This document shows, in pieces, positions 1 through 64,000 of a stretch of 64,000 nucleotides of DNA (position 1 is the stretch's first letter; each line of letters starts with the position of its first letter). A model generated the notes under the pieces. It ran no database searches. It had not been told where the DNA came from and saw only the letters and a program-made list of their open reading frames with translations. This DNA is from Micrasema longulum. Taxonomy: Eukaryota > Arthropoda > Insecta > Trichoptera > Brachycentridae. Location: the NCBI GenBank assembly GCA_022494885.1, contig JAGVSM010002902.1:1-64000 (forward strand). The letters are read 5' to 3'. The translations under genes were made by a program, and so were the position numbers.

Positions 1-1266
1 CCATGATTTTTCAAAGTTTTGTATTTTTGAAATTACTTCGCGTATGGCGTATCTAGTTCTCTTATCCTTTTTCTCTATGAGTTCTGCTGATTCGTCAGTG
101 TACTTACAGTAAACCTGAAATCTATTACAACTCTCTTATCATTGGTTGATTCGGTAGAACTACTGATGTCATGCAAAGTTGTTTATTTTTTTATACTCTT
201 TAAAATTTGATGCTTTAATTTTTACCGCGCTTCAGAATATATCTTTTATATCTTATTATTTTATATATAAAAGATATTAGATATTAGAAGATAGATTTTT
301 TACAACAAATTAGTGTGTGAAATTTCTTGGTGCAAGAGTATTGTATTTTTGTCATTTTAATCCACTTAGTTCGATAAAACAATTACCGGTTTTATCGCTT
401 TCTTTCCCTTTTAAAAAGTTTAAATGTAGATGGGCTATAAATTTTAAGTAAAGTAAATATAAAGTTATTCACTATTTAAATTCAAATTAATTTTTATTGG
501 ACCAAAACAACATAACATTTGTAATGTAATTTGCATTTGCAAATAAAACTTAATATTTATGGCGTTTAATAGCGAAATATCACTTACTACGAATACCGAT
601 AAAAACATGTGAAATAGATTTAAAATAATTAATTGTATTTTCAAAAACAATATGTATATTGTGGAGAAGTGTTTTCATGTATAACTTTTAAAAAGAAGTT
701 TAAAAAATATTTATGTCACTAGAAAAACGCGACATGTGACAATTGTAGCGTCAAAATTCATGACGAGGTTCTATAAAAATTTAAACGGTTAGGAACAAAA
801 TTGAAAATTAACATGATTCGTGACGTATTAGGTGCGCGACCAATGGAATGGCCGTTTTTTCGAGAATTCAAAATTATAAATTAAATAAAAAATTTACTTG
901 ACATAGACATTTATTACTATAAAAATGTAAAAAAAAGTGATATTTCCACATTCTATAGGTTCTCTAGCGAATTATTACTCTGAGGTTTCACTAATGCAGA
1001 ATATGTCGATCTCCAAAGTGATCGTGTTTAGCTGCCTAATTGCTCTTACATTACTTTTTTACGATGCACATTCATGTATATTTTATTTTTGTGTCAATTT
1101 ATAATATTATAAGGAGTAGACTTTTTTATACCTGTATATTATTTCTATGACTAAAAATTGTACTGGTTTTAACTGTCAAATGACTCCTTGTTCTTTTTAT
1201 TCATGTATTATTTTTATTTTTTATGTTTTGTAATTTATATTTGCTTTAATTTTTATTATTATCGGT
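1..1266. other. AT-rich stretch, nothing recognised
   Basis: No open reading frame with protein-like composition, no tRNA-like boxes and no inverted repeat was seen. The sequence is uniformly AT-rich, like the intergenic background of the rest of the window. Confidence 0.5.
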
Positions 1267-1275
1267 ATGTTTTCT

Positions 1276-1530
1276 GTCGGCCTCTTGGTGTAATGGTCAG
1301 CGCGTTTGCTTACCATGCGAGAGGTTTCGGAATCGATTCCCGACATGGTTAATATGAAATATTTATTTAAAAGAGTGTTTTCATACCAGAAAATTTCACA
1401 GTCCCTGGATTGGTACTCGAAGCGTAAAACTGATCATCTTACCTTTATGAAGCAAAAATGATCAAGATACGCTGCGATTGGTGTACCAATGCAGTGCCTA
1501 TGCACCATTAGGTGCGGAAAGGGAATGATG
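1276..1530 (+). repeat. tRNA-derived SINE, family A, near full length
   Basis: The head has an A box (TGGTGTAATGGTC) and a degenerate B box (GAATCGATTCCC), followed by a unique body with the conserved phrase GATCAAGATACGCTGCGATT and an (ATG)n 3' end. A 9-bp direct repeat, ATGTTTTCT, lies immediately before (1267-1275) and at the end (1531-1539), which fits a target-site duplication. This is the reference copy for family A in the window. Other copies lie near 4517-4781, 4856-4968, 6872-7131, 7657-7891, 20519-20707, 36440-36565, 51112-51225 and 58361-59200. Confidence 0.85.
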
Positions 1531-1539
1531 ATGTTTTCT

Positions 1540-2780
1540 TATTTATGTTTCATTTTTTAATTATAGATGGTATACTTTCCAATTCATATTTATGATTTAA
1601 TTTTTGATACTATCGGTATGTTTTCTAATTTACATATATGTTTCATTTTCATGTTATAAATGGTATATTTTCTTATTTATATTTACTGTTCATTTTTTTA
1701 TATTTATTGGATTTTTTAAGCTTTATTTAATGAAAAAAAATCCATGAAAAAAAGAAGGTCCTGCCTAAACACAGAAATTTCCTAGCTAGTCGGGACCTGA
1801 GACAATGAACCTCTGTACATTTTAAAACTGTGAAATAAATAAATAAATTGGACTTTATTACATTTATTCATAATTGTTGTCTGTTAGCTTTGCAATAAAA
1901 TAAATAAAACATATGGTATAAAGTTTATATTTGAAGCACTAACTTTGTGGTTATTCATTATAATAAAATAAATAAAACAACTCTGTTTTTAACCACTAAT
2001 TTTTATTTTTCACCGACCGGTTTCAAAGCAAACAAGCTTCTTTGTCAAGGTTTACGTAACTAATGAATTGATTACTTTTTATTTTATTTCTATCATGTTC
2101 ATTAAATACTACACGTGGACCCAATAAATCAAGTGTTTTTTTTCTTACACGGGTGGTAATCTGATATCATTATTTTCGAAGTAAGCCAGGAGAGGACTAA
2201 AAGAAATATTGTTTATTTGGTTATTAATTATTCTTAGTACTTCATGTTGAAGATAAAATATTAAAATTAGACAACTTGGAAATCTTAGAAATTAAAAAAG
2301 CGATTCATAATAACGCAATAGCGTATTAAATCGAAACAATGCTCAATACACTATGAGATAAACTTTCACCGCTGATAAAAATAATCATATTACACAACTT
2401 TTATATTGATAAGGGATCATTCAGTTTTGATACATGGGATATTATGTATATGTGATATTATGTATCCCCGTACTGCGGGCCAACTGTTTGTGACACCTGA
2501 TTTTTTATAATCCGAATCATTTCTATTAAACTTATATGTTATTCTTATTTATATATTATGTAGGTGCATATAATATGCATTTGTGTGTTCGTTTTGAATC
2601 AACGTTCGCGTATTGTCAAACCTTATTTTATTGTTGTCATTATTTCGTATTTACTGCATTTTGTGGTTACCTACTGAATTGTATAGGACTCGTCGCACAT
2701 TATTCATTCGACGTGCATCAGTTAAATTTGAAAAATAAAATGCTTTTTTTTTTTTTTTTCAGAATACGGTTTTGAAATTT
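1540..2780. other. AT-rich repeats, no gene
   Basis: This stretch holds diverged direct repeats of a GGTATGTTTTCT-like phrase (about 1560-1690), an A-rich retroelement tail ending in (AAAT)n near 1835-1850, and a hammerhead-like relic on the minus strand near 2018-2060 (TTTGAAACCGGTCGG read on that strand). The rest is featureless AT-rich sequence. Confidence 0.4.
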
Positions 2781-2826
2781 AACATACTTAAATAAATAAA
2801 AAAAACATTTTATAACATTTCGTCAT

Positions 2827-3203
2827 TTGAATTTTAACAAAAAGGTTTCTAACTTTTTACTAAGCTCTTTATTGTACCATTTTCAATACAATTTACAAGT
2901 TTTAAGCAAATATATTATTTTCATACTTCGGCACCCATACACACGCACCCTCTCCTCATTCATTCCCACACGCACATGTATCCTCTCCCTCATTCATTCA
3001 CGCATACACACATTCACATACACATGAATACAAACGTCACACAAATACAATTACTAAACTTATTTTCTTATATATTATGTGTCATTATATTTACAGTGGA
3101 TTTTTTTAATTGGCTTTAGTATTGTTAAGATTTTTCTAATTATTTTGTTTATGTAATAGCTGTGAAAATCCCAAATAAAATAAAATAAATAAATAAATAA
3201 ATA
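2827..3203 (+). repeat. non-LTR retrotransposon 3' tail
   Basis: The segment ends in an (AAAT)n run (about 3170-3203), typical of the 3' end of 5'-truncated non-LTR elements. The upstream part is CA-rich and has no convincing coding sequence. It directly abuts a second retroelement fragment in the same orientation. Confidence 0.4.
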
Positions 3204-3254
3204 TTTTTGACAGCGCAAAATGTTTTTCAGCACATTTTTTGTTTATTTATACCA

Positions 3255-3945
3255 CATCATGCCAAAAGCACCAATTACTGCCTCCACCTTCCATGGAAGC
3301 ATTTCTCTACAATACCGCAGAGTGTGTGCGGACCAACTACTGCTTCACAAAATTATGACAGGAATAGTTGACTGTACAGAGCTGCTTGGTTTAATATCAA
3401 TACATGTGCCAGCCAGGATTTGTAGACGGTACCACCTGTTTCGTGTACCAATGAGTAAAACATCGTGTGTTAAAAATGCTTTTTTTCGTAGGACTTTTTC
3501 AATGTACAATATAAAACTTAAAAATATAGATTACACAAACATCACTCTGTCAGATTTAAAATTTACACTAAAATGTATTATGTAACTTAGTAGACATTAT
3601 AATAATAAATATGTACATCTCCCCTCCCCTCTTTATCCTCTCTTCAAGCATTCTTGTCCTTATCCCGCCCAATTTACAGTAACTTAATGTTCTTAAAATT
3701 AATATTTAAAAAATCTTTGATTATTGAGTAGGTACATGAAAATAACATTTTGATATGTATAAATTGTATGTATTTATTTGATATGTAATATATTTTCTTT
3801 ACTAACTTTGTATACTATGTGGAAATCTGTTATTAGTTCTGAGTTTATACACTATATCTGTTTGTTTACTAAAAATATGTATGTAGAACGAGTTGATTTC
3901 CCTAATAAAATAAAATAAAATAAAAATAAAATAAAATTACTGTGG
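3255..3945 (+). pseudogene. non-LTR retrotransposon, C-terminal ORF2 fragment plus tail
   Basis: Residues encoded at 3300-3585 include the string LLGLISIHVPARICRRYHLF and a following PMSKTSCVKNAFF. This matches the pattern at the C-terminus of other retroelement copies in the window (17,374-17,922 and 27,507-28,117), where VPGR/VPNR is followed by a PM-R/K-M motif. The copy ends in an (AAAAT)n tail at about 3900-3945. Only the last part of the reverse-transcriptase polyprotein is present, so it is a dead 5'-truncated copy. Confidence 0.65.
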
Positions 3946-4339
3946 CGGATAAAGATACAGTTATGTGGGTAAAATAGAACGCGTTTTCGAATTCGGTTTT
4001 ACATGCTTTATTTTTTTTTGTATACTTTCACATAATATTATAATATACTTATTTTCTCTCGTTTGAAAGAGGGAAGGAAAAAAATAACACAGAGTCAACA
4101 AAAAAATAATCTTTTCACGTGTTCTTTTGGATAATTATTGTTCCATTTTATTTTTTAACAAGTGGAATTATACGAAGTAGCTTTTCACAGGTACACTTGT
4201 TTTCTTTTTTTGCATTGTGTTTTCTTTTTTTTATTTTTTTATAAGAAAAATAAATATTAGCGTTCTTACAATTTACCCTAATATTTCAGGTGCCAGTTTT
4301 TAACGAGTTGTAAAAAACTCACGATTAGAAAGTGGAAAT

Positions 4340-4425
4340 CAAGTTGGGGTAGAGTGGGGTTTGAACCTCAGACCTCCGGTCCATGAGTCCGCATCACTAG
4401 CCATGGGACCGGACCACAACCCGAC
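4340..4425 (-). repeat. tRNA-derived SINE, family C head
   Basis: Read on the minus strand it has a tRNA-like head: CCCATGGCTAGTGATGCGGA (A-box region) and a B box (GGTTCAAACC). Related heads occur at 8207-8275 (plus) and about 59,873-59,920 (minus). It is not a functional tRNA because the arms do not pair as a cloverleaf. Confidence 0.5.
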
Positions 4426-4516
4426 ACTTATGTATAGGTAACTATAATTGGCCCATAGTTTTGATTTTGTTTTTAATATTGTGGATAAAAATAATAATAA
4501 AATAAAATAGCTACCA

Positions 4517-4781
4517 TTATCATCATTATCGTTCCCTTTCCGCACCTAACAGTGCACAGGGCACTGCATTGGTACACCAACCGCAGCGTATCTTGATCAT
4601 TTTTGTTACATGAAGGTAAGGTGATTATTCTTACGCTTTAGGTACCAGTCCAGGGACTCTGAAATATTATATTGTGAAAACACCCTTTCAAATAAATATT
4701 TCATATCAACCATGTCGGTAATCGAACCAGAGACCTCTTACATGGTAGGCAAACGCGCTGACCATTACAGCACGGGGCCTA
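4517..4781 (-). repeat. tRNA-derived SINE, family A
   Basis: On the minus strand the order is tRNA-like head (B box GGTTCGATTACC), the GAAATATTTATTT body, the TGAAGCGTAAG block and an (ATG)n 3' end. It is nearly full length and diverged from the 1276 copy mainly by point changes. Confidence 0.8.
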
Positions 4782-4855
4782 CAATAGCTATTCATAGGTT
4801 AAAATACTGAAATAGGAAGGGTGATATATTTGTTTTAATGGTGGTTTGACCCTGC

Positions 4856-4968
4856 AATATTTCACTATTCCTGGACTGGTATCTGAAGCGTAAGACTGGT
4901 CTAGATATGCCGGGATTGGAGTGTCAAAGTAGTGCTCTATGCACCACTGGGTGCGGATGAGAAAATGA
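4856..4968 (+). repeat. SINE family A, 3' half
   Basis: Only the body from the TATTTCAC block through CACTGGGTGCGGATGAGAAA remains. The tRNA-related head is missing. Confidence 0.6.
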
Positions 4969-5211
4969 TGAAATATGTTAGACTTAAGACAGTGTTTAAA
5001 TTTTTAAAAAAGGATTGATAATCAATTCTCAATACCTCGATAAAGGAGCATGTATTGTTCTAAAACCGGTGATTAAGTAAGAAATTAGTGGCTATAAACT
5101 GCTTTTTAATAAACAGTGTTTGAGTTTGTATAAATTTTGTAGGCAACCCCCTAGGGAGCTGTTCGTATTAACATATTACGACAGACATAAAGAACATTTT
5201 ACAGAAGGGAT

Positions 5212-5353
5212 TAAATAAGTCTAGGTATTTACAGAGCTTATGACCTGGTTTAAGTGGCCACTTCACATACTGTGTAACATTCACCATTTAACCTATATTT
5301 GAACATCTACATTCCTTCGGCTCTTCTATCTGTTGACTTTTGTGAAGTTAAAG
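5212..5353. repeat. half of a foldback (MITE-like) element
   Basis: It carries the block TTACAGAGCTTATGACCTG, then TTTAAGTGGCCACTT and TGTGTAACATTCACCATTT. The same block recurs at about 16,490-16,575, 19,640-19,715, 21,360-21,425, 33,990-34,100, 53,010-53,110 and inside the element at 55,134-55,361. No gene is visible. Confidence 0.6.
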
Positions 5354-5472
5354 GACTTAAACCTTTATTGTTGCGGGTGAGATTCATTTGATTCTTCCCT
5401 TCTGAAAATTTTTCTTCGTATCTGTTGTAATATGGTAATTGCTCTGAATATTTGTTTTAATATTTTGTTTAC

Positions 5473-5689
5473 CTCGTGGGGGCCGTGGCGGGCGGCGGCC
5501 TGGGCCTCCTGGCGGGGCGGCCCTGCGCCACGCGGGCGGTTCACGACCGCGCGGGCCGGCCCGCCGCCGCCGCGGCTGGGCGGCCGCTATAGCCTCCAGG
5601 CTGCCCGAGCCGCCGGCCCCGCCGATGCTCATGCTCCGCGCCTTCAGCGGCGCTCGACCCTCGCGACCCTCGCGTCCGCCGGCGTCCAT
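5473..5689 (-). CDS. probable first coding exon of an unidentified gene (GC-rich)
   Basis: This stretch is over 70% G+C in an otherwise AT-rich window. On the minus strand a frame open through the whole island starts at an ATG (5689) in a strong context (GCGACCATGG) and runs 72 codons to a GAG|GTAAAC splice donor (intron from 5472). The peptide starts MDAGGREGREG, contains ARSMSIGGAGGSGSLEAIAA and then becomes Arg/Pro-rich and low in complexity. I do not recognise the protein. The next exon would lie to the left and is probably outside the window. The opposite strand is also open over part of the island (MVAALLDSLHKSPLMYP, stopping at a TAA), so the strand is not proven. The minus strand is preferred because start context, donor and open frame agree. 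Confidence 0.45.
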
Positions 5690-6359
5690 GGTCGCGGCGC
5701 TACTGGACTCGCTGCACAAATCTCCCCTGATGTACCCGGCGCGGGGTAGGCCGTAAAAGGTAACACTTTTCTTCAAACTTATTCTTTATTTAAACGGGTT
5801 CACAACGCAAAAAATGTGTAATTTTAAATATTATTAAATTTTAAATAACTCCAAATCAAACAAGAATGAAAATCCTTACACTGAATTTTACCAACGTAAA
5901 AATTCGTCACTTTCAAAATTTAACTCCTCTGTCTCAAACACAAAATTTGCGAAATTTATAAATGTCAAAATGATTTTATAATTTGATTGTATTTTCAATT
6001 AAAATTTAGCTGAAAACTTTATTTGTATAAAATTTCATTTAATGTTGTCTATACAATATTTTTAACAGAGTTTCAGTCTCACATAAACCTTGATTAAATT
6101 TATTGAATGAAATATCTATATTTTATTACAAAGCAATTCCGTTTCGTGTCTAGAAACACAACAAAAATCTCTTTCACGAAATCATGAAGAATTTCACTTT
6201 TAAATAATATATACTCCAATTTCATGTTCCGTTGAATAACACCACTTAAAAAACACTAAAATATACCAAAAGCAATAATAAATAATTATTATAATCGTTT
6301 TTGCTCGGAAAAATGAGTAGTATTAAAAACTGTATTTTTTTTTGAAAGCGGGTAAAAGT

Positions 6360-6780
6360 TGTCAGTTCACCGAAATTTCACAATGCATCGCAACGCCACG
6401 CCGCAGTGACCAAGTCGTGCCGTAAAGTGAGACCCCGCTTCGTGGTTTTCCGCCGGTTTCCGTTAATTTCCGCGTGCACGTGGCCCACTTTCCCGCCGGC
6501 CGATTGATTCCACCCGAAGTGCGGACTCCGACTAAATATAACACGGAAATATGAACAACACAGGTGCCGCGACGCGTCCGCTCCCGGCAAAGTTAGGCAC
6601 GAACTGAAAGCTGGAAACTGACATTCTGAAAACGCTGAATCCGCCTAGCGTAATAAGGACATAGAGGGGTTTTCTTTGTTTGTGGATTTCGTACTATTAG
6701 TTCGGCGCGCAACAGGCGACTCTGCTGCGCGGCAAAAACTGCTTTTGCGACTGCGCACGTCGTATTTTACTCGAAGATTT
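6360..6780 (-). promoter_or_regulatory. CpG-rich candidate promoter / 5' leader of the GC-rich exon gene
   Basis: The segment is much richer in G+C and CpG than its flanks and lies about 0.7 kb upstream of the minus-strand GC-rich exon. On the minus strand it has two arthropod initiator-like TCAGT pentamers, at 6617-6621 and 6603-6607. It has no convincing long ORF. Assigning it to the exon at 5473-5689 is inference from position and composition. Confidence 0.3.
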
Positions 6781-6871
6781 ATAGGAAAACTTTCCACTAA
6801 CGTAATTTGACGTTTCGTATTGACGAAGAATTATTGAGAACAACGCAATGGTTAATGTATTGCTATCCATT

Positions 6872-7131
6872 GTCAGCCTCGTGATGTAATAATCAGTGCG
6901 TTAGCCTGCCATGCAAGAGGTCTCGGGCTCAATTTCCGACATGGTTGATACAAAATATTTATTTAAAAGGGTGTTTTCACACTAGAATATTTCATAGACC
7001 CTAGACTGGTACCTGAAGCGTAATACTAATCATCTTACCTTCGGTAGCAAAAATGATCAAGATACGCTGCGTTTGATGTACTAATGCAGTGCCCTATGCA
7101 CCATTAGGTGCGGAAAGGGAATGATGATGAT
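6872..7131 (+). repeat. tRNA-derived SINE, family A
   Basis: The head contains a changed A box (CGTGATGTAATAATCAG) and a B box that has lost its consensus (GGGCTCAATTTCC), followed by the full body and an (ATG)n end. Loss of both promoter boxes makes it an inactive copy. Confidence 0.75.
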
Positions 7132-7189
7132 CCACATGAGACGAAATTCTCTAAAAACGCCAGTAAAAATTCTCATATAAATAAATTGA

Positions 7190-7262
7190 CGTGCGGCCTC
7201 TGCGGTGTGGCTAAGACGCTTGACACGATTTGGTGTTCACGGGTTCGATTTTCGGTGAGAAC
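7190..7262 (+). repeat. SINE family B head
   Basis: A tRNA-like head with a B box (GGGTTCGATTTTC) followed by GGTGAGAACAC. The same GTGAGAACAC junction occurs at 41,990-42,100 (plus) and, inverted, at 23,245-23,335. Confidence 0.55.
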
Positions 7263-7499
7263 ACAAAAATTAAATGAGTTTTTTTTCTCCCTTTTGCCTC
7301 TGTGCAGCAATTTACCCCTGTGTTTAAGCCTGCAAAAAAAAGGTGAAATATAAAATTGGTGTGTTACTGAAATTTCCTGGTGGGCTTTATAATTAATAAT
7401 ACAAGCATTTTATTTTATTTATTTACTTATAGTTTACATGAAAACTTCAGCACATCTGCCAATGAGGAAGTTTATTGCTACAGGAAATTGGATATAAAC

Positions 7500-7640
7500 A
7501 AATGTTGAGATCTGTACACTATGTAAGGCTGAGATAAGCATTATCGACAACATCAAGAAAGGAGCTCTGCGTTGGTTTGGACATGTAGAGCGAATGGACA
7601 GCGAAAGAACGGCTAACCTGATCGATTTGTTTTTTTGATC
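7500..7640 (+). pseudogene. non-LTR retrotransposon fragment
   Basis: A short translated stretch reads IKKGALRWFGHVERMDSERT. It matches the motif in two longer minus-strand copies (11,556-11,933 with IKKGSLRWFGHVKRM, and 16,595-17,023 with IKKGVLRWFRHLERM). It is the C-terminal region of a retrotransposon polyprotein, interrupted downstream by a SINE. Confidence 0.7.
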
Positions 7641-7656
7641 GATTGTTTCAAATGGG

Positions 7657-7891
7657 TTGTCAGCCTCGTGGTGTAGTGGTCAGCGTATTAGCCTACCATG
7701 CAAGAGGTCTCGGGTTCGGTACACGAAATATTTATTTAAAATGAAGTTTTCACACTAGAATATTTCATAGTCCCTAGACTGGTACCTGAAGCGTAAGACT
7801 GATAATCTTACCTTCATTTAACAAAAAATATCAAGTGCATCAAATGCAGTGCCCTATGAACCATTCGGTGCGGAAAAGGGAATGATGATGA
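7657..7891 (+). repeat. SINE family A with intact target-site duplication
   Basis: A full SINE with head CGTGGTGTAGTGGTCAGC and an (ATG)n end. It is flanked by a perfect 13-bp direct repeat, TGTTTCAAATGGG, at 7644-7656 and 7892-7904. The intact duplication marks this as one of the youngest insertions in the window. The B box is partly deleted (GGGTTCGGTACACG). Confidence 0.9.
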
Positions 7892-8206
7892 TGTTTCAAA
7901 TGGGAGCTAGGACCTTCCAAAAAACCTTAAATGCGTCCAGTTTTATCTGCAGTCTTCGGATGAACGGGATACAAATATAAAAAATATTTTTGAAAAACAC
8001 AGAAAATTTCATTCTGATACTTTTTCGCAAAAAAAATGGTTCTGTTTTGGGGTGCAAAAATCGGGAATACAATACCTTGATGTTATTGATTTTAGATAAG
8101 CATAATCAGTCCGACGTGCAGTTGTCGATTTATTTTATTTATTATGGTTCACAAACAATACATAAGACATTGGTATAATAATCACAATTTGTTATGTTTA
8201 GATATT

Positions 8207-8275
8207 GTCCGGTGGCTAGTGTCGTGGACTCATGGATCAAAGATCCGAGGATCGCACCCCACAATACCACTTGAT
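8207..8275 (+). repeat. SINE family C head
   Basis: A tRNA-like head: GTGGCTAGTGTCGTGGACTC followed by a degenerate B box (GGATCGCACCCC). It is the plus-strand counterpart of the copy at 4340-4425. Confidence 0.5.
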
Positions 8276-8339
8276 TTACATTTTCCAAGCAGTAGGTTAT
8301 TAACAAATCCAAAATTGGCCGCCAAAATGTAAATATTTG

Positions 8340-9100
8340 AGTAAATCGCAAAGATTTCTTTTTTTTTTTAAAAAGGTATTAAAAAAGTTTATATTTGTAT
8401 TTTTTTAATTGTATAGCTTAATTAAATTCTATTAAAATATGAAAGTTTTAATTTTTTTTCTTCTGTAGAAATGAATTGAAATTTTCGATTTACTTTGTTT
8501 TATTTTTTATCTTGTTTTGGTTATATTTATGAGCACTCACTATTTATGCATTTGTATATTTTTTTCTTATCTTATTTTATTCAAGTAAATAGCTATTCTT
8601 AAATTTAAATTTAATTATTTTTTAATTTCCATACTTTAAAAGGGGAGGGTCCGATGGGAGGGTCCGATGTCTTGCAGGGTACCCGCTGGCACAGCGCGGG
8701 TTTAAACTGTGTAACTCGGTTATGAGCTTAGACTATACCCTGTCTGCGTAATCTATAAGTGTGAAAGCACAACAATTAATGATATGAAAACAAACAAAAA
8801 AACAATTTTTTCTACTTTTGTTAAGTTTGTTCTTTTCTATCTTCTTAATAATATGTTCAATTTTTCAAAGCATCAAAAACAAAATTTTATATGTGTATAA
8901 TATTACGTTTGTACTATTTCATTTGATTCTTAATTAAAACTAATGTCTGAGCACCCTATGACAAACTATTATTTAATAGTTTATCGGGACAAAATATGAT
9001 TTATACTTTGTTTTCTTTTTATAATGTTTTAATATTGTAATCATGTGTATTTTATTGAATAAAACTCTCTATCAAATTATAATAACAGGTTATTACAAAT
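8340..9100. other. AT-rich stretch, nothing recognised
   Basis: No coding signal was seen. The only local structure is a near-direct repeat of GGGAGGGTCCGATG around 8641-8670. Confidence 0.4.
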
Positions 9101-9112
9101 TATTTTACCTAA

Positions 9113-9960
9113 CTAATACAAGGGACTATTTGATTTTATAAATTGCGTTACACTTCTGCCATAATTGTTTAATGTATCAATATCAGCATTGTTCTTCTTC
9201 TTTTCCACATCCGCTCCTAAGTGAAGCATATGGACTTCACCATTTGCCCCCAGGAGACTTTTTTGCCAGCCAGCACTCTCGCTTCTTCCCATGTCTATCC
9301 GACGCCCCTTAATTCCGACGAATAAAGTCGAAAGATCATCATCGACGGCCTTCCAGGACGGCGTGAGCTCGCAGGTTTGAAGAAGAGGCAACTATGGTTT
9401 AGGTTCTCATGAGGCATGCGCAGCACGTGTTCAAGCCAGGTCCACCGCCGCATCTTTAAGACGCTCGTTATAGGCGGCTGCTGCGTCCGTTCTCGGACTT
9501 CAATGTTAGTTATAAAATCGAACCACCTTATACCTAATATTCTTCTCAAGCACTTACTCTCAAAACTCAGAAGTTTGGTGTTTTGAGCTTTGGTAAGGTG
9601 CCAAGATTCGCACCCATATACGAGAACTGGCATTATACAAGAGTTGAATAATCGGCCTTTTGTTTTGACTGAGTATAGACTAGAGTTCCAGACAACACGC
9701 ATCATGTTAAAAGTTGCTCCACCAATTCCTAGGTGGGTTGCGAGCTCTTTATGCATGCTTCCATCCTCAGTTATGTGAACTCCAAAGTATTTAAAGCTGT
9801 CAACTTTTTCAATCCTCTTTCAATTATTATAGAGAGGCTGATCAGGGTCAGGACAGGATTTGATGCACATAATCTGAGTCTTTTTGTTTAATATACCCAG
9901 ACCAGTTGAGTTTTCCTGCAGTGTGTCAACAATTTCCTGAAAATCACCAACACAACTTTA
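9113..9960 (-). pseudogene. non-LTR retrotransposon ORF2 C-terminal half
   Basis: The minus strand encodes the region after the reverse-transcriptase catalytic core: ILNKKTQIMC near the 5' end, then KYFGVHITEDGSMHKELATH, YGCESWHLTKAQNTKLLSFE and CLRRILGIRWFDF, then RRWTWLEHVLRMP. These are the thumb/connection motifs common to RTE/CR1-type elements. At least one in-frame stop and frame shifts separate the parts, and the polymerase FADD box is missing, so it is a 5'-truncated pseudogene. Confidence 0.8.
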
Positions 9961-10377
9961 GGGGGGAGTTCACTTCTATACTTCGATCAGGTGGTATGGT
10001 AAATTCATCAGTCTGATGAATAAGAACGCATTACTTTCTACATAATTACATAATCTTAACATAGGTTAATACGGTTGGAAGATAAAATGTAGCGTACGAT
10101 CTCGATCGCCGACTGGGGACATTCAGGGGTTCATTTGCTGAACAAAATTAAAATTCAATATTATACTTATTTATATTATAAATATACATCAAGTCTAAAT
10201 TCTGTTTCCTTAACTTTTGTTCAAATACCTATTTAGCAAACTCATCTGTCACCGCATATCTTCTTATGAGCGTTTATCAATAAATATTTGGTTTACTAAG
10301 CTCACAGCTCACAGAGTAAGCAATTGTGCTATGAATATTGCCTAGTGCGAGGCGCTGAACGATTTAAGGAGACCAGG

Positions 10378-11363
10378 GCCGCGATTATGAACGGCTATCT
10401 TCATCGGTATATACCGAGGCGGTATAAACTAATATCGATATTTATGTACAAAAGTGTGTTTATTTGTATGGAAATTCAGTGTCTTCGTCGGTAACCGTTA
10501 ATTGAATATGTTTAGAAAAAAAATTACATACATATTCTATTTTTCATACAGAAAACTTAATTTTACTTTGTAGATAAAATTGAAGATAAATTTTAACTTC
10601 CCATCAGAATAAAGACCCTGAAAATATTAAAACAATATTTTAAGAACATTTTGGCGCAAAGAAAACTTCGATATTTGCAAAATTGAGTTCAGGAGAGCCA
10701 AAAATGTAAGACGTGCGCGGCCGGCAGAGTGCGCTTAATGGCCGTAATCCTGTTCCTAAACTTTGAGTGCGTTTTTCTTAAAACATCATTTTCCGCTAGT
10801 TATGCCGCGATGAATCAAGAACGGCTAAAGATATCGACTTGATTTATTTTTTTAATTGAAGATAAAGATTTATTTGGCTACTCGTGAATGTGTACTGCCA
10901 TTTATATGTTTTGGCTGTTGGCTCTTCTTTGAGAAGTAGAAACCTGAGCAGCCTGGCAGTACCTGACAAACCTTAAACTGTTAAACTGACAGCTGTATTT
11001 TCCTGAAAAAAACAAAAGAGTGTCTTCTGTAATCCGCATGAAAAACTGAAGCAAATAATATTCAGTTATTTCTAAAGAGGCAATAGCATTATTTTCATCA
11101 CTGCATCCAATATCCAAAAATCCTGATAACAAAGCCGAATACAGAAAAAACTAAACATCCGCACCCGCGAGTTGCGCAGTCGCCTTTAGATATAAATATA
11201 CTTCCCAATTATTAACGTTTTTGGAAATTTCGAAGCTTGTTTTGTTCACCAAGAATGCATAAAAAAAATTGCAAAAAATAAATCTTGTGAATGTTTAATG
11301 TTCGTCCACAACCGTTATTCGAATCTCACCTAGTTTTCGGCCGTTAAAACCTTTCTGGTCTCC
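10378..11363. mobile_element. TTAA-flanked DNA transposon relic (piggyBac-like by target site)
   Basis: The ends are inverted repeats GGAGACCAG...CTGGTCTCC, and each is bordered by TTAA (10,374-10,377 and 11,364-11,367), the signature target duplication of piggyBac-type elements. The left end continues GGCCGCGATTATGAACGG. A diverged copy of the left part lies at 23,395-23,625 with its own inverted ends. No transposase ORF is present, so it is non-autonomous. Assignment to piggyBac rests only on the TTAA duplication. Confidence 0.6.
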
Positions 11364-11364
11364 T

Positions 11365-12045
11365 TAATATAACTACTACTACTACCATCACGCAATTTCC
11401 AAGTAGGGGTAGGCAGGGAAAATGGACCGCCACACACGTCTATCCTGGCATAAAGTCCTAGCTTTTTTCACATTCATATATTTTGTCATACATGCCCTTC
11501 GGTTCTGTCTGCTTTTGACATGACCAGACTTAAGATTTTGGTTTATCTGATCATGCTACGTCTTCCTTGGTCGTTCTCGTCTCAGGTTACTGTTCATTTT
11601 TGCCATATTTTCTTGTTTTACCATTCTTTTGTCGTTCATTCGTTTGACGTGACCAAACCATCTCAGAGACCCTTTCTTAATCTTATCAATTATACTTGAC
11701 TCAGATTTACACTCTCGCCTGATTTCATCATTCGTAACCCTGTACATTCGTGATCGCATTTCAACCGCATTCACTCGGTTTTCATTCTTCCTCTGCCAGT
11801 TCCATGATTCACTTCCATACATAAGTGTTGGGACTAAAACTCCTTTGTGCACTGCCAGTTTACCTTCGATTGATATATTTTTATTGGCAATTACTGTGCT
11901 TAGTGCGCCGTTCATTTTGTTGCCCGCATTCACTCTCCTTTCAACATCTTTTTCTACTCTTCCATATCTTTAGAATATGCTTCCCAGATACACAAATTCT
12001 TCTACTTGTTCAAGACATTCGTTGTTTACATTTATTATGCAGTCA
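11365..12045 (-). pseudogene. non-LTR retrotransposon C-terminal fragment
   Basis: The minus-strand ORF at 11,556-11,933 contains LVPTLMYGSESWNWQRKNE and IKKGSLRWFGHVKRMNDKRM, ending RRERPRKT. It is the post-RT connection region of a non-LTR polyprotein. The 3' end is near 11,365-11,400 beside a short (ACT)n run. It belongs to the same family as 16,575-17,023, which also lies on the minus strand and also ends in a trinucleotide run. Confidence 0.8.
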
Positions 12046-12382
12046 GTAACCTTATGGGAAAAAGTGCACTTCTGTTCTCTCTACTGCAATATATGTATGT
12101 ACTATATGTATACCCATATATTTTTTACTAATATGTAAAGATGTTTTTTGATATTTCTCTTATCCTTTTTAATTCATTTTATGCTACTTATGTGTAAAAT
12201 ACGAGAACATGTCTGTCTTTATATTTACATTAGTAAAACATATAAAAACCTACAAGGCGTTTAAATAAAATTAAAAAACAAATATATCGGTCGATTTGGT
12301 GATGTATCCAAAATAAAAAAATAAAACAAGTTTATTGGATTGTAATTCTACTTTATTTTTTATAAAATATACAAAGGGTATA

Positions 12383-12421
12383 TTGTGACGCGTTTCGTCT
12401 TGTTAGGACATTTTCAAACAA
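12383..12421 (-). ncRNA. hammerhead-like motif, left arm of palindrome
   Basis: On the minus strand: stem I strand UUUGU, a core read as UUGAAAA (C3 and G8 of the CUGANGA consensus changed), one bulged U, stem II GUC/GAC, GAA, palindromic stem III ACGCGU, C at the cleavage position, then ACAA closing stem I. The architecture matches the intact motif at 43,220-43,263, but the two core changes predict no cleavage. Confidence 0.45.
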
Positions 12422-12748
12422 ACTAACTTAAATATTTACAAAGTTTCCTTATATACTAAAAATAATTGCTATTTTATGTTTGTGGATTTCTATACAAGCC
12501 AAAATAAGTAGAACAAACAAACAAATGTTTTTTATAATTATTACATTAATTTTAAAGTCATACCCTTACAAATGTTTTTAAATAATGGAAGGTTTTTCCC
12601 CAATATAACCAAAATATTCTTCTAATATACTCAGTATACTCTAATTGAATTTTAATTACTTTACTTATTTTGGCTTGTGTAGAAATCCACAAACATAAAT
12701 AGCAATTATTTTTAGTATATAAGGAAACTTTGTAAATATTTAAGTTAG

Positions 12749-12788
12749 TTTGTTTGAAAATGTCCTAACAAGACGAAACGCGTCACAA
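12749..12788 (+). ncRNA. hammerhead-like motif, right arm of palindrome
   Basis: Inverted twin of the motif in the left arm, with the same core changes, stem II and ACGCGU stem III. The pair faces outward from the loop. Confidence 0.45.
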
Positions 12789-12899
12789 TATACCCTTTGT
12801 ATATTTTATAAAAAATAAAGTAGAATTACAATCCAATTTATTTATTATTTATTTATTTAAATTTTTATTCCAGTAAAATGGCTATAAAGTGCAGAGCCA

Positions 12900-13020
12900 A
12901 TTCTACCATATGAACATATAAACATGAACATAAATATAAATATAAACATAAATATAACAATAAACATAAATATAACAATAAACATAAATATAACAATAAA
13001 CATAAATATAAACATAAAAT
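12900..13020. repeat. AT-rich tandem repeat (AAACATAAATATAA-like)
   Basis: About eight imperfect copies of a 12-14 bp unit, ACATAAATATAACAATAA and variants, next to the 3' end of the minus-strand retroelement fragment at 13,041. Confidence 0.7.
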
Positions 13021-13040
13021 AAAATTTTATATTGCGGCAC

Positions 13041-13500
13041 TTATGGTGGTCTTAACATATCGCGCCATCGCTTGAACAACGGTGATTGGATCCACTCTGC
13101 AGTGGCTTGGAGAATTTCGTTATTAGATTTTTTTAGGCGTTCCCATAGGCTCCAGGCTCTTTGGCGAAGCAGGGCAGCGAAGGTGTTTATTCGTCCAGCT
13201 GTAAACATTTCAGAGGCACTGCAGTACCTGGGCAATCCGAATAATTGTCGGTATGAGTTGTTATATGTGATCCTTAATTTATTCCACGCTCCTTGCGTAT
13301 GGTTGTTCCAAAGTTCCGCTGTATACATGGACGTCAAATACAAAGTAAATATGATTTTCTTCACTTCGTTACTGCATTGAAAGAAGCGTCTCACTAGCAT
13401 AGAGGCCCTGACATTAATGGTTCTTCTCTGTCTCTCTATGTCCTGATCGTCTTTACAATTATCAGTCAGTATGTGCCCTAGATATTTAAATAAACAATAA
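13041..13500 (-). pseudogene. non-LTR retrotransposon C-terminal fragment
   Basis: The minus strand encodes KYLGHILTDNCKDDQDIERQ, MLVRRFFQCSNEVKKIIF and FGLPRYCSASEMF, the region that follows the RT domain in non-LTR elements. It is open for about 150 codons to a stop near 13,041. The 5' part is lost at about 13,500. Confidence 0.8.
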
Positions 13501-14309
13501 ACAATAAACTTGTTATATTTTGGATACATCACCAAATAAAATATGGAATTCTATCAATTATCTGCATACACAATAAATAATATCGGTCGATAATAATTCA
13601 TGTTTTATGTTGTACAATGAAGTTCCATAGTATTTACGGCGGTAATTAATAGCTGCTATTTACACGAATAGTAATTCAAAAAGAATTTTAATCTTAAAAA
13701 CCGGTTGTGTGTTATATTACTTGACTATCGAATACAATCACAATAATTAAGCAATTTTCATTTGGCGTCTCGTTTCATTGAGTTTTATTAAAAAAAAAAA
13801 AAGTAATATAGTTTTGTCCCGACCCTGATCAGCCTCTCTATTTGTTTTAATTGTAGGACTAGTATCGTAAAATGTACTTTTTTTTTATTAGCTCTTTTTT
13901 TTCCACCTTATAAACAATTATTTATAATAAAAATAATGCTTTTTACTGACGAGTCATAATCCCTGTAAATGCCTAGACTTCCACATTCCTTTTCAACAAT
14001 GTTTTAGATCTTCAATTTAATATTAGGTATTACCATTATTTAGATTGAAATAATAATGAGATTTTTGTGTTGAGCGTGACTATATTATCTGCCAGAGGTC
14101 ATTATCAGAAGTTGAAGAAGTGGTTCTCAGTGACCCTCAAATGAACACTCACTGGAACAAATATGAGAAACATCATTATATTTGAATTTTTTTTTGTACC
14201 CATAAATTGGCGGGTTTATTACAACCGGATCTTAATTGACCAATTTTAGACCATTGTAGGAAACTGCTGCAGATATTGCATAGATTCATATACTTCTATT
14301 AATAATAAT

Positions 14310-15235
14310 AACAATAATTATGGATAACTTATACAGCGCCATTTTCGTAATATAATACCTCAAGAGCGCTTTACAAAGTGATTATATGAAGATATAAATT
14401 TAATTTTAACTTTTTAATTTAAGAAAAATAATGTACTTTGTCACCACATGCAAAGAATTTATTCAAATGATCTAGAGAACAAGTGGGTTTTAAGTTTCTT
14501 CCGAAACATCACTTCACTCTCACAGTTTCGGACTTCTGCTGGGAGAGCATTCCATGCCGTAGGGCCTGCGACCGAAAATGCACGTTCGCCGAATTTAGTG
14601 CGCTGTTTGCGTAGAGGTATAACAACTTTTCCTTTCGACGTAGATGTAGCTGATCTAAGCGTAAGACGTCTGTCAGCTAGTTTATCTGGAATGCAGAGTT
14701 CCCTTAGATATTCTGGAACAGAGTTGTGCAGTGACATAAGCCAACAGAGTTTGTATTCCACCCTCTGTGGAAAACGTAGCCAGTGCAATTTCCGAAGTAG
14801 TGGAGTGATATGACTGAACTTAAAGATTCCAAAAATAAGTCTCGCTGCAGCATTCAATACAGCCTGTAGGCGAGTCATTTTATTCATTGGTAGACCTGCG
14901 TAGATACCATTACAATAATCGACTCTAGACACTACAAACGCATTTATTAATTGACGGGTGGCATCAACTGGCAAATTTTTGCGTATGCATTTTAATCTGT
15001 CTCAGCTGGTAAAAGCATGAACTTATCGTTCTACTAATTTGAGTGTCAAGAGAAAGGTCAGAATTAAGGAAGACTCCCAGTAGTTTAACGGTGGGTAAAG
15101 CGGTACTCCTTACATCGGGTAGTGCCGTATCCTGAATCAAATTCTGTCGTCTGGCTGAAGCCATCCATAGTTGTTCCGTTTTAGATGGGTTAAGTGTTAG
15201 TCTATGTTTATGTCTATTAAGCGTGTTGTCCAGAT
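14310..15235 (-). pseudogene. CR1-like non-LTR retrotransposon, 5'-truncated
   Basis: Read on the minus strand: NRHKHRLTLNPSKTEQLWMA, then VKLLGVFLNSDLSLDTQI, SRVDYCNGIYAGLP, LQAVLNAAARLIFG and AFSVAGPTAWNALP, ending KLKTHLF. This order is typical of the C-terminal half of CR1-type ORF2. A frame shift separates the parts near 14,970. The 3' tail contains GAAAATGGCGCTGTATAAG and ends in an (ATT)n-like run near 14,300. Copies of this tail occur at 15,420-15,470, at 36,857-37,349, and on both outer ends of the inverted repeat at 46,206-48,253. Confidence 0.85.
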
Positions 15236-15239
15236 ATTT

Positions 15240-15835
15240 ATTGAAATAAATATTTATTTAATAATTTTAAATTGTATTTTTTTCTATTTTTAAATAATAG
15301 GCATGCTTCCACTTTCCATTTTGTTGTATCCCAACTTAACACAGGGCTCTTGGCCTCATAGAGTTAGGGATAAGTTATTATTTTATTGTAATATTTATAT
15401 ATATATATTTATATTATTGAGGTGATTTTCACAAAAATGGCGCTATATAAATTATCCAAACGTTATTATTATTATTAATCAATATATTTAAAAAATGGTA
15501 GGTAAATGTTTTTTTTTATTCTATACCAATCTACTTTTGTACATCTAGTAAATGATATAACTGTCACTCCCCAAAAAAAGAGACTAACTCTTGTGCTTGG
15601 AGAGTGACTTACACTGTTATAGTTATTTATTTATTTTAATAATTAGTTATTGATATTCTGTAATTTATAATAAATACTTACACTGCATACAAATACTTGC
15701 ACTACATATTTTTATATATCTTTTTATAAATACTTACACTGTATACAAATACTTACACCACATATTTTTATATATCTTTTTATAAATAAATATGTTTAAA
15801 AATATATAGTGTAAGTATTTAATTACATATCCAGT
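15240..15835. other. AT-rich repeats, no gene
   Basis: Contains a CR1-like 3' tail (about 15,418-15,478, GGCGCTATATAAATTATCC then (ATT)n) and a direct repeat of TACAAATACTT with TTTTTATATATC (15,680-15,790). The block AAAAAAAGAGACTAACTCTT near 15,575 recurs at about 52,235. Confidence 0.5.
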
Positions 15836-15837
15836 GA

Positions 15838-16030
15838 TGCATAAGGCACTGCATTATTAAACCAAATGCAGCCTAATTCGATCATCAGTTTTATGAAGGT
15901 AAGTTGATCGGTCCTTCGCTTCAGACTGCAGTTTAAAAAAAACCTTAAAATAAATATTGCACGTCCGCCCTGTCAGGAATCGAACGCAGGACCTCAAGAA
16001 CGATAGACGAACACGTCAACGAGGTAGACT
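15838..16030 (-). repeat. SINE family A-related copy, diverged
   Basis: Minus strand: B box GGATTCGAT replaced by GCGTTCGATTCC, then CTTCGCTTCAGAC-type body and a GATGCATAAGGCACTGCATT block seen at the 3' end of family A. It is old and internally deleted. Confidence 0.5.
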
Positions 16031-16574
16031 TATCTCCTCTTGATTTCATCAGTCAGGATTTTAACCTGAGGGCAGCAGGGGCGAACCGTGCATAGAAACG
16101 ATTATGCGCAGCTTACCATTATATTTGACTAACCATAATAATGTTTTAATGTAACTTTATTTACAGAAAAACAAATAAATAATTACCATTTATTTAAAGT
16201 CATTTCCACCGTTTGTATTTTTATCCTAATATAAATATAAATTTTAATAAAGCGCGCCCAGCGCCTGCGGTGAGCCAAGAAACTAGCCGATTATTCCTGC
16301 TTATTTTTTCATACAAATGAGTATACTATATTTTGAATGTTTTAACTCCTGTGCGAGTTTTTTCTCCTAGATTAAACTTGCAGATTACACAAATTATTTG
16401 AAGATTCTTGCTTTGGAAAACTGTATTTCAAACATTGTTTCTTAAGGACTATTTTTCTTTGAGATGGTACTTTTGACAATATGGGCAGAATGGTGAATGT
16501 TACACACTATGTAAGGCGGTCACTTAAACCAGCCAATGACAGGTCATAAGCCCTGTAGATGCCTAGACTTCTAC

Positions 16575-17023
16575 ATAACAACAACAACAAACCATCAAGC
16601 CGTTTCCCCGTAGCGGTAGGCAGAGAGGATAGAACGCCATATCACTCTATCTTTGCATACAGACCTCGCTTCCTCTACATTCATACATCTTCTCATGCAC
16701 GCACGCCGATTATTCCTACTTTTGACATGTCCATCTTCAAGTATTTGATGGACTTGATCGTGCAATGTCTTTCTCGGTCTTCCTCGTTTCCTGCATCCAT
16801 CAACATTCGCATCGTAGATCTTTTTAGCCGTTCTTTCACTGTCCATTCGCTCTAGATGTCTAAACCAACGCAGCACCCCTTTCTTGATTCTGTCGATAAT
16901 GCATGCCTCAGCCTTACACAGTTCACGGATCTCTACAATTGTGCACCTAACATTCATCGTTTTACCACACATTCGCCTGAGGGATTGCATTTCGTCAGCA
17001 TTTAACTTGCTTTTATTTTTCAT
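16575..17023 (-). pseudogene. non-LTR retrotransposon C-terminal fragment
   Basis: The minus-strand ORF contains CIIDRIKKGVLRWFRHLERM and KRGRPRKTLHDQVHQILEDG, then CKDRVIWRSILSAYRYGE. It is the same family as the copy at 11,365-12,045, with the 3' end at a (TTG)n run (about 16,577-16,590). The start of the ORF is lost. Confidence 0.8.
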
Positions 17024-17059
17024 AATTTTTCCAATTCTTCTATTCTTCTATTCTGCTTA

Positions 17060-18235
17060 TATATTCTATATTACTTTCTCTAAAATGTTTTTCATTTATA
17101 AAATATTAAACTATAAAGTAGATACTAACCTCCTAAATAAAATACAATTAAATTCTGGATTGAGAACACTCAGACATCGGGAAATATTTAAACTGCCTCT
17201 GTTTTTAAATAATGCTACATACCACACACCTATGGCCCGCATGTGTCGGGAATATAATTTATGCTGCCGAAACAATAAAATTGTCATTTTTCACGATACT
17301 TTCTCAGCTTTAGCGAATAATCTCTTAGGAATAAGTCTTATTTAATAAGTACACGCGTACAACTTATTTTTTATTGCATGGTATCCTGTATAAATATATA
17401 TATATATACAAAAATATGTATTATATCTTAATATATAAATCTATTTTGTGTAATTCTATAATTAAAGATATATATATGGTTATATGGTCACCATATTATA
17501 AAGTGCATATAAATAATATCGAAAGAATTCAGCATAAATTTTTACGTTTCGTTAATTTTAAATTAGGTATTTCAGTTGAACATATTAATTGTACATACTT
17601 AAATAAATATTTAAATTTACACACATTAGAAACTAGAAGAAAATTAAATGATTTGTTATTTTTGTTCAAAATATTAAATTCAATATTTAACTGTTCCGAA
17701 CTGTTAAAACTAATTAACTTGCGAGTGCCCGGCCGGATTACTCGATTTAATAAACTCTTCTATATAAGTGTATCTACAACTAACTACAGTGCACACTCGC
17801 CTATGAGGAGAATTCATGTGTTTGCAAACGAATACGCAAATGATATAGATATATTTAATACAACACTTTTGAATTTAAAAAGGCAGGGTATCAATTTATC
17901 GTCTCCAAATTTAAATTCTTAGTTCTTTTATATTGTATACCATTTGTTAACTTATATCTGTATTCTTAATTATTATTTTTTTACATTCTTCTAATTTTAA
18001 GATTCTTTTTATATAACCGATAGGAAAAAATGAACTTCTGTTCTCTCTACTAGAATATATGTATGTATGTACTATATGTAAGATTAGTTTTATATATTTT
18101 AGTTTTCTTTTTCTTATTACTTCATTTTCAATTTTTTGCTACTTTGGTGTAAAATATGTCTGTTCTTTAAATATAAATATATGTAAAACATGTAAAAGCC
18201 TACAAGGCGTTTAAATAAATAAATAAATAAAATAT
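17060..18235 (+). pseudogene. non-LTR retrotransposon, 3' half with poly(TAAA) tail
   Basis: The plus strand carries SPYYKVHINNIERIQHKFLR, LETRRKLNDLLFLFKILNSI, LINLRVPGRITRFNKLFYIS and SPMRRIHVFANEYANDIDIF. This is the IQHKFLR region and C-terminus of a CR1/Jockey-group ORF2. The 3' end is an (AAAT)n tail at about 18,212-18,233. A short copy of the same segment lies at 24,655-24,960 inside betaGRP gene A. Confidence 0.8.
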
Positions 18236-18370
18236 GCATGTAAAATGTTTTTATGAATGTATGTATGTGTATGCGCATGGGTGTATGTACGTGTGTGTGT
18301 ATGTACATGTCTATATATGTGTATATTTATATATACATGTGTGTATATGTGTGTATGTCTGTATGTATAT
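18236..18370. repeat. TG/TATG-rich microsatellite
   Basis: Imperfect repeats of TGTATG and GTGTGTATG, with nothing else recognisable. Confidence 0.7.
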
Positions 18371-18871
18371 GAATCAAAATGTGTTTCCGAATAAGTTTAT
18401 ATTTTGTTTGTCTGTGCTCTATATTAATTTGTTAACTATTATAATATATAAAAATGTAATTGCCTAGCTTGGAACGGGGTATGTACCTTTGTTAGCTGGG
18501 CAAAGTGAATATGGAATTGTATTTTGATAAAGAGTGTGAATAAATAAATAAATAAATAAAATAAAATTGTATCTACGAATGCTTTCAAGTGGTATGTTTT
18601 CTAGTATGTATCTTTGTTGAATTACCTTAGAAAATAAAATAAATAAATAAATAAATCTCTGTTGTGAAGGGAGTTCAAATCCAGTCCTTGTCTACAAAAA
18701 TTAGGACAAACTCAAAATATTGTTGTAATAATATCAATTTATTTTTTAAGTTTCTGATTACATTAAATTAGCCAATTCTGTTGTTTTCTGCCGTATGCCT
18801 ATACTACGATCTTGTTTACAACCGTATGACAGTGTGTGTACATTTTAGAAACGGGTCGGTCTTTTAGCGCG

Positions 18872-19004
18872 ATGGCGTCTCGCGAGTTCGCTTTAGTAAT
18901 TGTGTGCCTAACTTTTATTTTACACGTTGTAACCTCGCAATTCGCCATTCCTAATGTGGAAATACAAGCCATCTCACCTGTGGGATTCAGAGCGTCGATT
19001 ATAG
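18872..19004 (+). CDS. betaGRP: betaGRP-A exon 1 (signal peptide)
   Basis: Encodes residues 1-44 plus one base. A hydrophobic core (FALVIVCLTFIL) is followed by a likely cleavage after VTS. The mature protein would begin QFAIPNVEIQAISPVGFRAS. Donor ATAG|GTTGGT, phase 1. The intron of about 4.8 kb is filled with repeats. Confidence 0.88.
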
Positions 19005-22000
19005 GTTGGTTTAAATCATAAAAATACACTAACTTGACTGCCAGTCGTCAATTCGCCAGCAGAAATTCGTCGCTACCGCTTCTTAGAACGATCAGTTTTG
19101 GTTTCCGTGAAATCATAAATAATCCATAGATGTTTTTTTTAAATTAAAGAAATGTGCAGGTTTTTTGGTTTTGATGTATGGGTGTTAACATGAATCGATT
19201 TGTTTTTTTTTTTCAAAAGTTTAAAAAGAGCATAAAAAGTTTTAAAAATCTTAAAGAATTTAAAATTTGAACTAAATTTTTCTCGTGTGCAAGATGTTGC
19301 GTTTGCTTTTACGTTACACATATTGTTTTGTGTGATTACAAACCTTCAAAATGAAATGCGTTAGTATGAGTTATGTCCGTTTTTTTCCACAGAACAAAAG
19401 GACGCTACGAAAAAAAATTGCAACAAATTAGTCAATTCATAGCATTTTCGCCGTACACTGAGCAAATATCGCGTGCAGCTATTTCCTCAATTGAAAGCCA
19501 TGAAGAAGTGTATAGAAATTGAAAAAATAAAATTTTCTGGCATTGCCTAGTATGTAGGTGAAATAATTTACTTAGACGAATCTCACCCGCATAAATATAT
19601 GTTTCAGCTCTTTAACTTCACAAACATCAACATATAAAAGAATTAAAGGAATATCGATGTTCAAATATGGGCAGAATAGTGAATGTTACACAGTGGGTAA
19701 AGTGGTCCATGCGGCTCGAGTGTGGAATCATCTCCCATCCACCATCAAAGATGTTACTACATTATCTCTGATTAAATCACGTCTGAAGAAACATCTCCTT
19801 TCTCTTCCTTAATCTCTCCTCCTTTCCTCTTTCCTCTTTTTTCCTTTTTCCCATTGAGTAATAGTTTTGATTTAAGGTAATTTATAAACAAATATGTTTA
19901 TTTATATTTTTATATATCTTTAGCTTTTTAATATTTGTTTCTATTGAATATGTTCTGGAACTTGAATAATAAAAATAAAACTTTTATTTTATTGGTTGGT
20001 TGGAAGAAATTGCCATTTGGCAATAAGCCCGCCAACGTACAAATAACATTATGTACAAAAGGTTAAATAAATAATTAAATATATTTTGGTGATTCACATA
20101 TTGCAGTCCTTTTGGTTTTCAATTGTTCGTTTATCAAGCGTTTTCGACATTTTAAACAACTGTCAAATTTATTTTTCCCCCCTCCCCCCTCCTCAATCCT
20201 CAGAATCTAATGATTTATTGTTTCTAAATCTACCTATTTTCGCTTGATCGAGTCTGGCAACTCTGATATAATTGCTTTATAACTAATATATCAAATTCCT
20301 CGAACAACTTGACACTGGAGTACCTGAAGGGCTTTTATGTGAAAATTCATTGTTTTTATAAATTTAGATAATATTATATAAGTTAGTATAAATATAAATG
20401 TCCACCAACAAGCAACAGCAAGTGGCTTGGTGGGATTTAAGTTTTAGTAAAACTAAAAAAAATGGAATGTAAAATGTATACTTAAATGAATAAAATAAAG
20501 AAAAAAAAATCTTAAGGTCTTGGGTTCAATTATTAAATGAAAAGGGTGTTTTTACACTATTATATTTCATAGTCCCTAGACAGGTACCTGAAGCGTAAGA
20601 CTGATCACCTTACCATCATGTAACAAAAATGACCAAGGTACGCTGCGATTGGTGTACCAATGTAGTGCCCTATGCACCATTAGATGCGAAAAGGGAATAA
20701 TAATGATTATTTGAAAACAAAACGATATCCTCAATTATTGTAGACCTAAACAGATTAACTCTTAAAAGACTGTGGTAAATAATCCCTTTGCGCGCGGTGA
20801 TGTAACACCGTGTTAACACTAGTAAAAGGCGGAACATTCTAAAGTTCAGACATTTGGAAAAAAAAACATGAAGACATACGGTTTAATAATTCTTTTTCCA
20901 TAATTTATGAGAATAAACATTTAATTTAGCCGTATTGCAGCAAAATAAATTAAAAATCACAAATACGTCGCTCATGTTACGCGCGTGCGTCCCCCGTCAC
21001 TGTCATCAACCGACTGAAGACTGAATCTGTTTTAGACAACACCCGCCGTAGAACAGCGTCTCTGTCTTCCTTGTTATGACTTCCATCTTAGTGCTCTCTC
21101 TTGTATAAGGTATCTGTATAGATGTGTTGCTGAATTAGCGGGCATTGATTCTTCGCGTAGCAAGGATAAATATTTTTTGTATTAACATTTAGCTTAGTTA
21201 TACAAATTTTACTTTCCGAATCGGGTGTGAAAATGTCCATTTAAAGATTCCAAAAAATACGAATTCATCATTTAAAAATAAGAGAGATATATCAAGTCTT
21301 GTGTCCTTTGTCGATATATTGAGTTAGTAAATTAATACATTTTAGTGAAGGAAATAAGGAGGTTTAGACATTTACAGGGTTTACGACCTGTCATTGGTTG
21401 TGTAACATTCGCCATCTCGCCTTTGTGTTCATATTTTATAATGTCGTAATTTTATCGGACTAGAATGTTTTTATTCGTTTTGATAAAAATTGAAATTCCC
21501 GTGTCTAATTTAATCTAATAATGTTATATTTTTTTATTTAAATTTTTTGTTTTTTTACAATAAACAAAAATAAAACAGAGTTTTTAAAAAATAAAGCATA
21601 ATTACATAGCAATGAAATACATATTATTAGAAAAATAGTAAACAAAAAAATCCCACAAAGGCATGGCCTGTTCGTGGGTATACAAGAAAATGTTAATGAA
21701 TTTTTGCTCCTATAATAAATAATGGACAGCTATAATATTTTTGTGTAAAATAAGAAAAAAAAAAAATATTCTCTAAAAGATAATACGGTATTTTTTATAG
21801 TAATTAAAAAGGGAAATAAAAAATATTAAAAAAAAAAAACACAAAAATATTCCTTATTATTAAAGGGCAACAAAATAAATCATAGAAAAAAAAGAGTTCA
21901 TATCTTTAGTTTGAATCCAGGGTAGTTCATGTTTTTTAAAAGAAAGAAAATTTTGAAAGGAATCAATGAAATATTATCAGTAAAAAAGAATTAAAAATTT

Positions 22001-25000
22001 TTGGGCCTATAAAATATGCATGTCTCTGTGCGAGCCTCGTTTTGCAATGTGGTATTTCTAACACACGATTCCTTTTTGACTTGATCTATATTATAATATT
22101 ATTAATATAAATATTTCATATTAATACGTTTTGTTATTTTTAATTTGAAATTTGATCCTCTTCTTCTGTTTCCTTCGACCCCTCCCACGACCATTATTTT
22201 TTCAAGTCTGTTCTCGTCTCTTGTGGCAGTGTCAAAAAAACTGGAGTACAGATGACACGCTTTAAACAGATGGAGGATAGTCTATCGTCTATGTTCAGCT
22301 TTTTGTCGCACGGGGCACTGCATCAATGCAAAAAATATAGAGATAATAATGTTTTTTTGTTGAATGTTTATGCTATAATTCTTGGTAAGCCTAATAATTC
22401 TACTGATTCTACATTACTGATTTTCAATATTTATGTAACGATTTTATATATCTCTAAAATTTAATTTTTATTTTATTAAAAATCATAATGGTTTTATTTT
22501 TAACATGAAAAACGTACATTTTGTAGATATTTCGCTTTGTTAAAACGGTCTTCAATTGGATGTCTGCATTACTATTATATGGGAAAATTGTGTATTTTTG
22601 TTATAATTGTCTTTAAAAAAGGACAAAATTAATGATATACAATGCTTTCATACTTCCATACTTTGTATGTGGAATAATAATATGATCGCAGGGTAGTAAA
22701 CAAATGCAAGATTTAAAAAAAAACAATGAATAAAGCACTTAAAGTTTCATTTAATTTTAATAAATATACTAGAACTACAGATATATGTAATATGACAAAA
22801 ATGCCTAATTTAGATTCATTTTTACACAGAAAAATAAATAATAAAATAAATACGAATATTAAATTGAATTTTAACTACAATATACATCCAAGAAATACAA
22901 CAACATCAAATAATTTAACTTACGAACAACTTAGGACTAACTGAAATTCACTTTCTAATGATTTAAAAGATATACAAAACAAAAACGCACTTAAAAAACA
23001 CCTTAAAAACTGTTTTTACAGCCCATGGACGATAAATATGTGATGTTTTTTTATCGACTTTTATTAGTGACGTAATACTCGTATATTATCCCCTCATGCC
23101 AGCACTTTTGCTGATTGGGAGTATTTTGTACAAATAAAATATGTTATGTAATGTTTTTTTTTTTGCACCACAACAAGCCAGGAGGTCCAATTATAGTAGT
23201 GAATTACATCGCAGAATACCCAGGCTTGAGAAAAATCACATTTAATTTGTGTGCTCACCGGGAATCGAACCCGGAACCTTCCGTATGTGAGTCAAGCATC
23301 TTGACCACTTTACCACAAAGGCCACTGATATGTTATTTAATAACAACATTTGATTGTAGAACAGGCTGATCCGTGTTAGAGGGAGACTATCCTAACCAGG
23401 GCCCCGATTACATGTGAAGTTAACTGAGTTATCTTTTACTGTCTATAAAGAAAAACCGATATTTGTGTACGAAAATGAGTATATTTTAATGGACATTTAG
23501 AGTTTCTTCGTCGACAACCTATAATTGAACATGTTTAGACGAAAAAAATGTATGCATATTCTGCTTTTCATTTAGAAAACTTAATTGTACTTTACCGGTT
23601 GTAATCGGGGGCCCAGGGGACGCTCCGTATTAATTTTCTAATCCACTAGTTTTATGTAGATTCCCTGGTATTATATGTGTTTGCTTATTTATGCAATAAA
23701 TTTATAAAATAAATAAATATGTTAAGTAAAACAGTGTATATTATTTTGTCATAAATAAATATATCTATCTATCTATCTGTCTAGATGTTCCTGGAATCAA
23801 GTTGTTCGGTTTCCACGGAAAAGTTGACGAAGGTGTGGAGGAAAATCAAAGGACCCTGAATGGAGAGGCCCTGAGGGCAGAAGGAGGAAGATGGATTGCT
23901 GCGGATACAAATACGCAACTCAATGTTGGAGATACTATCCAGTACTGGGTGTTTGTCCAGTTTGAATCCCTGGGATATCGCAAGGACAAACAAGTTTTCA
24001 CCGTTTCAAGTAAGCGTGTTTTTTTGGCAATTATTTTGATTAAGTAATTTTATTTATATTTTTAGCAAAATCATAACTACGGAGCTTTATCAAGAAATAT
24101 CTTCAAAAAATATCAAACTACCAATATATAACATACTACACCCGTCATGCGTGTAAATATTTTGAGATTCGTGCAACCGTTTCAAACGTGTTGAAAACTT
24201 TCGGCAAATTAAGGTTTTAACTCTTTCTTCTTCTTGAGGTGCCTTGTCAGATCTCCCGACGTTGGCGATCACTACAGCGAAAGCATCTCGGTCCTGCGCT
24301 ACTCCGCAGCCAGGACAACTGCTTATTGTATGTATTCGCCACAGTGATTCCTGGGAAAAGATAACCAAAGTGGTTTCCCATTGCTTTCTCTGGTGGATTT
24401 TTCTGTCGGGGTTACCTTCCCTTAGCTGGTTGGTTCTGGTTTGCAGGCGCAAGAAACTCGCCTTTCATCCTCTCGTTATTTGCTGCGATCACACCGTTAT
24501 GAGTGTGATCCCATTGTCCGGGCTTCGTGACGTGGACGCTAACGAGTAGGACTAGTCAGTAGTGTTGCCGGTGGAATGCAACTCTTAACTCAATTAATTC
24601 TTTAGTTATTCTTAAATTAGAGATTTTTACTTTGTGTGCGATCCAACGTGAATACAACTCGGTTATATGGTCACCGTATTATAAAGTGCATATAATTAAT
24701 ATCGAAAGAATTCAACATCATTTTTAACGTTTCATTAATTTTAAATCACGTATTCCAGTTGAACATATTAATTTTACATCAGTTTTAGACCAATACATAA
24801 ATATTTAAATGTACAACCCTTGGAAAATAGAAAAAAACAAACGATTTGTAATATAAAATACCAAATTCAATATTTAACTGTTCCGGTAATAAACTACCAG
24901 ACAAAACTAAACAAAAGACTCAGACAACCTAAAGGTTAACAAAAGATGTTAAACGTATTATTATTAACAGTAGAATGTGAATTTTAAAAGTAAAAATATT

Positions 25001-28000
25001 TTGTTAAATGTATGTAACCCGTAAGGGTTTATCAATGAAATTTAAATTAAAAAAATATAAAAATATATATATAATTTATCAATAATATATATATATATAT
25101 ATATAATTTATCAATATACAAAAAAAAAATATTGTAGCTATATGTACTGAATGAGCCCAGAAATACTAAATAAATAAACAGTATTCCGTTCATAGAATTC
25201 AATAGATCACTAGCCAGTATTAAACGATTTAAACTAATCTGCGTCTATCATATATATGGCTTATGCCAATCTGGAAATTTAAAAAAATCGTTTTCTAATA
25301 ATTGAGAAATGGAATAGAACCCAGATCGTCTCTTTTGTCTGAACTCCACCATTTTTTATGGTTCCTATCTTTGTCTAGTTTTTGCAGCAAATAACTTTTC
25401 ATTTTTATTTGTAGAACTTGTTCCCATCAACACACCGTGGACTCCCACCTCTGGAGGCACCAAGATGCCAACAGCAGCAGCTTGCGAAAGCCCTTCAGTC
25501 ACTACCGTCCGCAATTGGAAGGGTCCTCCGATTTGTAAAGGCGCAGTCATCTTCAATGACAACTTCGAGAAACTAGATACAGCCAAATGGCAGGTGGAAC
25601 AGCGCTTGAGTGACGACAGACAGGTCAAAAATCAAAGATGCTAAATCAATACTTAACTGACTCCTCAAAATCAGTGACTAATCATTCCACGCTCAATTTT
25701 TCAAACAATAACGGATAACCCATCGCAAAATTCTTAAATACTTGTATGTACATCGAATTAAGAATAGTCCAGAAGGAGCGTAGAATCATATTTGAATACA
25801 TCGGACTGTGTCCAATAATTCCCCCACTATGCCCTATTTTTGCCGCACGCATTCGTGAGGTCGCAGCGTAATGTTGCTTGATGGAAAAAAAATCATAACA
25901 CAAATGTAAGGTAAAAAAAAAGCAATTTGTAAATTTCTCTAAAATTTTATTGTGCACGCGGAAATATTGATTGAAACAACAGAGTAGATAAGTATAGAGT
26001 CATTTAATAAAAGTAAATCAATTAATAAACCTTTGAATGAACTTGAAATATTTAAAAAAATATATTTTACATAAAACGGATATTTTTATATCATAATAAA
26101 TAATATTTGATGTTTTGAAGATAATGTCGGTCAAATGTCCACCACAGAGTTGTTTAATCCGAGATCCAATTTTTATTAATTCTCTCATTAGATGATCAAA
26201 GTAGGGTAAACAAATTTACTACCCTGGCAACACTAACGAAATTTCCATTTTGTTTCTTCGACAATCTGACAGATGAACAAATAATTAAATTTTTAAGTAA
26301 TGCATTTGCTACTTAAACATTCGTTTGTTAATTACACATGAAATGTGATGCCATCCTGTTTCTTTAAGATCCTAGCAGTATTTCTACACTTAAAAAGAAC
26401 ACAACACGGCATAGTTGAATTCAAAGCAGGAGTTGCGTACTGAGCGACGTCTACAAAGAAACTAATGGGTCAAAACGTAAACCTACTTATTTATGAGTAG
26501 TTTAGTCGCCTTCTGTTTGATGAGCGTATGCGGTTTCTAGACTATTCTTAATTCCATGTGTATGTATTTGAATATTAATATACTGTGGAATTTATGCTTG
26601 TTGATGCAGGGAGCTTATCAACAAATATTATATTTTAGTTAGTTTTAGGAAGCTAAGATTATGTTAGTGGTTTTGGCTTTTATGCGCATATGATTATATT
26701 CAGCAACCTCATCAAAATGTAATAATGTCAAAGCAATTTTCAACTTATGAAAAGTTTCAAGTAAATAATTATCTAATAGAGTCAATGAGACCCTAGTCCA
26801 ACAGCTAAAAAATTTAAAGGCGATAATAATTAACCTATGGATTGACTTTCATTTTCGATTGTTTTTTAGGAGTACGAGTTCGTTTCGTATCAAAAATCCA
26901 GAGTAGATGTGAGTAACAACAAGTTAGTCATCTCAACATCTCTTCAGTTTACGGAGCCTGGGTTTGACAATGATACCAACTCAATTTTTACTGGAACTCT
27001 TGACCTCAGCGCAGGGTAAGTGCATTTTTCTATTTGCACATCGATATTGCCTAGCTAGCCCCCCCCCCCTCTCTAAATAAGAAGTGTCATCGTGCATGAT
27101 TAAATAAGTCAAGTCCATTGTCAAAATAAACAATAGCGAAACGCAACGAATTCCGGATACCTACTGTCCAAGTAAACGGAAGGTTAATGATGTCTGCCAA
27201 TAATCTGACTTCTCTAGTTTGCTCTTAGCAAAAAGAAAACCAATTCCTACAAATTCCTAAAAACATTATCATTCAATGGCTAACAATATGTTGGGTATAT
27301 TTATTTATTTATTTTATATACGGCCTAAGCCAATTACAACAGTTACATGAAGAAACATAAATGCAAGAAACTGAACAAAAAGAACATAAAACTATTTAGC
27401 AAAGACAAACAAGGGCAAAACAATAATTGTATACAATTTATTCATAAAAACGAAAGACCTCATACTTCGAGCTAAACCATGCCAATCCAACTTCATCCCA
27501 CACTGTTTATTCGCAAAGAGATCTACGAAAAGCCGGAAGATCTATCCCAAAGAATTCCAAGTGGTGTGACGAATTGACTAATCTACACATTTTGGACATT
27601 GGGGCATAAAAACCAAAGTTGCTCTTAGAAGATTTTATAAATAGCAGATTTTGACTTCTGGTGACACGGTTGGGAACATGAAAAGAAATTGATTGCAACA
27701 GAGATGGGACATCACTTAAAGCATTAAGTATTTTGAAAATGCATATAAGGTCCATCTCAGTTCTACGTCTCTCAATGAAGACAGATTAAGAGATTGCTCT
27801 ATTTCAAAATAGGAATAATTACCCCTTTGTAATCCGAGCAACCATGCCACTTTTCTTAGAAAACGGTGTTGGACAGACTCGATATGGTCAATATGAGTCC
27901 TGTAGAATGGAGACCAAATAGGAGAAGCGTATTCTAGATGGGGTCGAACTAGTGAGCAATAAAGAGTTTTGATGGTATTAATATTTTTGAAGTCCGCCGT

Positions 28001-31000
28001 CACTCTATTGATAAAACCGAGAAGTTTGAGAGATTTGTTTACAATATTATCAATGTGTTCACGATAGGAGAGTTTACTATCTAAAGTAATGCCAAGATCC
28101 TTTATTGACGAAACCATTGAAAGGGAAGTATTTTTTAGTTTGTAGTTGATTTGTGTAGGTTTTTTTCGTCGCGAGAAAGATATTATTTTACATTTGTCAA
28201 TATTAAGTTGAAGACAATTGATGTCGCACCATTCATTAAAACAATTAATATCATGTTGAAAAAGAAGACAATCATTGGGAGATTCAATAAGTTTAAGTAC
28301 CTTGTTGTCATCAGCAAAAAGCCAGAATTTTGTATTTTGAAAAACATAGGTATGTTTATCTTATATCTTTCTTTGCATTTTATAAATGATTAAAAAATAA
28401 ATATTATATGCATGACCAAAAATGCGCAAGCGTAAAAATCTAATATAACCAGAAAAATGGAAATTTTCAGATGTACGTCGATGATAGATTTTCAGTGTAG
28501 CGTGGAAGCACTAGGATCGACAATTGTTCCTCCAATAATATCAGGAAGAGTCAACACCAAGAACTCGTTCAGTTTCAAGTACGGAAAAATTGAAATCAAG
28601 GCCAAGATGCCGATGGGAGACTGGATATATCCACGTATGATACATTTGCAATTTTTTCTACGCTAGAACAGACAGCTATTATTAGCTACTGTTCTAACGT
28701 TCGCATGATCTCTAATTTTGATTACAGTTTTGTTCTTTTTAGCTCCTTGCGTATTTTTACCTTATTTGTATTATACACAGAATTGTATCTGGAACCAGCC
28801 AGATCAAAGTACGGTGTCAATGGATATACTTCTGGAGTCATCAGAGTTGCGTTTGCGAGGGGAAACTTGAACTTGCAAGGAAACGGGGAGCAATATGGCA
28901 ACACGGTACTGTCAGGAGGGGTGTTGCTTGACCAGTTTGAGCCATGCAGGAGCAAAGGAACGGTCAAGAACCCTGCCACTTCTACACAATGGTCTTCCAA
29001 GTATCATACCTATGGGATCATATGGTCCCCTGGTAAGTTAAATCGAAGTTTCTTTTTACGTTGTACTAGATATTTTGATTCAAAGATCTATTCTAAAGCT
29101 AGATAACTAATAATAAAGGTTGCAGAAAAAAAAAACAGAAGATCAACCCTTTGGTGAACATTTGGTGTAATTTGTTCTTCAATGAATCGAATGATTTGAA
29201 AATCAGAGAATAAAATTGACGCCAGATGTTCAAAGCCGACATTTTTTTATTATCGTTCCATGTCGGCTCTCTAGTTGGAGCATACGGTGTCCACAAAGAG
29301 TCTCCATGCATCTCTATTGGCTGCCCGTGAGAGCTCCCATGAGGATACCCAGTAGCCAAATGTGCCTACTCTAACTGCTTCACCACGAGGCAGAACAGAA
29401 ATGCAATTCAATAATTATGTTTTAAGAATACTCTCGAGCCTTCAGCCGATTTCAGAATTCCTCGAAGCTTAAAAAAAATATTTTCAGATGGGTTTACTCT
29501 TTCTGTCGACGGAACAGTTTATGGACAAATAATTCCACCAGATGGCGGATTCAAGTCATACAAAAATTCATGTCCTTCCATGACTACTGATGTCTCACGT
29601 TGGAATACAAAGATGGCACCGTTCGATGATGAGGTAAACATTTCGCAATACTTAAGATTATTGTTGCGTATTAATTTTGTAATGAAAGAAATCATTCGAA
29701 ATTATGTTAGCTGTAATTTTCTCGATAGATATTTATTATTCAATTATTTACTTTCTAAAGTTTATGAATAACATCCTTGTTTCAGGGGTTTTTACAATGT
29801 TTTTTAAATTTTATTTATGTTCTATGGGTAATGTATACTGAACATTACAAGTAGATGATGCCAGATAAGTTAAAACCTTTCCATTAAATGGTAAACATGA
29901 CTACTAACAAGCAGAAGTGTTTCAATTGGTAAAAAAGTGGCAATTATTTGTAAAACAGAACGTGGCCCGAAATATGTTGAAGTGTGTAAAAAGATTTTTC
30001 TATCCTTATCACATTGTCAACATTGTGAAAAAATACATATGTGTATCTATCCGAATTTGAAATTTAGAACCTGGTATGTTTGTAAGCATTTGTTAAAATT
30101 GTTAATAGTGACAACATGCAATGGCGATTGTATTTAAAAAACCTTTCTCTGGTATAAGGAGTAATGCTTATAATGGGCAAATTCAGTCGGTCCAGTATTT
30201 GTGGTAATAACCAAATTTGACTAGTTTAAATATCGTGGGCATACAAGAGAAATTGACCAAGTGACAAAATCAATAATGATCAGGGGAGCCATTTTAGTGA
30301 TTTTTTAGAGTTCAATTGCTTCTCAAAGATCAGATTTTTTAAGCAGGTGGTTGGTAATTTTACATTATATGTACGGTACTTTCAAATTTCATGTAAAGTA
30401 TAAGTATAAACATATTTTAAAAACATTATCACTTTTTTATAAAAAATAATAATTGAAAAACTTTGTAAATTTTACCTGTAAAATTTGTCTTGAAATTTGG
30501 CAATAATCATTTTTGTTTCGTTCATTGAGGGAGGTAGTATTTAATTTTATTTTATTTCAAAATTATGGATTTTTTATTTCAATAATCCATTTTTTACATT
30601 TATGAAGGTTAAATAAACACAGAAATATAAAATAAATTAAAAAGAACAAATAATTTAGAAGTGTTACGTAATAATCTAAAGAATATATTTTATTAATGAA
30701 CTTTTTATTTAAAAAACCGTATCTGTCAAATACAAAACGTATACTAACTTACTAACTACTGACTACTAACTAACTCTTCACTGGTGACATCATCTACAAG
30801 TAAAATTGACTAACTGTTACTTGGTCAATTCTTTGGATCTTAAATTTATTAATAAAAGTGACTATGCGTGTTGGTCAGTTTTACTTATCAAAAATCTGTG
30901 AGCTTCTATCAAATAGTCACGTATTTTACAAATTAAATTCTTTTTAGAGTGTCGGATCGATTTGGTATTTTTACCAGTCAAGCATTATGCTAATACGACG

Positions 31001-31963
31001 TCAATAATCTCAATTTCGTCGTTTTTGCAAATGGTCACTTTTACTTGTATAACTACGATTTAATTTAACAAAATAGAAAAAAAACGAATGCACCGCGACC
31101 CAAGTCTTCTACATTAGAAGCTTCATTATTTACAAATGTGACATGTTATTATGTAAACTCTCCTTTACTTAAACCTTTAATTTAATATAGCTCCGTTTGA
31201 TTTAATTATTTACTACTAAAATTATGTAATGAAATTATCTGTATTAACTAAGTATGAATCTTAAAATGTTTCATTTATAGGTATGTAAACTTCCCTGTCA
31301 AAAAACCAAAGTATTTTCCAACTTTATCTGTTAAAATGTAGATTCCCCACACTGTTGTATTTCGCCATGTGTTCTCTTCCCACATTTTAAATAATAAAAC
31401 TTAATCCCTTTCGGTCCAAAAACTCCCAAAAATGAATTGTATAGCAAACTAGTTGTAAATATTTATGTTTTCTGTCCCCTGTTAAAATATTGTTCTATCT
31501 TATCTCCAAAATATGTTAAGAATAGTATAAAAGCTGTAAACGTTGTAAACAAATCACCAGTCTTGAAGATGCCTACTTAGGCGAAAGCGCTCGTTGGTCA
31601 AAATAATAAAAAGTAAAACTAAACCAAGAAGTTTCATTGATAAGTTTATTTATAAATTTTATCATTATCATTAAATGTGATATTGTAATATTTTTTTTGA
31701 TTTTCTCATCCGACTTCCTTAACCATTATTTTTATTTTTTTAAATGTTACATGTTTTTTTCTTTCTAGTTTTACATAACTCTTGGCCTTGGAGTGGGAGG
31801 TATATCAGACTTCCCCAATGGAATCGGCAATAAAAAATGGACAAGTACTGACCCTAAAGCCATGTCCAACTTCTGGAAGGACTTTGGCACGTGGTACAAC
31901 ACGTGGGGAACAAGTGAAACCAGGGACCTTTTTATAGACAGTGTCAAAATCTGGGCCCTTTGA
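18872..31963 (+). CDS. betaGRP: beta-1,3-glucan recognition protein, gene A (8 exons)
   Basis: Secreted pattern-recognition receptor of the insect betaGRP/GNBP family, which binds microbial beta-1,3-glucan in haemolymph and triggers the prophenoloxidase and Toll serine-protease cascades. Exons: 18872-19004, 23785-24009, 25415-25623, 26870-27015, 28471-28634, 28781-29032, 29488-29633, 31769-31963 (1470 nt, 489 aa plus TGA). The ATG at 18872 is preferred to an in-frame one 12 codons upstream because it puts a signal peptide (MASREFALVIVCLTFILHVV) at the N-terminus. About 24-120 is the CBM39-type glucan-binding domain (GIKLFGFHGKVDE, LNVGDTIQYW). About 120-165 is a linker. The rest is GH16-like (SFKYGKIEIKAKMP, GDWIYP, DGFTLSVDG, FYITLGLGVGG). 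The segment that holds E-x-D-x-x-E in active glucanases reads QLYLEPARS, so no hydrolysis is expected. All splice sites are GT/AG and the frame stays open throughout. Confidence 0.93.
19485..19720. repeat. foldback-family repeat fragment (intron 1 of gene A)
   Basis: Contains TATAGAAATTGAAAAAATAA, GCATTGCCTAGTATGTAGGT and GGGCAGAATAGTGAATGTTA. These three blocks occur in the same order at 33,830-34,100 and 52,690-53,110. It is one outer half of the interspersed family whose palindromic core is best seen at 55,134-55,361. Confidence 0.6.
19680..19985 (+). pseudogene. CR1-like retrotransposon 3' fragment
   Basis: Plus-strand translation reads HAARVWNHLPSTIKDVTTLS, then LIKSRLKKHLLSLP and stop. 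This is the C-terminal motif (WN.LP....FK..LK.HL) of CR1-type ORF2. It sits in intron 1 of betaGRP-A. Confidence 0.65.
20519..20707 (+). repeat. SINE family A, 5'-truncated
   Basis: Starts inside the B-box region (CTTGGGTTCAATTATT) and continues through the body to an (AAT)n end. The A box is missing. Intron 1 of betaGRP-A. Confidence 0.75.
20760..22700. other. intron 1 background, no gene
   Basis: AT-rich sequence with a foldback-family half at 21,350-21,425 (TTACAGGGTTTACGACCTGT). No exon-like open frame with flanking splice sites was found between exons 1 and 2 of betaGRP-A. Confidence 0.4.
22726..23050 (+). pseudogene. non-LTR retrotransposon C-terminal fragment
   Basis: The plus-strand peptide has the Asn/Lys-rich LNFNYNIHPRNTTTSNNLTY, then LSNDLKDIQNKNALKKHLKN after an in-frame stop, resembling the NP.EI....S...FK..LK ending of retroelement ORF2. 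An old copy in intron 1 of betaGRP-A. Confidence 0.5.
23245..23335 (-). repeat. SINE family B head
   Basis: Minus strand: GGCCTTTGTGGTAAAGTGGT (A-box region), a B box GGGTTCGATTCCC and the GTGAGCACAC junction. The sequence continues with TGTGATTTTTCTCAAGCCTG, as at 42,066-42,090. Confidence 0.7.
23395..23625. mobile_element. small element with GGGCCCCGATTAC inverted ends
   Basis: The left end CCAGGGCCCCGATTAC is mirrored at the right by GTAATCGGGGGCCCAGG. The interior (AACCGATATTTGTGTACGAA, GAACATGTTTAGACG, CATTTAGAAAACTTAATT) is homologous to 10,440-10,565 of the TTAA-flanked element. It looks like a shorter, internally deleted relative. Intron 1 of betaGRP-A. Confidence 0.6.
23785..24009 (+). 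CDS. betaGRP: betaGRP-A exon 2 (glucan-binding domain)
   Basis: Residues 45-119. Acceptor GTCTAG|ATGTTC; the split codon G|AT gives Asp, making IIDVPGIKLFGFHGKVDE. It ends at FTVSA|GTAAGC, phase 1. The segment between HGKVDE and GGRW lacks the Trp present at the equivalent place in gene B (ESGSWARD). Confidence 0.93.
24226..24550. repeat. GC-richer unidentified segment, probable repeat
   Basis: A block of markedly higher G+C than the surrounding intron 2 of betaGRP-A. It begins CTTCTTCTTGAGGTGCC, which resembles the ends of RTE-type retroelements. Open frames exist on both strands but neither looks like a known domain and no flanking splice sites were found. Confidence 0.3.
24655..24960 (+). 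pseudogene. non-LTR retrotransposon fragment
   Basis: Nucleotide-level match to 17,483-17,700 (GTCACC.TATTATAAAGTGCATATAA), with several frame-breaking changes. In intron 2 of betaGRP-A, sense orientation. Confidence 0.7.
25415..25623 (+). CDS. betaGRP: betaGRP-A exon 3 (linker and start of GH16-like domain)
   Basis: Residues 120-189: linker KLVPINTPWTPTSGG, then CESPSVTTVRNWKGPPICKG and AVIFNDNFEKLDTAKWQVEQ. The two Cys flank the junction as in gene B. The donor is CAG|GTCAAA, phase 0, which is weaker than the others (GTCA instead of GTAA/GTGA). Confidence 0.88.
25755..26554. mobile_element. TIR element (GAATTAAGAATAGTC ends), intron 3 of gene A
   Basis: The left end GAATTAAGAATAGTCCAGAA is mirrored at the right by TTCTAGACTATTCTTAATTC, a 20-bp inverted repeat with one mismatch. 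It carries two signature blocks, TTTGAATACATCGGACTGTG near the left and GTTGCGTACTGAGCGACGTC near the right. Both recur with the same ends at 54,589-54,715 and 56,570-56,696. No transposase is visible, so it is a non-autonomous DNA element. Confidence 0.75.
26870..27015 (+). CDS. betaGRP: betaGRP-A exon 4
   Basis: Residues 190-237: EYEFVSYQKSRVDVSNNKLV, then GFDNDTNSIFTGTLDLSAG. Acceptor TTTTTTAG|GAG, donor CAGG|GTAAGT, phase 2. It is part of the GH16-like fold (the edge strands that precede the CT..C loop). Confidence 0.93.
27296..28345 (-). pseudogene. non-LTR retrotransposon truncated at the RT FADD motif
   Basis: Antisense in intron 4 of betaGRP-A. The minus-strand translation begins at the polymerase box (LFADDNKVLKLIESP) and continues CLQLNIDKCK, IKDLGITLDSKLSYREHIDN, LVRPHLEYASPIWSPF, ESVQHRFLRKVAWLLG and a C-terminal VPNRVTRS. 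It carries several frame breaks. The 3' end is an AT-rich tail near 27,296-27,320. The 5' truncation lies just before the catalytic aspartates. Confidence 0.85.
28471..28634 (+). CDS. betaGRP: betaGRP-A exon 5
   Basis: Residues 238-292: CTSMIDFQCSVEALGSTIVP, RVNTKNSFSFKYGKIEIKAK and GDWIYP. Acceptor TTTTCAG|ATG. A second AG 25 nt downstream would shift the frame into a stop, so the first is used. Donor CCAC|GTATGA, phase 1. The GDWIYP motif stands at the sugar-binding cleft of the GH16 fold. Confidence 0.92.
28781..29032 (+). CDS. betaGRP: betaGRP-A exon 6
   Basis: Residues 293-376: QLYLEPARSKYGVNGYTSG, VIRVAFARGN, SGGVLLDQFEPCRSKG and SSKYHTYGIIWSP. The intron before it is only 146 bp, the shortest of the gene. 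This exon covers the position where active GH16 enzymes have their two catalytic glutamates; the motif is absent. Donor CCTG|GTAAGT, phase 1. Confidence 0.93.
29488..29633 (+). CDS. betaGRP: betaGRP-A exon 7
   Basis: Residues 377-425: DGFTLSVDGTVYGQIIPPDG, GFKSYKNSCPSM, SRWNTKMAPFDDE. Acceptor ATTTTCAG|ATG, donor GAG|GTAAAC, phase 0. Confidence 0.93.
29770..31550. other. intron 7 background of gene A
   Basis: AT-rich sequence with no recognised coding unit. It ends in the repeat that carries the hammerhead-like motif at 31,556-31,598. Confidence 0.4.
31556..31598 (+). ncRNA. hammerhead-like motif, intron 7 of gene A
   Basis: Sense to the gene: outer stem I ACCA...UGGU with an internal loop, core UUGAAGA (C3 changed to U), one bulged U, stem II GCC/GGC closed by UACUUA, GAA, palindromic stem III AGCGCU, C at the cleavage position, then GUUGGU. 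All other core bases of the CUGANGA...GAA consensus are kept. The C3 change breaks the C3-G8 pair, so strong activity is unlikely. Confidence 0.5.
31769..31963 (+). CDS. betaGRP: betaGRP-A exon 8 (C-terminus)
   Basis: Residues 426-489: FYITLGLGVGGISDFPNG, KWTSTDPKAMSNFWKDFGTW and DLFIDSVKIWAL then TGA. It ends the GH16-like domain with the usual V(K/R)(V/I)(W/F)AL terminus. Acceptor TTTCTAG|TTT. Confidence 0.94.
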   Translation, partial: FYITLGLGVGGISDFPNGIGNKKWTSTDPKAMSNFWKDFGTWYNTWGTSETRDLFIDSVKIWAL

Positions 31964-32035
31964 TATTCCCTTTTAGTCCAAATGCTATCAACCTCAATTC
32001 CTCTTTTGTAACTTGTGATAGATTTTTCCAATTAA

Positions 32036-32041
32036 AATAAA
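32036..32041 (+). other. poly(A) signal, betaGRP-A
   Basis: AATAAA lies 73 nt after the stop codon. A second AATAAA lies at 32,179-32,184 and could serve a longer 3' UTR. Confidence 0.6.
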
Positions 32042-32639
32042 CTGAGATTTTTATTACAATATTTGAGTTTGTCCAAATGTTCATAGACAAAAGACTGGAT
32101 TTCCATATTCCCTTATTTAAGGTATTCTCCATTCCTGTTGTAATTTGTTAATTGAGATTTTTATGTATTATGCTAATTAATAAACCTTAAAAAATACATA
32201 TTTATTGTAATGTTTGCTCCCAAAACCAAGTGTTGGATAGCTATAAATTACAATCTTGATTTTTTTACTACAATACTAAAAGGATCTCCGTGTCCGTCTA
32301 GGATAAAAGGTGGTCTAGAAAAACACACAAAAGTAATCTTTATTCTAGATTCTAAGCATAGCATAAAATTTGAAATCAACATCTTGAATATGGATTTAAA
32401 AATATTTTAAATAAATCCAGGCCAAACTGACAGAATGAATAAATGCTTGCAGACTGGCTAGATTTCCTCCCTAGGGAGTTATTCATGTTTCCTGAATCGT
32501 TTGTTTCATGAATCCCAACATCTTATGTGACTTAGCGCATTAAACTCATATGTTTAAAGACTTAACACATTCTGTCAGTAAAGCATAATTCATATTGAAC
32601 ATGTTAAAAACTTCTTGGATTTATTAACAGAAGCACAGC

Positions 32640-33290
32640 TGACTTCAAAAATATCAATACCCTTAAAACTCTCTTCTGTTCCCTAGTTCGCCCGCACCTA
32701 AAATATTCCTTTGTTATCTGGTCTCCATATTATAATGTTCACATCAAGAATATTGAATCAGTTCAACATCGATTTTTGAGAAAGATAGGCTGGAGGTTGG
32801 GCTTATCCAGAGACCTATATACGTATAATGAGTTAGAAACTACCTCGAATATATCTTCTCTTCAAGACCGTCGAAATAAATCCTACCTTATAGTCCTATA
32901 AAATTCTCAACTCACTCTTTGATGCGCCTGAACTACTGAGCTCAATAAAATCAAATATCCCAACTAGAAACCTCAAACAAAACTTGCTCTTTCATACCGA
33001 TAACCATAGAACTAACTATGGTTTTCATTCCCCTATGCCCAGAATTCTTAGGTCTGCCTACAAACATACCAGTCTTGATTTCTTTGATAACAAGTTGTCT
33101 TCTTTCAAACGATCACTGAATTAAATTAAATTATTAAACACCTCTCTCCCGCTTCCATTCCCACAAAGTCTACTATAAACCATTGAGTCTTTCTATTTTT
33201 TTATAATAATTTTCTATGTATAAATGTGTCCATAAAAATGTCCATTGGACGTATATATAAATAAATATTTAAATAAATAAAGCCTCGATA
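32640..33290 (+). pseudogene. non-LTR retrotransposon, 5'-truncated
   Basis: Plus strand: TADFKNINTLKTLFCSLVRP, VIWSPYYNVHIKNIESVQHR and FLRKIGWRLGL, then several frame breaks, a C-terminal PTRNLKQNLLFH-like segment, and an (AAAT)n tail near 33,250-33,283. It is a relative of the copy in intron 4 of gene A. It occupies most of the space between the two convergent betaGRP genes. Confidence 0.8.
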
Positions 33291-33829
33291 TTTTCTTTGG
33301 CATAATAATTCATTAATTTTATAAAATTCTTAGAATTGCTACAATAACAATTGGTTACGCCATTGAAATACATTATATATCTAGCACATTTGCTGGGATG
33401 AGGCGTTCGGATTTGTTTACTACCTACGGGGCCCTGGTTAAGATGTTGCATTTTCCCTACCGTGGGTACCTATATTGTTCCGACGCCAGAACAACAACTG
33501 AACCGACCGTGTGCACATGTGATTCTCATATCGTCATCGCGATCGCAAAAATATATTTTGCCATCAATAAGTATTAAATCTACTGTATGTATAATTCGTT
33601 AAGTGCCCCTCCTTCCTGACAGCAAGGTTGGATCTGATCCTGACTGCCGCGACAGAAGTACCAGCAATAGAGGCGCCAGAACCCAGAATAAGGTAGGAAT
33701 TGCAATCATTGTATTTAAGTGAACAGAGGACAACGCATCCATCGAATCAGCCATTTTCGAGCGTGCAACTGCTAACGGGCAAGTGGCGCGACCAACAATG
33801 TTTTGAGGGTTCTAAAAATTTGGACAATC

Positions 33830-34100
33830 TCAAAGCATTGTTGGTAAAATCCACCTGTCCAAGAAGTATAAAAATTAAAAAATATTTTCAGGCGTTGCCT
33901 AGTATGTAGGTGGAATAATTCAGTCAGATAAATCTCCCTCGCATCAATAAAGGTTTCAGCTCTTGAAATTCACAAACATCAACAGATGGACGAATTGAAG
34001 GAATATAGATGTTCAAATATAGGCATAATGGTGAATGTTACACAGTGTGTAAAGTGACCACTCAAACCAGCCAATGACAGGTCATCAACCCTGTAATATT
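33830..34100. repeat. interspersed repeat of the foldback family, outer half
   Basis: Blocks in order: ATTGTTGGTAAAATCCACCT, GGCGTTGCCTAGTATGTAGG, AGGTTTCAGCTCTTGAAATT, GGTGAATGTTACACAGTGTG and GCCAATGACAGGTCATCAAC. It shares these with 19,485-19,720, 41,850-41,970 and 52,690-53,110. Confidence 0.65.
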
Positions 34101-34129
34101 TGAATAAATATTTATTTTATGTTTTAAAA

Positions 34130-34278
34130 TTCAACCATAAACAAGTACCTAGGTACCTACTTAAAATCAATATTTGAATTTTAGTTTTGGCAAGTACCTA
34201 GGTACCTACTTATCAATGAAAACTCTTTTTCCAAGCAAGCCAACGTTCGGACAGGACAACGTCTGTCGGGTCCGCTAG
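34130..34278 (+). mobile_element. Helitron 3' end
   Basis: Ends GACAACGTCTGTCGGGTCCG then CTAG, the CTRR terminus of Helitrons. A GGAC...GTCC stem lies just upstream and the next base is T, as expected for A/T insertion. It is about 90% identical to the end of the fuller copy at 40,136-40,774. The 5' end was not located. Confidence 0.6.
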
Positions 34279-34923
34279 TAAGTAACATAATTATAAATGG
34301 CTGTTTTTCTGTGGTTCTGTGAAAATCAACTCAAACAACAATTATTATTAACTTCCCCGATGTACGTAGCTTTATTCTACACTATTTTCATACAACACTT
34401 GTACAAAAGTTTATTAAAAATACCACAATAGCATTTAGCAGATACTTCCATTATGATTGAAATGTCAACACTAAACACTGGCCAATTCCTTTTAAAATAA
34501 ATAATTCCAAAACCGGCCACTTAAAACGCCACATGTCCTATGTGATACATATTATGTCAACGATAAACGACAACGACAAGAAAAATAGCTATTCCGAAAC
34601 AATGTTCGAAACACTTGTTTCCAAATAAAGAATCGTTAAATAATATTTGTAATCTGCAAGCTTGTTTTTGTACTAAAAAACCAAGACTGGGTTAAAAATG
34701 TAAAATAAAGACTACTTTTTTGTATGGAGTAATAAGCTAATGTAATTTAGTTGGTTAGTTTCATCGTTTACTGAGAATGGGCTCACTTTATAGATAATAT
34801 TTTTTTGTAGGAAAAAATAAATGGTGGTGGAAATTTTAAGAAACAAAAATTGTTTTATTTATTTTACCATAAATGGTGCGTCGATAAATGAAAGTATTAT
34901 TGGATACAAATAAATATCTTTAG

Positions 34924-34929
34924 TTTATT
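34924..34929 (-). other. poly(A) signal, betaGRP-B
   Basis: AATAAA on the minus strand, 15 nt after the stop codon of gene B. Confidence 0.6.
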
Positions 34930-34944
34930 AAAATGATATAATTT

Positions 34945-35133
34945 TCACAATGCAAAAACTTTGATTGAATCCACTTGAAGAGCGCTGGACTCTCCACTCC
35001 ACGTGGAATGCCATTGGTTCTTCGCGTTCCAGAAGTCTACGAGATATTTCTTGGACGTATCTCCCCAGGGCTTACCAGGAGTATCAGGAAATTGGTTGAC
35101 TCCTCCAACATGAACAGCGAGTGACAAGTAAAA
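34945..35133 (-). CDS. betaGRP: betaGRP-B exon 8 (C-terminus)
   Basis: Residues 427-488: [40 protein letters not shown] and [11 protein letters not shown] then TGA. Acceptor TTTTCTAG|TTT, as in gene A. Confidence 0.94.
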   Translation of the reverse strand, partial: FYLSLAVHVGGVNQFPDTPGKPWGDTSKKYLVDFWNAKNQWHSTWSGESSALQVDSIKVFAL

Positions 35134-38100
35134 CTAGAAAATAATAAAAAATTGTTAAAATAATATTCATGTCTGTTGGCCCTTCTACAAAAATAATATA
35201 CAAGGAGTATTCTTGGAACTCCCGTCGGGTCTTTATTCCGTGAATACGAAATCACATACGTTACTCTCGTTATTGGGAGATTTGTTGTTTTGTTTGTTAG
35301 AAAGCAAGTTGAAATAAAAAAAGAAAATAAAGCTATACATAACATTTATTCATCAAAATATTTCGTAGAAATGGCTAGATAATAATAAAATAAACACCTC
35401 GATTACTGAAATCGACTATCTCGTTCCAGAGATACAACTGAACTGAGCGCGCGCCGTGCCCTTACAAGCCCAAATTTAGACCCCCATGCGCAGCACTGTA
35501 ACGTCATTCCGCAACCTTCCTCCTATTCGCGGCAAGCTATTTCCGGTAGTCGATGAAACGGACTATCGAAAATACGAAATCAATCAAGACTAGACGATAC
35601 GAGACGACACGAGACGAAACGAAACGAAACTAAACGAAACGAAACGAAACGAAACGAAACGAAATGAAACGAAATGAAACGAAACGAAACGAAATGAAAC
35701 GAATCTGAACAAAACAAAACAAAACGAACAAAACGGAATGAAGCAGAATGAAACAGTGTGGAATAGAATGGAAACGAGACGAGACAAGACAAGACGAAAC
35801 GAAGCGTTTCGAAACGAAACGAAATGAAAAGAAAAGAAACGAGAAGAGAAGAAACGAGACGAGACGAGACGAAAAGAAACGAATCAAAACAAAAGAAAAC
35901 TAAACGGAATGGACTGTGGTGGAATGGAGTGGGCTTTCGTGGAATTGAATGGAACGTAACAAAATAAAATGACCTGAAAAGAAATAAGTTAATAACTTTT
36001 TACATATTTTTTTCCAGAATAAGCATATCATTCTTACAATCTAAGGTTATACTTCTATAATTCAATATGAAGTTTATATCGTAAATTGTATTGTATCGGT
36101 ACTATCCAGAAAACAAATTAGTGATCTAAAACATTTTATCAATCGAGTTCTATAGTTGGTATCCAAAAATCATAGTAAAAAACAGTAAAAGGGTTCGTTA
36201 ACTGAGATTGTTTTTCTTTCTTACCAATTGGTCAAACGGTGCGAGGATGGAGCCTTTTTTCCACAAATTTCTGGTAACTACATCTGCATCAGAAATACTG
36301 GAAAATCCATTCGGTGGAGGAATTATAGTTCCGTATTCGTGCCCATTTGCATAAACAGAAATGCTGTCTGAAATGAAAAGAACATTTATTCATTTATTTA
36401 TAAACGCCCATAAGTATTTTACACGAATAAGTACATCATGATATCATCATCATTCCCTTTCTGCACCTGACGGTGCATAGAGCACTGCATTGGTACACTA
36501 ATCGAAACGTATCTTAATATTTTTTGTTTCATGAAGGTAAGATGATCGGTCTTACGCTTCAACTACCAGTCGAGCAGCGTTACCAACCCTACCGATTCTG
36601 GAAGCAATATCAATCGAATTCTACTGAAATTTTACCGAATTTTAAACACTTCTTTATGGATTTGATTTGACAATTCTTGATGGAATTCCATTGTTATGAT
36701 ATTATAGCTTATATTGACATTCCCCTATTGAAATAATATGTATTTTATTTCATTCGACTTATTTTTAAAAAATATACCTACACTAAAGATAATATTCAGT
36801 TTTATATAAAATTTTCTTACACTGTATAATATTTACCAGACTGAAAATGCCCATTATTATTATTATTATTATTATGGATAACTTATATAGCGCCAACTTC
36901 GTAATAAAATACCTCAAGGGCGCTTTACATAGTGATTATATAGTTTAATTGAAGCTTTTAAATTTGTAATTTAATTAAAACAATTTATTTTGTTGTCACA
37001 TGCTACGGATTTATTCAAATGATTTAGAGAACAAGTGGGTTTTAAGTTTTTTCCGAAACATCACTTCACTTTCACAGCCTCGCACCTCTGCTGGGAGAGC
37101 ATTCTATGCCATAGGCCTGCGGACCGCAAATGCGCGTTCACTAAATTTAGTGCGCTGTTTGCGCAGAGGTATAATAACTTTTCCTCTCGCCGTAGACGTA
37201 GCTGATCTAAGCGTGAGACGCCTGTCAGCTAGTTCATCTGCAATGCATAGTTCCCTTAGAAAATTCCGGAGCAAAGTTGTGCAGTGACTTATAAGCCAAC
37301 AGAGTTTGTATTCGACCCTCTGTGGAAAACGTAGCCAGTGTAGTTCCCGAGAGGGTGAAAGCGCTAATTGGTCAAGTAAATGGGTGAAAGTGTTGTTAAA
37401 GTAAGTAAAATAAAATTACAAAATAGAGATGGTTTTATTTATGAAATTTTGAACAAAAGTTTTTTTTTTACATAATTAGCAGCTACCCTCTCCTGCTCAT
37501 TGAAATTTTGAACAAAAGTTTTTTTACATAATTAGCAGCTAACCCCTCCTACTCAAGGTTTTTTAGTGGACAAGAAACTCTGGCGGCCCCCCCTCCCATG
37601 CTTACAACCTCTGGGGGAACCCCACCTTAATGAATCCACCGATTTTTATTTAATAAAAGTTGACAACCCTGCAGTCCGGGGACTTGAAAGAAAAAAGTAT
37701 AAAAACATAGTTTTAAATAAATATTTCATGTCAATCGAGTCGGGAATCGGACCTGAAACCTTTTGCAAATAATATTGGGGTGACGATTTATAATTTGCGT
37801 GGATTTGAATGAATCGTTGATCTGTGTTAAGAAAAATGCATTTGCGCTATGATGGCAGATGCGGACAAAACAGTATGCGGCCAAACAAACCACAGCGGAC
37901 AAAAATCCTATCCTTGGAAAGTCAGGAAAGGGGATCAGAGACAGGAATCCGAATGCTAATCTCCATGTCCTGGCTTCTGGGTGGTGTTTCCTTTTTTCGA
38001 CGAACACGCGCTTTCACTATAGTTATGCGGGGAATATATAGATGAAGGTGACGGCGCGGCGGTCAGAAGATGTAAAGGTGTGCGGATGTGGGCAGATGAT

Positions 38101-41100
38101 TAAAAGGCGAGCGGATGCGGGCAGATAAATTATGATACATGCGGTTGTTGACAGAACAAATTATGAAGATATAAAAAGCGATATTGTTAATATTGGTTGC
38201 TCTGGATGTGTAAAAAGTGTTATCATAGCAACCGTAGCTACCCATGGCCATAGTGACGAGGAGAATAAATAAATATTGGAAGTTGGGAAATCACAGGATA
38301 GGATAGGTGGGTAGAATAGGTGTACCCTTATCAACTAGCGGTCCATCCAGCCACAAACTACTCAATCCCATCAACCACTCGCCCATCCGATTATATAATA
38401 CGTAGTGTTTATAGCTGTCTTAAAATTTTCTTATTTCTCTCCGTATATTAAGTCTTCTTTGCAGATTCTCACATGTAAAAAAAAGTATGTTTTTAAGTGT
38501 CCTCGGTACGGCTAACAGTGAGGACATATTATTTTTATTATTTATGATGTGAAAAAAATGTGCAAAAATAAACAATCATAATTATTTTCCTCTCCGCACC
38601 CAGTGGTACATAGAGTACTGCATTGGTAAACCAAATTCAGTCCCCTACGCTTTGGGTCCAGTCCAGGATCAATGAAATATTGCAGTTTTAACAATTTTCA
38701 CAATAGGAACGTGCCAACCGCTAAACCACTAAGCGACATACTTGTCTTCGCTCGATTTTCTTGTTCGGGATTTTCACCTGATAGCAGCCATCGAGTCGGA
38801 AGCACTCGTCCAGGGTTTTGCTTATATTTTACAAACAGAACTGTATTACCTCCCCAGGGGTTTATTTAGATCTAAAATTGTTGCGACGGAGATGGGAAAC
38901 ATTTTTGAGAGGGGAATATGGAAGTCTACGCATTTACACTTAATACACCGTTTAGCATTCGCCATTCTGCCTATGTTTAAGCACCCACATTGCCTTAAAC
39001 CAGACAATGACAGGTCATATTTCTCGTGAATGCCTAAACTTCCATACTCCTCTCTCAAAAATGTTTTCCTCTCTATTGCAACTAATTTAGAAATGTATTA
39101 TTCTTCCGCTTAGACATAGAAAATTAAATAAATTAATCTTACCTGGTCTCCAAACGAGGGTGTAGTTGAAGAAGTTATCAGTCCAAGAACTGCTTCCTTC
39201 AAGACCTCTAAGCCCAAAGCTTCGCAAAGGCTCAGAGCTGGATATCAGAACACCCCCCTTTAACATATCAGACTGCGCAGCATTCCCAGTAGCCAAGGCA
39301 ATCCGCATGACGCCCGATGCATAATTTTTACTGCCGTAAATATTCTCTTTTGGCTCCAACAATATTTCTAAAAAGACAAAAAAAATATTAAAATGAATTA
39401 TTTCATCTACCAGCATTATAATACATTATTCCCAAACTAACTAGATTTTTAAAAATTTCGTTTTCTTCAAAAGTGGAAATAAAGAAACCGCAAATCTTAA
39501 TACATGTTCAAATTCAAAATAACATTACAAATAACAAAATATTTAAGGCGTTATTTTGGGACAAAACATCAAACCAGAAACCCTTGAGCGTTTTCGGAAC
39601 AAGGTTTTTGATTTTATAAAAAAGACTCGATAATGTTGCTATTTTGCTAATTAAATAATTATTGATGTGAGCTGTCCATGTCAATTATCTGTCTATTATT
39701 AGTCCTAAATATTTTATTTCAAATTTACTTCGTCCCATGAAGATCCCCTTATAATGTGATAATTGACCCTCTACATTTAAAAGGACTTGCTTAATGTAAA
39801 TAGCCGATACTATATATATATTTTTTTAAATATCAAAAACGTTTTTCACTTTATTCACACTTATTTATTTATAAATTTGTAAAAACCACTTTAATTTTTG
39901 AGTTATACGTCGACCGGTTTCGAGGTTACTTCCTCATCATTAGGACTTGAACTAACTTAGAATTACTCGCGTTTCTATTTGTATTATAAAATATTGTAAG
40001 AAAGAAACAATCCCTTTCTTGGCAATGTATCCTATAGGCTACATTACATGATCTCATTTTTTCTCATGAACTGAAACTGCATTCAGTTAAAACTACTTTA
40101 CCATGTTTTTCATCGTTAATAGTGCACTATCGCAATCTTTATATATATAATTATTCTGTACGTGTGATGTCACTGAACTTCTTCTAAACGGCTTAACCGA
40201 TTCACGTGCGGTTTTCAGTGATATGTAGATCTTTGCGCTATGCGTGTTCGTAGATATTAAAATTTTCAATCGAATCTGTGAAAAAAAAGTTAAAAGCATA
40301 ATTTTTTTTTATCGACCTACCAGAGTTGCATTTGAAGAGGGTATTGTTTTTTTGTGTTTAAAAAAAGTTTCTTTTTGATTGTTTACAAACAACATTAGAT
40401 TTTTACGGGTCCCAAACGGATTTTTTCCTTACATTCCTTATAATTTCATCTTATTTATTTATTTAAAAAATAAATACATTTCTTAAAATCACATTCATGA
40501 ATAAAGTGCTCCCCTGTTGGTGAGAAGAGCTGAATTTAACATTTTCAAAAAGAATTCTATAATTTAAAATTAAATATTTTATGTTTTGGAATTCAACCAT
40601 AAACGAGTACCAAGGTACATACTTAAATTCAATATTTAAATTTAATAATTTTGAGTTTTGGAATTCAATCACAAACGAGAACCTAGATACCTACTTATCA
40701 ATGAAAAGTATTTTTCTAATGTGATAGCGGGCAAGCCAACGTTTGAGCAGGACAACGTCTGTCGGGTCCGCTAGTTCATAATAAACTTTAAATAAAACAA
40801 TCTTTTTTTTTGAGATTCTGAACTTTTTTTAATTTTCAAATGTGCAAAAAAATCTTTTTTCCGGTCTACCAATTCGGTTCTACCAATTTCGGGTTAAATT
40901 TAACAACACAAAATGACTTTAACCTTTTTAGCGTTGTATTGAAAGTCAAAAAGGGTAAAAAAACATATGAAAATGTATCCTCTCAGCTCTTAATTATTTG
41001 TGGTGGATATAAATTATTTACCTGGGTAAATCCAATCCCCCTTGGGTAACTTCGCGATAACTTCCACTCTGCCATATTTAAAGCTGAATGCGTTCTTAGA

Positions 41101-44100
41101 TTGGATCTTGGCGCTGATGATTGGTGGCAGGATAGCGTTGCCGAAGGCAGCTAAATTACACTCCCCTAGACTGGGCTCTCCGGTACACCTTTGTAAAATA
41201 AAAATTTCATTTGAAGAAACGCGTATTAGTATAAGCGATCTAATATTTTCAACAAGACTTTTCCATGAGATAGTTTTACAAAAAATATGCTGTGACGAAA
41301 AAATTGTATGTTAATTTCTTCATGCTATTGAAGAGAAAAATTCATTATTTTTATTTTCTTGACCATATATATACACACACGGATGAACATAAAAAGAACA
41401 CTTAATTTAATTTGTTATTTTTGAAAATTAATTCATTTCATTTATATATTTAATCCAATACATAGTTTACAAAAAAAAATGTTTATACAATGAAGGGCGG
41501 AAATGCCTGGACTGTGAAATAACAATAAATCTAATTTAATTTGCGGGTTATAACTGGCGCCACACGACATATCATAAGTTTTAATATCTAAATCAAGATA
41601 ATAGACCTTTTAGTAACTTTTACTAACCAAAATATGTCCTGGCCTAAGATTTCATTCATTTCAGGACTTGACAGCAACTCTGTTTTATGGGCGGACCAAT
41701 ATCTCAGAATGTTTAATTTATTACGTGATTTTAGTACATTCAATATAATTTCCTTTTTATTTATGGATATTTTTTTCAATTTCTATTCTCCTTCATAGAC
41801 CAGGTAAATTTATCAACAATATTTTGAGTTTGTGTTGAAAAAAAAACACAATATTCAGTCATAGTATGTAGGCGAAATAATTCAATTAGATGAATCTCAT
41901 CCGCATAATAAAGGTTTCAGCTTTTTCGCTTCTCAAACATCCACAGATGAAAAAATTGAAGGAATATAGAATATAGATCGGCGCCTTCCTTGGTGCAGTG
42001 GTCAAGACGCTTGACTCACGCACGGTAGGTTCCGGGTTCAATTCCCGGTGAGAACACAAAAAATAAAGGTGATTTTTCTTAAGCCTGGGTGTTATGTTTA
42101 ATTGGTGTCCTGACTAAGAGACGGGTACGTCTCGAAACCGGTAGACATAGAAAAGTCGGTAAGTGGTTATATACAAATATTTAATAACATTTAGTAAAAT
42201 GTTTGACCACAAAGTTAATGCTTTAAATATTAATAATATAGAACATATTGTTTTTATAATCAAAGTCGATTTTCGGCACTGAACTGAACAAAAATGAAGC
42301 AAACGACAGTGAAAATATTTAAAAACAAGTCAATTTTACTGAGAATTGATCTCGGAAACTCTTAGTTTTTCCTCACATGACGCTGCATTTCACAAATGCT
42401 TACACTTACCCGTAATTGGACAAGTCCAGCGATTGCCTGACGAAGTCTGGTCCGAATTGGTTCTCCAAAAGATCCGGTTTGATAAAAAGCTTTCCGCCTT
42501 TCACAGAAAGTTGATTTGTATTATTCATGTAAACAACGAACGGGTAATCCTGGAAGTAATATCAATTTTTTATATTATAATTAGTTTCATTTAAATTATT
42601 TATTGACAATTCTTGATGGAATTCCATTGTAATGATGTAATAACTTATATTTACATTTAAGTTATTTTTTTTATTTAAATCTTAAAGTAGTAGTAGTTAA
42701 AATCTTAAAATAAAATGCTACTACAGTAGTTAACGTGTGGTTCAATAATTGCTTTGTAAATAGTTTTGCAAGAGTCCTTATCAATAAATCTTCTGATCCT
42801 TCCCAAAATTGATATTTTTTTTGCAATCTTATTTATTACCATCTTAGCGTTTTGGTGAAATTTTTTTTTTTTTTTTTTTGTGTAAGTAAGTAAAATGTAA
42901 GTTTTGAATCCAACATTACACCTAAATATTTAATTTCAGTGACTTCATTAAGTTTTTTATTTTCTATTACAATTGATGGTGTAATTTCTATTCTTTTGTT
43001 TCCTATATTCATATATTTAGTTTTGTTAACATTTAATTTTAATTTATTAATTTTTAGCCACAGTGATACACTATTAAGATCATGATTTAGTCTGTCCATA
43101 ATTGTTTTATAATTTTCTCCCGATATATATATATTAAGGCATCGTCTGCAAAGAGTCTTATTCATTTCAGTTATTCATTTTTTTTTAAATACTTGGTACA
43201 CTTCCACTTATTTATTTTGACCAATTAGCGCTTTCACCCTCTAATGGGCATCTTCAGACTGGTGAATATTATACAGTGTAAGGATAATTTATTTAAAACC
43301 AAATATTATCTTAAGTGTAAGTACATTTAAAAATTAGTTGAAAAAGATACAATACGCAATATTTCAATGGAACAGAGTGAGACAAATTATTGAAACACGT
43401 GTTGGCGGTGTACTTTAAGAGAAATATTTATTGTTTTATTACAATGTACAGGGTCTAACTAAGGAGGCTAATAAGGGTGAGTTTTTAAATTCTATCTGCT
43501 GATTTATTAAAATTCTTACGCTATTATTTTTTTTCCTATTTATTTCTAAAATTTCCAATCAATCTAACTTTTGACCTTTATGTCCTACATGTAATTTTTT
43601 AAATGTTTTTTGCTTTATCAAAAGTATGTTAAAATTCATTTAAATGTGATGCATAGTTTGATAAGTCGTTATTTAATCAATGTGAAGCTAAATGTTCTTT
43701 CACTCTATAGTGTATTTAATGTCATAAAACAAAATAAGTGTAATAAAATAAAATACTTGAACCCACTAAAATAGCATTATATCAACTCATTAGTTAACCC
43801 GAAAAAAAATTGATAGTGATCCTTAAGATAAAAATAACTTTATTTAATTTACTTTCATATAATTTGGAATGAGGAATTCCAGCATAACCCGGAATTCAAT
43901 TTTAAAAATGTTTTCGTGTACACGTGAATATTTAAAAAATTTGGAGTAGGATGAAATATCTCAAAAACGCACGCAAAAATAAATAAAAAATGCTAAAAAT
44001 AGTATTCATTTTAAAATCGTAAATAATAACGTCACTCTTTATATCTACGTGTAGTATTTCCGGTTTCCGCTTTAAAGCCCCCGCACCTTGTAAGGAACGT

Positions 44101-46204
44101 TTTGATCATAGAAAAAAAAATTGTAGAATTTGACATTTCAACCAGAGATTATGTCAACTTTCTAGGTTTTTCTAAATCGAAACGTTCGAAAAAACAACCA
44201 TAACATAGAAATGAGCAAATTAAGATCAACTAAATGAAGTAATCAAAGCAATATTCCATAGATTCTTGTCAGGTCAGTGAAAGTAAGAACGCCAACCGTT
44301 TCATGACGTCACTCCTGAAAAGTGACACACTGATTACAGTCATTTGACGCGGTATTTGATAAATGTAACTTTAAAAAATCCGAAGATGTCGCGAAAGCGA
44401 TGAAACCGGTCACTGGATATTCCAAATTTATGGATTCAAGTATCACTCGTCTTTTATTCATATAATAAATTACTATGAACTTCCATCAAGAATTTTCACT
44501 TACAAACTTAAACAGTTGTTATTTCTGGAAGAAAACTGCCGAACCAACGTCAATTGCTTTAATATTATTAATAGGTTGGCAATTATTGCTAATAAATTTG
44601 ATAATATTGTTTATATTATTAACTCGAGTGACTCATAAATCAAAAGTTGTCTAGAATCTCACTTTTTAACTTAAATTTATGCTAAATAATGTTAGTAAAT
44701 ATTAGTATAAAACCACATGCCGAAAGTGGTTATATACTAATATTTACTAACATTATTTAAAAAGTTTTATCACAATTTATGTGAACTTATGTTAATTATA
44801 TTTAGTTTTCTCTTCACATAAAACTGTTTATTGTAGATATCTTATCTTTATTTTCATTTTCCATTTTAATTTTGATCTCGCAAATTTTATTTAGTTTATT
44901 TAATGTAATACATCACTTGTACTAATGTAATAGGCATATTTAGTTTTGTATTGATGTGTATAATAAAAGGCAGTCAGCCATGTAAAATAAAAATAAATTA
45001 ATGTACTTGTGGGGACCAGAGAGTTGTTGTCTATGGCCACAGTGCCCAATGGGCCTATTGAAGGGCGCGTAACACGTCACTCGCCCTTCTCTGTCTTCAC
45101 CAGTATTCAAATTCACTCTAAAATATTATTTCTGTAATCTTTGTATTTTCGAGTGTAATAAACCAAAAATTGTCAGTCACTTAAATTATTTTATTTATTT
45201 ATTCCTTTAGGTTAAATCCATTAAATCCATTCAATCATAATATGTTTTACATAAACTATCAAATAACTACTATTAAGTAGATATAATAATAAATCCTCTA
45301 CATACTCTTATTTCTGTCCTAACAGGGGATGAAGGGAAAATGGAAATAATAAATTTGATAAAACTTCTATAAAAATTCATTCATGATATATGTAAGATCT
45401 CCAAAAAAGTTTCCCTACTAATTTTAAGAAATCTTTGATAAAATTTTGGTACTTTCAAGATGATATTTTGAAAACATCATTTACAATGTCAGTAAAATCA
45501 TAAAATCTAACTCACTGCGATTATTCTGGTATTAAAACCATACTCACCGGCTCGTCGACGAATTTAATTTCAACTTTCCAGATTCCACCGACATCTAGAC
45601 CCGTATCGAAGGTATCCTGGAATAACAGAGCACCTTTGCACACTATGCCCGGTACTGAGACCACAGATTGGGATGGCTCACATTGCGGTCTGGGAGTGGG
45701 CCTCGGGCGAGGCGCAGATGTTGGACGAGCTCCTGGACCACTTATTACTCCGGTGTATGGAGAACCGTCTTCATTTACATAACCTGGAAAATCAAATCAG
45801 TCGTTAAATCTGTGGCAATGGCTAACAAGGGCCGATGTCGTAAATTGTAAAACTGCCATGGTTTTCGGTAATACACGAAAATGGTGTCGATCACAAAAAC
45901 AGCATTCCTCAATTTGCAGAAAATACCCGCAGCACTAAAAAATTCTTACGGTACTTTAAAAATCATTAAAACTGGTCAATTATGTAATTAGATTCGTGTT
46001 TTAATGTATAAAAAACCAACGTATTTATTGTTTATCATTTGTTAAAGTCAAAAACATTCCAACTGTTGTGTAGATTTAATTATTCACTCTTTACACAATG
46101 GAGCTATTATCTTAGTTTCACTTTTCTATGGCTTTGCTTTCTTCGTAACTACTTTCATTTGAGAGTGCCTCAATGATTTGGAACCACGTGAGTTAAAGTA
46201 CTCT

Positions 46205-46247
<43 letters not shown>

Positions 46248-48212
46248 ATAATTTTTATAGTGTCGTTTTTGTGAAAATCCCCTCAAGGGCGCTGTACAAT
46301 AAATAAATATCCCACCACGTCTTGCAGCTACAGAGCGCATGGACGGTTGGGATTCTTGTTCCTCGTCTCCAATTATGATATACAGGAGCTAGATTACAGC
46401 ACGTCTTGCAGCTACAGAGCGCATAGACAATTAGAAATCTAGCCCCTATTTACATTTTTTATTTGACAATAAAGTTTAGAGATTTCGTGATATTTAAAAA
46501 AATAAATAAAAAACAAATTTATAAAAATAGAAGTTAGATAACAACAAGTCTTGCAGCTACTGAGCGCATGGACGGTTGGAATTCTAGACCTCACTTACTA
46601 AATTTGGATATTTGATAGTTGATAACATTTACCTATCGAAGCTAGATTACTAATCGTTTTGCAGCTACAAAGTGCATGGACGAGTGAAATTCTGGCAACT
46701 TAAAATTATCAATAAATTTACAAAAACAAACATTGAGAATAATAGTAAATTTGCAAAGTGTTCGTGCTAAAAAGTAAACAATAAAAAACTAAACAGATAA
46801 AGCACTTCAACACTGTGGATAACATTACAGATAAAAATATCCGAAGGGTAGCTTTTGTAGTCACTAGTCACTGTCGCAGGATCGCACATGTGCAAACACA
46901 TTTTTTGCTGAATTCCTAGAAGATGTTCCGGTCCACGTGTAGTTGCCGGAGGGTATGGCGGCAAGGGTTCAGAAGAAATATCTTCGGTTTCTCTACACGA
47001 GGGTGTGTGGATATTATCCATGGCTTTATCTCACCGAGTTCTTCGGGGTATGCTTGGTTACAACAGTTTGAAGACCAAAACGAATATGTTTTTAATAACG
47101 CCAACCCTGAAAGCATGCGGAGCATTAGCTTTTATGTTCCGGATAATTACTAAGGTAGGTTTTTTCCAACTATTTCTCCCTCAAAATCAAACATCAGAAC
47201 AACAAATCAGCGAACATTGATGTTAGCTACTGACATCGAGCATTTTGTCAACACGTTGATTAACTATTTTTGTACAATTGCTACTATAATGTAGGTGTAA
47301 GTGGGTATTGCATGTTGGTGTTATTACAATAACAGGTGGGATAGAGGGGATGTGTAAGGAAGTAATGAAAAATACACCACAACACCCAGACCAATTGAGA
47401 AAAAAATCTTTCTTGTCTAACCAACTGCTCCACGGTGCCTGTCATATACTAACATTTAATAAAATTTTAAAAAAATAATGTTGCGTCTCATAAAATGAAA
47501 TAATACGGACCAAAATGGACACCAAGTCGTTGGAACAATAGGCATAATCTCTCAGTCTACACACGTGCGTTTCCAGAAATTCTCCAGCAGCCAGTGGGCC
47601 ACATGGTGACGGTATCTACCTACTGTCTACAAAAGATTCTCTTCGGACATCTATCTCCCTTTGTTAACCATGGAGTTGATACAGTGCTTTATTTATTTAG
47701 TTTTTTATTGCTTACTTCTTGGCATGAATACTTGACAAACTTACTACTATGCTCTATTTTTTGTAAATTTATTGATATCATTCTAACTTTGCTAGAATTC
47801 CACTCGTCCATGCGCTTTGTAGCTGCACGATAATCGGTTATCTAGCTTTCATATATCAACTTTAAAATACCTAAATTTTGTAAATGGGGTCTAGAATTCC
47901 AATCGTCTATGCGCTTAGTAGCTGCAAGACGTGTTGTAATCTTACTCCTTTTTATTATTCATATTTTTTTATTTTTTTTTAGTATCATTAATACACTAAA
48001 TTTATTTGTCAATTTTTAAAATGTGTAAATGGGGGCTAACTTTCTAACGTTTTGTAATCTAGCTCCTATCTGTTATAATTTTTAATTGATCTTAATTGAA
48101 AACGAGGAACTAGAATCCCAACCGTCCATGCGCTCTGTAGCTGCAAGACGTACTGGGATATTTATAAATTGTACAGCGCCCTTGAGGTGATTTTCACAAA
48201 AATGGCGCTATA

Positions 48213-48254
<42 letters not shown>

Positions 48255-51200
48255 GGAGTGAATCTAAAGCTAATGCTTTTCAAATTAAGAAAATCAATCA
48301 AGGTATCGTTTACCGAACCGTAATATTTTTCTTTGTGGAACTCTATTGTTTACATGCTAATCCCATGCAGTGTCTCGATAATTCCGACAATCAAAGACAT
48401 AGGTATTTTTGGTAAAAGTGTAAGATACTGGAAATTAATTCCCTCTGTCATCTGACCATCTACCGAGAATTGAATCATACAGTTCTTGTATGTGAACAAT
48501 AGATTACAAAACACCCAAATAACTAATGACAGTGCTGGCCTGAGCGATACAAATCACTTTGGCAACCACGGAAAATAGCATAAGAGTAAGTTCTCACGGG
48601 AAGTAAAAGTTAACTCTGAATAATATATAAGTAATAACACTCATGGATTTTCCGAAACTTCTAGATGTATGGAGTTCTGCAGTGCAGATGAGGAAACACC
48701 TAAACTCATTATATGTGAATGTGATGCTTCATAAAAGGAGCCTCATCCTCGGGGGACCACTGATTATATTGAAGATACCTGAGGATATTAAAGAGCTCAC
48801 CTTCTACTTAATAGCTCGATACTTTACGGATCTGGGCTTGGAAGGAGAGATTTGTGGAAACTTTAACGAGGAAAACGTTTACGCAGTTACTCTCTCTGTT
48901 ACTCTGTTTATTTAACATGTAATAAACACCCATCGAAACACAACGTCATATTCTTCTGTCAGCCTTCAACTAGGTAGGAGCTCCCATTCAACTGCATGTT
49001 TAAATCCTACAAAGGCAAAGATTGTTTTCTTTTTTACCTGTCACATTCCAAACACCATCTTCCTGCCTGTACCCTAGCGCTGGTCCTCCGTCATCGGAGT
49101 ATATAACGTAGGTCCAGAAGTAGATGACATCTCCGACCTTCAACTTGGCGTTCCTGTCCCTGAACACCCACCTTCCGTCCTTGGGCTTGGGTATATCCCT
49201 AGCCCAAGAACCAGACTCCAGGCCGTCCATCTCTTCGTTGAGTTTACCATGGAAAGCAAACAACGAAATTCCATCTTCATCTGAAATTTAAAAAATATAC
49301 ACATATGCATATTATGTAGATTATGTATTAATTAGATTGTATATCTTTCGCGTGTGTATATAATATGAATCCATTGCGGGTCAAGTGAACCAACTGATAA
49401 AATGATCAAACTTTTGTACTCAAATTTTTAACTCTATGAGCTTTTTCCCTTTTTTTTACGAAACTGTTTTGATATTTTAAATTAAAATATACAATTTTTA
49501 CACAAAGAACCGTAGGAAAAGGTTTTTAGGTTATACTAATTACAGAATTGTAATATAACTTGGTTGCACATTATATGGGTATGCATTGTTCAGGTATTGT
49601 AACAACTTCAACATCCTTTGTACCCACAACCACCTTGGTATCCTTTGATCACCCACCATAATAAGACCTCGTGTCGTGAAACGCGCGTTTATTTCGTTGA
49701 ACGTGTGCCGCACCATAGACTGAATTCAACCGAGGCCGACCCAGGGTTGTCGAGCTTATGACGATGTATGTGTGTTTTCTGTCTGCTTTTAAATGTATCG
49801 GTTTACTAACGAGCTGATGAACTAACATACCCTAATGCCGTCAGAATGAGAAAGTTAAGTATTTTTTACCTAATGCCGTCAGAATAGGAAAGCTAAGTGG
49901 AAGAGGTACCCGAACTTTTTAAAAAGCAAGGGTGCCTGTCCGTAAATGCTATTCTTTGGCTCGAATTTGTTACTAGATGCCGATTTGATAGTAACTATAA
50001 GAAAACGTATTTAAATTCACATAATACAAAGCTAGCACAAGTTGAAAACTTGTCAGTACCGAGGTTTGTAAACAAGTATGGTCAAAAAACACTTCATTAT
50101 ACAATTACTAAAATTTTTAATAAGATTCGTAAGATGATTTTAAAAGAAAATGTTGACAAAGCTTTTAAGAAAAATATAATTAAATGGCCAATATGTAACA
50201 AGGCTTTATATTGATTATCATTTTAAGTCATATATTTTAATTTTTGTAAATAAATTTTGTGTGAAAAATAGGTATGCTATTAGTTCTTAATAGTATTTAT
50301 ATTACTTTTTTAATTTATATAATTTCTCTAACGTTTCTCTTTGTAAAGGAAAAATAAGAAACCTGCTGACAAGCCGGTTTCGCGGTTTAGTGGGTTTCAT
50401 TATTTTTCCTTTTATATTTTCTGTTCTTGTTTTACCTTCATTAATAAATACGAAAATCTTTTCCCGATGAGTAAAGTTTTGACGGTACAGAATATGATAT
50501 ACCATCGCCTGGTAACAGAGGACTTCATGGATTTCTACAAAACGCCAATATCACAGAAGCATGAAACGCGCCAAAAAGTGAAAGGAAATTTCATAGAAAG
50601 AAGAGCCATAAATGCGTATGGAGAGAGGACCAGGGCGTATATACTCCCTCGCATAGTAAAGAGACTCCCGGACGAAATAAAGAATATTCGTTTAAATAAA
50701 AATAAAGTAAAATTGGTTTTAAAAATCTTTTTCTTAAATTCTAAGTTTAGTGTGTAAAAAAAAAATGGGGAAAACAAACATTTTATTTATATATCTAAGA
50801 TTTTTTATACATAAATGTAAACATTATTATATTGTGTTACCAAAATGTTTAAAGAGAGGAATCCCTGCAAAAAAACTGCTTTTGCACTTTGGCGGGAATT
50901 AAAAAATTGTTTAGAAAAATTCAATAAAAAAAAATCAATAAAATAATTAATAATAAAAAAATATATATTATATATTATATTTAACAAAAATACAAAAATA
51001 AAATATATATACATATATATTTTTAATGTTAATAGACAAAGTACGCCAAAAAAAAAAATTATAATTATGTCGTATTATTGTTGCTATGATTTTTTAATGA
51101 TTTGTAATTTTGCCGGCCTCGTGGTGTAGTGGTCAAAGCGTTTGCCTACCAAGCAAGAGGTCTCGGTTCGATTCCCGACATGGTTGATATGAAATATTTA

Positions 51201-54200
51201 TTTAAAAGGGTGTTTTCACCTACTTACCCGGATCTGTTTTATTGGTCTTGTGGCCTCTTTCAGATCCGCACATTGCAAAAATAATTTATTTTTTAGCTGT
51301 AATAAACGGTAAATTTTTTTTGGGTAATTTGTCAAAATTTATTTTTATTTTTGTGTTCGGCCTCTGATGATTTTTCGTTAAAAGAGTTAAAACTTGTTTC
51401 GATATACCGGTTCTGTGGCCATGCCTATAACCTAATTAGGATGAGTTTTCTGTCAATGTCATATAAATATGATGATTACTGATATAAGACATGTTTTGTT
51501 ACGCGAGATTACTAAATGATTTTAAGTGTAAACACGATGCTTTTAAAACTCTAGGTCTAGACCTCTTGATCATTAATTTAATCACTGGTTTTTCTCAATA
51601 ATTTAGACGCTCAACTATTTATAAAATATTTATTTACCTTATTAAATTGATAAGAAACTCCGCAGCTTTATTTTATTTACATACATATCTATTTATTGTT
51701 TTTGATACATGTTTTGATTACAGGTTAAATCAAAACTTGTGGTCTAATGAGGAAGTTCAGTGCTACGCCAAAATTAGATTTCAAAAATGTTTTCTAACAC
51801 GCGGTAAAAATTACAGTGTTTAATTGTAAAGTACTTTAGATTTTTACCATGGCACAGTCGTTGTTATAATATTCATCTTGTTAATCTGAAATCTGTGTCG
51901 TTTCACATTCTATCGCAGATGGTTAGACGACCAACTGTGAAGCTGGCGTCGAGGGTTCGATTCCCGCCAGTTGCAAGAAAGAAATCCAAGAAACATTTTT
52001 TTCTCAATAATTGGTCTGGGTGTTGTGTGTTCTTGATAACTTCCTTTCGTATCCGCTTTTTCCCCACCTGCTGACTAGCCTCAAAAAATAAAGACTAAGG
52101 GGGTTATTTCCTTTTTTTTTTAAATTATTATTTTTTTTATTTATAAATTTCATAAAAGGTACATATTTTTTTTAAATTCTATACATATCTACTTTTACAC
52201 ATCTAGTAAATGTTATCACTGTAATTCTCCAAAAAAAGAGACCAACTCTTGTGCTTGGAGAGTGACTTACACTGTTTTAGTTGTTTATTTATAAGAGCTT
52301 ATATAATTTTAAATACGAGTACATGAAAAGAAAAATAAAAACATAGGATATATAAAGAAAAATCATAAAACAATAATACATTCATCCTAATTAAAATTTA
52401 ATGTTGTTTTGACACGAGTTCAAAAAATTTCTTTAGATGAACTTTAAATTTATTTATTGATATATTATTTTTAAAAGTTTTTAGTTCACTGGGAAGACTA
52501 TTATATTTTTTTTACACCTTTGAAGACAAAGCTATGTTGACCATGACTTGTGTGGAATTTAGAAATTTTAATATTATGTTGGTATCTGAGTGACTTATTC
52601 ATCTCAAATTCTTTTATTTTTTATTTTTTATAAATTATTTATTTAAAGCCTACTATAAAATTGATGAATATGGGAATGGCGCGAATGGTTGTAACTAAAC
52701 CAATTGGACAAACTCAAAACATTGTCGAAATATCCACCTGGTCCAAGAAGAAGTACTAAAATATTTTCAGGCGTTGCTTAGTATTTGGGTGAATTTTTTT
52801 TTATTTGTTTATTTTTTGATACATATATTTACATAGAATTTAAATTACAAAAAATACACTTTAAAAATACATCTTAAAATTAAGCTATTACATAATTTGG
52901 AAAAAATGCCCACAAAGACTTCAGCGTCTGAGCGTGGGCCATTCCTTTTTCAACAAATTGCAACAGGGATGGAGAATACCTTAAATAAGGGAATATGGAA
53001 GTCAAGGCAGGGCTTATGACCTGTCATTGGCTGGTTTAAGTGGCCACTTTACACACTGTGTAACATTCACCATTTTGCCTATGTTTGAACATCCATATTT
53101 CTTCAATTGTTCCATTTGTTGATTTTCCCTTTTTTATGTACCAACCTGTAAAAACAATTATACCTCGAATTCATTCATTAGACGTACCTGTAGAAATTAT
53201 AATGGACTCAGTATTGATATAGACATTTTTAACTGCACGTTGCATTTGTACAAAAAATTTCTTCATGTGGTCGATTATTTGGGATAGTTACTGAATGTGC
53301 ATCTTGAGTGGTTTATGCTGTGTTTATGTGCCGCATGTAATGTATATGTTTGTGTATGTTTTATATGTGCGTTCATGTGTGTGCGTGGATGGCTCGGAGT
53401 GTACATTCGGTATTTTCATTTATTACCTCCATGGAAAACGCAAATGTCAATAATTATTCTTTTCTTACTTGAAATTCTTATTTATTTTTAATTTTTTTGT
53501 CACATTTAATTTTTATATATTTTGCATAATTTATGAAAACTTAATTGATCTTTTTATGTTAAAAAATTGTTGTTTTTAATACTTATTATGTATGACTGTA
53601 TGTTTTCTGAATAAAATAAAATAAAATTTAAAAAAAACAGGGTGGATCAACGACGCATATTGCACAAGCCACAACCAATATTCTGAGGGCTGTATTTCCG
53701 GGTCGCTTAGTCTCTAGTTTTAGTGATTTGCACTGGCCGGCAATATCACCCGATTTAACCGTTCCTGACTTTTTGTGGTGTTTTTTGAAGTCAAGAGTCT
53801 ATGCTGACAAGTCTCAGACTCTTGAAGTCCTCAAAGAGAATATACATCAAGAATGCGAGAACCTAGCTCTGAAAGTTGTGGAAAGAGTGGTCATCAATTC
53901 TGGCGGCGGCCCATTGGCCGATATTTTTCTCGACATCATGGGAAAAAATTAAGATATCAAATCAACATAATCCAATAGCAGAATCAAATTTTTTTCATTC
54001 ATTAAAAAAATTACAGCCAAAAAACATCGGGTGACAATTTTTGCGCCACCCTATATTTATTATTATTTGGCTTTCAAAATGTATACTAATGTATCTACTT
54101 CGAAAAAACTGTACTGAACTTGAATATATAAAATACACACTGTGATCATGTATTCGTTTATAAAAAAAATACAACCTACGACAATATTAACGATATTTTA

Positions 54201-54410
54201 AATATACAAAGTACACATTGTTTTAATTTTTCGTTTGATTTTCAACGCTCAGGCTGGTTTTTGCATTCTGAAAAGGATGTAGTTACCTGGGATGGACACT
54301 CTAAGCCCTTTAGGGTAAATGGCCTCAAGTTTCGCTGATGGCACTATGTATTCCGCCTGAATTTTCCCCACAACGCAACAAAGAAATAACACACACGTCC
54401 AGCGAACCAT
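34945..54410 (-). CDS. betaGRP: beta-1,3-glucan recognition protein, gene B (8 exons)
   Basis: Second secreted glucan receptor of the betaGRP/GNBP family, paralogous to gene A and transcribed toward it. Exons in transcription order: 54410-54287, 49280-49038, 45783-45548, 42549-42410, 41188-41022, 39367-39143, 36367-36225, 35133-34945 (1467 nt, 488 aa plus TGA). Residues 1-19 are a signal peptide ([19 protein letters not shown]). About 20-120 is the CBM39-type domain ([40 protein letters not shown]). About 121-170 is a Pro-rich linker ([18 protein letters not shown]). The GH16-like domain follows ([42 protein letters not shown]). The catalytic E-x-D-x-x-E motif is replaced by EILLEPKEN, so it should bind but not cut glucan. 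The N-domain keeps the SW(A)RDI segment that gene A has lost. Every junction is GT/AG; intron phases equal those of gene A. Confidence 0.94.
35590..35990. repeat. (GAAAC)n pentanucleotide satellite, intron 7 of gene B
   Basis: Tandem GAAAC with variants (GAAAT, GAGAC, AAAAC) over about 0.3-0.4 kb, decaying into GGAATGGA-type repeats at the right. On the transcribed strand it is a long pyrimidine-rich GTTTC array about 0.5 kb upstream of the last acceptor. The open frames across it (FVSFRFVSF) are artefacts of the repeat. Confidence 0.95.
36225..36367 (-). CDS. betaGRP: betaGRP-B exon 7
   Basis: Residues 379-426: [39 protein letters not shown] and SILAPFDQL. Acceptor ATTTCAG|ACA, donor TTG|GTAAGA, phase 0. 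Confidence 0.93.
36440..36565 (-). repeat. SINE family A, 3' part
   Basis: Minus strand: TGAAGCGTAAGACCGATCAT and ATGCACCGTCAGGTGCAG, ending (ATG)n. The tRNA-like head is missing. Intron 6 of gene B. Confidence 0.75.
36835..37373 (+). ncRNA. hammerhead-like motif split by a retroelement
   Basis: The 5' half (36,835-36,856: ACCAGA, core CUGAAAA, bulged U, GCCCAUUA) and the 3' half (37,351-37,373: GAGGGU, GAA, AGCGCU, A, AUUGGU) together match the intact motif at 43,220-43,263 almost base for base. They are separated by about 494 bp of CR1-like sequence. The flanks also match (ACACTGTATAATATTTACCA on the left). G8 of the core is changed to A, so it was probably inactive even before the insertion, or decayed after it. 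Confidence 0.65.
36857..37349 (-). pseudogene. CR1-like retrotransposon 3' fragment (inserted)
   Basis: Minus strand: the C-terminal ORF2 region with a peptide close to [18 protein letters not shown] of the 14,310-15,235 copy. It is followed by the GGCGCTATATAAGTTATCC tail and an (AAT)n run that borders the left half of the hammerhead-like motif. Same family and orientation as 14,310-15,235. Confidence 0.8.
37380..38640. other. intron 6 background of gene B, no gene recognised
   Basis: Contains a direct repeat of GAAATTTTGAACAAAAG with TACATAATTAGCAGCTA (37,440-37,550), a partial SINE A head in inverse orientation near 37,715-37,760, and a G-rich stretch with repeated GCGGATGYGGGCAGAT (38,080-38,130). 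None looks coding. Confidence 0.4.
38874..39089. mobile_element. foldback MITE, intron 6 of gene B
   Basis: The two arms are reverse complements of about 60-75 bp. The left holds AACATTTTTGAGAGGGGAAT and GGAAGTCTACGCATTTAC; the right mirrors them with CCTAAACTTCCATACTCC and TCTCAAAAATGTTTTCC. The central part has CTTAAACCAGACAATGACAG. Same family as 55,134-55,361. Confidence 0.75.
39143..39367 (-). CDS. betaGRP: betaGRP-B exon 6
   Basis: Residues 304-378: [46 protein letters not shown] and FNYTLVWRP. It lies where active GH16 enzymes have the catalytic motif, which is absent. Acceptor TTTTTAG|AAA, donor CCAG|GTAAGA, phase 1. Confidence 0.93.
39550..39800 (-). pseudogene. retroelement RT-connection fragment
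   Basis: Minus-strand nucleotides translate, with breaks, to a [23 protein letters not shown] segment, the sequence that follows the RT core in non-LTR elements. Intron 5 of gene B. Confidence 0.5.
39907..39948 (-). ncRNA. hammerhead-like motif, intron 5 of gene B
   Basis: On the minus strand: short stem I (GUC/GAC), core CUAAUGA (only G5 changed to A), one bulged U, stem II GAGG/CCUC with an AAGUAA loop, GAA, palindromic stem III ACCGGU, C at the cleavage position, GACGU. It is in the sense orientation of betaGRP-B. Confidence 0.5.
40136..40774 (+). mobile_element. non-autonomous Helitron, intron 5 of gene B
   Basis: Begins TCTTTATATATATAATTATT and ends GTCGGGTCCGCTAG, flanked by A on the left and T on the right, the rule for Helitron insertion. 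A GGAC...GTCC stem lies just before the CTAG end. Near the 5' end it carries the phrase AACGGCTTAACCGATTCACG. No Rep/helicase ORF, 639 bp long. Confidence 0.75.
41022..41188 (-). CDS. betaGRP: betaGRP-B exon 5
   Basis: Residues 248-303: [38 protein letters not shown] and [17 protein letters not shown]. Acceptor TTACAAAG|GTG, donor CCCAG|GTAAAT, phase 1. The paired Cys match those in gene A exon 5. Confidence 0.93.
41990..42100 (+). repeat. SINE family B
   Basis: A-box region TGGTGCAGTGGTC, B box GGGTTCAATTCCC, then GGTGAGAACAC and GGTGATTTTTCTTAAGCCTG. Best-preserved head of family B. It abuts the hammerhead-like motif at 42,104-42,147. Intron 4 of gene B. Confidence 0.8.
42104..42147 (+). 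ncRNA. hammerhead-like motif beside SINE B
   Basis: Stem I GUGUC/GACAU (5 bp with one wobble), core CUGACUA (G8 changed to U), one bulged A, stem II GAGAC/GUCUC (5 perfect bp, loop GGGUAC), GAA, palindromic stem III ACCGGU, A at the cleavage position. It is structurally complete, but the G8 change should abolish the catalytic C3-G8 pair. Confidence 0.55.
42410..42549 (-). CDS. betaGRP: betaGRP-B exon 4
   Basis: Residues 202-247: [40 protein letters not shown] and LDLSNYG. Acceptor ACTTCCAG|GAT, donor ACGG|GTAAGT, phase 2. Confidence 0.93.
42836..43165 (-). pseudogene. non-LTR retrotransposon RT fragment starting at FADD
   Basis: Minus strand: [10 protein letters not shown] (out of frame with the next part by an AT repeat), [40 protein letters not shown] and [13 protein letters not shown]. 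It covers the RT catalytic box to the primer-grip region only and is bounded by a T-run at about 42,860. Sense to gene B, intron 3. Confidence 0.8.
43220..43263 (-). ncRNA. hammerhead ribozyme-like motif with intact core
   Basis: On the minus strand: stem I ACCAGU pairing with AUUGGU (6 bp, one G-U), core CUGAAGA (fits CUGANGA exactly), one bulged U, stem II GCCC/GGGU closed by AUUAGA, then GAA, a 6-nt palindromic stem III AGCGCU, and A at the cleavage site (before AUUGGU). Such a tiny self-complementary stem III is the hallmark of the minimal, probably dimer-acting hammerheads known from Penelope-like elements. It lies in intron 3 of betaGRP-B, in the sense orientation. Cleavage has not been shown and the bulged U is non-canonical. 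Confidence 0.6.
43320..44360. other. intron 3 background of gene B
   Basis: AT-rich, no coding signal recognised. The segment 43,262-43,330 matches 36,780-36,835 (inverted), the flank of the split hammerhead-like motif. Confidence 0.4.
44375..44419 (+). ncRNA. hammerhead-like motif, intron 3 of gene B
   Basis: Core CCGAAGA (only U4 changed to C), one bulged U, stem II GUCGC/GCGAU with a GAAA loop, GAA, palindromic stem III ACCGGU, C at the cleavage position. Stem I is weak. Antisense to gene B. Confidence 0.45.
45548..45783 (-). CDS. betaGRP: betaGRP-B exon 3 (linker and start of GH16-like domain)
   Basis: Residues 123-201: [18 protein letters not shown], a Pro/Arg-rich linker ([16 protein letters not shown]), then [20 protein letters not shown] and [20 protein letters not shown]. 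Acceptor ATTTTCCAG|GTT, donor CCG|GTGAGT, phase 0. The linker is longer and more Pro-rich than in gene A. Confidence 0.93.
46920..47220. other. open stretch between the arms, not identified
   Basis: A G+C-richer region with overlapping open frames on the plus strand (one reads [20 protein letters not shown]). No domain is recognised and no start or splice context supports a gene. It may be a remnant of the element that the arms flank. Confidence 0.25.
47330..47450 (-). repeat. SINE family D lacking its B box
   Basis: Minus strand: GGCACCGTGGAGCAGTTGGT (A box) and TTAGAC join directly to AAGAAAGATTTTTTTCTCAA and GGTCTGGGTGTTGTGGTG. Compared with 51,925-52,110 and 57,600-57,690, the anticodon arm and B box are precisely missing. 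Confidence 0.65.
48640..48920 (+). pseudogene. Jockey-type retrotransposon RNase H-region fragment
   Basis: In shifting frames the plus strand reads [18 protein letters not shown], then [19 protein letters not shown] and FTDLGLEG. This is the Cys/His-containing C-terminal segment after RNase H in Jockey/R1-type ORF2. Two frame shifts, so dead. Intron 2 of gene B. Confidence 0.65.
49038..49280 (-). CDS. betaGRP: betaGRP-B exon 2 (glucan-binding domain)
   Basis: Residues 42-122: [60 protein letters not shown] and [13 protein letters not shown]. Acceptor AAATTTCAG|ATG, donor GACAG|GTAAAA, phase 1. It is the N-terminal carbohydrate-binding module that carries the family's high-affinity glucan binding. 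Confidence 0.94.
49890..50225 (+). pseudogene. retrotransposon C-terminal fragment
   Basis: Plus-strand ORF with [40 protein letters not shown] and [20 protein letters not shown], the ending seen in several non-LTR polyproteins (R..YG..T..Y..P.I.N..P). Very similar in plan to 50,467-50,757. Intron 1 of gene B. Confidence 0.6.
50360..50405 (-). ncRNA. decayed hammerhead-like motif
   Basis: Minus strand: GAAACC/GGUUUC stem I and a GCGAAACCGG block are present. The core reads CACUAAA and stem II is nearly gone, so it is a relic. Confidence 0.25.
50467..50757 (+). pseudogene. retrotransposon C-terminal fragment
   Basis: Plus-strand ORF with [39 protein letters not shown] and [13 protein letters not shown]. 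It is the same ORF2 ending as 62,067-62,354 (LPKEIKD) and 49,890-50,225. Intron 1 of gene B. Confidence 0.65.
51112..51225 (+). repeat. SINE family A, head half
   Basis: CCGGCCTCGTGGTGTAGTGG (A box), GGTTCGATTCCC (B box) and GATATGAAATATTTATTTAA, then cut off at GGTGTTTTCA. Both promoter boxes are intact here, unlike most copies. Confidence 0.8.
51362..51422 (+). ncRNA. hammerhead-like relic with CUGAUGA core
   Basis: GGCCUCUGAUGA opens the segment and ACCGGUUCUGUGGCC closes it (GGCC/GGCC outer stem). The GAA box reads GAUA and stem II does not pair well. Treated as a relic. Confidence 0.25.
51925..52110 (+). repeat. SINE family D
   Basis: TTAGACGACCAACTGTGAAG, B box GGGTTCGATTCCC, then AAGAAAGAAATCCAAGAAAC and GGTCTGGGTGTTGTGTGTTC, with the 3' part CCCCACCTGCTGACTAGCC. 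An inverted copy lies at 57,540-57,690. Confidence 0.75.
52690..53130. repeat. interspersed repeat of the foldback family, composite copy
   Basis: Holds TCCACCTGGTCCAAGAAG, TTTTCAGGCGTTGCTTAG, TTGCAACAGGGATGGAGAAT, AAGGGAATATGGAAGTCAAG and CACACTGTGTAACATTCACC. It joins the outer half (as at 33,830) and one palindrome arm (as at 55,134). Intron 1 of gene B. Confidence 0.65.
53640..54050 (+). pseudogene. mariner/Tc1-like transposase C-terminal fragment
   Basis: Plus-strand translation: [40 protein letters not shown] and [20 protein letters not shown], ending with a stop at 53,950. The WPA.SPDLT..DF.W motif is the hallmark around the second half of the DDE triad. The right end contains a GGGTGACAATTTTTGCGCCA block and CCACCCT, mirrored by AGGGTGG at the left (53,639), so the copy is internally deleted. 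Intron 1 of gene B. Confidence 0.8.
54287..54410 (-). CDS. betaGRP: betaGRP-B exon 1 (signal peptide)
   Basis: Residues 1-41: [19 protein letters not shown], then [20 protein letters not shown] and IP. Start context AAGGAGGATGG. Donor CCCAG|GTAACT, phase 1. The intron of about 5 kb is rich in repeats. Confidence 0.9.
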
Positions 54411-54500
54411 CCTCCTTGCTTATACAGACGATACTGAAACCTGTAATTGATAATCCCGCTGGACTGGCCACTCATGTCGATATTAATGTGTAAAGTGCTA
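54411..54500 (-). promoter_or_regulatory. candidate core promoter of betaGRP-B
   Basis: Minus strand: an arthropod initiator-like TCAGT (54,433-54,437) about 23 nt before the ATG. Close upstream is GGGATTATCAA, which partly resembles an insect NF-kappaB site (GGG...CC type), as expected for an immune gene. Neither is conclusive. An AG at TTACAG|GTTTCAG could also be the acceptor of a non-coding 5' exon. Confidence 0.3.
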
Positions 54501-55133
54501 ATATTCAATGCCAGTGGCTCTCGGTCGGCGGCCCGCATAGTAAAAACTATTTTCTTATTATAAATACATGATATTAGGTGCTAACCATAGAATTAAGAAT
54601 AGTCCAGAAGGTGGGTAGAATCATATTTGAATACATCGGACTGTGTCCAAAAAACCCCACTTTGCCCCACCTTCGCCGCGCGCATGCGTGAAGTCGCCGC
54701 GTAATGTAGCCAGATCGCGAAAAATATATTCATACTGACTGAAATATTTCACCTACATACTAGGCAACGCTTGAAAATATTTTTCAATTTCTATACTTTT
54801 TCTTGGACCAGGTGGATTTATTATCAATTTTCTAAGTTTGTGCAAATTTTGCCTAAAAATATTTTCGATATTATGAAATACATATTTATTTTTAAAGTTA
54901 ATTGTCCTTGGACTGGCCCTGGGGTGCTACTCTGAATCTTCTCGCGGGGGTACAGAGTGGCTCATTTGTGATTTTTTTATTTTTTGCATGCCACAACACT
55001 TTGCTTCATATATGGCCAGACCGATGAGTAAATGTCAAATTTAAAATAAACAGTTTTATAATTGAGATTTTTTTATTTTTTTATTATTTTTTTAAGCAAG
55101 TTTTAAACATATTTCACCAATTCAAATTTGTTG

Positions 55134-55361
55134 CAACAGAGAGGGAAAACACCTTTGAGAAGGGAATATGGAAGTCTAGGCATTTACAGGGCTTAAGACC
55201 TGTCATCGGCTGGTTTAAGTGGCCACTTTAGAAGAGTTAAGGGATGTTTAAACATAGGCAGAATGGTGAATGTTACACAGTGTGTAAAGTAGCCTTCCAT
55301 ATTCCCTAGACTTCCATATTCCCTTCTCAAAAATGTTTTCCCTCTCTGTTGCAACAAATTT
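55134..55361. mobile_element. foldback MITE, best-preserved palindromic copy
   Basis: Left arm AAATTTGTTGCAACAGAGAG, GAAGGGAATATGGAAGTCTA; right arm is its reverse complement (TAGACTTCCATATTCCCTTC, CTCTCTGTTGCAACAAATTT). Arms are about 55 bp with two or three differences, and the whole is 228 bp. The centre carries GGCAGAATGGTGAATGTTAC and CCTGTCATCGGCTGGTTTAA, the blocks seen as isolated halves elsewhere in the window. Confidence 0.85.
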
Positions 55362-55439
55362 AAATATGAACAACTCCCTAGGGAGGGAATTCAGCCAGTC
55401 TGCAAGCATTTGGACATACTCAAAACATTGTTGATATTT

Positions 55440-56330
55440 CACAACAATTAAATTAATTTGATTGAATAAACATATTATTCTGCAAAATAGTAAAACATTT
55501 CAAATTAAAACTGTCGATCGATTATCAGACCCATTGTTTATTAAGATTAATGTTAAATAATTATTAAAGTATAAAACATTAAAAAAAAACAAAAAAATTC
55601 AAATAATTCCGTTAGTCTACACAGAATAAAAAATATTTTTATTTTGACAGGAATTATGTTCAGGTCTGAAAGGGTTAATATAAATAAAACTCATTCGTAG
55701 GATGAAATATTTTATTTGTGTCAAATAAAATATAAAATGTTCATATAAATTGTTGAAATGGAACAATAATAATATAATGTGATTGAATGAATTAATCTAA
55801 TTAACCATTACATTGTCTCTAATATTATGACTGTGTGCTTTGTGAGACTGCCAATATACTTAATACATTAAAACAAAGTGGTTTATATTATAACTGTTAT
55901 GAAACTCAAAGTGGATGTCGTACTGTGAAATTAATTAAAATCCTTAGATTTTCACAGCCGTTCAAATGCACATGGTTTGCGCTTTGCAACAACACAACCC
56001 CCATCGGCAGAGTGCGAACGACACATGTCATCATGTCACCATGTCACCATGTCACAATAACCCATACAAAATCAACGTGCATTGTGAAAATAACCACTTC
56101 AAAAGTTATTTCAGATGGGGAAGTTTCGTCCGAAATTACGGTTTTTTTCAATGTTTTCTAGGACATAATATAACAAAAGAAATATTTTCATAAGGAAGTT
56201 TGTTCATACTTAAAATACGGTATTTTTTCACAAATCAGGAATAGCATTGAAATTTAGAGCGGATTTTTACAATTCTAGTAATATAACTATTAATGTATAA
56301 AAAGCTTATCTTAAATGTTATCAATTATAA
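55440..56330. other. AT-rich stretch, no gene
   Basis: Low-complexity AT-rich sequence with a small triplicated CACCATGT block (56,032-56,055). Short open frames here have no recognisable domain. Confidence 0.4.
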
Positions 56331-56560
56331 AATCCCTAAATTTTGTAAATGAGGTCTAGAATTACAATCATCCATGCGCTTAGTAGCTGCAAGACGTGTT
56401 GTTATCTTACTCCTTTTTTTTATTAATATTATTAATTTTTTAAAATGTCATTAATACTCAGACCACTTAGACTAAATTTCTTTGTCATTTTTAAAATGTG
56501 TAAATACGGGCTAGATTTCTTATTGTCCGTACGCTATGTAGCTGCAAGACATGCTGTAAT
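56330..56560 (+). repeat. copy of the GCAGCTAC-type subrepeat
   Basis: GGTCTAGAATTACAATCATC, CCATGCGCTTAGTAGCTGCA and AAGACGTGTTGTTATCTTAC match 47,885-47,945 of the right arm of the 2-kb inverted repeat, followed by a second unit (TATGTAGCTGCAAGACATGC). Confidence 0.75.
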
Positions 56561-56699
56561 CGTAAAATCGGGAGTTGCGTACTGAGCGACGTCTACAAAG
56601 AAACTAAGGGGTCAAAACGTAAAACTACTCCTTTAAGAGTAGTTTAGTCGCCTTCTGTTTGATGCGCGTATGCGGTTTCTGGACTATTTTTAATTCTAT

Positions 56700-57535
56700 A
56701 TTTTCCACGATATTCCGGATTTGCGAAAATTCTTTACTGTGGCGAAAATACTTTAAAATGTACGACAAAAATTGTAAAAATTCACATATTCACATAGTCG
56801 TCAAACACAAACGTCATTTTGGAAAATTCCGCGGGTTCCATAGACAAATTAGGCGGGAAGAAAGATCACAAGTAAAATTGAAAGCGAAAATTTAAAAAAT
56901 CTAAATCATGAAATAAAAAATACTAAACGTCTCCATGGGAATATTAAACTTTTTGTAACTAGCATAAATATTTGAAATAACAATTTCATTATCAATGTTT
57001 TTTAACGAGATATAAATCATTTTCCCGAAACATTAAATATTTAAGATGTATAGCCATAACAACATATTGTATTACAATATACATATAATTAATGTGTATG
57101 TTATATGTAAATCACAAAGCGTACATTTTGACATAAATGAAAATATATTTACAATGTTTGAATTCATTCAAATGTTTAAATAAATAATATTAACAAATAT
57201 TTGGCTACTTATAACTCCCTTTGCTAAAACCTCTACGAGTTTTTTACTTGAATTCAACAAATAAAGGTGGCAAAATGATAATTATGCCATTGTTATTTCT
57301 GAAAACATTTAAAACTAGATTTTACTTAGTTGTTTTTGGGAATGAATCTTTGTTAGCCCGGTGTTAACTGCTCCCCTGTAAAAATGATTATTTTGAGTTG
57401 TGCCACTATTATTCCCGGGGTGCAAAATTATCATTTTTACAATGAAAATAAGACAGTTTTATTGATTAGAGCACTCTGAGCAGAAAGGGTTAATCACTTT
57501 AAATAAGATGTTTTTAAAAAAGGAATAACTTTCTA
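56700..57535. other. AT-rich stretch, nothing recognised
   Basis: No coding or repeat structure identified beyond short AT runs. Confidence 0.4.
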
Positions 57536-57539
57536 TTAT

Positions 57540-57690
57540 AGACTCCTCAGCAGGTGGGAAAAAGACGACATGGAAGAAAAATAACCGTTCTTGGATTTTT
57601 TTCTTGCAAATGACGGGAACCGAACCCGCAACGCCAAGTTCACAGTTGGCCGTCTAACCAACTGCGCCACGGCGCCTGTCAATGAATCAT
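57540..57690 (-). repeat. SINE family D
   Basis: Minus strand: GGCGCCGTGGCGCAGTTGGT (A box), TTAGACGGCCAACTGTGAAC, B box GGGTTCGGTTCCC, then TTGCAAGAAAAAAATCCAAG and a CCCACCTGCTGAGGAGTC 3' part. The head is the most tRNA-like of all in the window. Confidence 0.8.
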
Positions 57691-58360
57691 TAAATCAATT
57701 AAACTAGTAACAAAAAAGTAAATGATGGTTTGCATCCTATTCAAAACACTTAGAAATAGTAAAGTATTTTTGTAAAATCTTTACACAATGGAAAGTGTTT
57801 TTTTTACTATAAAAATCATGTTTTTGGCCAAGTCAAGATGAAATACAGAATATTTATATACATGCGTATTTTAAAACAAACAGTGTAAACATATTGCGAT
57901 ACGTTTAAACATGCATTGACATGCAAACAAACTGTCACTAAAAATGTAAAGTTATTAATGTTTAATGAAAAAATTCTGACCGCCTCCGTGTAACAGATGA
58001 TCAAGGTGCATATTTGGGATAAAAAAGTAGTACCTATGAACCATCGAGTGGTAAATAATCATATCACATTTACTCAAAATTTATGAAAACTGTTTTATTT
58101 CAATTACTATAGAAATAAAAAATGAGTGAGAATACACTTTTAATTCAATAATAAATTACAAAATATTTTCAATGACAAACTGTAATGCGTTTTTTTTTGT
58201 TTTCACTTTTTATACAGTTTATTTATGGCAAATAATAAAGGATTGTATAGATCTTCAAATGCATAATTCTAGAATGTGATGTGATTGAAAATCTCTTTTG
58301 ATAACTTATAACAGTGTTTTTCAACCTACAAAGAGGGTTTTAGGCCAGTGTAGGACTGTT

Positions 58361-59200
58361 GGCTTCGTGGCATAATGGTCAGCGCATTTGTCTACCGTGC
58401 AAGAGGTCTCGGGTTCGATTCCCGACATGGTTAATATAAAATATTTCTTTAAAAGGGTGTTTTTTTTTACACTAGAATATTTTTCATAGTCCCTGGATTG
58501 GTCCCCTTCAGAGAGGGTTACCTTTCTTTTTTCCTTCAATCCATCAACGCTTAAAATCTTCTTGGGTTATCCCTGATCACTGGACTCTGCAGTTTTTATC
58601 AGGTCATGGTAAATTTAATTACAAATTATTTGTTTTTAATATTATTGATTCCCCTTTGTGCTGCTGCGAATATCCTAATCAGTCACATGAACACATCCTG
58701 CGGTCTTGTCCCTTTCCCCCTCTCTACGATTACCGAATGGAGCTTCTCGCTACTATCCGTAGCCCTGTTATAGGTCCTGTTGGATTTACAGATCTGTGGC
58801 TTCCAAAAAGAATTTTGAGGCTTTTAAAAAGTTTTGTAATCATTTCAATGAATTATGTCTAATCAGTTTAATCCCAGACAGTAAAGAATTTACTTCCCTC
58901 TTTTCTCAATTCAATAAGTACATGTTATGTACTTCTGGATTACCATCTTTTAGCACAAGGACTCTAAGGCTACCAGATTATAGAGAGCTCCTTCGGGCAG
59001 CTTTTCTCATTCGGCAACGAGCAACTTTTCCGTGTATGCGGGCACTGCCAAGGAGACTTATGTCCTCAGATGCGGTGTGCGGTATGTGGTGGGCAAGCAA
59101 GTCTCTGGACTGGTATCTGAAGCGTAAAACTGATCGTCTTACCTTCATGTAACAAAGATGATCAAGGTACGCTGCGATTGGTGTACCAATGCAGTAGCCC
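58361..59200 (+). repeat. SINE family A interrupted by a retroelement fragment
   Basis: The head and first body part run 58,361-58,508 (A box CGTGGCATAATGGTC, B box GGGTTCGATTCCC). The rest of the body resumes at about 59,095 (CTGGACTGGTATCTGAAGCG to GGTGTACCAATGCAGTAGCC). At the break the 13-bp SINE segment TCCCTGGATTGGT is present twice (58,490-58,508 region and near 59,097 as TCTCTGGACTGGT), as expected for a target-site duplication made by the insertion. Confidence 0.75.
58510..59094 (+). pseudogene. Jockey/R1-type retrotransposon C-terminal fragment inside the SINE
   Basis: Plus strand: FLSGHGKFNYKLFVFNIIDS, PLCCCEYPNQSHEHILRSCP (a C-x-C...H...C zinc-binding motif after RNase H) and a following ELLATIRSPVIGP. 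After a frame change come NKYMLCTSGLPSFSTRTLRL and AAFLIRQRATFPCMRALPRR. It is a dead 5'-truncated copy. Confidence 0.7.
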
Positions 59201-59214
59201 TTGAGACTGTTCAT

Positions 59215-60220
59215 TTTTTAACGTTTAAAGAAATAGTTGTTCCTTTTTTGAGACGCAAATAATCAAATAATTATTGAATTGGTCTACGTATTTTAATTTT
59301 ATTTTTATGTCCATCATTGAAGAGAACATTAGTTCACATTTCACATAGGTAGGATGTGGCAAATGATACTAATGTATGAAGATCCAGAAGACGTCAATCG
59401 TATGCAAATTAAATTCCAATAAAGGAATCTGTACCTCAGAGGCAGACGGATGCAAATCCAGAATTTGATGAAATGACATTTCGATTTTCGTATCCAGTTT
59501 AGGATAGTGTCCATTGATTTTGAAGAAATGTAAGTCTTACAATGAAAGAACCAATGTATTAAGATACTGAAAATACAAATTAACGCTATAAATTATTAGA
59601 AATCACTTAGAGAAAGTAGATTCTTTTGAACATTTGACGTTTGGATGAGCATCCGTCTGAGGCAGATATAAATCTTGTATACATCTGTTGTTGTTGACAG
59701 TCCACCGCACCTGCTTTTACCTTGCACTTGATTTCTTGATTAAGTATAATATGGTTTCAATATAAAGAAAATTCAATATATCGTTGTTGAAATCACTGAA
59801 ACGCGAGTTGACATATTTTCAAAGAAATATTTGCATTCTGAGATGTAAATAATTCAGTATTAGAAAATGGGCACCTCTGGCCGTGAGTCCGCAACACTAG
59901 CCACAGGACCGCAATTAAATTAAGGTCCTATAAGGTATTAAGGTCAATCATTTTTTATTCGTATTTAAAAAGCCTGAAAAACACTGCTTATACTAACCGG
60001 AAATTCAAACACAGGCTTAAATAATAAATAATATTTATTTCCCCGCTATCTTCAGAATATTCAACAATTTAATTAAACATTGAGGCAATTTAAAGAACAT
60101 AAGCTACCATTAAAATTTCAATTAAGATGTTTTCATTTCAACAAGTCAAAAGTCTCATTAAGACTTTTGTAATTGTTGGTTTAGAAAAGCGTTTATGATC
60201 AAGGTGTTCAAACCTCCCAA
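59215..60220. other. AT-rich stretch, no gene
   Basis: Contains a short SINE C head relic on the minus strand (59,873-59,920, GTCCTGTGGCTAGTGTTGCG). No other feature recognised. Confidence 0.4.
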
Positions 60221-60221
60221 T

Positions 60222-60479
60222 ATATGAACCGTGTTCAGGACAAAGGCATCAAACCACAATTTCGGAAAAAGCGGTTTTATTATTTCTACTGTGTAGATGA
60301 TTGCGTAGGTTTTATACACATCTCGGTAAAAGGATTCAGGTCAATAGACGTTTGCAGTTCAAATCCTTTTGCTAGAATGTCTATAAGACCTACGCAATTA
60401 GTTTAAAACACATTTGAAATTAGGAACCGCATTTTTCAGAATTGTGGTTTGAAGCCTTTGTCCTGAACACGGTCGATAT
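60222..60479. mobile_element. foldback (palindromic) element, about 258 bp
   Basis: The ends CCGTGTTCAGGACAAAGG (60,229-60,246) and CCTTTGTCCTGAACACGG (60,455-60,472) are exact reverse complements. Pairing continues inward through TCAAACCACAATT, AATTGCGTAGGT.TTATA and AAAAGGATT to a short loop near 60,350. Nearly the whole sequence is one imperfect hairpin. No second copy was seen in the window. Confidence 0.85.
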
Positions 60480-62060
60480 GCCGATTCAAATGTATATCTA
60501 GTAATGCACTCGTGACAATATCATGTTACCATTGGTTGATATGATTATCCATACTTATCCTATACTTTGACTCGAATAATTCTTCATTGTATTTTTTTAT
60601 AACTCGTTTACTCTATAACAACTCCGCTAAACACGATATTTTGACAGCAACCATTTTTAGATCAGTTTTCATTTCATAAATCTCAAAATAAAATAGCAGT
60701 TATTCTGCGTGACAATTTAATATCTAATTACATGAAATTCTTAATCAATTTGTGACATACCTAAATGATGTTTTATTTACTGATCTAACATACTTAAGAA
60801 TTCTGAATTTAATTACATAGGTCACAAAGTACAAAAGAGTGATAGGAAAATAATAACTGTGGCACAATTTGATCTTACAACTTTCACAGTTTGCCTTAAA
60901 AAAATTATTGACATTTAAAAATTTTCTTTAAAAAATAATTACGTATAATTGTATTTTGTGACAGTAAGTTAAAGCAAAAAGGACACAGTTTTTTATAACT
61001 ATTCGATAGCATGAATTGTAAATTTAAACTTAAAAATGTAACAATAAATAAACGGTACAACTACATTTAAAATAAACATTAACATAAATTTACAAAACTT
61101 ACAACGATCTTGTCAAATAAAAAATGACTACAAGATGCCTAAAATTGTTTTTACGTAGTGTAAATTAATATAAACTATGACATTTATTGTTGTTTGAAGC
61201 AGTGGTAAAACATCTTGCAAACAAACACAGTGCTTATAAAAAAGTGCTCACAATAATTTTTGCATTCACAAAAATGCGAAAGTAGACTTATCTATATTTT
61301 ACGAAGCTCCATTATCCATTGCACGATAAAACTTCCCATTTGCCAAAAACATCAAATCAAGTGACAATTTTCACAACATTAACCGACTGTTGACTATTAA
61401 ACATATTTAATGGGATTAGATTTCAATCACTTTAGTTGAGACCACTCACTAACAATGCTCCGTGTCAATTTCACTAAATACATGATTTAATATGGACATT
61501 TTCAATAACCATCAAATATATATTCCTACTGAGATTTTAATGGATTGTAAGTTGACTTAAATATGTATTATGATTATATTAAATTACATCTACAAAGGAA
61601 ATCTGTACCTAAGATAATTATGTAACAGTGATGCACACATGCAAAAAGAACTCTACGACTCGCAGCCAGAAAGCGATTCTCAAAATGCAAATCATCTCAC
61701 ATCAAAATGTCTGTTATTTATGATAATTATATTACATAAATATCTTGGAAAACTTGCAAAACCTCGAGTAGATAAATCTTAATTATAAAATATGTTACAC
61801 ACTAATACGGAATGATGTTCATCCAAGTTGGTTTCATTTTCTTAAATACTAATTAAGAAAAAGTCTACGAATTCGGTAGTCGAAAGAGAGAAATTTGAAA
61901 TACAATACTGATAGCAGTCCTCAAAGATTAATATACGCAATCCAATACAATCGAAGGAAACTAACAAATGTAATTATTTAACAGACCGAATGTATTCATT
62001 CAACTATTCAAATCATTGTTATGTATTTATTTTCGGTAGTTGTACAAATAAAATTTGAAC
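60480..62060. other. AT-rich stretch, nothing recognised
   Basis: Uniform AT-rich sequence without ORFs, repeats or splice-like exon structure that I can support. Confidence 0.5.
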
Positions 62061-62066
62061 ACCTAG

Positions 62067-62354
62067 TTATACCTTAACTAATAAACAAAATATATACAAA
62101 AATAAAACATTGTTATAAAATCCAAACGCTTTCCTGTATCTACCTATATGGATGTTTGTAACAAGAATCATCGATACCCCACGAAATGATGCGATAGACC
62201 CAGCGTCCTTGATTTCTTTTGGCAACTCATTAAACATCTTAAGTCCTCTATGATACAAATTGTTCCGAGTCACCTGGATTCTTGTTCTGAAGAGTCTGAA
62301 ACCTTCACCCCCTCGTAAAATAGCGATGAATTTCGTTATTACGCTGGTCACCAC
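62067..62354 (-). pseudogene. retrotransposon C-terminal fragment
   Basis: Minus strand: LRGGEGFRLFRTRIQVTRNN, LYHRGLKMFNELPKEIKDAG and SIASFR. It matches the R.NLY.RGL..FN.LP.EIK motif ending many non-LTR ORF2 proteins. Confidence 0.7.
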
Positions 62355-63019
62355 AAAACCTGTATTTGGGCGATAATTTATTTAAATATTTAGATTCCTT
62401 ATCGTTGAATAAATTTCCCATCTAGATGTATTTCCACAATTACCAAATCATACTTATATCCTTCTTAAAGGATTGCGTATAAAATCTAAGTGGCGCTGGG
62501 TAAGACACATCATAGATAGCGCTTTTTTCAATAAAAATCACACCAAGAAATACCCGCCCTATACAATAGAAAATACTAAGCTTTACAAATGTTTGCATAG
62601 ATCCCAGGAAACAGCTAACTAAATACGCAATACATATTAAGACGAATTAACACATTGCGCCGCTTAATTTTTTATTTTAATTGCGTAGAAAGCCGGAAAA
62701 TGACAATTCTGTCTTGTTTTACAAATGCAAGTATTCAGAATACGACACATTTAGTATTTGAAAGAAAAAAAATCACTCATTTAAAAATAATTATAGAAAT
62801 TGTGTCTTATAATGTCGAGTATAGCTCGACATAGGAGTTGAGTTGGTGTATTAAATATGATGACGAGCCACAGATAAATTACGATTATGTACTTAAAATG
62901 TAATACTACAAAACATGTTTCATAATGACTTTTGTTTTTGAGAGGTTTATAACTTCAAATAATATTTCTATTGCCAAATTTTTAAGCTTACTGGATCGTA
63001 ATTTATTGATGTAAAGACT

Positions 63020-63495
63020 TTTTATATGCTTGAAAAGACAAGTCTATGAATCGTGCATATTGCCGGTGACAACATACGGACTAGAATCCATGTCTATAAC
63101 ACAAAAAAGTAGCCAGAAATTAAAATGCACGCAACGATCCATGGAAAGACAGATGCTCGGTGTATGTCTAAGAGACAAAATAAGAAATGAAGAAATAAGG
63201 CGCCGAACCGGAGTCGTGGATATCATGGATCGTGCTGCGAAATTGAAATGGCAGTGGGCAGGACACTCGGCGAGGCAAAATGCTGGCAGGTGGACACCCA
63301 GAATAATAAAGTGGAGACCGTAGGCAAACAAAAGAAGTGTTGGAAGGCCACAGAAAAGATGGGTCGACGACATTGCCTCTATTGCCGGTAAAACGTGGAT
63401 GATGAAAGCGGGTGATAGGAAGGAGTAGAGACGTTTGGAAGAGGCCTTTATCCAGCAGTGGAGAGAATAAGGCTGCAGAAGAAGAAGAAGAAAGA
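63020..63495 (+). pseudogene. RTE-like non-LTR retrotransposon 3' end
   Basis: Plus strand: YESCILPVTTYGLESMSITQ, QRSMERQMLGVCLRDKIRNE, EIRRRTGVVDIMDRAAKLKW and QWAGHSARQNAGRWTPRI, then after a stop SVGRPQKRWVDDIASIAGKT. This is the C-terminal signature of RTE-type ORF2 in insects. The 3' end is a (GAA)n run (63,477-63,494). Confidence 0.85.
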
Positions 63496-63809
63496 CTTTA
63501 TTCTTTCTAAACATGTGTCAACCGCATGTCACAATTTACAAATAAAATTAGACACTTACACAAAATGGTCAATTATACTGAACCTATTTTGAATTTAGTT
63601 TGAGACAACAATTTACACATTTTTTATTTACCTTGATTTTATTCGCCATTTTGGGCAAATGCGGATGCGCGTGGCTCGGCATCTTGACAGATCAAACGAG
63701 TTTCAAAAAATTTTCGACGTAAAACCGGGTAATGAAAAATGTAAAAAACGCGAATTAAGGGGATATTTGAATGAGAATGTATGGGAAAAAAATGGGACCT
63801 GAACATTTC

Positions 63810-63864
63810 GGCGTAAAAAGTGGAAAAACGTAAAATTGAGGAACGTAAAAACGAGGTTCCACTG
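63810..63864. mobile_element. single pogo/Tigger-like terminal repeat
   Basis: The segment ends AACGTAAAAACGAGGTTCCA then CTG and TA. Read inward from the right it starts CAGTGGAACCTCG, the characteristic end of pogo/Tigger-type transposons next to their TA target. The opposite end was not found in the window, so this is a solo or truncated end. Confidence 0.5.
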
Positions 63865-64000
63865 TATACTAAATGAAAAAATTGGCTTCCCGGAAACCAT
63901 GAATCTATCACAAATTAGTAAGTTCACATTTTTTAAAACCATTTTTATTACATTTTCGAGAAACTTTGCCATACAACTAAATGCTCTAATTTTTACCGCA

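Follow-up and report, generated by a model that had tools for sequence, protein, structure and literature searches.

The hammerhead-like motifs dispersed through the 64,000-nt window (the whole stretch of DNA analyzed here) are very probably minimal type I hammerheads of several Penelope-like retrotransposon (PLE) families, located in the pseudo-LTRs (pLTRs) of these elements. The assignment draws on motif architecture, covariation, 3' ends, inversion, target duplications, and protein remnants, all of which can be read in the DNA itself. Most of the copies in the window are short, decayed, or broken. Nine hammerhead-like places were identified (Table 1), including one (2,009 to 2,055) that is absent from the first-pass annotation. 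Every site listed in that annotation is present in the sequence, and the common architecture with three palindromes that it proposed was upheld across the eight distinct sites. However, the sites listed at 12,383 and 12,749 are the two arms of one inverted element, and the motif sequence at 36,835/37,351, though present, consists of two halves of a single hammerhead split by a retrotransposon copy of ~500 bp. This copy, which has a relative at 14,302 to 14,795, was read by eye as a 5'-truncated non-LTR copy with an open frame.

Table 1. Hammerhead-like motifs, insertion boundaries, and protein remnants in the window
Positions	Strand	Feature	Remarks
2009..2055	-	Additional hammerhead-like motif, family B ("2,024" site)	U3-A8 core, extra A
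2237..2317	+	Possible weak PLE C-terminal remnant, on the strand opposite the 2,024 motif	tblastn, not significant alone
12284..12295		Left target-site duplication of family C insertion	ATATCGGTCGAT
12296..13579		Family C insertion (ACGCGT family)	Two inverted PLE 3' termini, left tailless, right tailed
12381..12423	-	Hammerhead-like motif, family C left arm	U3-A8 core, extra U, ACGCGT
12748..12790	+	Hammerhead-like motif, family C right arm ("12,775" site)	
12840..13501		Secondary insertion, unrelated, within right PLE terminus	Limits approximate
13502..13581	+	Tailed 3' end of family C insertion	Last 2 bases overlap target duplication
13580..13591		Right target-site duplication of family C insertion	ATATCGGTCGAT
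31556..31598	+	Hammerhead-like motif, family A (AGCGCT)	U3, or CU with bulged U
36835..36862	+	Family A hammerhead, 5' half	G8 to A; broken in stem II loop
36856..37350	-	Retrotransposon fragment in stem II loop of split site	(ATT)n at one end
37351..37372	+	Same split family A hammerhead, 3' half	GAGGGT GAA AGCGCT A
39906..39949	-	Hammerhead-like motif, family B (ACCGGT)	Core G5 to A
42104..42149	+	Hammerhead-like motif, family B ("42,134" site)	Core G8 to U, extra A
43220..43263	-	Hammerhead-like motif, family A ("43,235" site)	Sole site with unchanged CUGANGA core
43469..43594	-	PLE C-terminal protein remnant	One internal stop; tblastn E 7.5e-8; another search E 3.0e-8
44374..44417	+	Hammerhead-like motif, ACCGGT ("44,402" site)	Core U4 to C

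Genome copies were fetched for family C only; first-look candidates of this family numbered 1,691 in a single insect genome, and 30 loci with 36 oriented copies (29 distinct loci) were analyzed. The motif lies ~100 to 140 nt from the 3' end of a copy, which places the hammerhead in the pLTR, and 5' truncation is variable, with the 5' extent ranging from about 21 to 751 nt. Two alternative 3' ends were found, about 114 and 152 nt past the AUG in the motif (~110 to 120 and 150 to 157). Measured on the second-longest match of each, 16 of the 36 oriented copies (tailless) ended 98 to 108 nt past the anchor and 18 (tailed) ended 138 to 145 nt past it, the remaining two being the interrupted arms in the window.

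Remnants of RT-like and GIY-YIG sequence also lie upstream in family C copies. RT-like FVDD and GIYK...YIGQ stretches were recognized by eye in loci L344, L360, and L362. In the L344 and L362 translations, the RT-like stretch reads KRFVDDVLIC and then ...EIEKDRTINFLD; it is split by frameshifts, was assigned by eye, and gave no match to Pfam RVT. The GIY-YIG remnant of L360 (SGIYKLTCEECD.IYIGQ..RSFNIR) matched Pfam PF01541 with an E value of 0.0027 and a score of 18.4, below the curated cut-off of 22.6, and the similar stretch in L344 gave no PF01541 match. A 74-residue query found nothing in a large protein database, and no intact autonomous copy was seen. Together with the PLE-type insertion features of family C, these remnants speak against the earlier proposal that the motifs ride on unknown non-autonomous elements.

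It had also been stated that no Penelope-type protein is visible nearby. This is contradicted by the C-terminal remnant upstream of the 43,235 motif. The possible remnant close to the 2,024 motif gave E values of 0.23 and 0.094 (0.041 using another piece), and tblastn detected no convincing PLE remnant upstream of the other family A and B motifs in the window. Family B had no convincing protein remnant and is itself only presumably of PLE origin. Six-frame Pfam scans around the window sites revealed no PLE domain. These are weak negatives: the scan over 41,800 to 45,000 overlooked the 43,594-to-43,469 remnant, and among the controls a CBM39 exon was detected, while three (the open frame taken for a non-LTR RT and two glucan-binding exon regions) gave nothing useful.

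The motifs could instead belong to metazoan retrozymes, small non-autonomous circular-RNA elements with tandem type I hammerheads that are moved in trans by PLEs. Retrozymes are described as having a type I hammerhead with a weak helix III, with insects among the reported invertebrate hosts (PMC7229834), and the aligned parts of window families A and B are short. We nevertheless consider this origin quite improbable. Family C copies run on upstream into remnants of PLE coding sequence and are 5'-truncated to graded extents; a PLE C-terminus also precedes the motif in the 43,235 copy. The hallmark of retrozymes, tandem repeats of 150 to 400 nt each with a type I hammerhead, was absent from positions 12,001 to 45,000 and from the 30 family C loci; among the repeats found in the former, none was a tandem copy of the motif region, and the latter contained no same-strand pair of exact motifs.

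Within the window, there are 10 instances of GAA followed by ACGCGT, ACCGGT, or AGCGCT; 200 dinucleotide shuffles gave 0.72 on average and never more than 4. Nine of the 10 instances are parts of hammerhead-like sites; the other (41,216) is without stem II and lies inside an open frame resembling a glucan-binding protein exon. The eight distinct motifs were used to build a covariance model, which recovered eight places in the window at 36.0 to 46.6 bits (the two identical arms at 12.4 and 12.8 kb and six single sites), with the runner-up at 16.0 bits; as the model was trained on these same sites, the scores indicate coherence rather than discovery. The split site is missing from the matches because its halves are ~500 nt apart.

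The covariation suggested earlier for stem II was borne out. The three counted pairs are standard (G-U included) in all eight distinct sites, and when the 3' strands were reassigned among sites, the observed Watson-Crick count was reached in 1 of 20,000 permutations (27 of 20,000 using six sites). Stem I covariation was weaker (99 of 20,000, taking whichever of two registers paired better), and further pair types, one of five covariation measures, did not exceed shuffles (107 of 500). By comparison, a set of 92 unrelated pattern matches from prokaryote and viral contigs, in which the first stem II pair was forced by the search pattern, included 10 with at least three contiguous stem II pairs. 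The motif might still be a mere conserved stretch of one repeat, with RNA function absent, as the near-invariance of family C (22 of 30 copies identical, and hence no covariation inside that family) would allow. This is very unlikely, as the stems vary between families yet remain paired, and the homologous family B copies 42,134 and 2,024, which have a common 3' flank, differ at two stem II pairs with both sides changed in each.

Family C insertions have a distinctive form. In the 12,296-to-13,579 unit, the arms are inverted and 96% complementary, and the target duplication is 12 nt long; a 4-bp TTTA duplication considered for the 12.3- to 12.9-kb palindrome was abandoned in the light of the true ends and the 12-nt duplication. 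The right terminus is interrupted by the secondary insertion (~0.65 kb), around which query positions 1 to 141 and then 123 to 202 match with ~650 nt between them. Inverted, head-to-head termini were found in 23 of the 29 distinct family C loci, and target duplications of at least 8 nt in 16 of those 23, compared with 0.45% for mismatched flanks. In all 23 insertions whose two ends could be seen, a tail of ~38 nt is present on exactly one inverted terminus. Complementary arms and a 12-nt duplication could also come from a foldback or MITE-like DNA transposon with the motif lying by accident in its terminal inverted repeats, but this origin is scarcely credible here, since DNA transposition would keep a single internal junction whereas the 5' extent varies, the outer ends are never equal (tailed versus tailless), and some copies contain PLE protein remnants.

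An optional tail has been described before, on one inverted repeat in a paper on rotifer PLEs and as 30 to 40 bp in genomic Penelope copies (PMC11167929). The one-tail-per-insertion pattern, which is unusually regular in family C, is added here and offers a testable integration rule. In the Penelope/Poseidon clade, the PAc element of Anolis is reported to have a hammerhead in the pLTR, an AUG at stem II, and a start site 111 to 118 nt into the ORF (PMC11167929), and Pen2a of Adineta vaga has inverted pLTRs with 9- and 10-bp target duplications (PMC3846280). The elements described here resemble this clade in the pLTR hammerhead, the AUG at stem II, the start-site distance, the 30- to 40-nt tail, the inverted pLTRs, and the GIY-YIG remnant; family C differs in having the tail on exactly one end. 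Another difference from PAc concerns the AUG, which is present in six of the eight window motifs: the frames starting from it close at codons 3 to 6 (the joined site was read by eye), so that it cannot serve as a functional start codon in the window copies. The ORF of PAc does begin at this AUG, but we rejected completion of an AUG start as a general reason for the extra U of the motif, since the window frames close and those in phage examples, examined by eye, close as well.

Minimal PLE hammerheads are described as type I, palindromic, and almost devoid of helix III, and they are said to cleave as dimers (PMC7761336, PMC6466107). They occur as dispersed copies, some of them in PLE pLTRs (Cervera and de la Pena 2014; Lunse, Weinberg and Breaker 2017, via PMC7761336, PMC6466107). 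The window motifs are alike in type I orientation, scant helix III, palindrome, and dispersed copies; unlike the minimal hammerheads as summarized in these citing papers, they comprise three palindrome families and have an extra base after A9 (8 of 8). The first-pass annotation had assigned the palindromes to stem III. The three 6-nt palindromes are real, each being perfectly self-complementary at sites that were selected on the palindrome, but they do not represent an intramolecular stem III; they fit the dimeric, helix-III-less hammerheads reported for PLEs.

A 6-nt palindrome is unable to form stem III within a single copy, and we infer that two copies, on one or two RNAs, could pair their palindromes to form a double hammerhead, which would self-cleave and thereby cut tandem PLE transcripts. 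In self co-folding of seven motifs, only 43,235 and 42,134 gave a clear predicted double hammerhead as the lowest-energy fold; for 12,775, the double hammerhead was not lowest in energy. No cis double hammerhead was found among the 30 family C loci, and the 42,134 and 44,402 sites, on the same strand with the same palindrome 2.3 kb apart, are not tandem copies. New copies would arise by target-primed reverse transcription from one of the two sites ~114 and 152 nt past the motif AUG. In family C, both target strands appear to be primed, which would produce an inverted head-to-head insertion with a short target duplication and leave one tailed and one tailless end.

It is conceivable, though unlikely, that the palindromic hammerhead dimer is an integration device besides a cutter, in which the palindromes would join two template RNAs, each priming one target strand, with coordinated use of the two different start sites. 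Such coordination would explain the one tailed and one tailless end of every resolved family C insertion. The role of the minimal hammerheads has been called a mystery (PMC7761336), and hammerhead mutants are reported to insert in vitro still (PMC11167929). Any mechanism of PLE integration is constrained by the finding that 23 of 23 resolved insertions use each of the two 3' end positions once, and other PLE-rich genomes can be examined for the same pattern.

The core (CUGANGA/GAA) is unchanged in 43,235 and carries a U3-A8 change in 12,775 and 2,024, a change reported in natural hammerheads and reported to be active in vitro (Perreault 2011, PMC3088659); the other five of the eight sites have uncompensated or wobble core changes. 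The constant bulged base noted previously was confirmed as one extra base between A9 and stem II in all eight distinct sites (U in six, A in two). It is indeed non-standard for hammerheads but not unique, since complete phage hammerheads have one too. Rfam identified no hammerhead in the whole window or in 42,050 to 44,500. This result carries little weight because phage hammerheads also go undetected at threshold: ten phage loci with 15 three-stem hammerheads found by our own detector (11 with the extra base and 4 without) had no Rfam match at the gathering threshold, and a standard phage hammerhead reached just 21.4 bits to HH9, for which the threshold is 52. Patterns of the ACGCGT and AGCGCT forms had no matches in viral contigs, and other pattern matches in contigs were set aside as chance-like by structure, except L071. 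Phage type I hammerheads (IMG/VR contigs) differ from the window motifs in being full three-stem monomers in viral contigs, but some share the extra U between A9 and stem II (6 of 79 complete hammerheads, in a sample not picked for the extra base). The occurrence of the extra base both here and in phage hammerheads that go unreported by Rfam at its threshold suggests that natural variants are missed by strict consensus searches.

A scan of the window with a pattern comprising a CUGANGA-like core, an optional extra base, stem II, GAA, a perfect 6-nt palindrome, and H returned 11 sites, against a mean of 3.7 in shuffled sequence, and at least five of the six core bases were present in 5 of the 11 (100 shuffles: mean, 0.4; maximum, 3). 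GAA followed by AGCGCT (family A), ACCGGT (family B), or ACGCGT (family C), a check that is independent of the stems, occurs 10 times versus 0.72 expected (200 shuffles; maximum, 4). Nine of these occurrences belong to hammerhead-like sites, which represent eight distinct motifs and not nine, because the pair at 12.4 and 12.8 kb is identical. The sites listed in the first-pass annotation are real; one of them (36,835/37,351, family A; here the joined site) is a single hammerhead whose stem II loop is interrupted by a retrotransposon fragment. A ninth hammerhead-like place was absent from that list (see the table).

The proposed covariation of stem II was borne out by a permutation test and by a covariation score compared with shuffles. 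With the motifs aligned in register by hand and the 3' strands reassigned among sites as the null, Watson-Crick pairs occupied 27 of 32 stem II positions (permuted mean, 12.7; as high in 1 of 20,000 permutations), 20 positions in six sites (mean, 9.7; 27 of 20,000), and 31 positions in stem I when the better of two registers was taken (mean, 22.0; 99 of 20,000); these figures are generous, because sites were selected on the palindrome, and stem II was among the features by which they were first recognized. A pair-counter score was 0.728 versus 0.270 after shuffling (0 of 500), and sliding gave no more than 0.195; further pair types in that test did not exceed shuffles (107 of 500). The family B homologues, motifs 42,134 and 2,024 (named by window position), share a 3' flank (71% over 98 nt) and differ in two stem II pairs, both sides of which have changed.

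Genome-wide copy data were collected for family C, in which 40 of 1,691 first-look candidates were scored and yielded 43 matches. Thirty loci were taken, 29 of them distinct (L332 and L333 are one window element), with 96 to 100% identity over the matched part. The 5' extent ranges from ~21 to 751 nt in the 36 oriented copies whose anchor is exact, and their 3' ends lie 98 to 108 nt past the anchor in 16 copies and 138 to 145 nt past it in 18; the remaining two are the window arms, ending at 66 and 82 nt. A9, the extra U, and G10.1 make up an AUG that lies 12 nt before the anchor; counting from it, these 3' ends fall at about 110 to 120 and 150 to 157 nt. A 30- to 40-bp tail is described for a fraction of genomic Penelope copies in the text consulted of PMC11167929. 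Upstream, the longest copies carry a frameshifted, FVDD-containing stretch resembling reverse transcriptase (assigned by eye) and, also frameshifted, SGIYKLTCEECD.IYIGQ..RSFNIRFKE... with a C-terminal tail. Pfam GIY-YIG was matched in locus L360 below the curated cut-off (E = 0.0027) and was not detected in L344, and a protein database search returned no match. The earlier statement that no Penelope-type protein lies nearby does not hold: the C-terminal piece has a counterpart in the window upstream of the family A motif 43,235 (E = 7.5e-8), and family A is therefore also tied to Penelope-like elements (PLEs). Architecture and the shared 3' flank, which by our count ends ~142 to 143 nt past A9, are the only features that suggest the same for family B.

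Insertion ends were mapped by blasting the 3'-terminal 207 nt of family C across the loci. Termini are inverted and head to head in 23 of 29 loci (22 by direct blast, plus L344 through L362), both outer ends being PLE 3' ends; no second terminus was found in six loci (L334, L347, L352, L356, L359, and L360), even with 5.7 to 6 kb upstream. Every one of the 23 insertions has one end with a ~38-nt tail and one without (query ends, 196 to 207 versus 157 to 178), the tailless ends of L335 (173) and L342 (178) being less clear-cut and the tailed end of the window insertion being followed through a secondary insertion. Target duplications of at least 8 nt, searched up to 12 nt, occur in 16 of 23 insertions (15 of 22, plus L362) and in 0.45% of mismatched flanks. 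The window insertion is flanked by two copies of ATATCGGTCGAT. This plan is already known, because Adineta PLEs show it, with a 31-bp tail optional on one inverted pseudo-long terminal repeat (pLTR), according to the consulted part of PMC3846280. New here is the strict one-per-insertion count, from 23 insertions of a single family, picked for their resemblance to the window copy; the portions of PLE literature searched contained no statement of such a rule.

The motifs very probably belong to PLE families with a dimerizing hammerhead that integrate through target-primed reverse transcription, using both strands of the target. The anatomy and the insertion footprints are seen directly in the copies. 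The dimerizing hammerhead would cut tandem transcripts, and copies would integrate from two start sites; cleavage, dimer formation, and the priming order are what we infer of the process. We hold this reading no more firmly because most motifs give no clear dimer fold and family B is placed by architecture alone. According to the consulted text of PMC11167929, PAc insertion in vitro persists in hammerhead mutants, and cleavage depends on the protein; therefore, cleavage may be dispensable for integration.

The 6-nt palindrome cannot form stem III on its own strand. When seven motifs (all except the joined site) were co-folded with themselves, a clear double hammerhead was the predicted lowest-energy fold for 43,235 and 42,134; no complete one was obtained for the other five, including 12,775 (family C, right arm). 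Cervera and de la Pena (2014) and Lunse et al. (2017) are reportedly the primary papers on minimal type I hammerheads. Such helix-III-less forms number thousands in animal genomes, partly in PLE pLTRs, and may cleave as dimers, as the consulted parts of PMC7761336 and PMC6466107 have it.

A single base between A9 and stem II, called constant in the first-pass annotation, is indeed present in all eight motifs. In phage contigs (IMG/VR), a stem I/core pattern leaving that position free gave, among the matches listed, 79 distinct hammerheads with three stems (present in 54 of 80 loci), of which six have one extra base, U in each; none was found in shuffled versions of the loci. In a second set, selected with one-base room after A9, the base was U in 27 of 27. 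The extra U in undoubted phage hammerheads thus makes this base a recurrent natural variant. The predicted cut lies 24 to 26 nt past the A of the AUG in AUG-bearing motifs (five motifs, plus the joined site, where a count by hand gave 26). In those of the window, the reading frame runs into a stop at codons 3 to 6, and this AUG is accordingly no working start codon there.

Complete type I extra-U hammerheads with three stems occur in phage loci L071 (9862-9915), L097, L100, L121, L139, L149, L160, and others, and 10 extra-U loci had no Rfam match at the gathering threshold. Extra-U and standard forms stand side by side in three loci of the unbiased set (matches listed) and six of the biased set. 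L265, L266, L287, and other phage loci hold several hammerheads per contig with the same stem I (GGTTAA), spaced hundreds to ~2,000 bases apart (four or five pattern matches in the three named).

The core is unchanged in 43,235 alone. Motifs 12,775 and 2,024 have the compensated change U3-A8, which is found in natural hammerheads and is active in vitro, according to the text consulted of Perreault 2011 (PMC3088659). The other five have uncompensated or wobble changes, so that most copies in the window are relics.

Features of the window
Position	Strand	Feature	Remark
2,009-2,055	-	Hammerhead-like place	
12,296-13,579		Family C insertion	
14302-15001 and 36856-37350		Retrotransposon end with (ATT)n stretch, two copies	Non-LTR by eye
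35529-35981		Dense repeat array, 10-bp period	29 registered copies
43,594-43,469	-	C-terminal PLE counterpart	
44683-44775		Small palindrome, 91% over 77 nt	Like family B 3' flank (42161-42212); no hammerhead-like motif recognized next to it
55151-55334		Near-perfect long inverted repeat	Sub-threshold MIR774 match

Interspersed repeats, some of them tRNA-like, are numerous in the window, and one (ATT)n retrotransposon-end copy sits exactly within a hammerhead stem II loop. Translation of a window exon matched insect beta-1,3-glucan-binding proteins (GNBP3 and others), on which basis the host is regarded as an insect. Open frames resembling exons of this type lie on both strands at 23.7, 25.5, 28.6 to 29.7, 39.1 to 39.4, 41.0 to 41.3, 45.5, and 49.0 to 49.3 kb; confirmation (Pfam CBM39 and PDB matches) was obtained at ~23.8 to 24.0 kb only, the others being assigned by eye.
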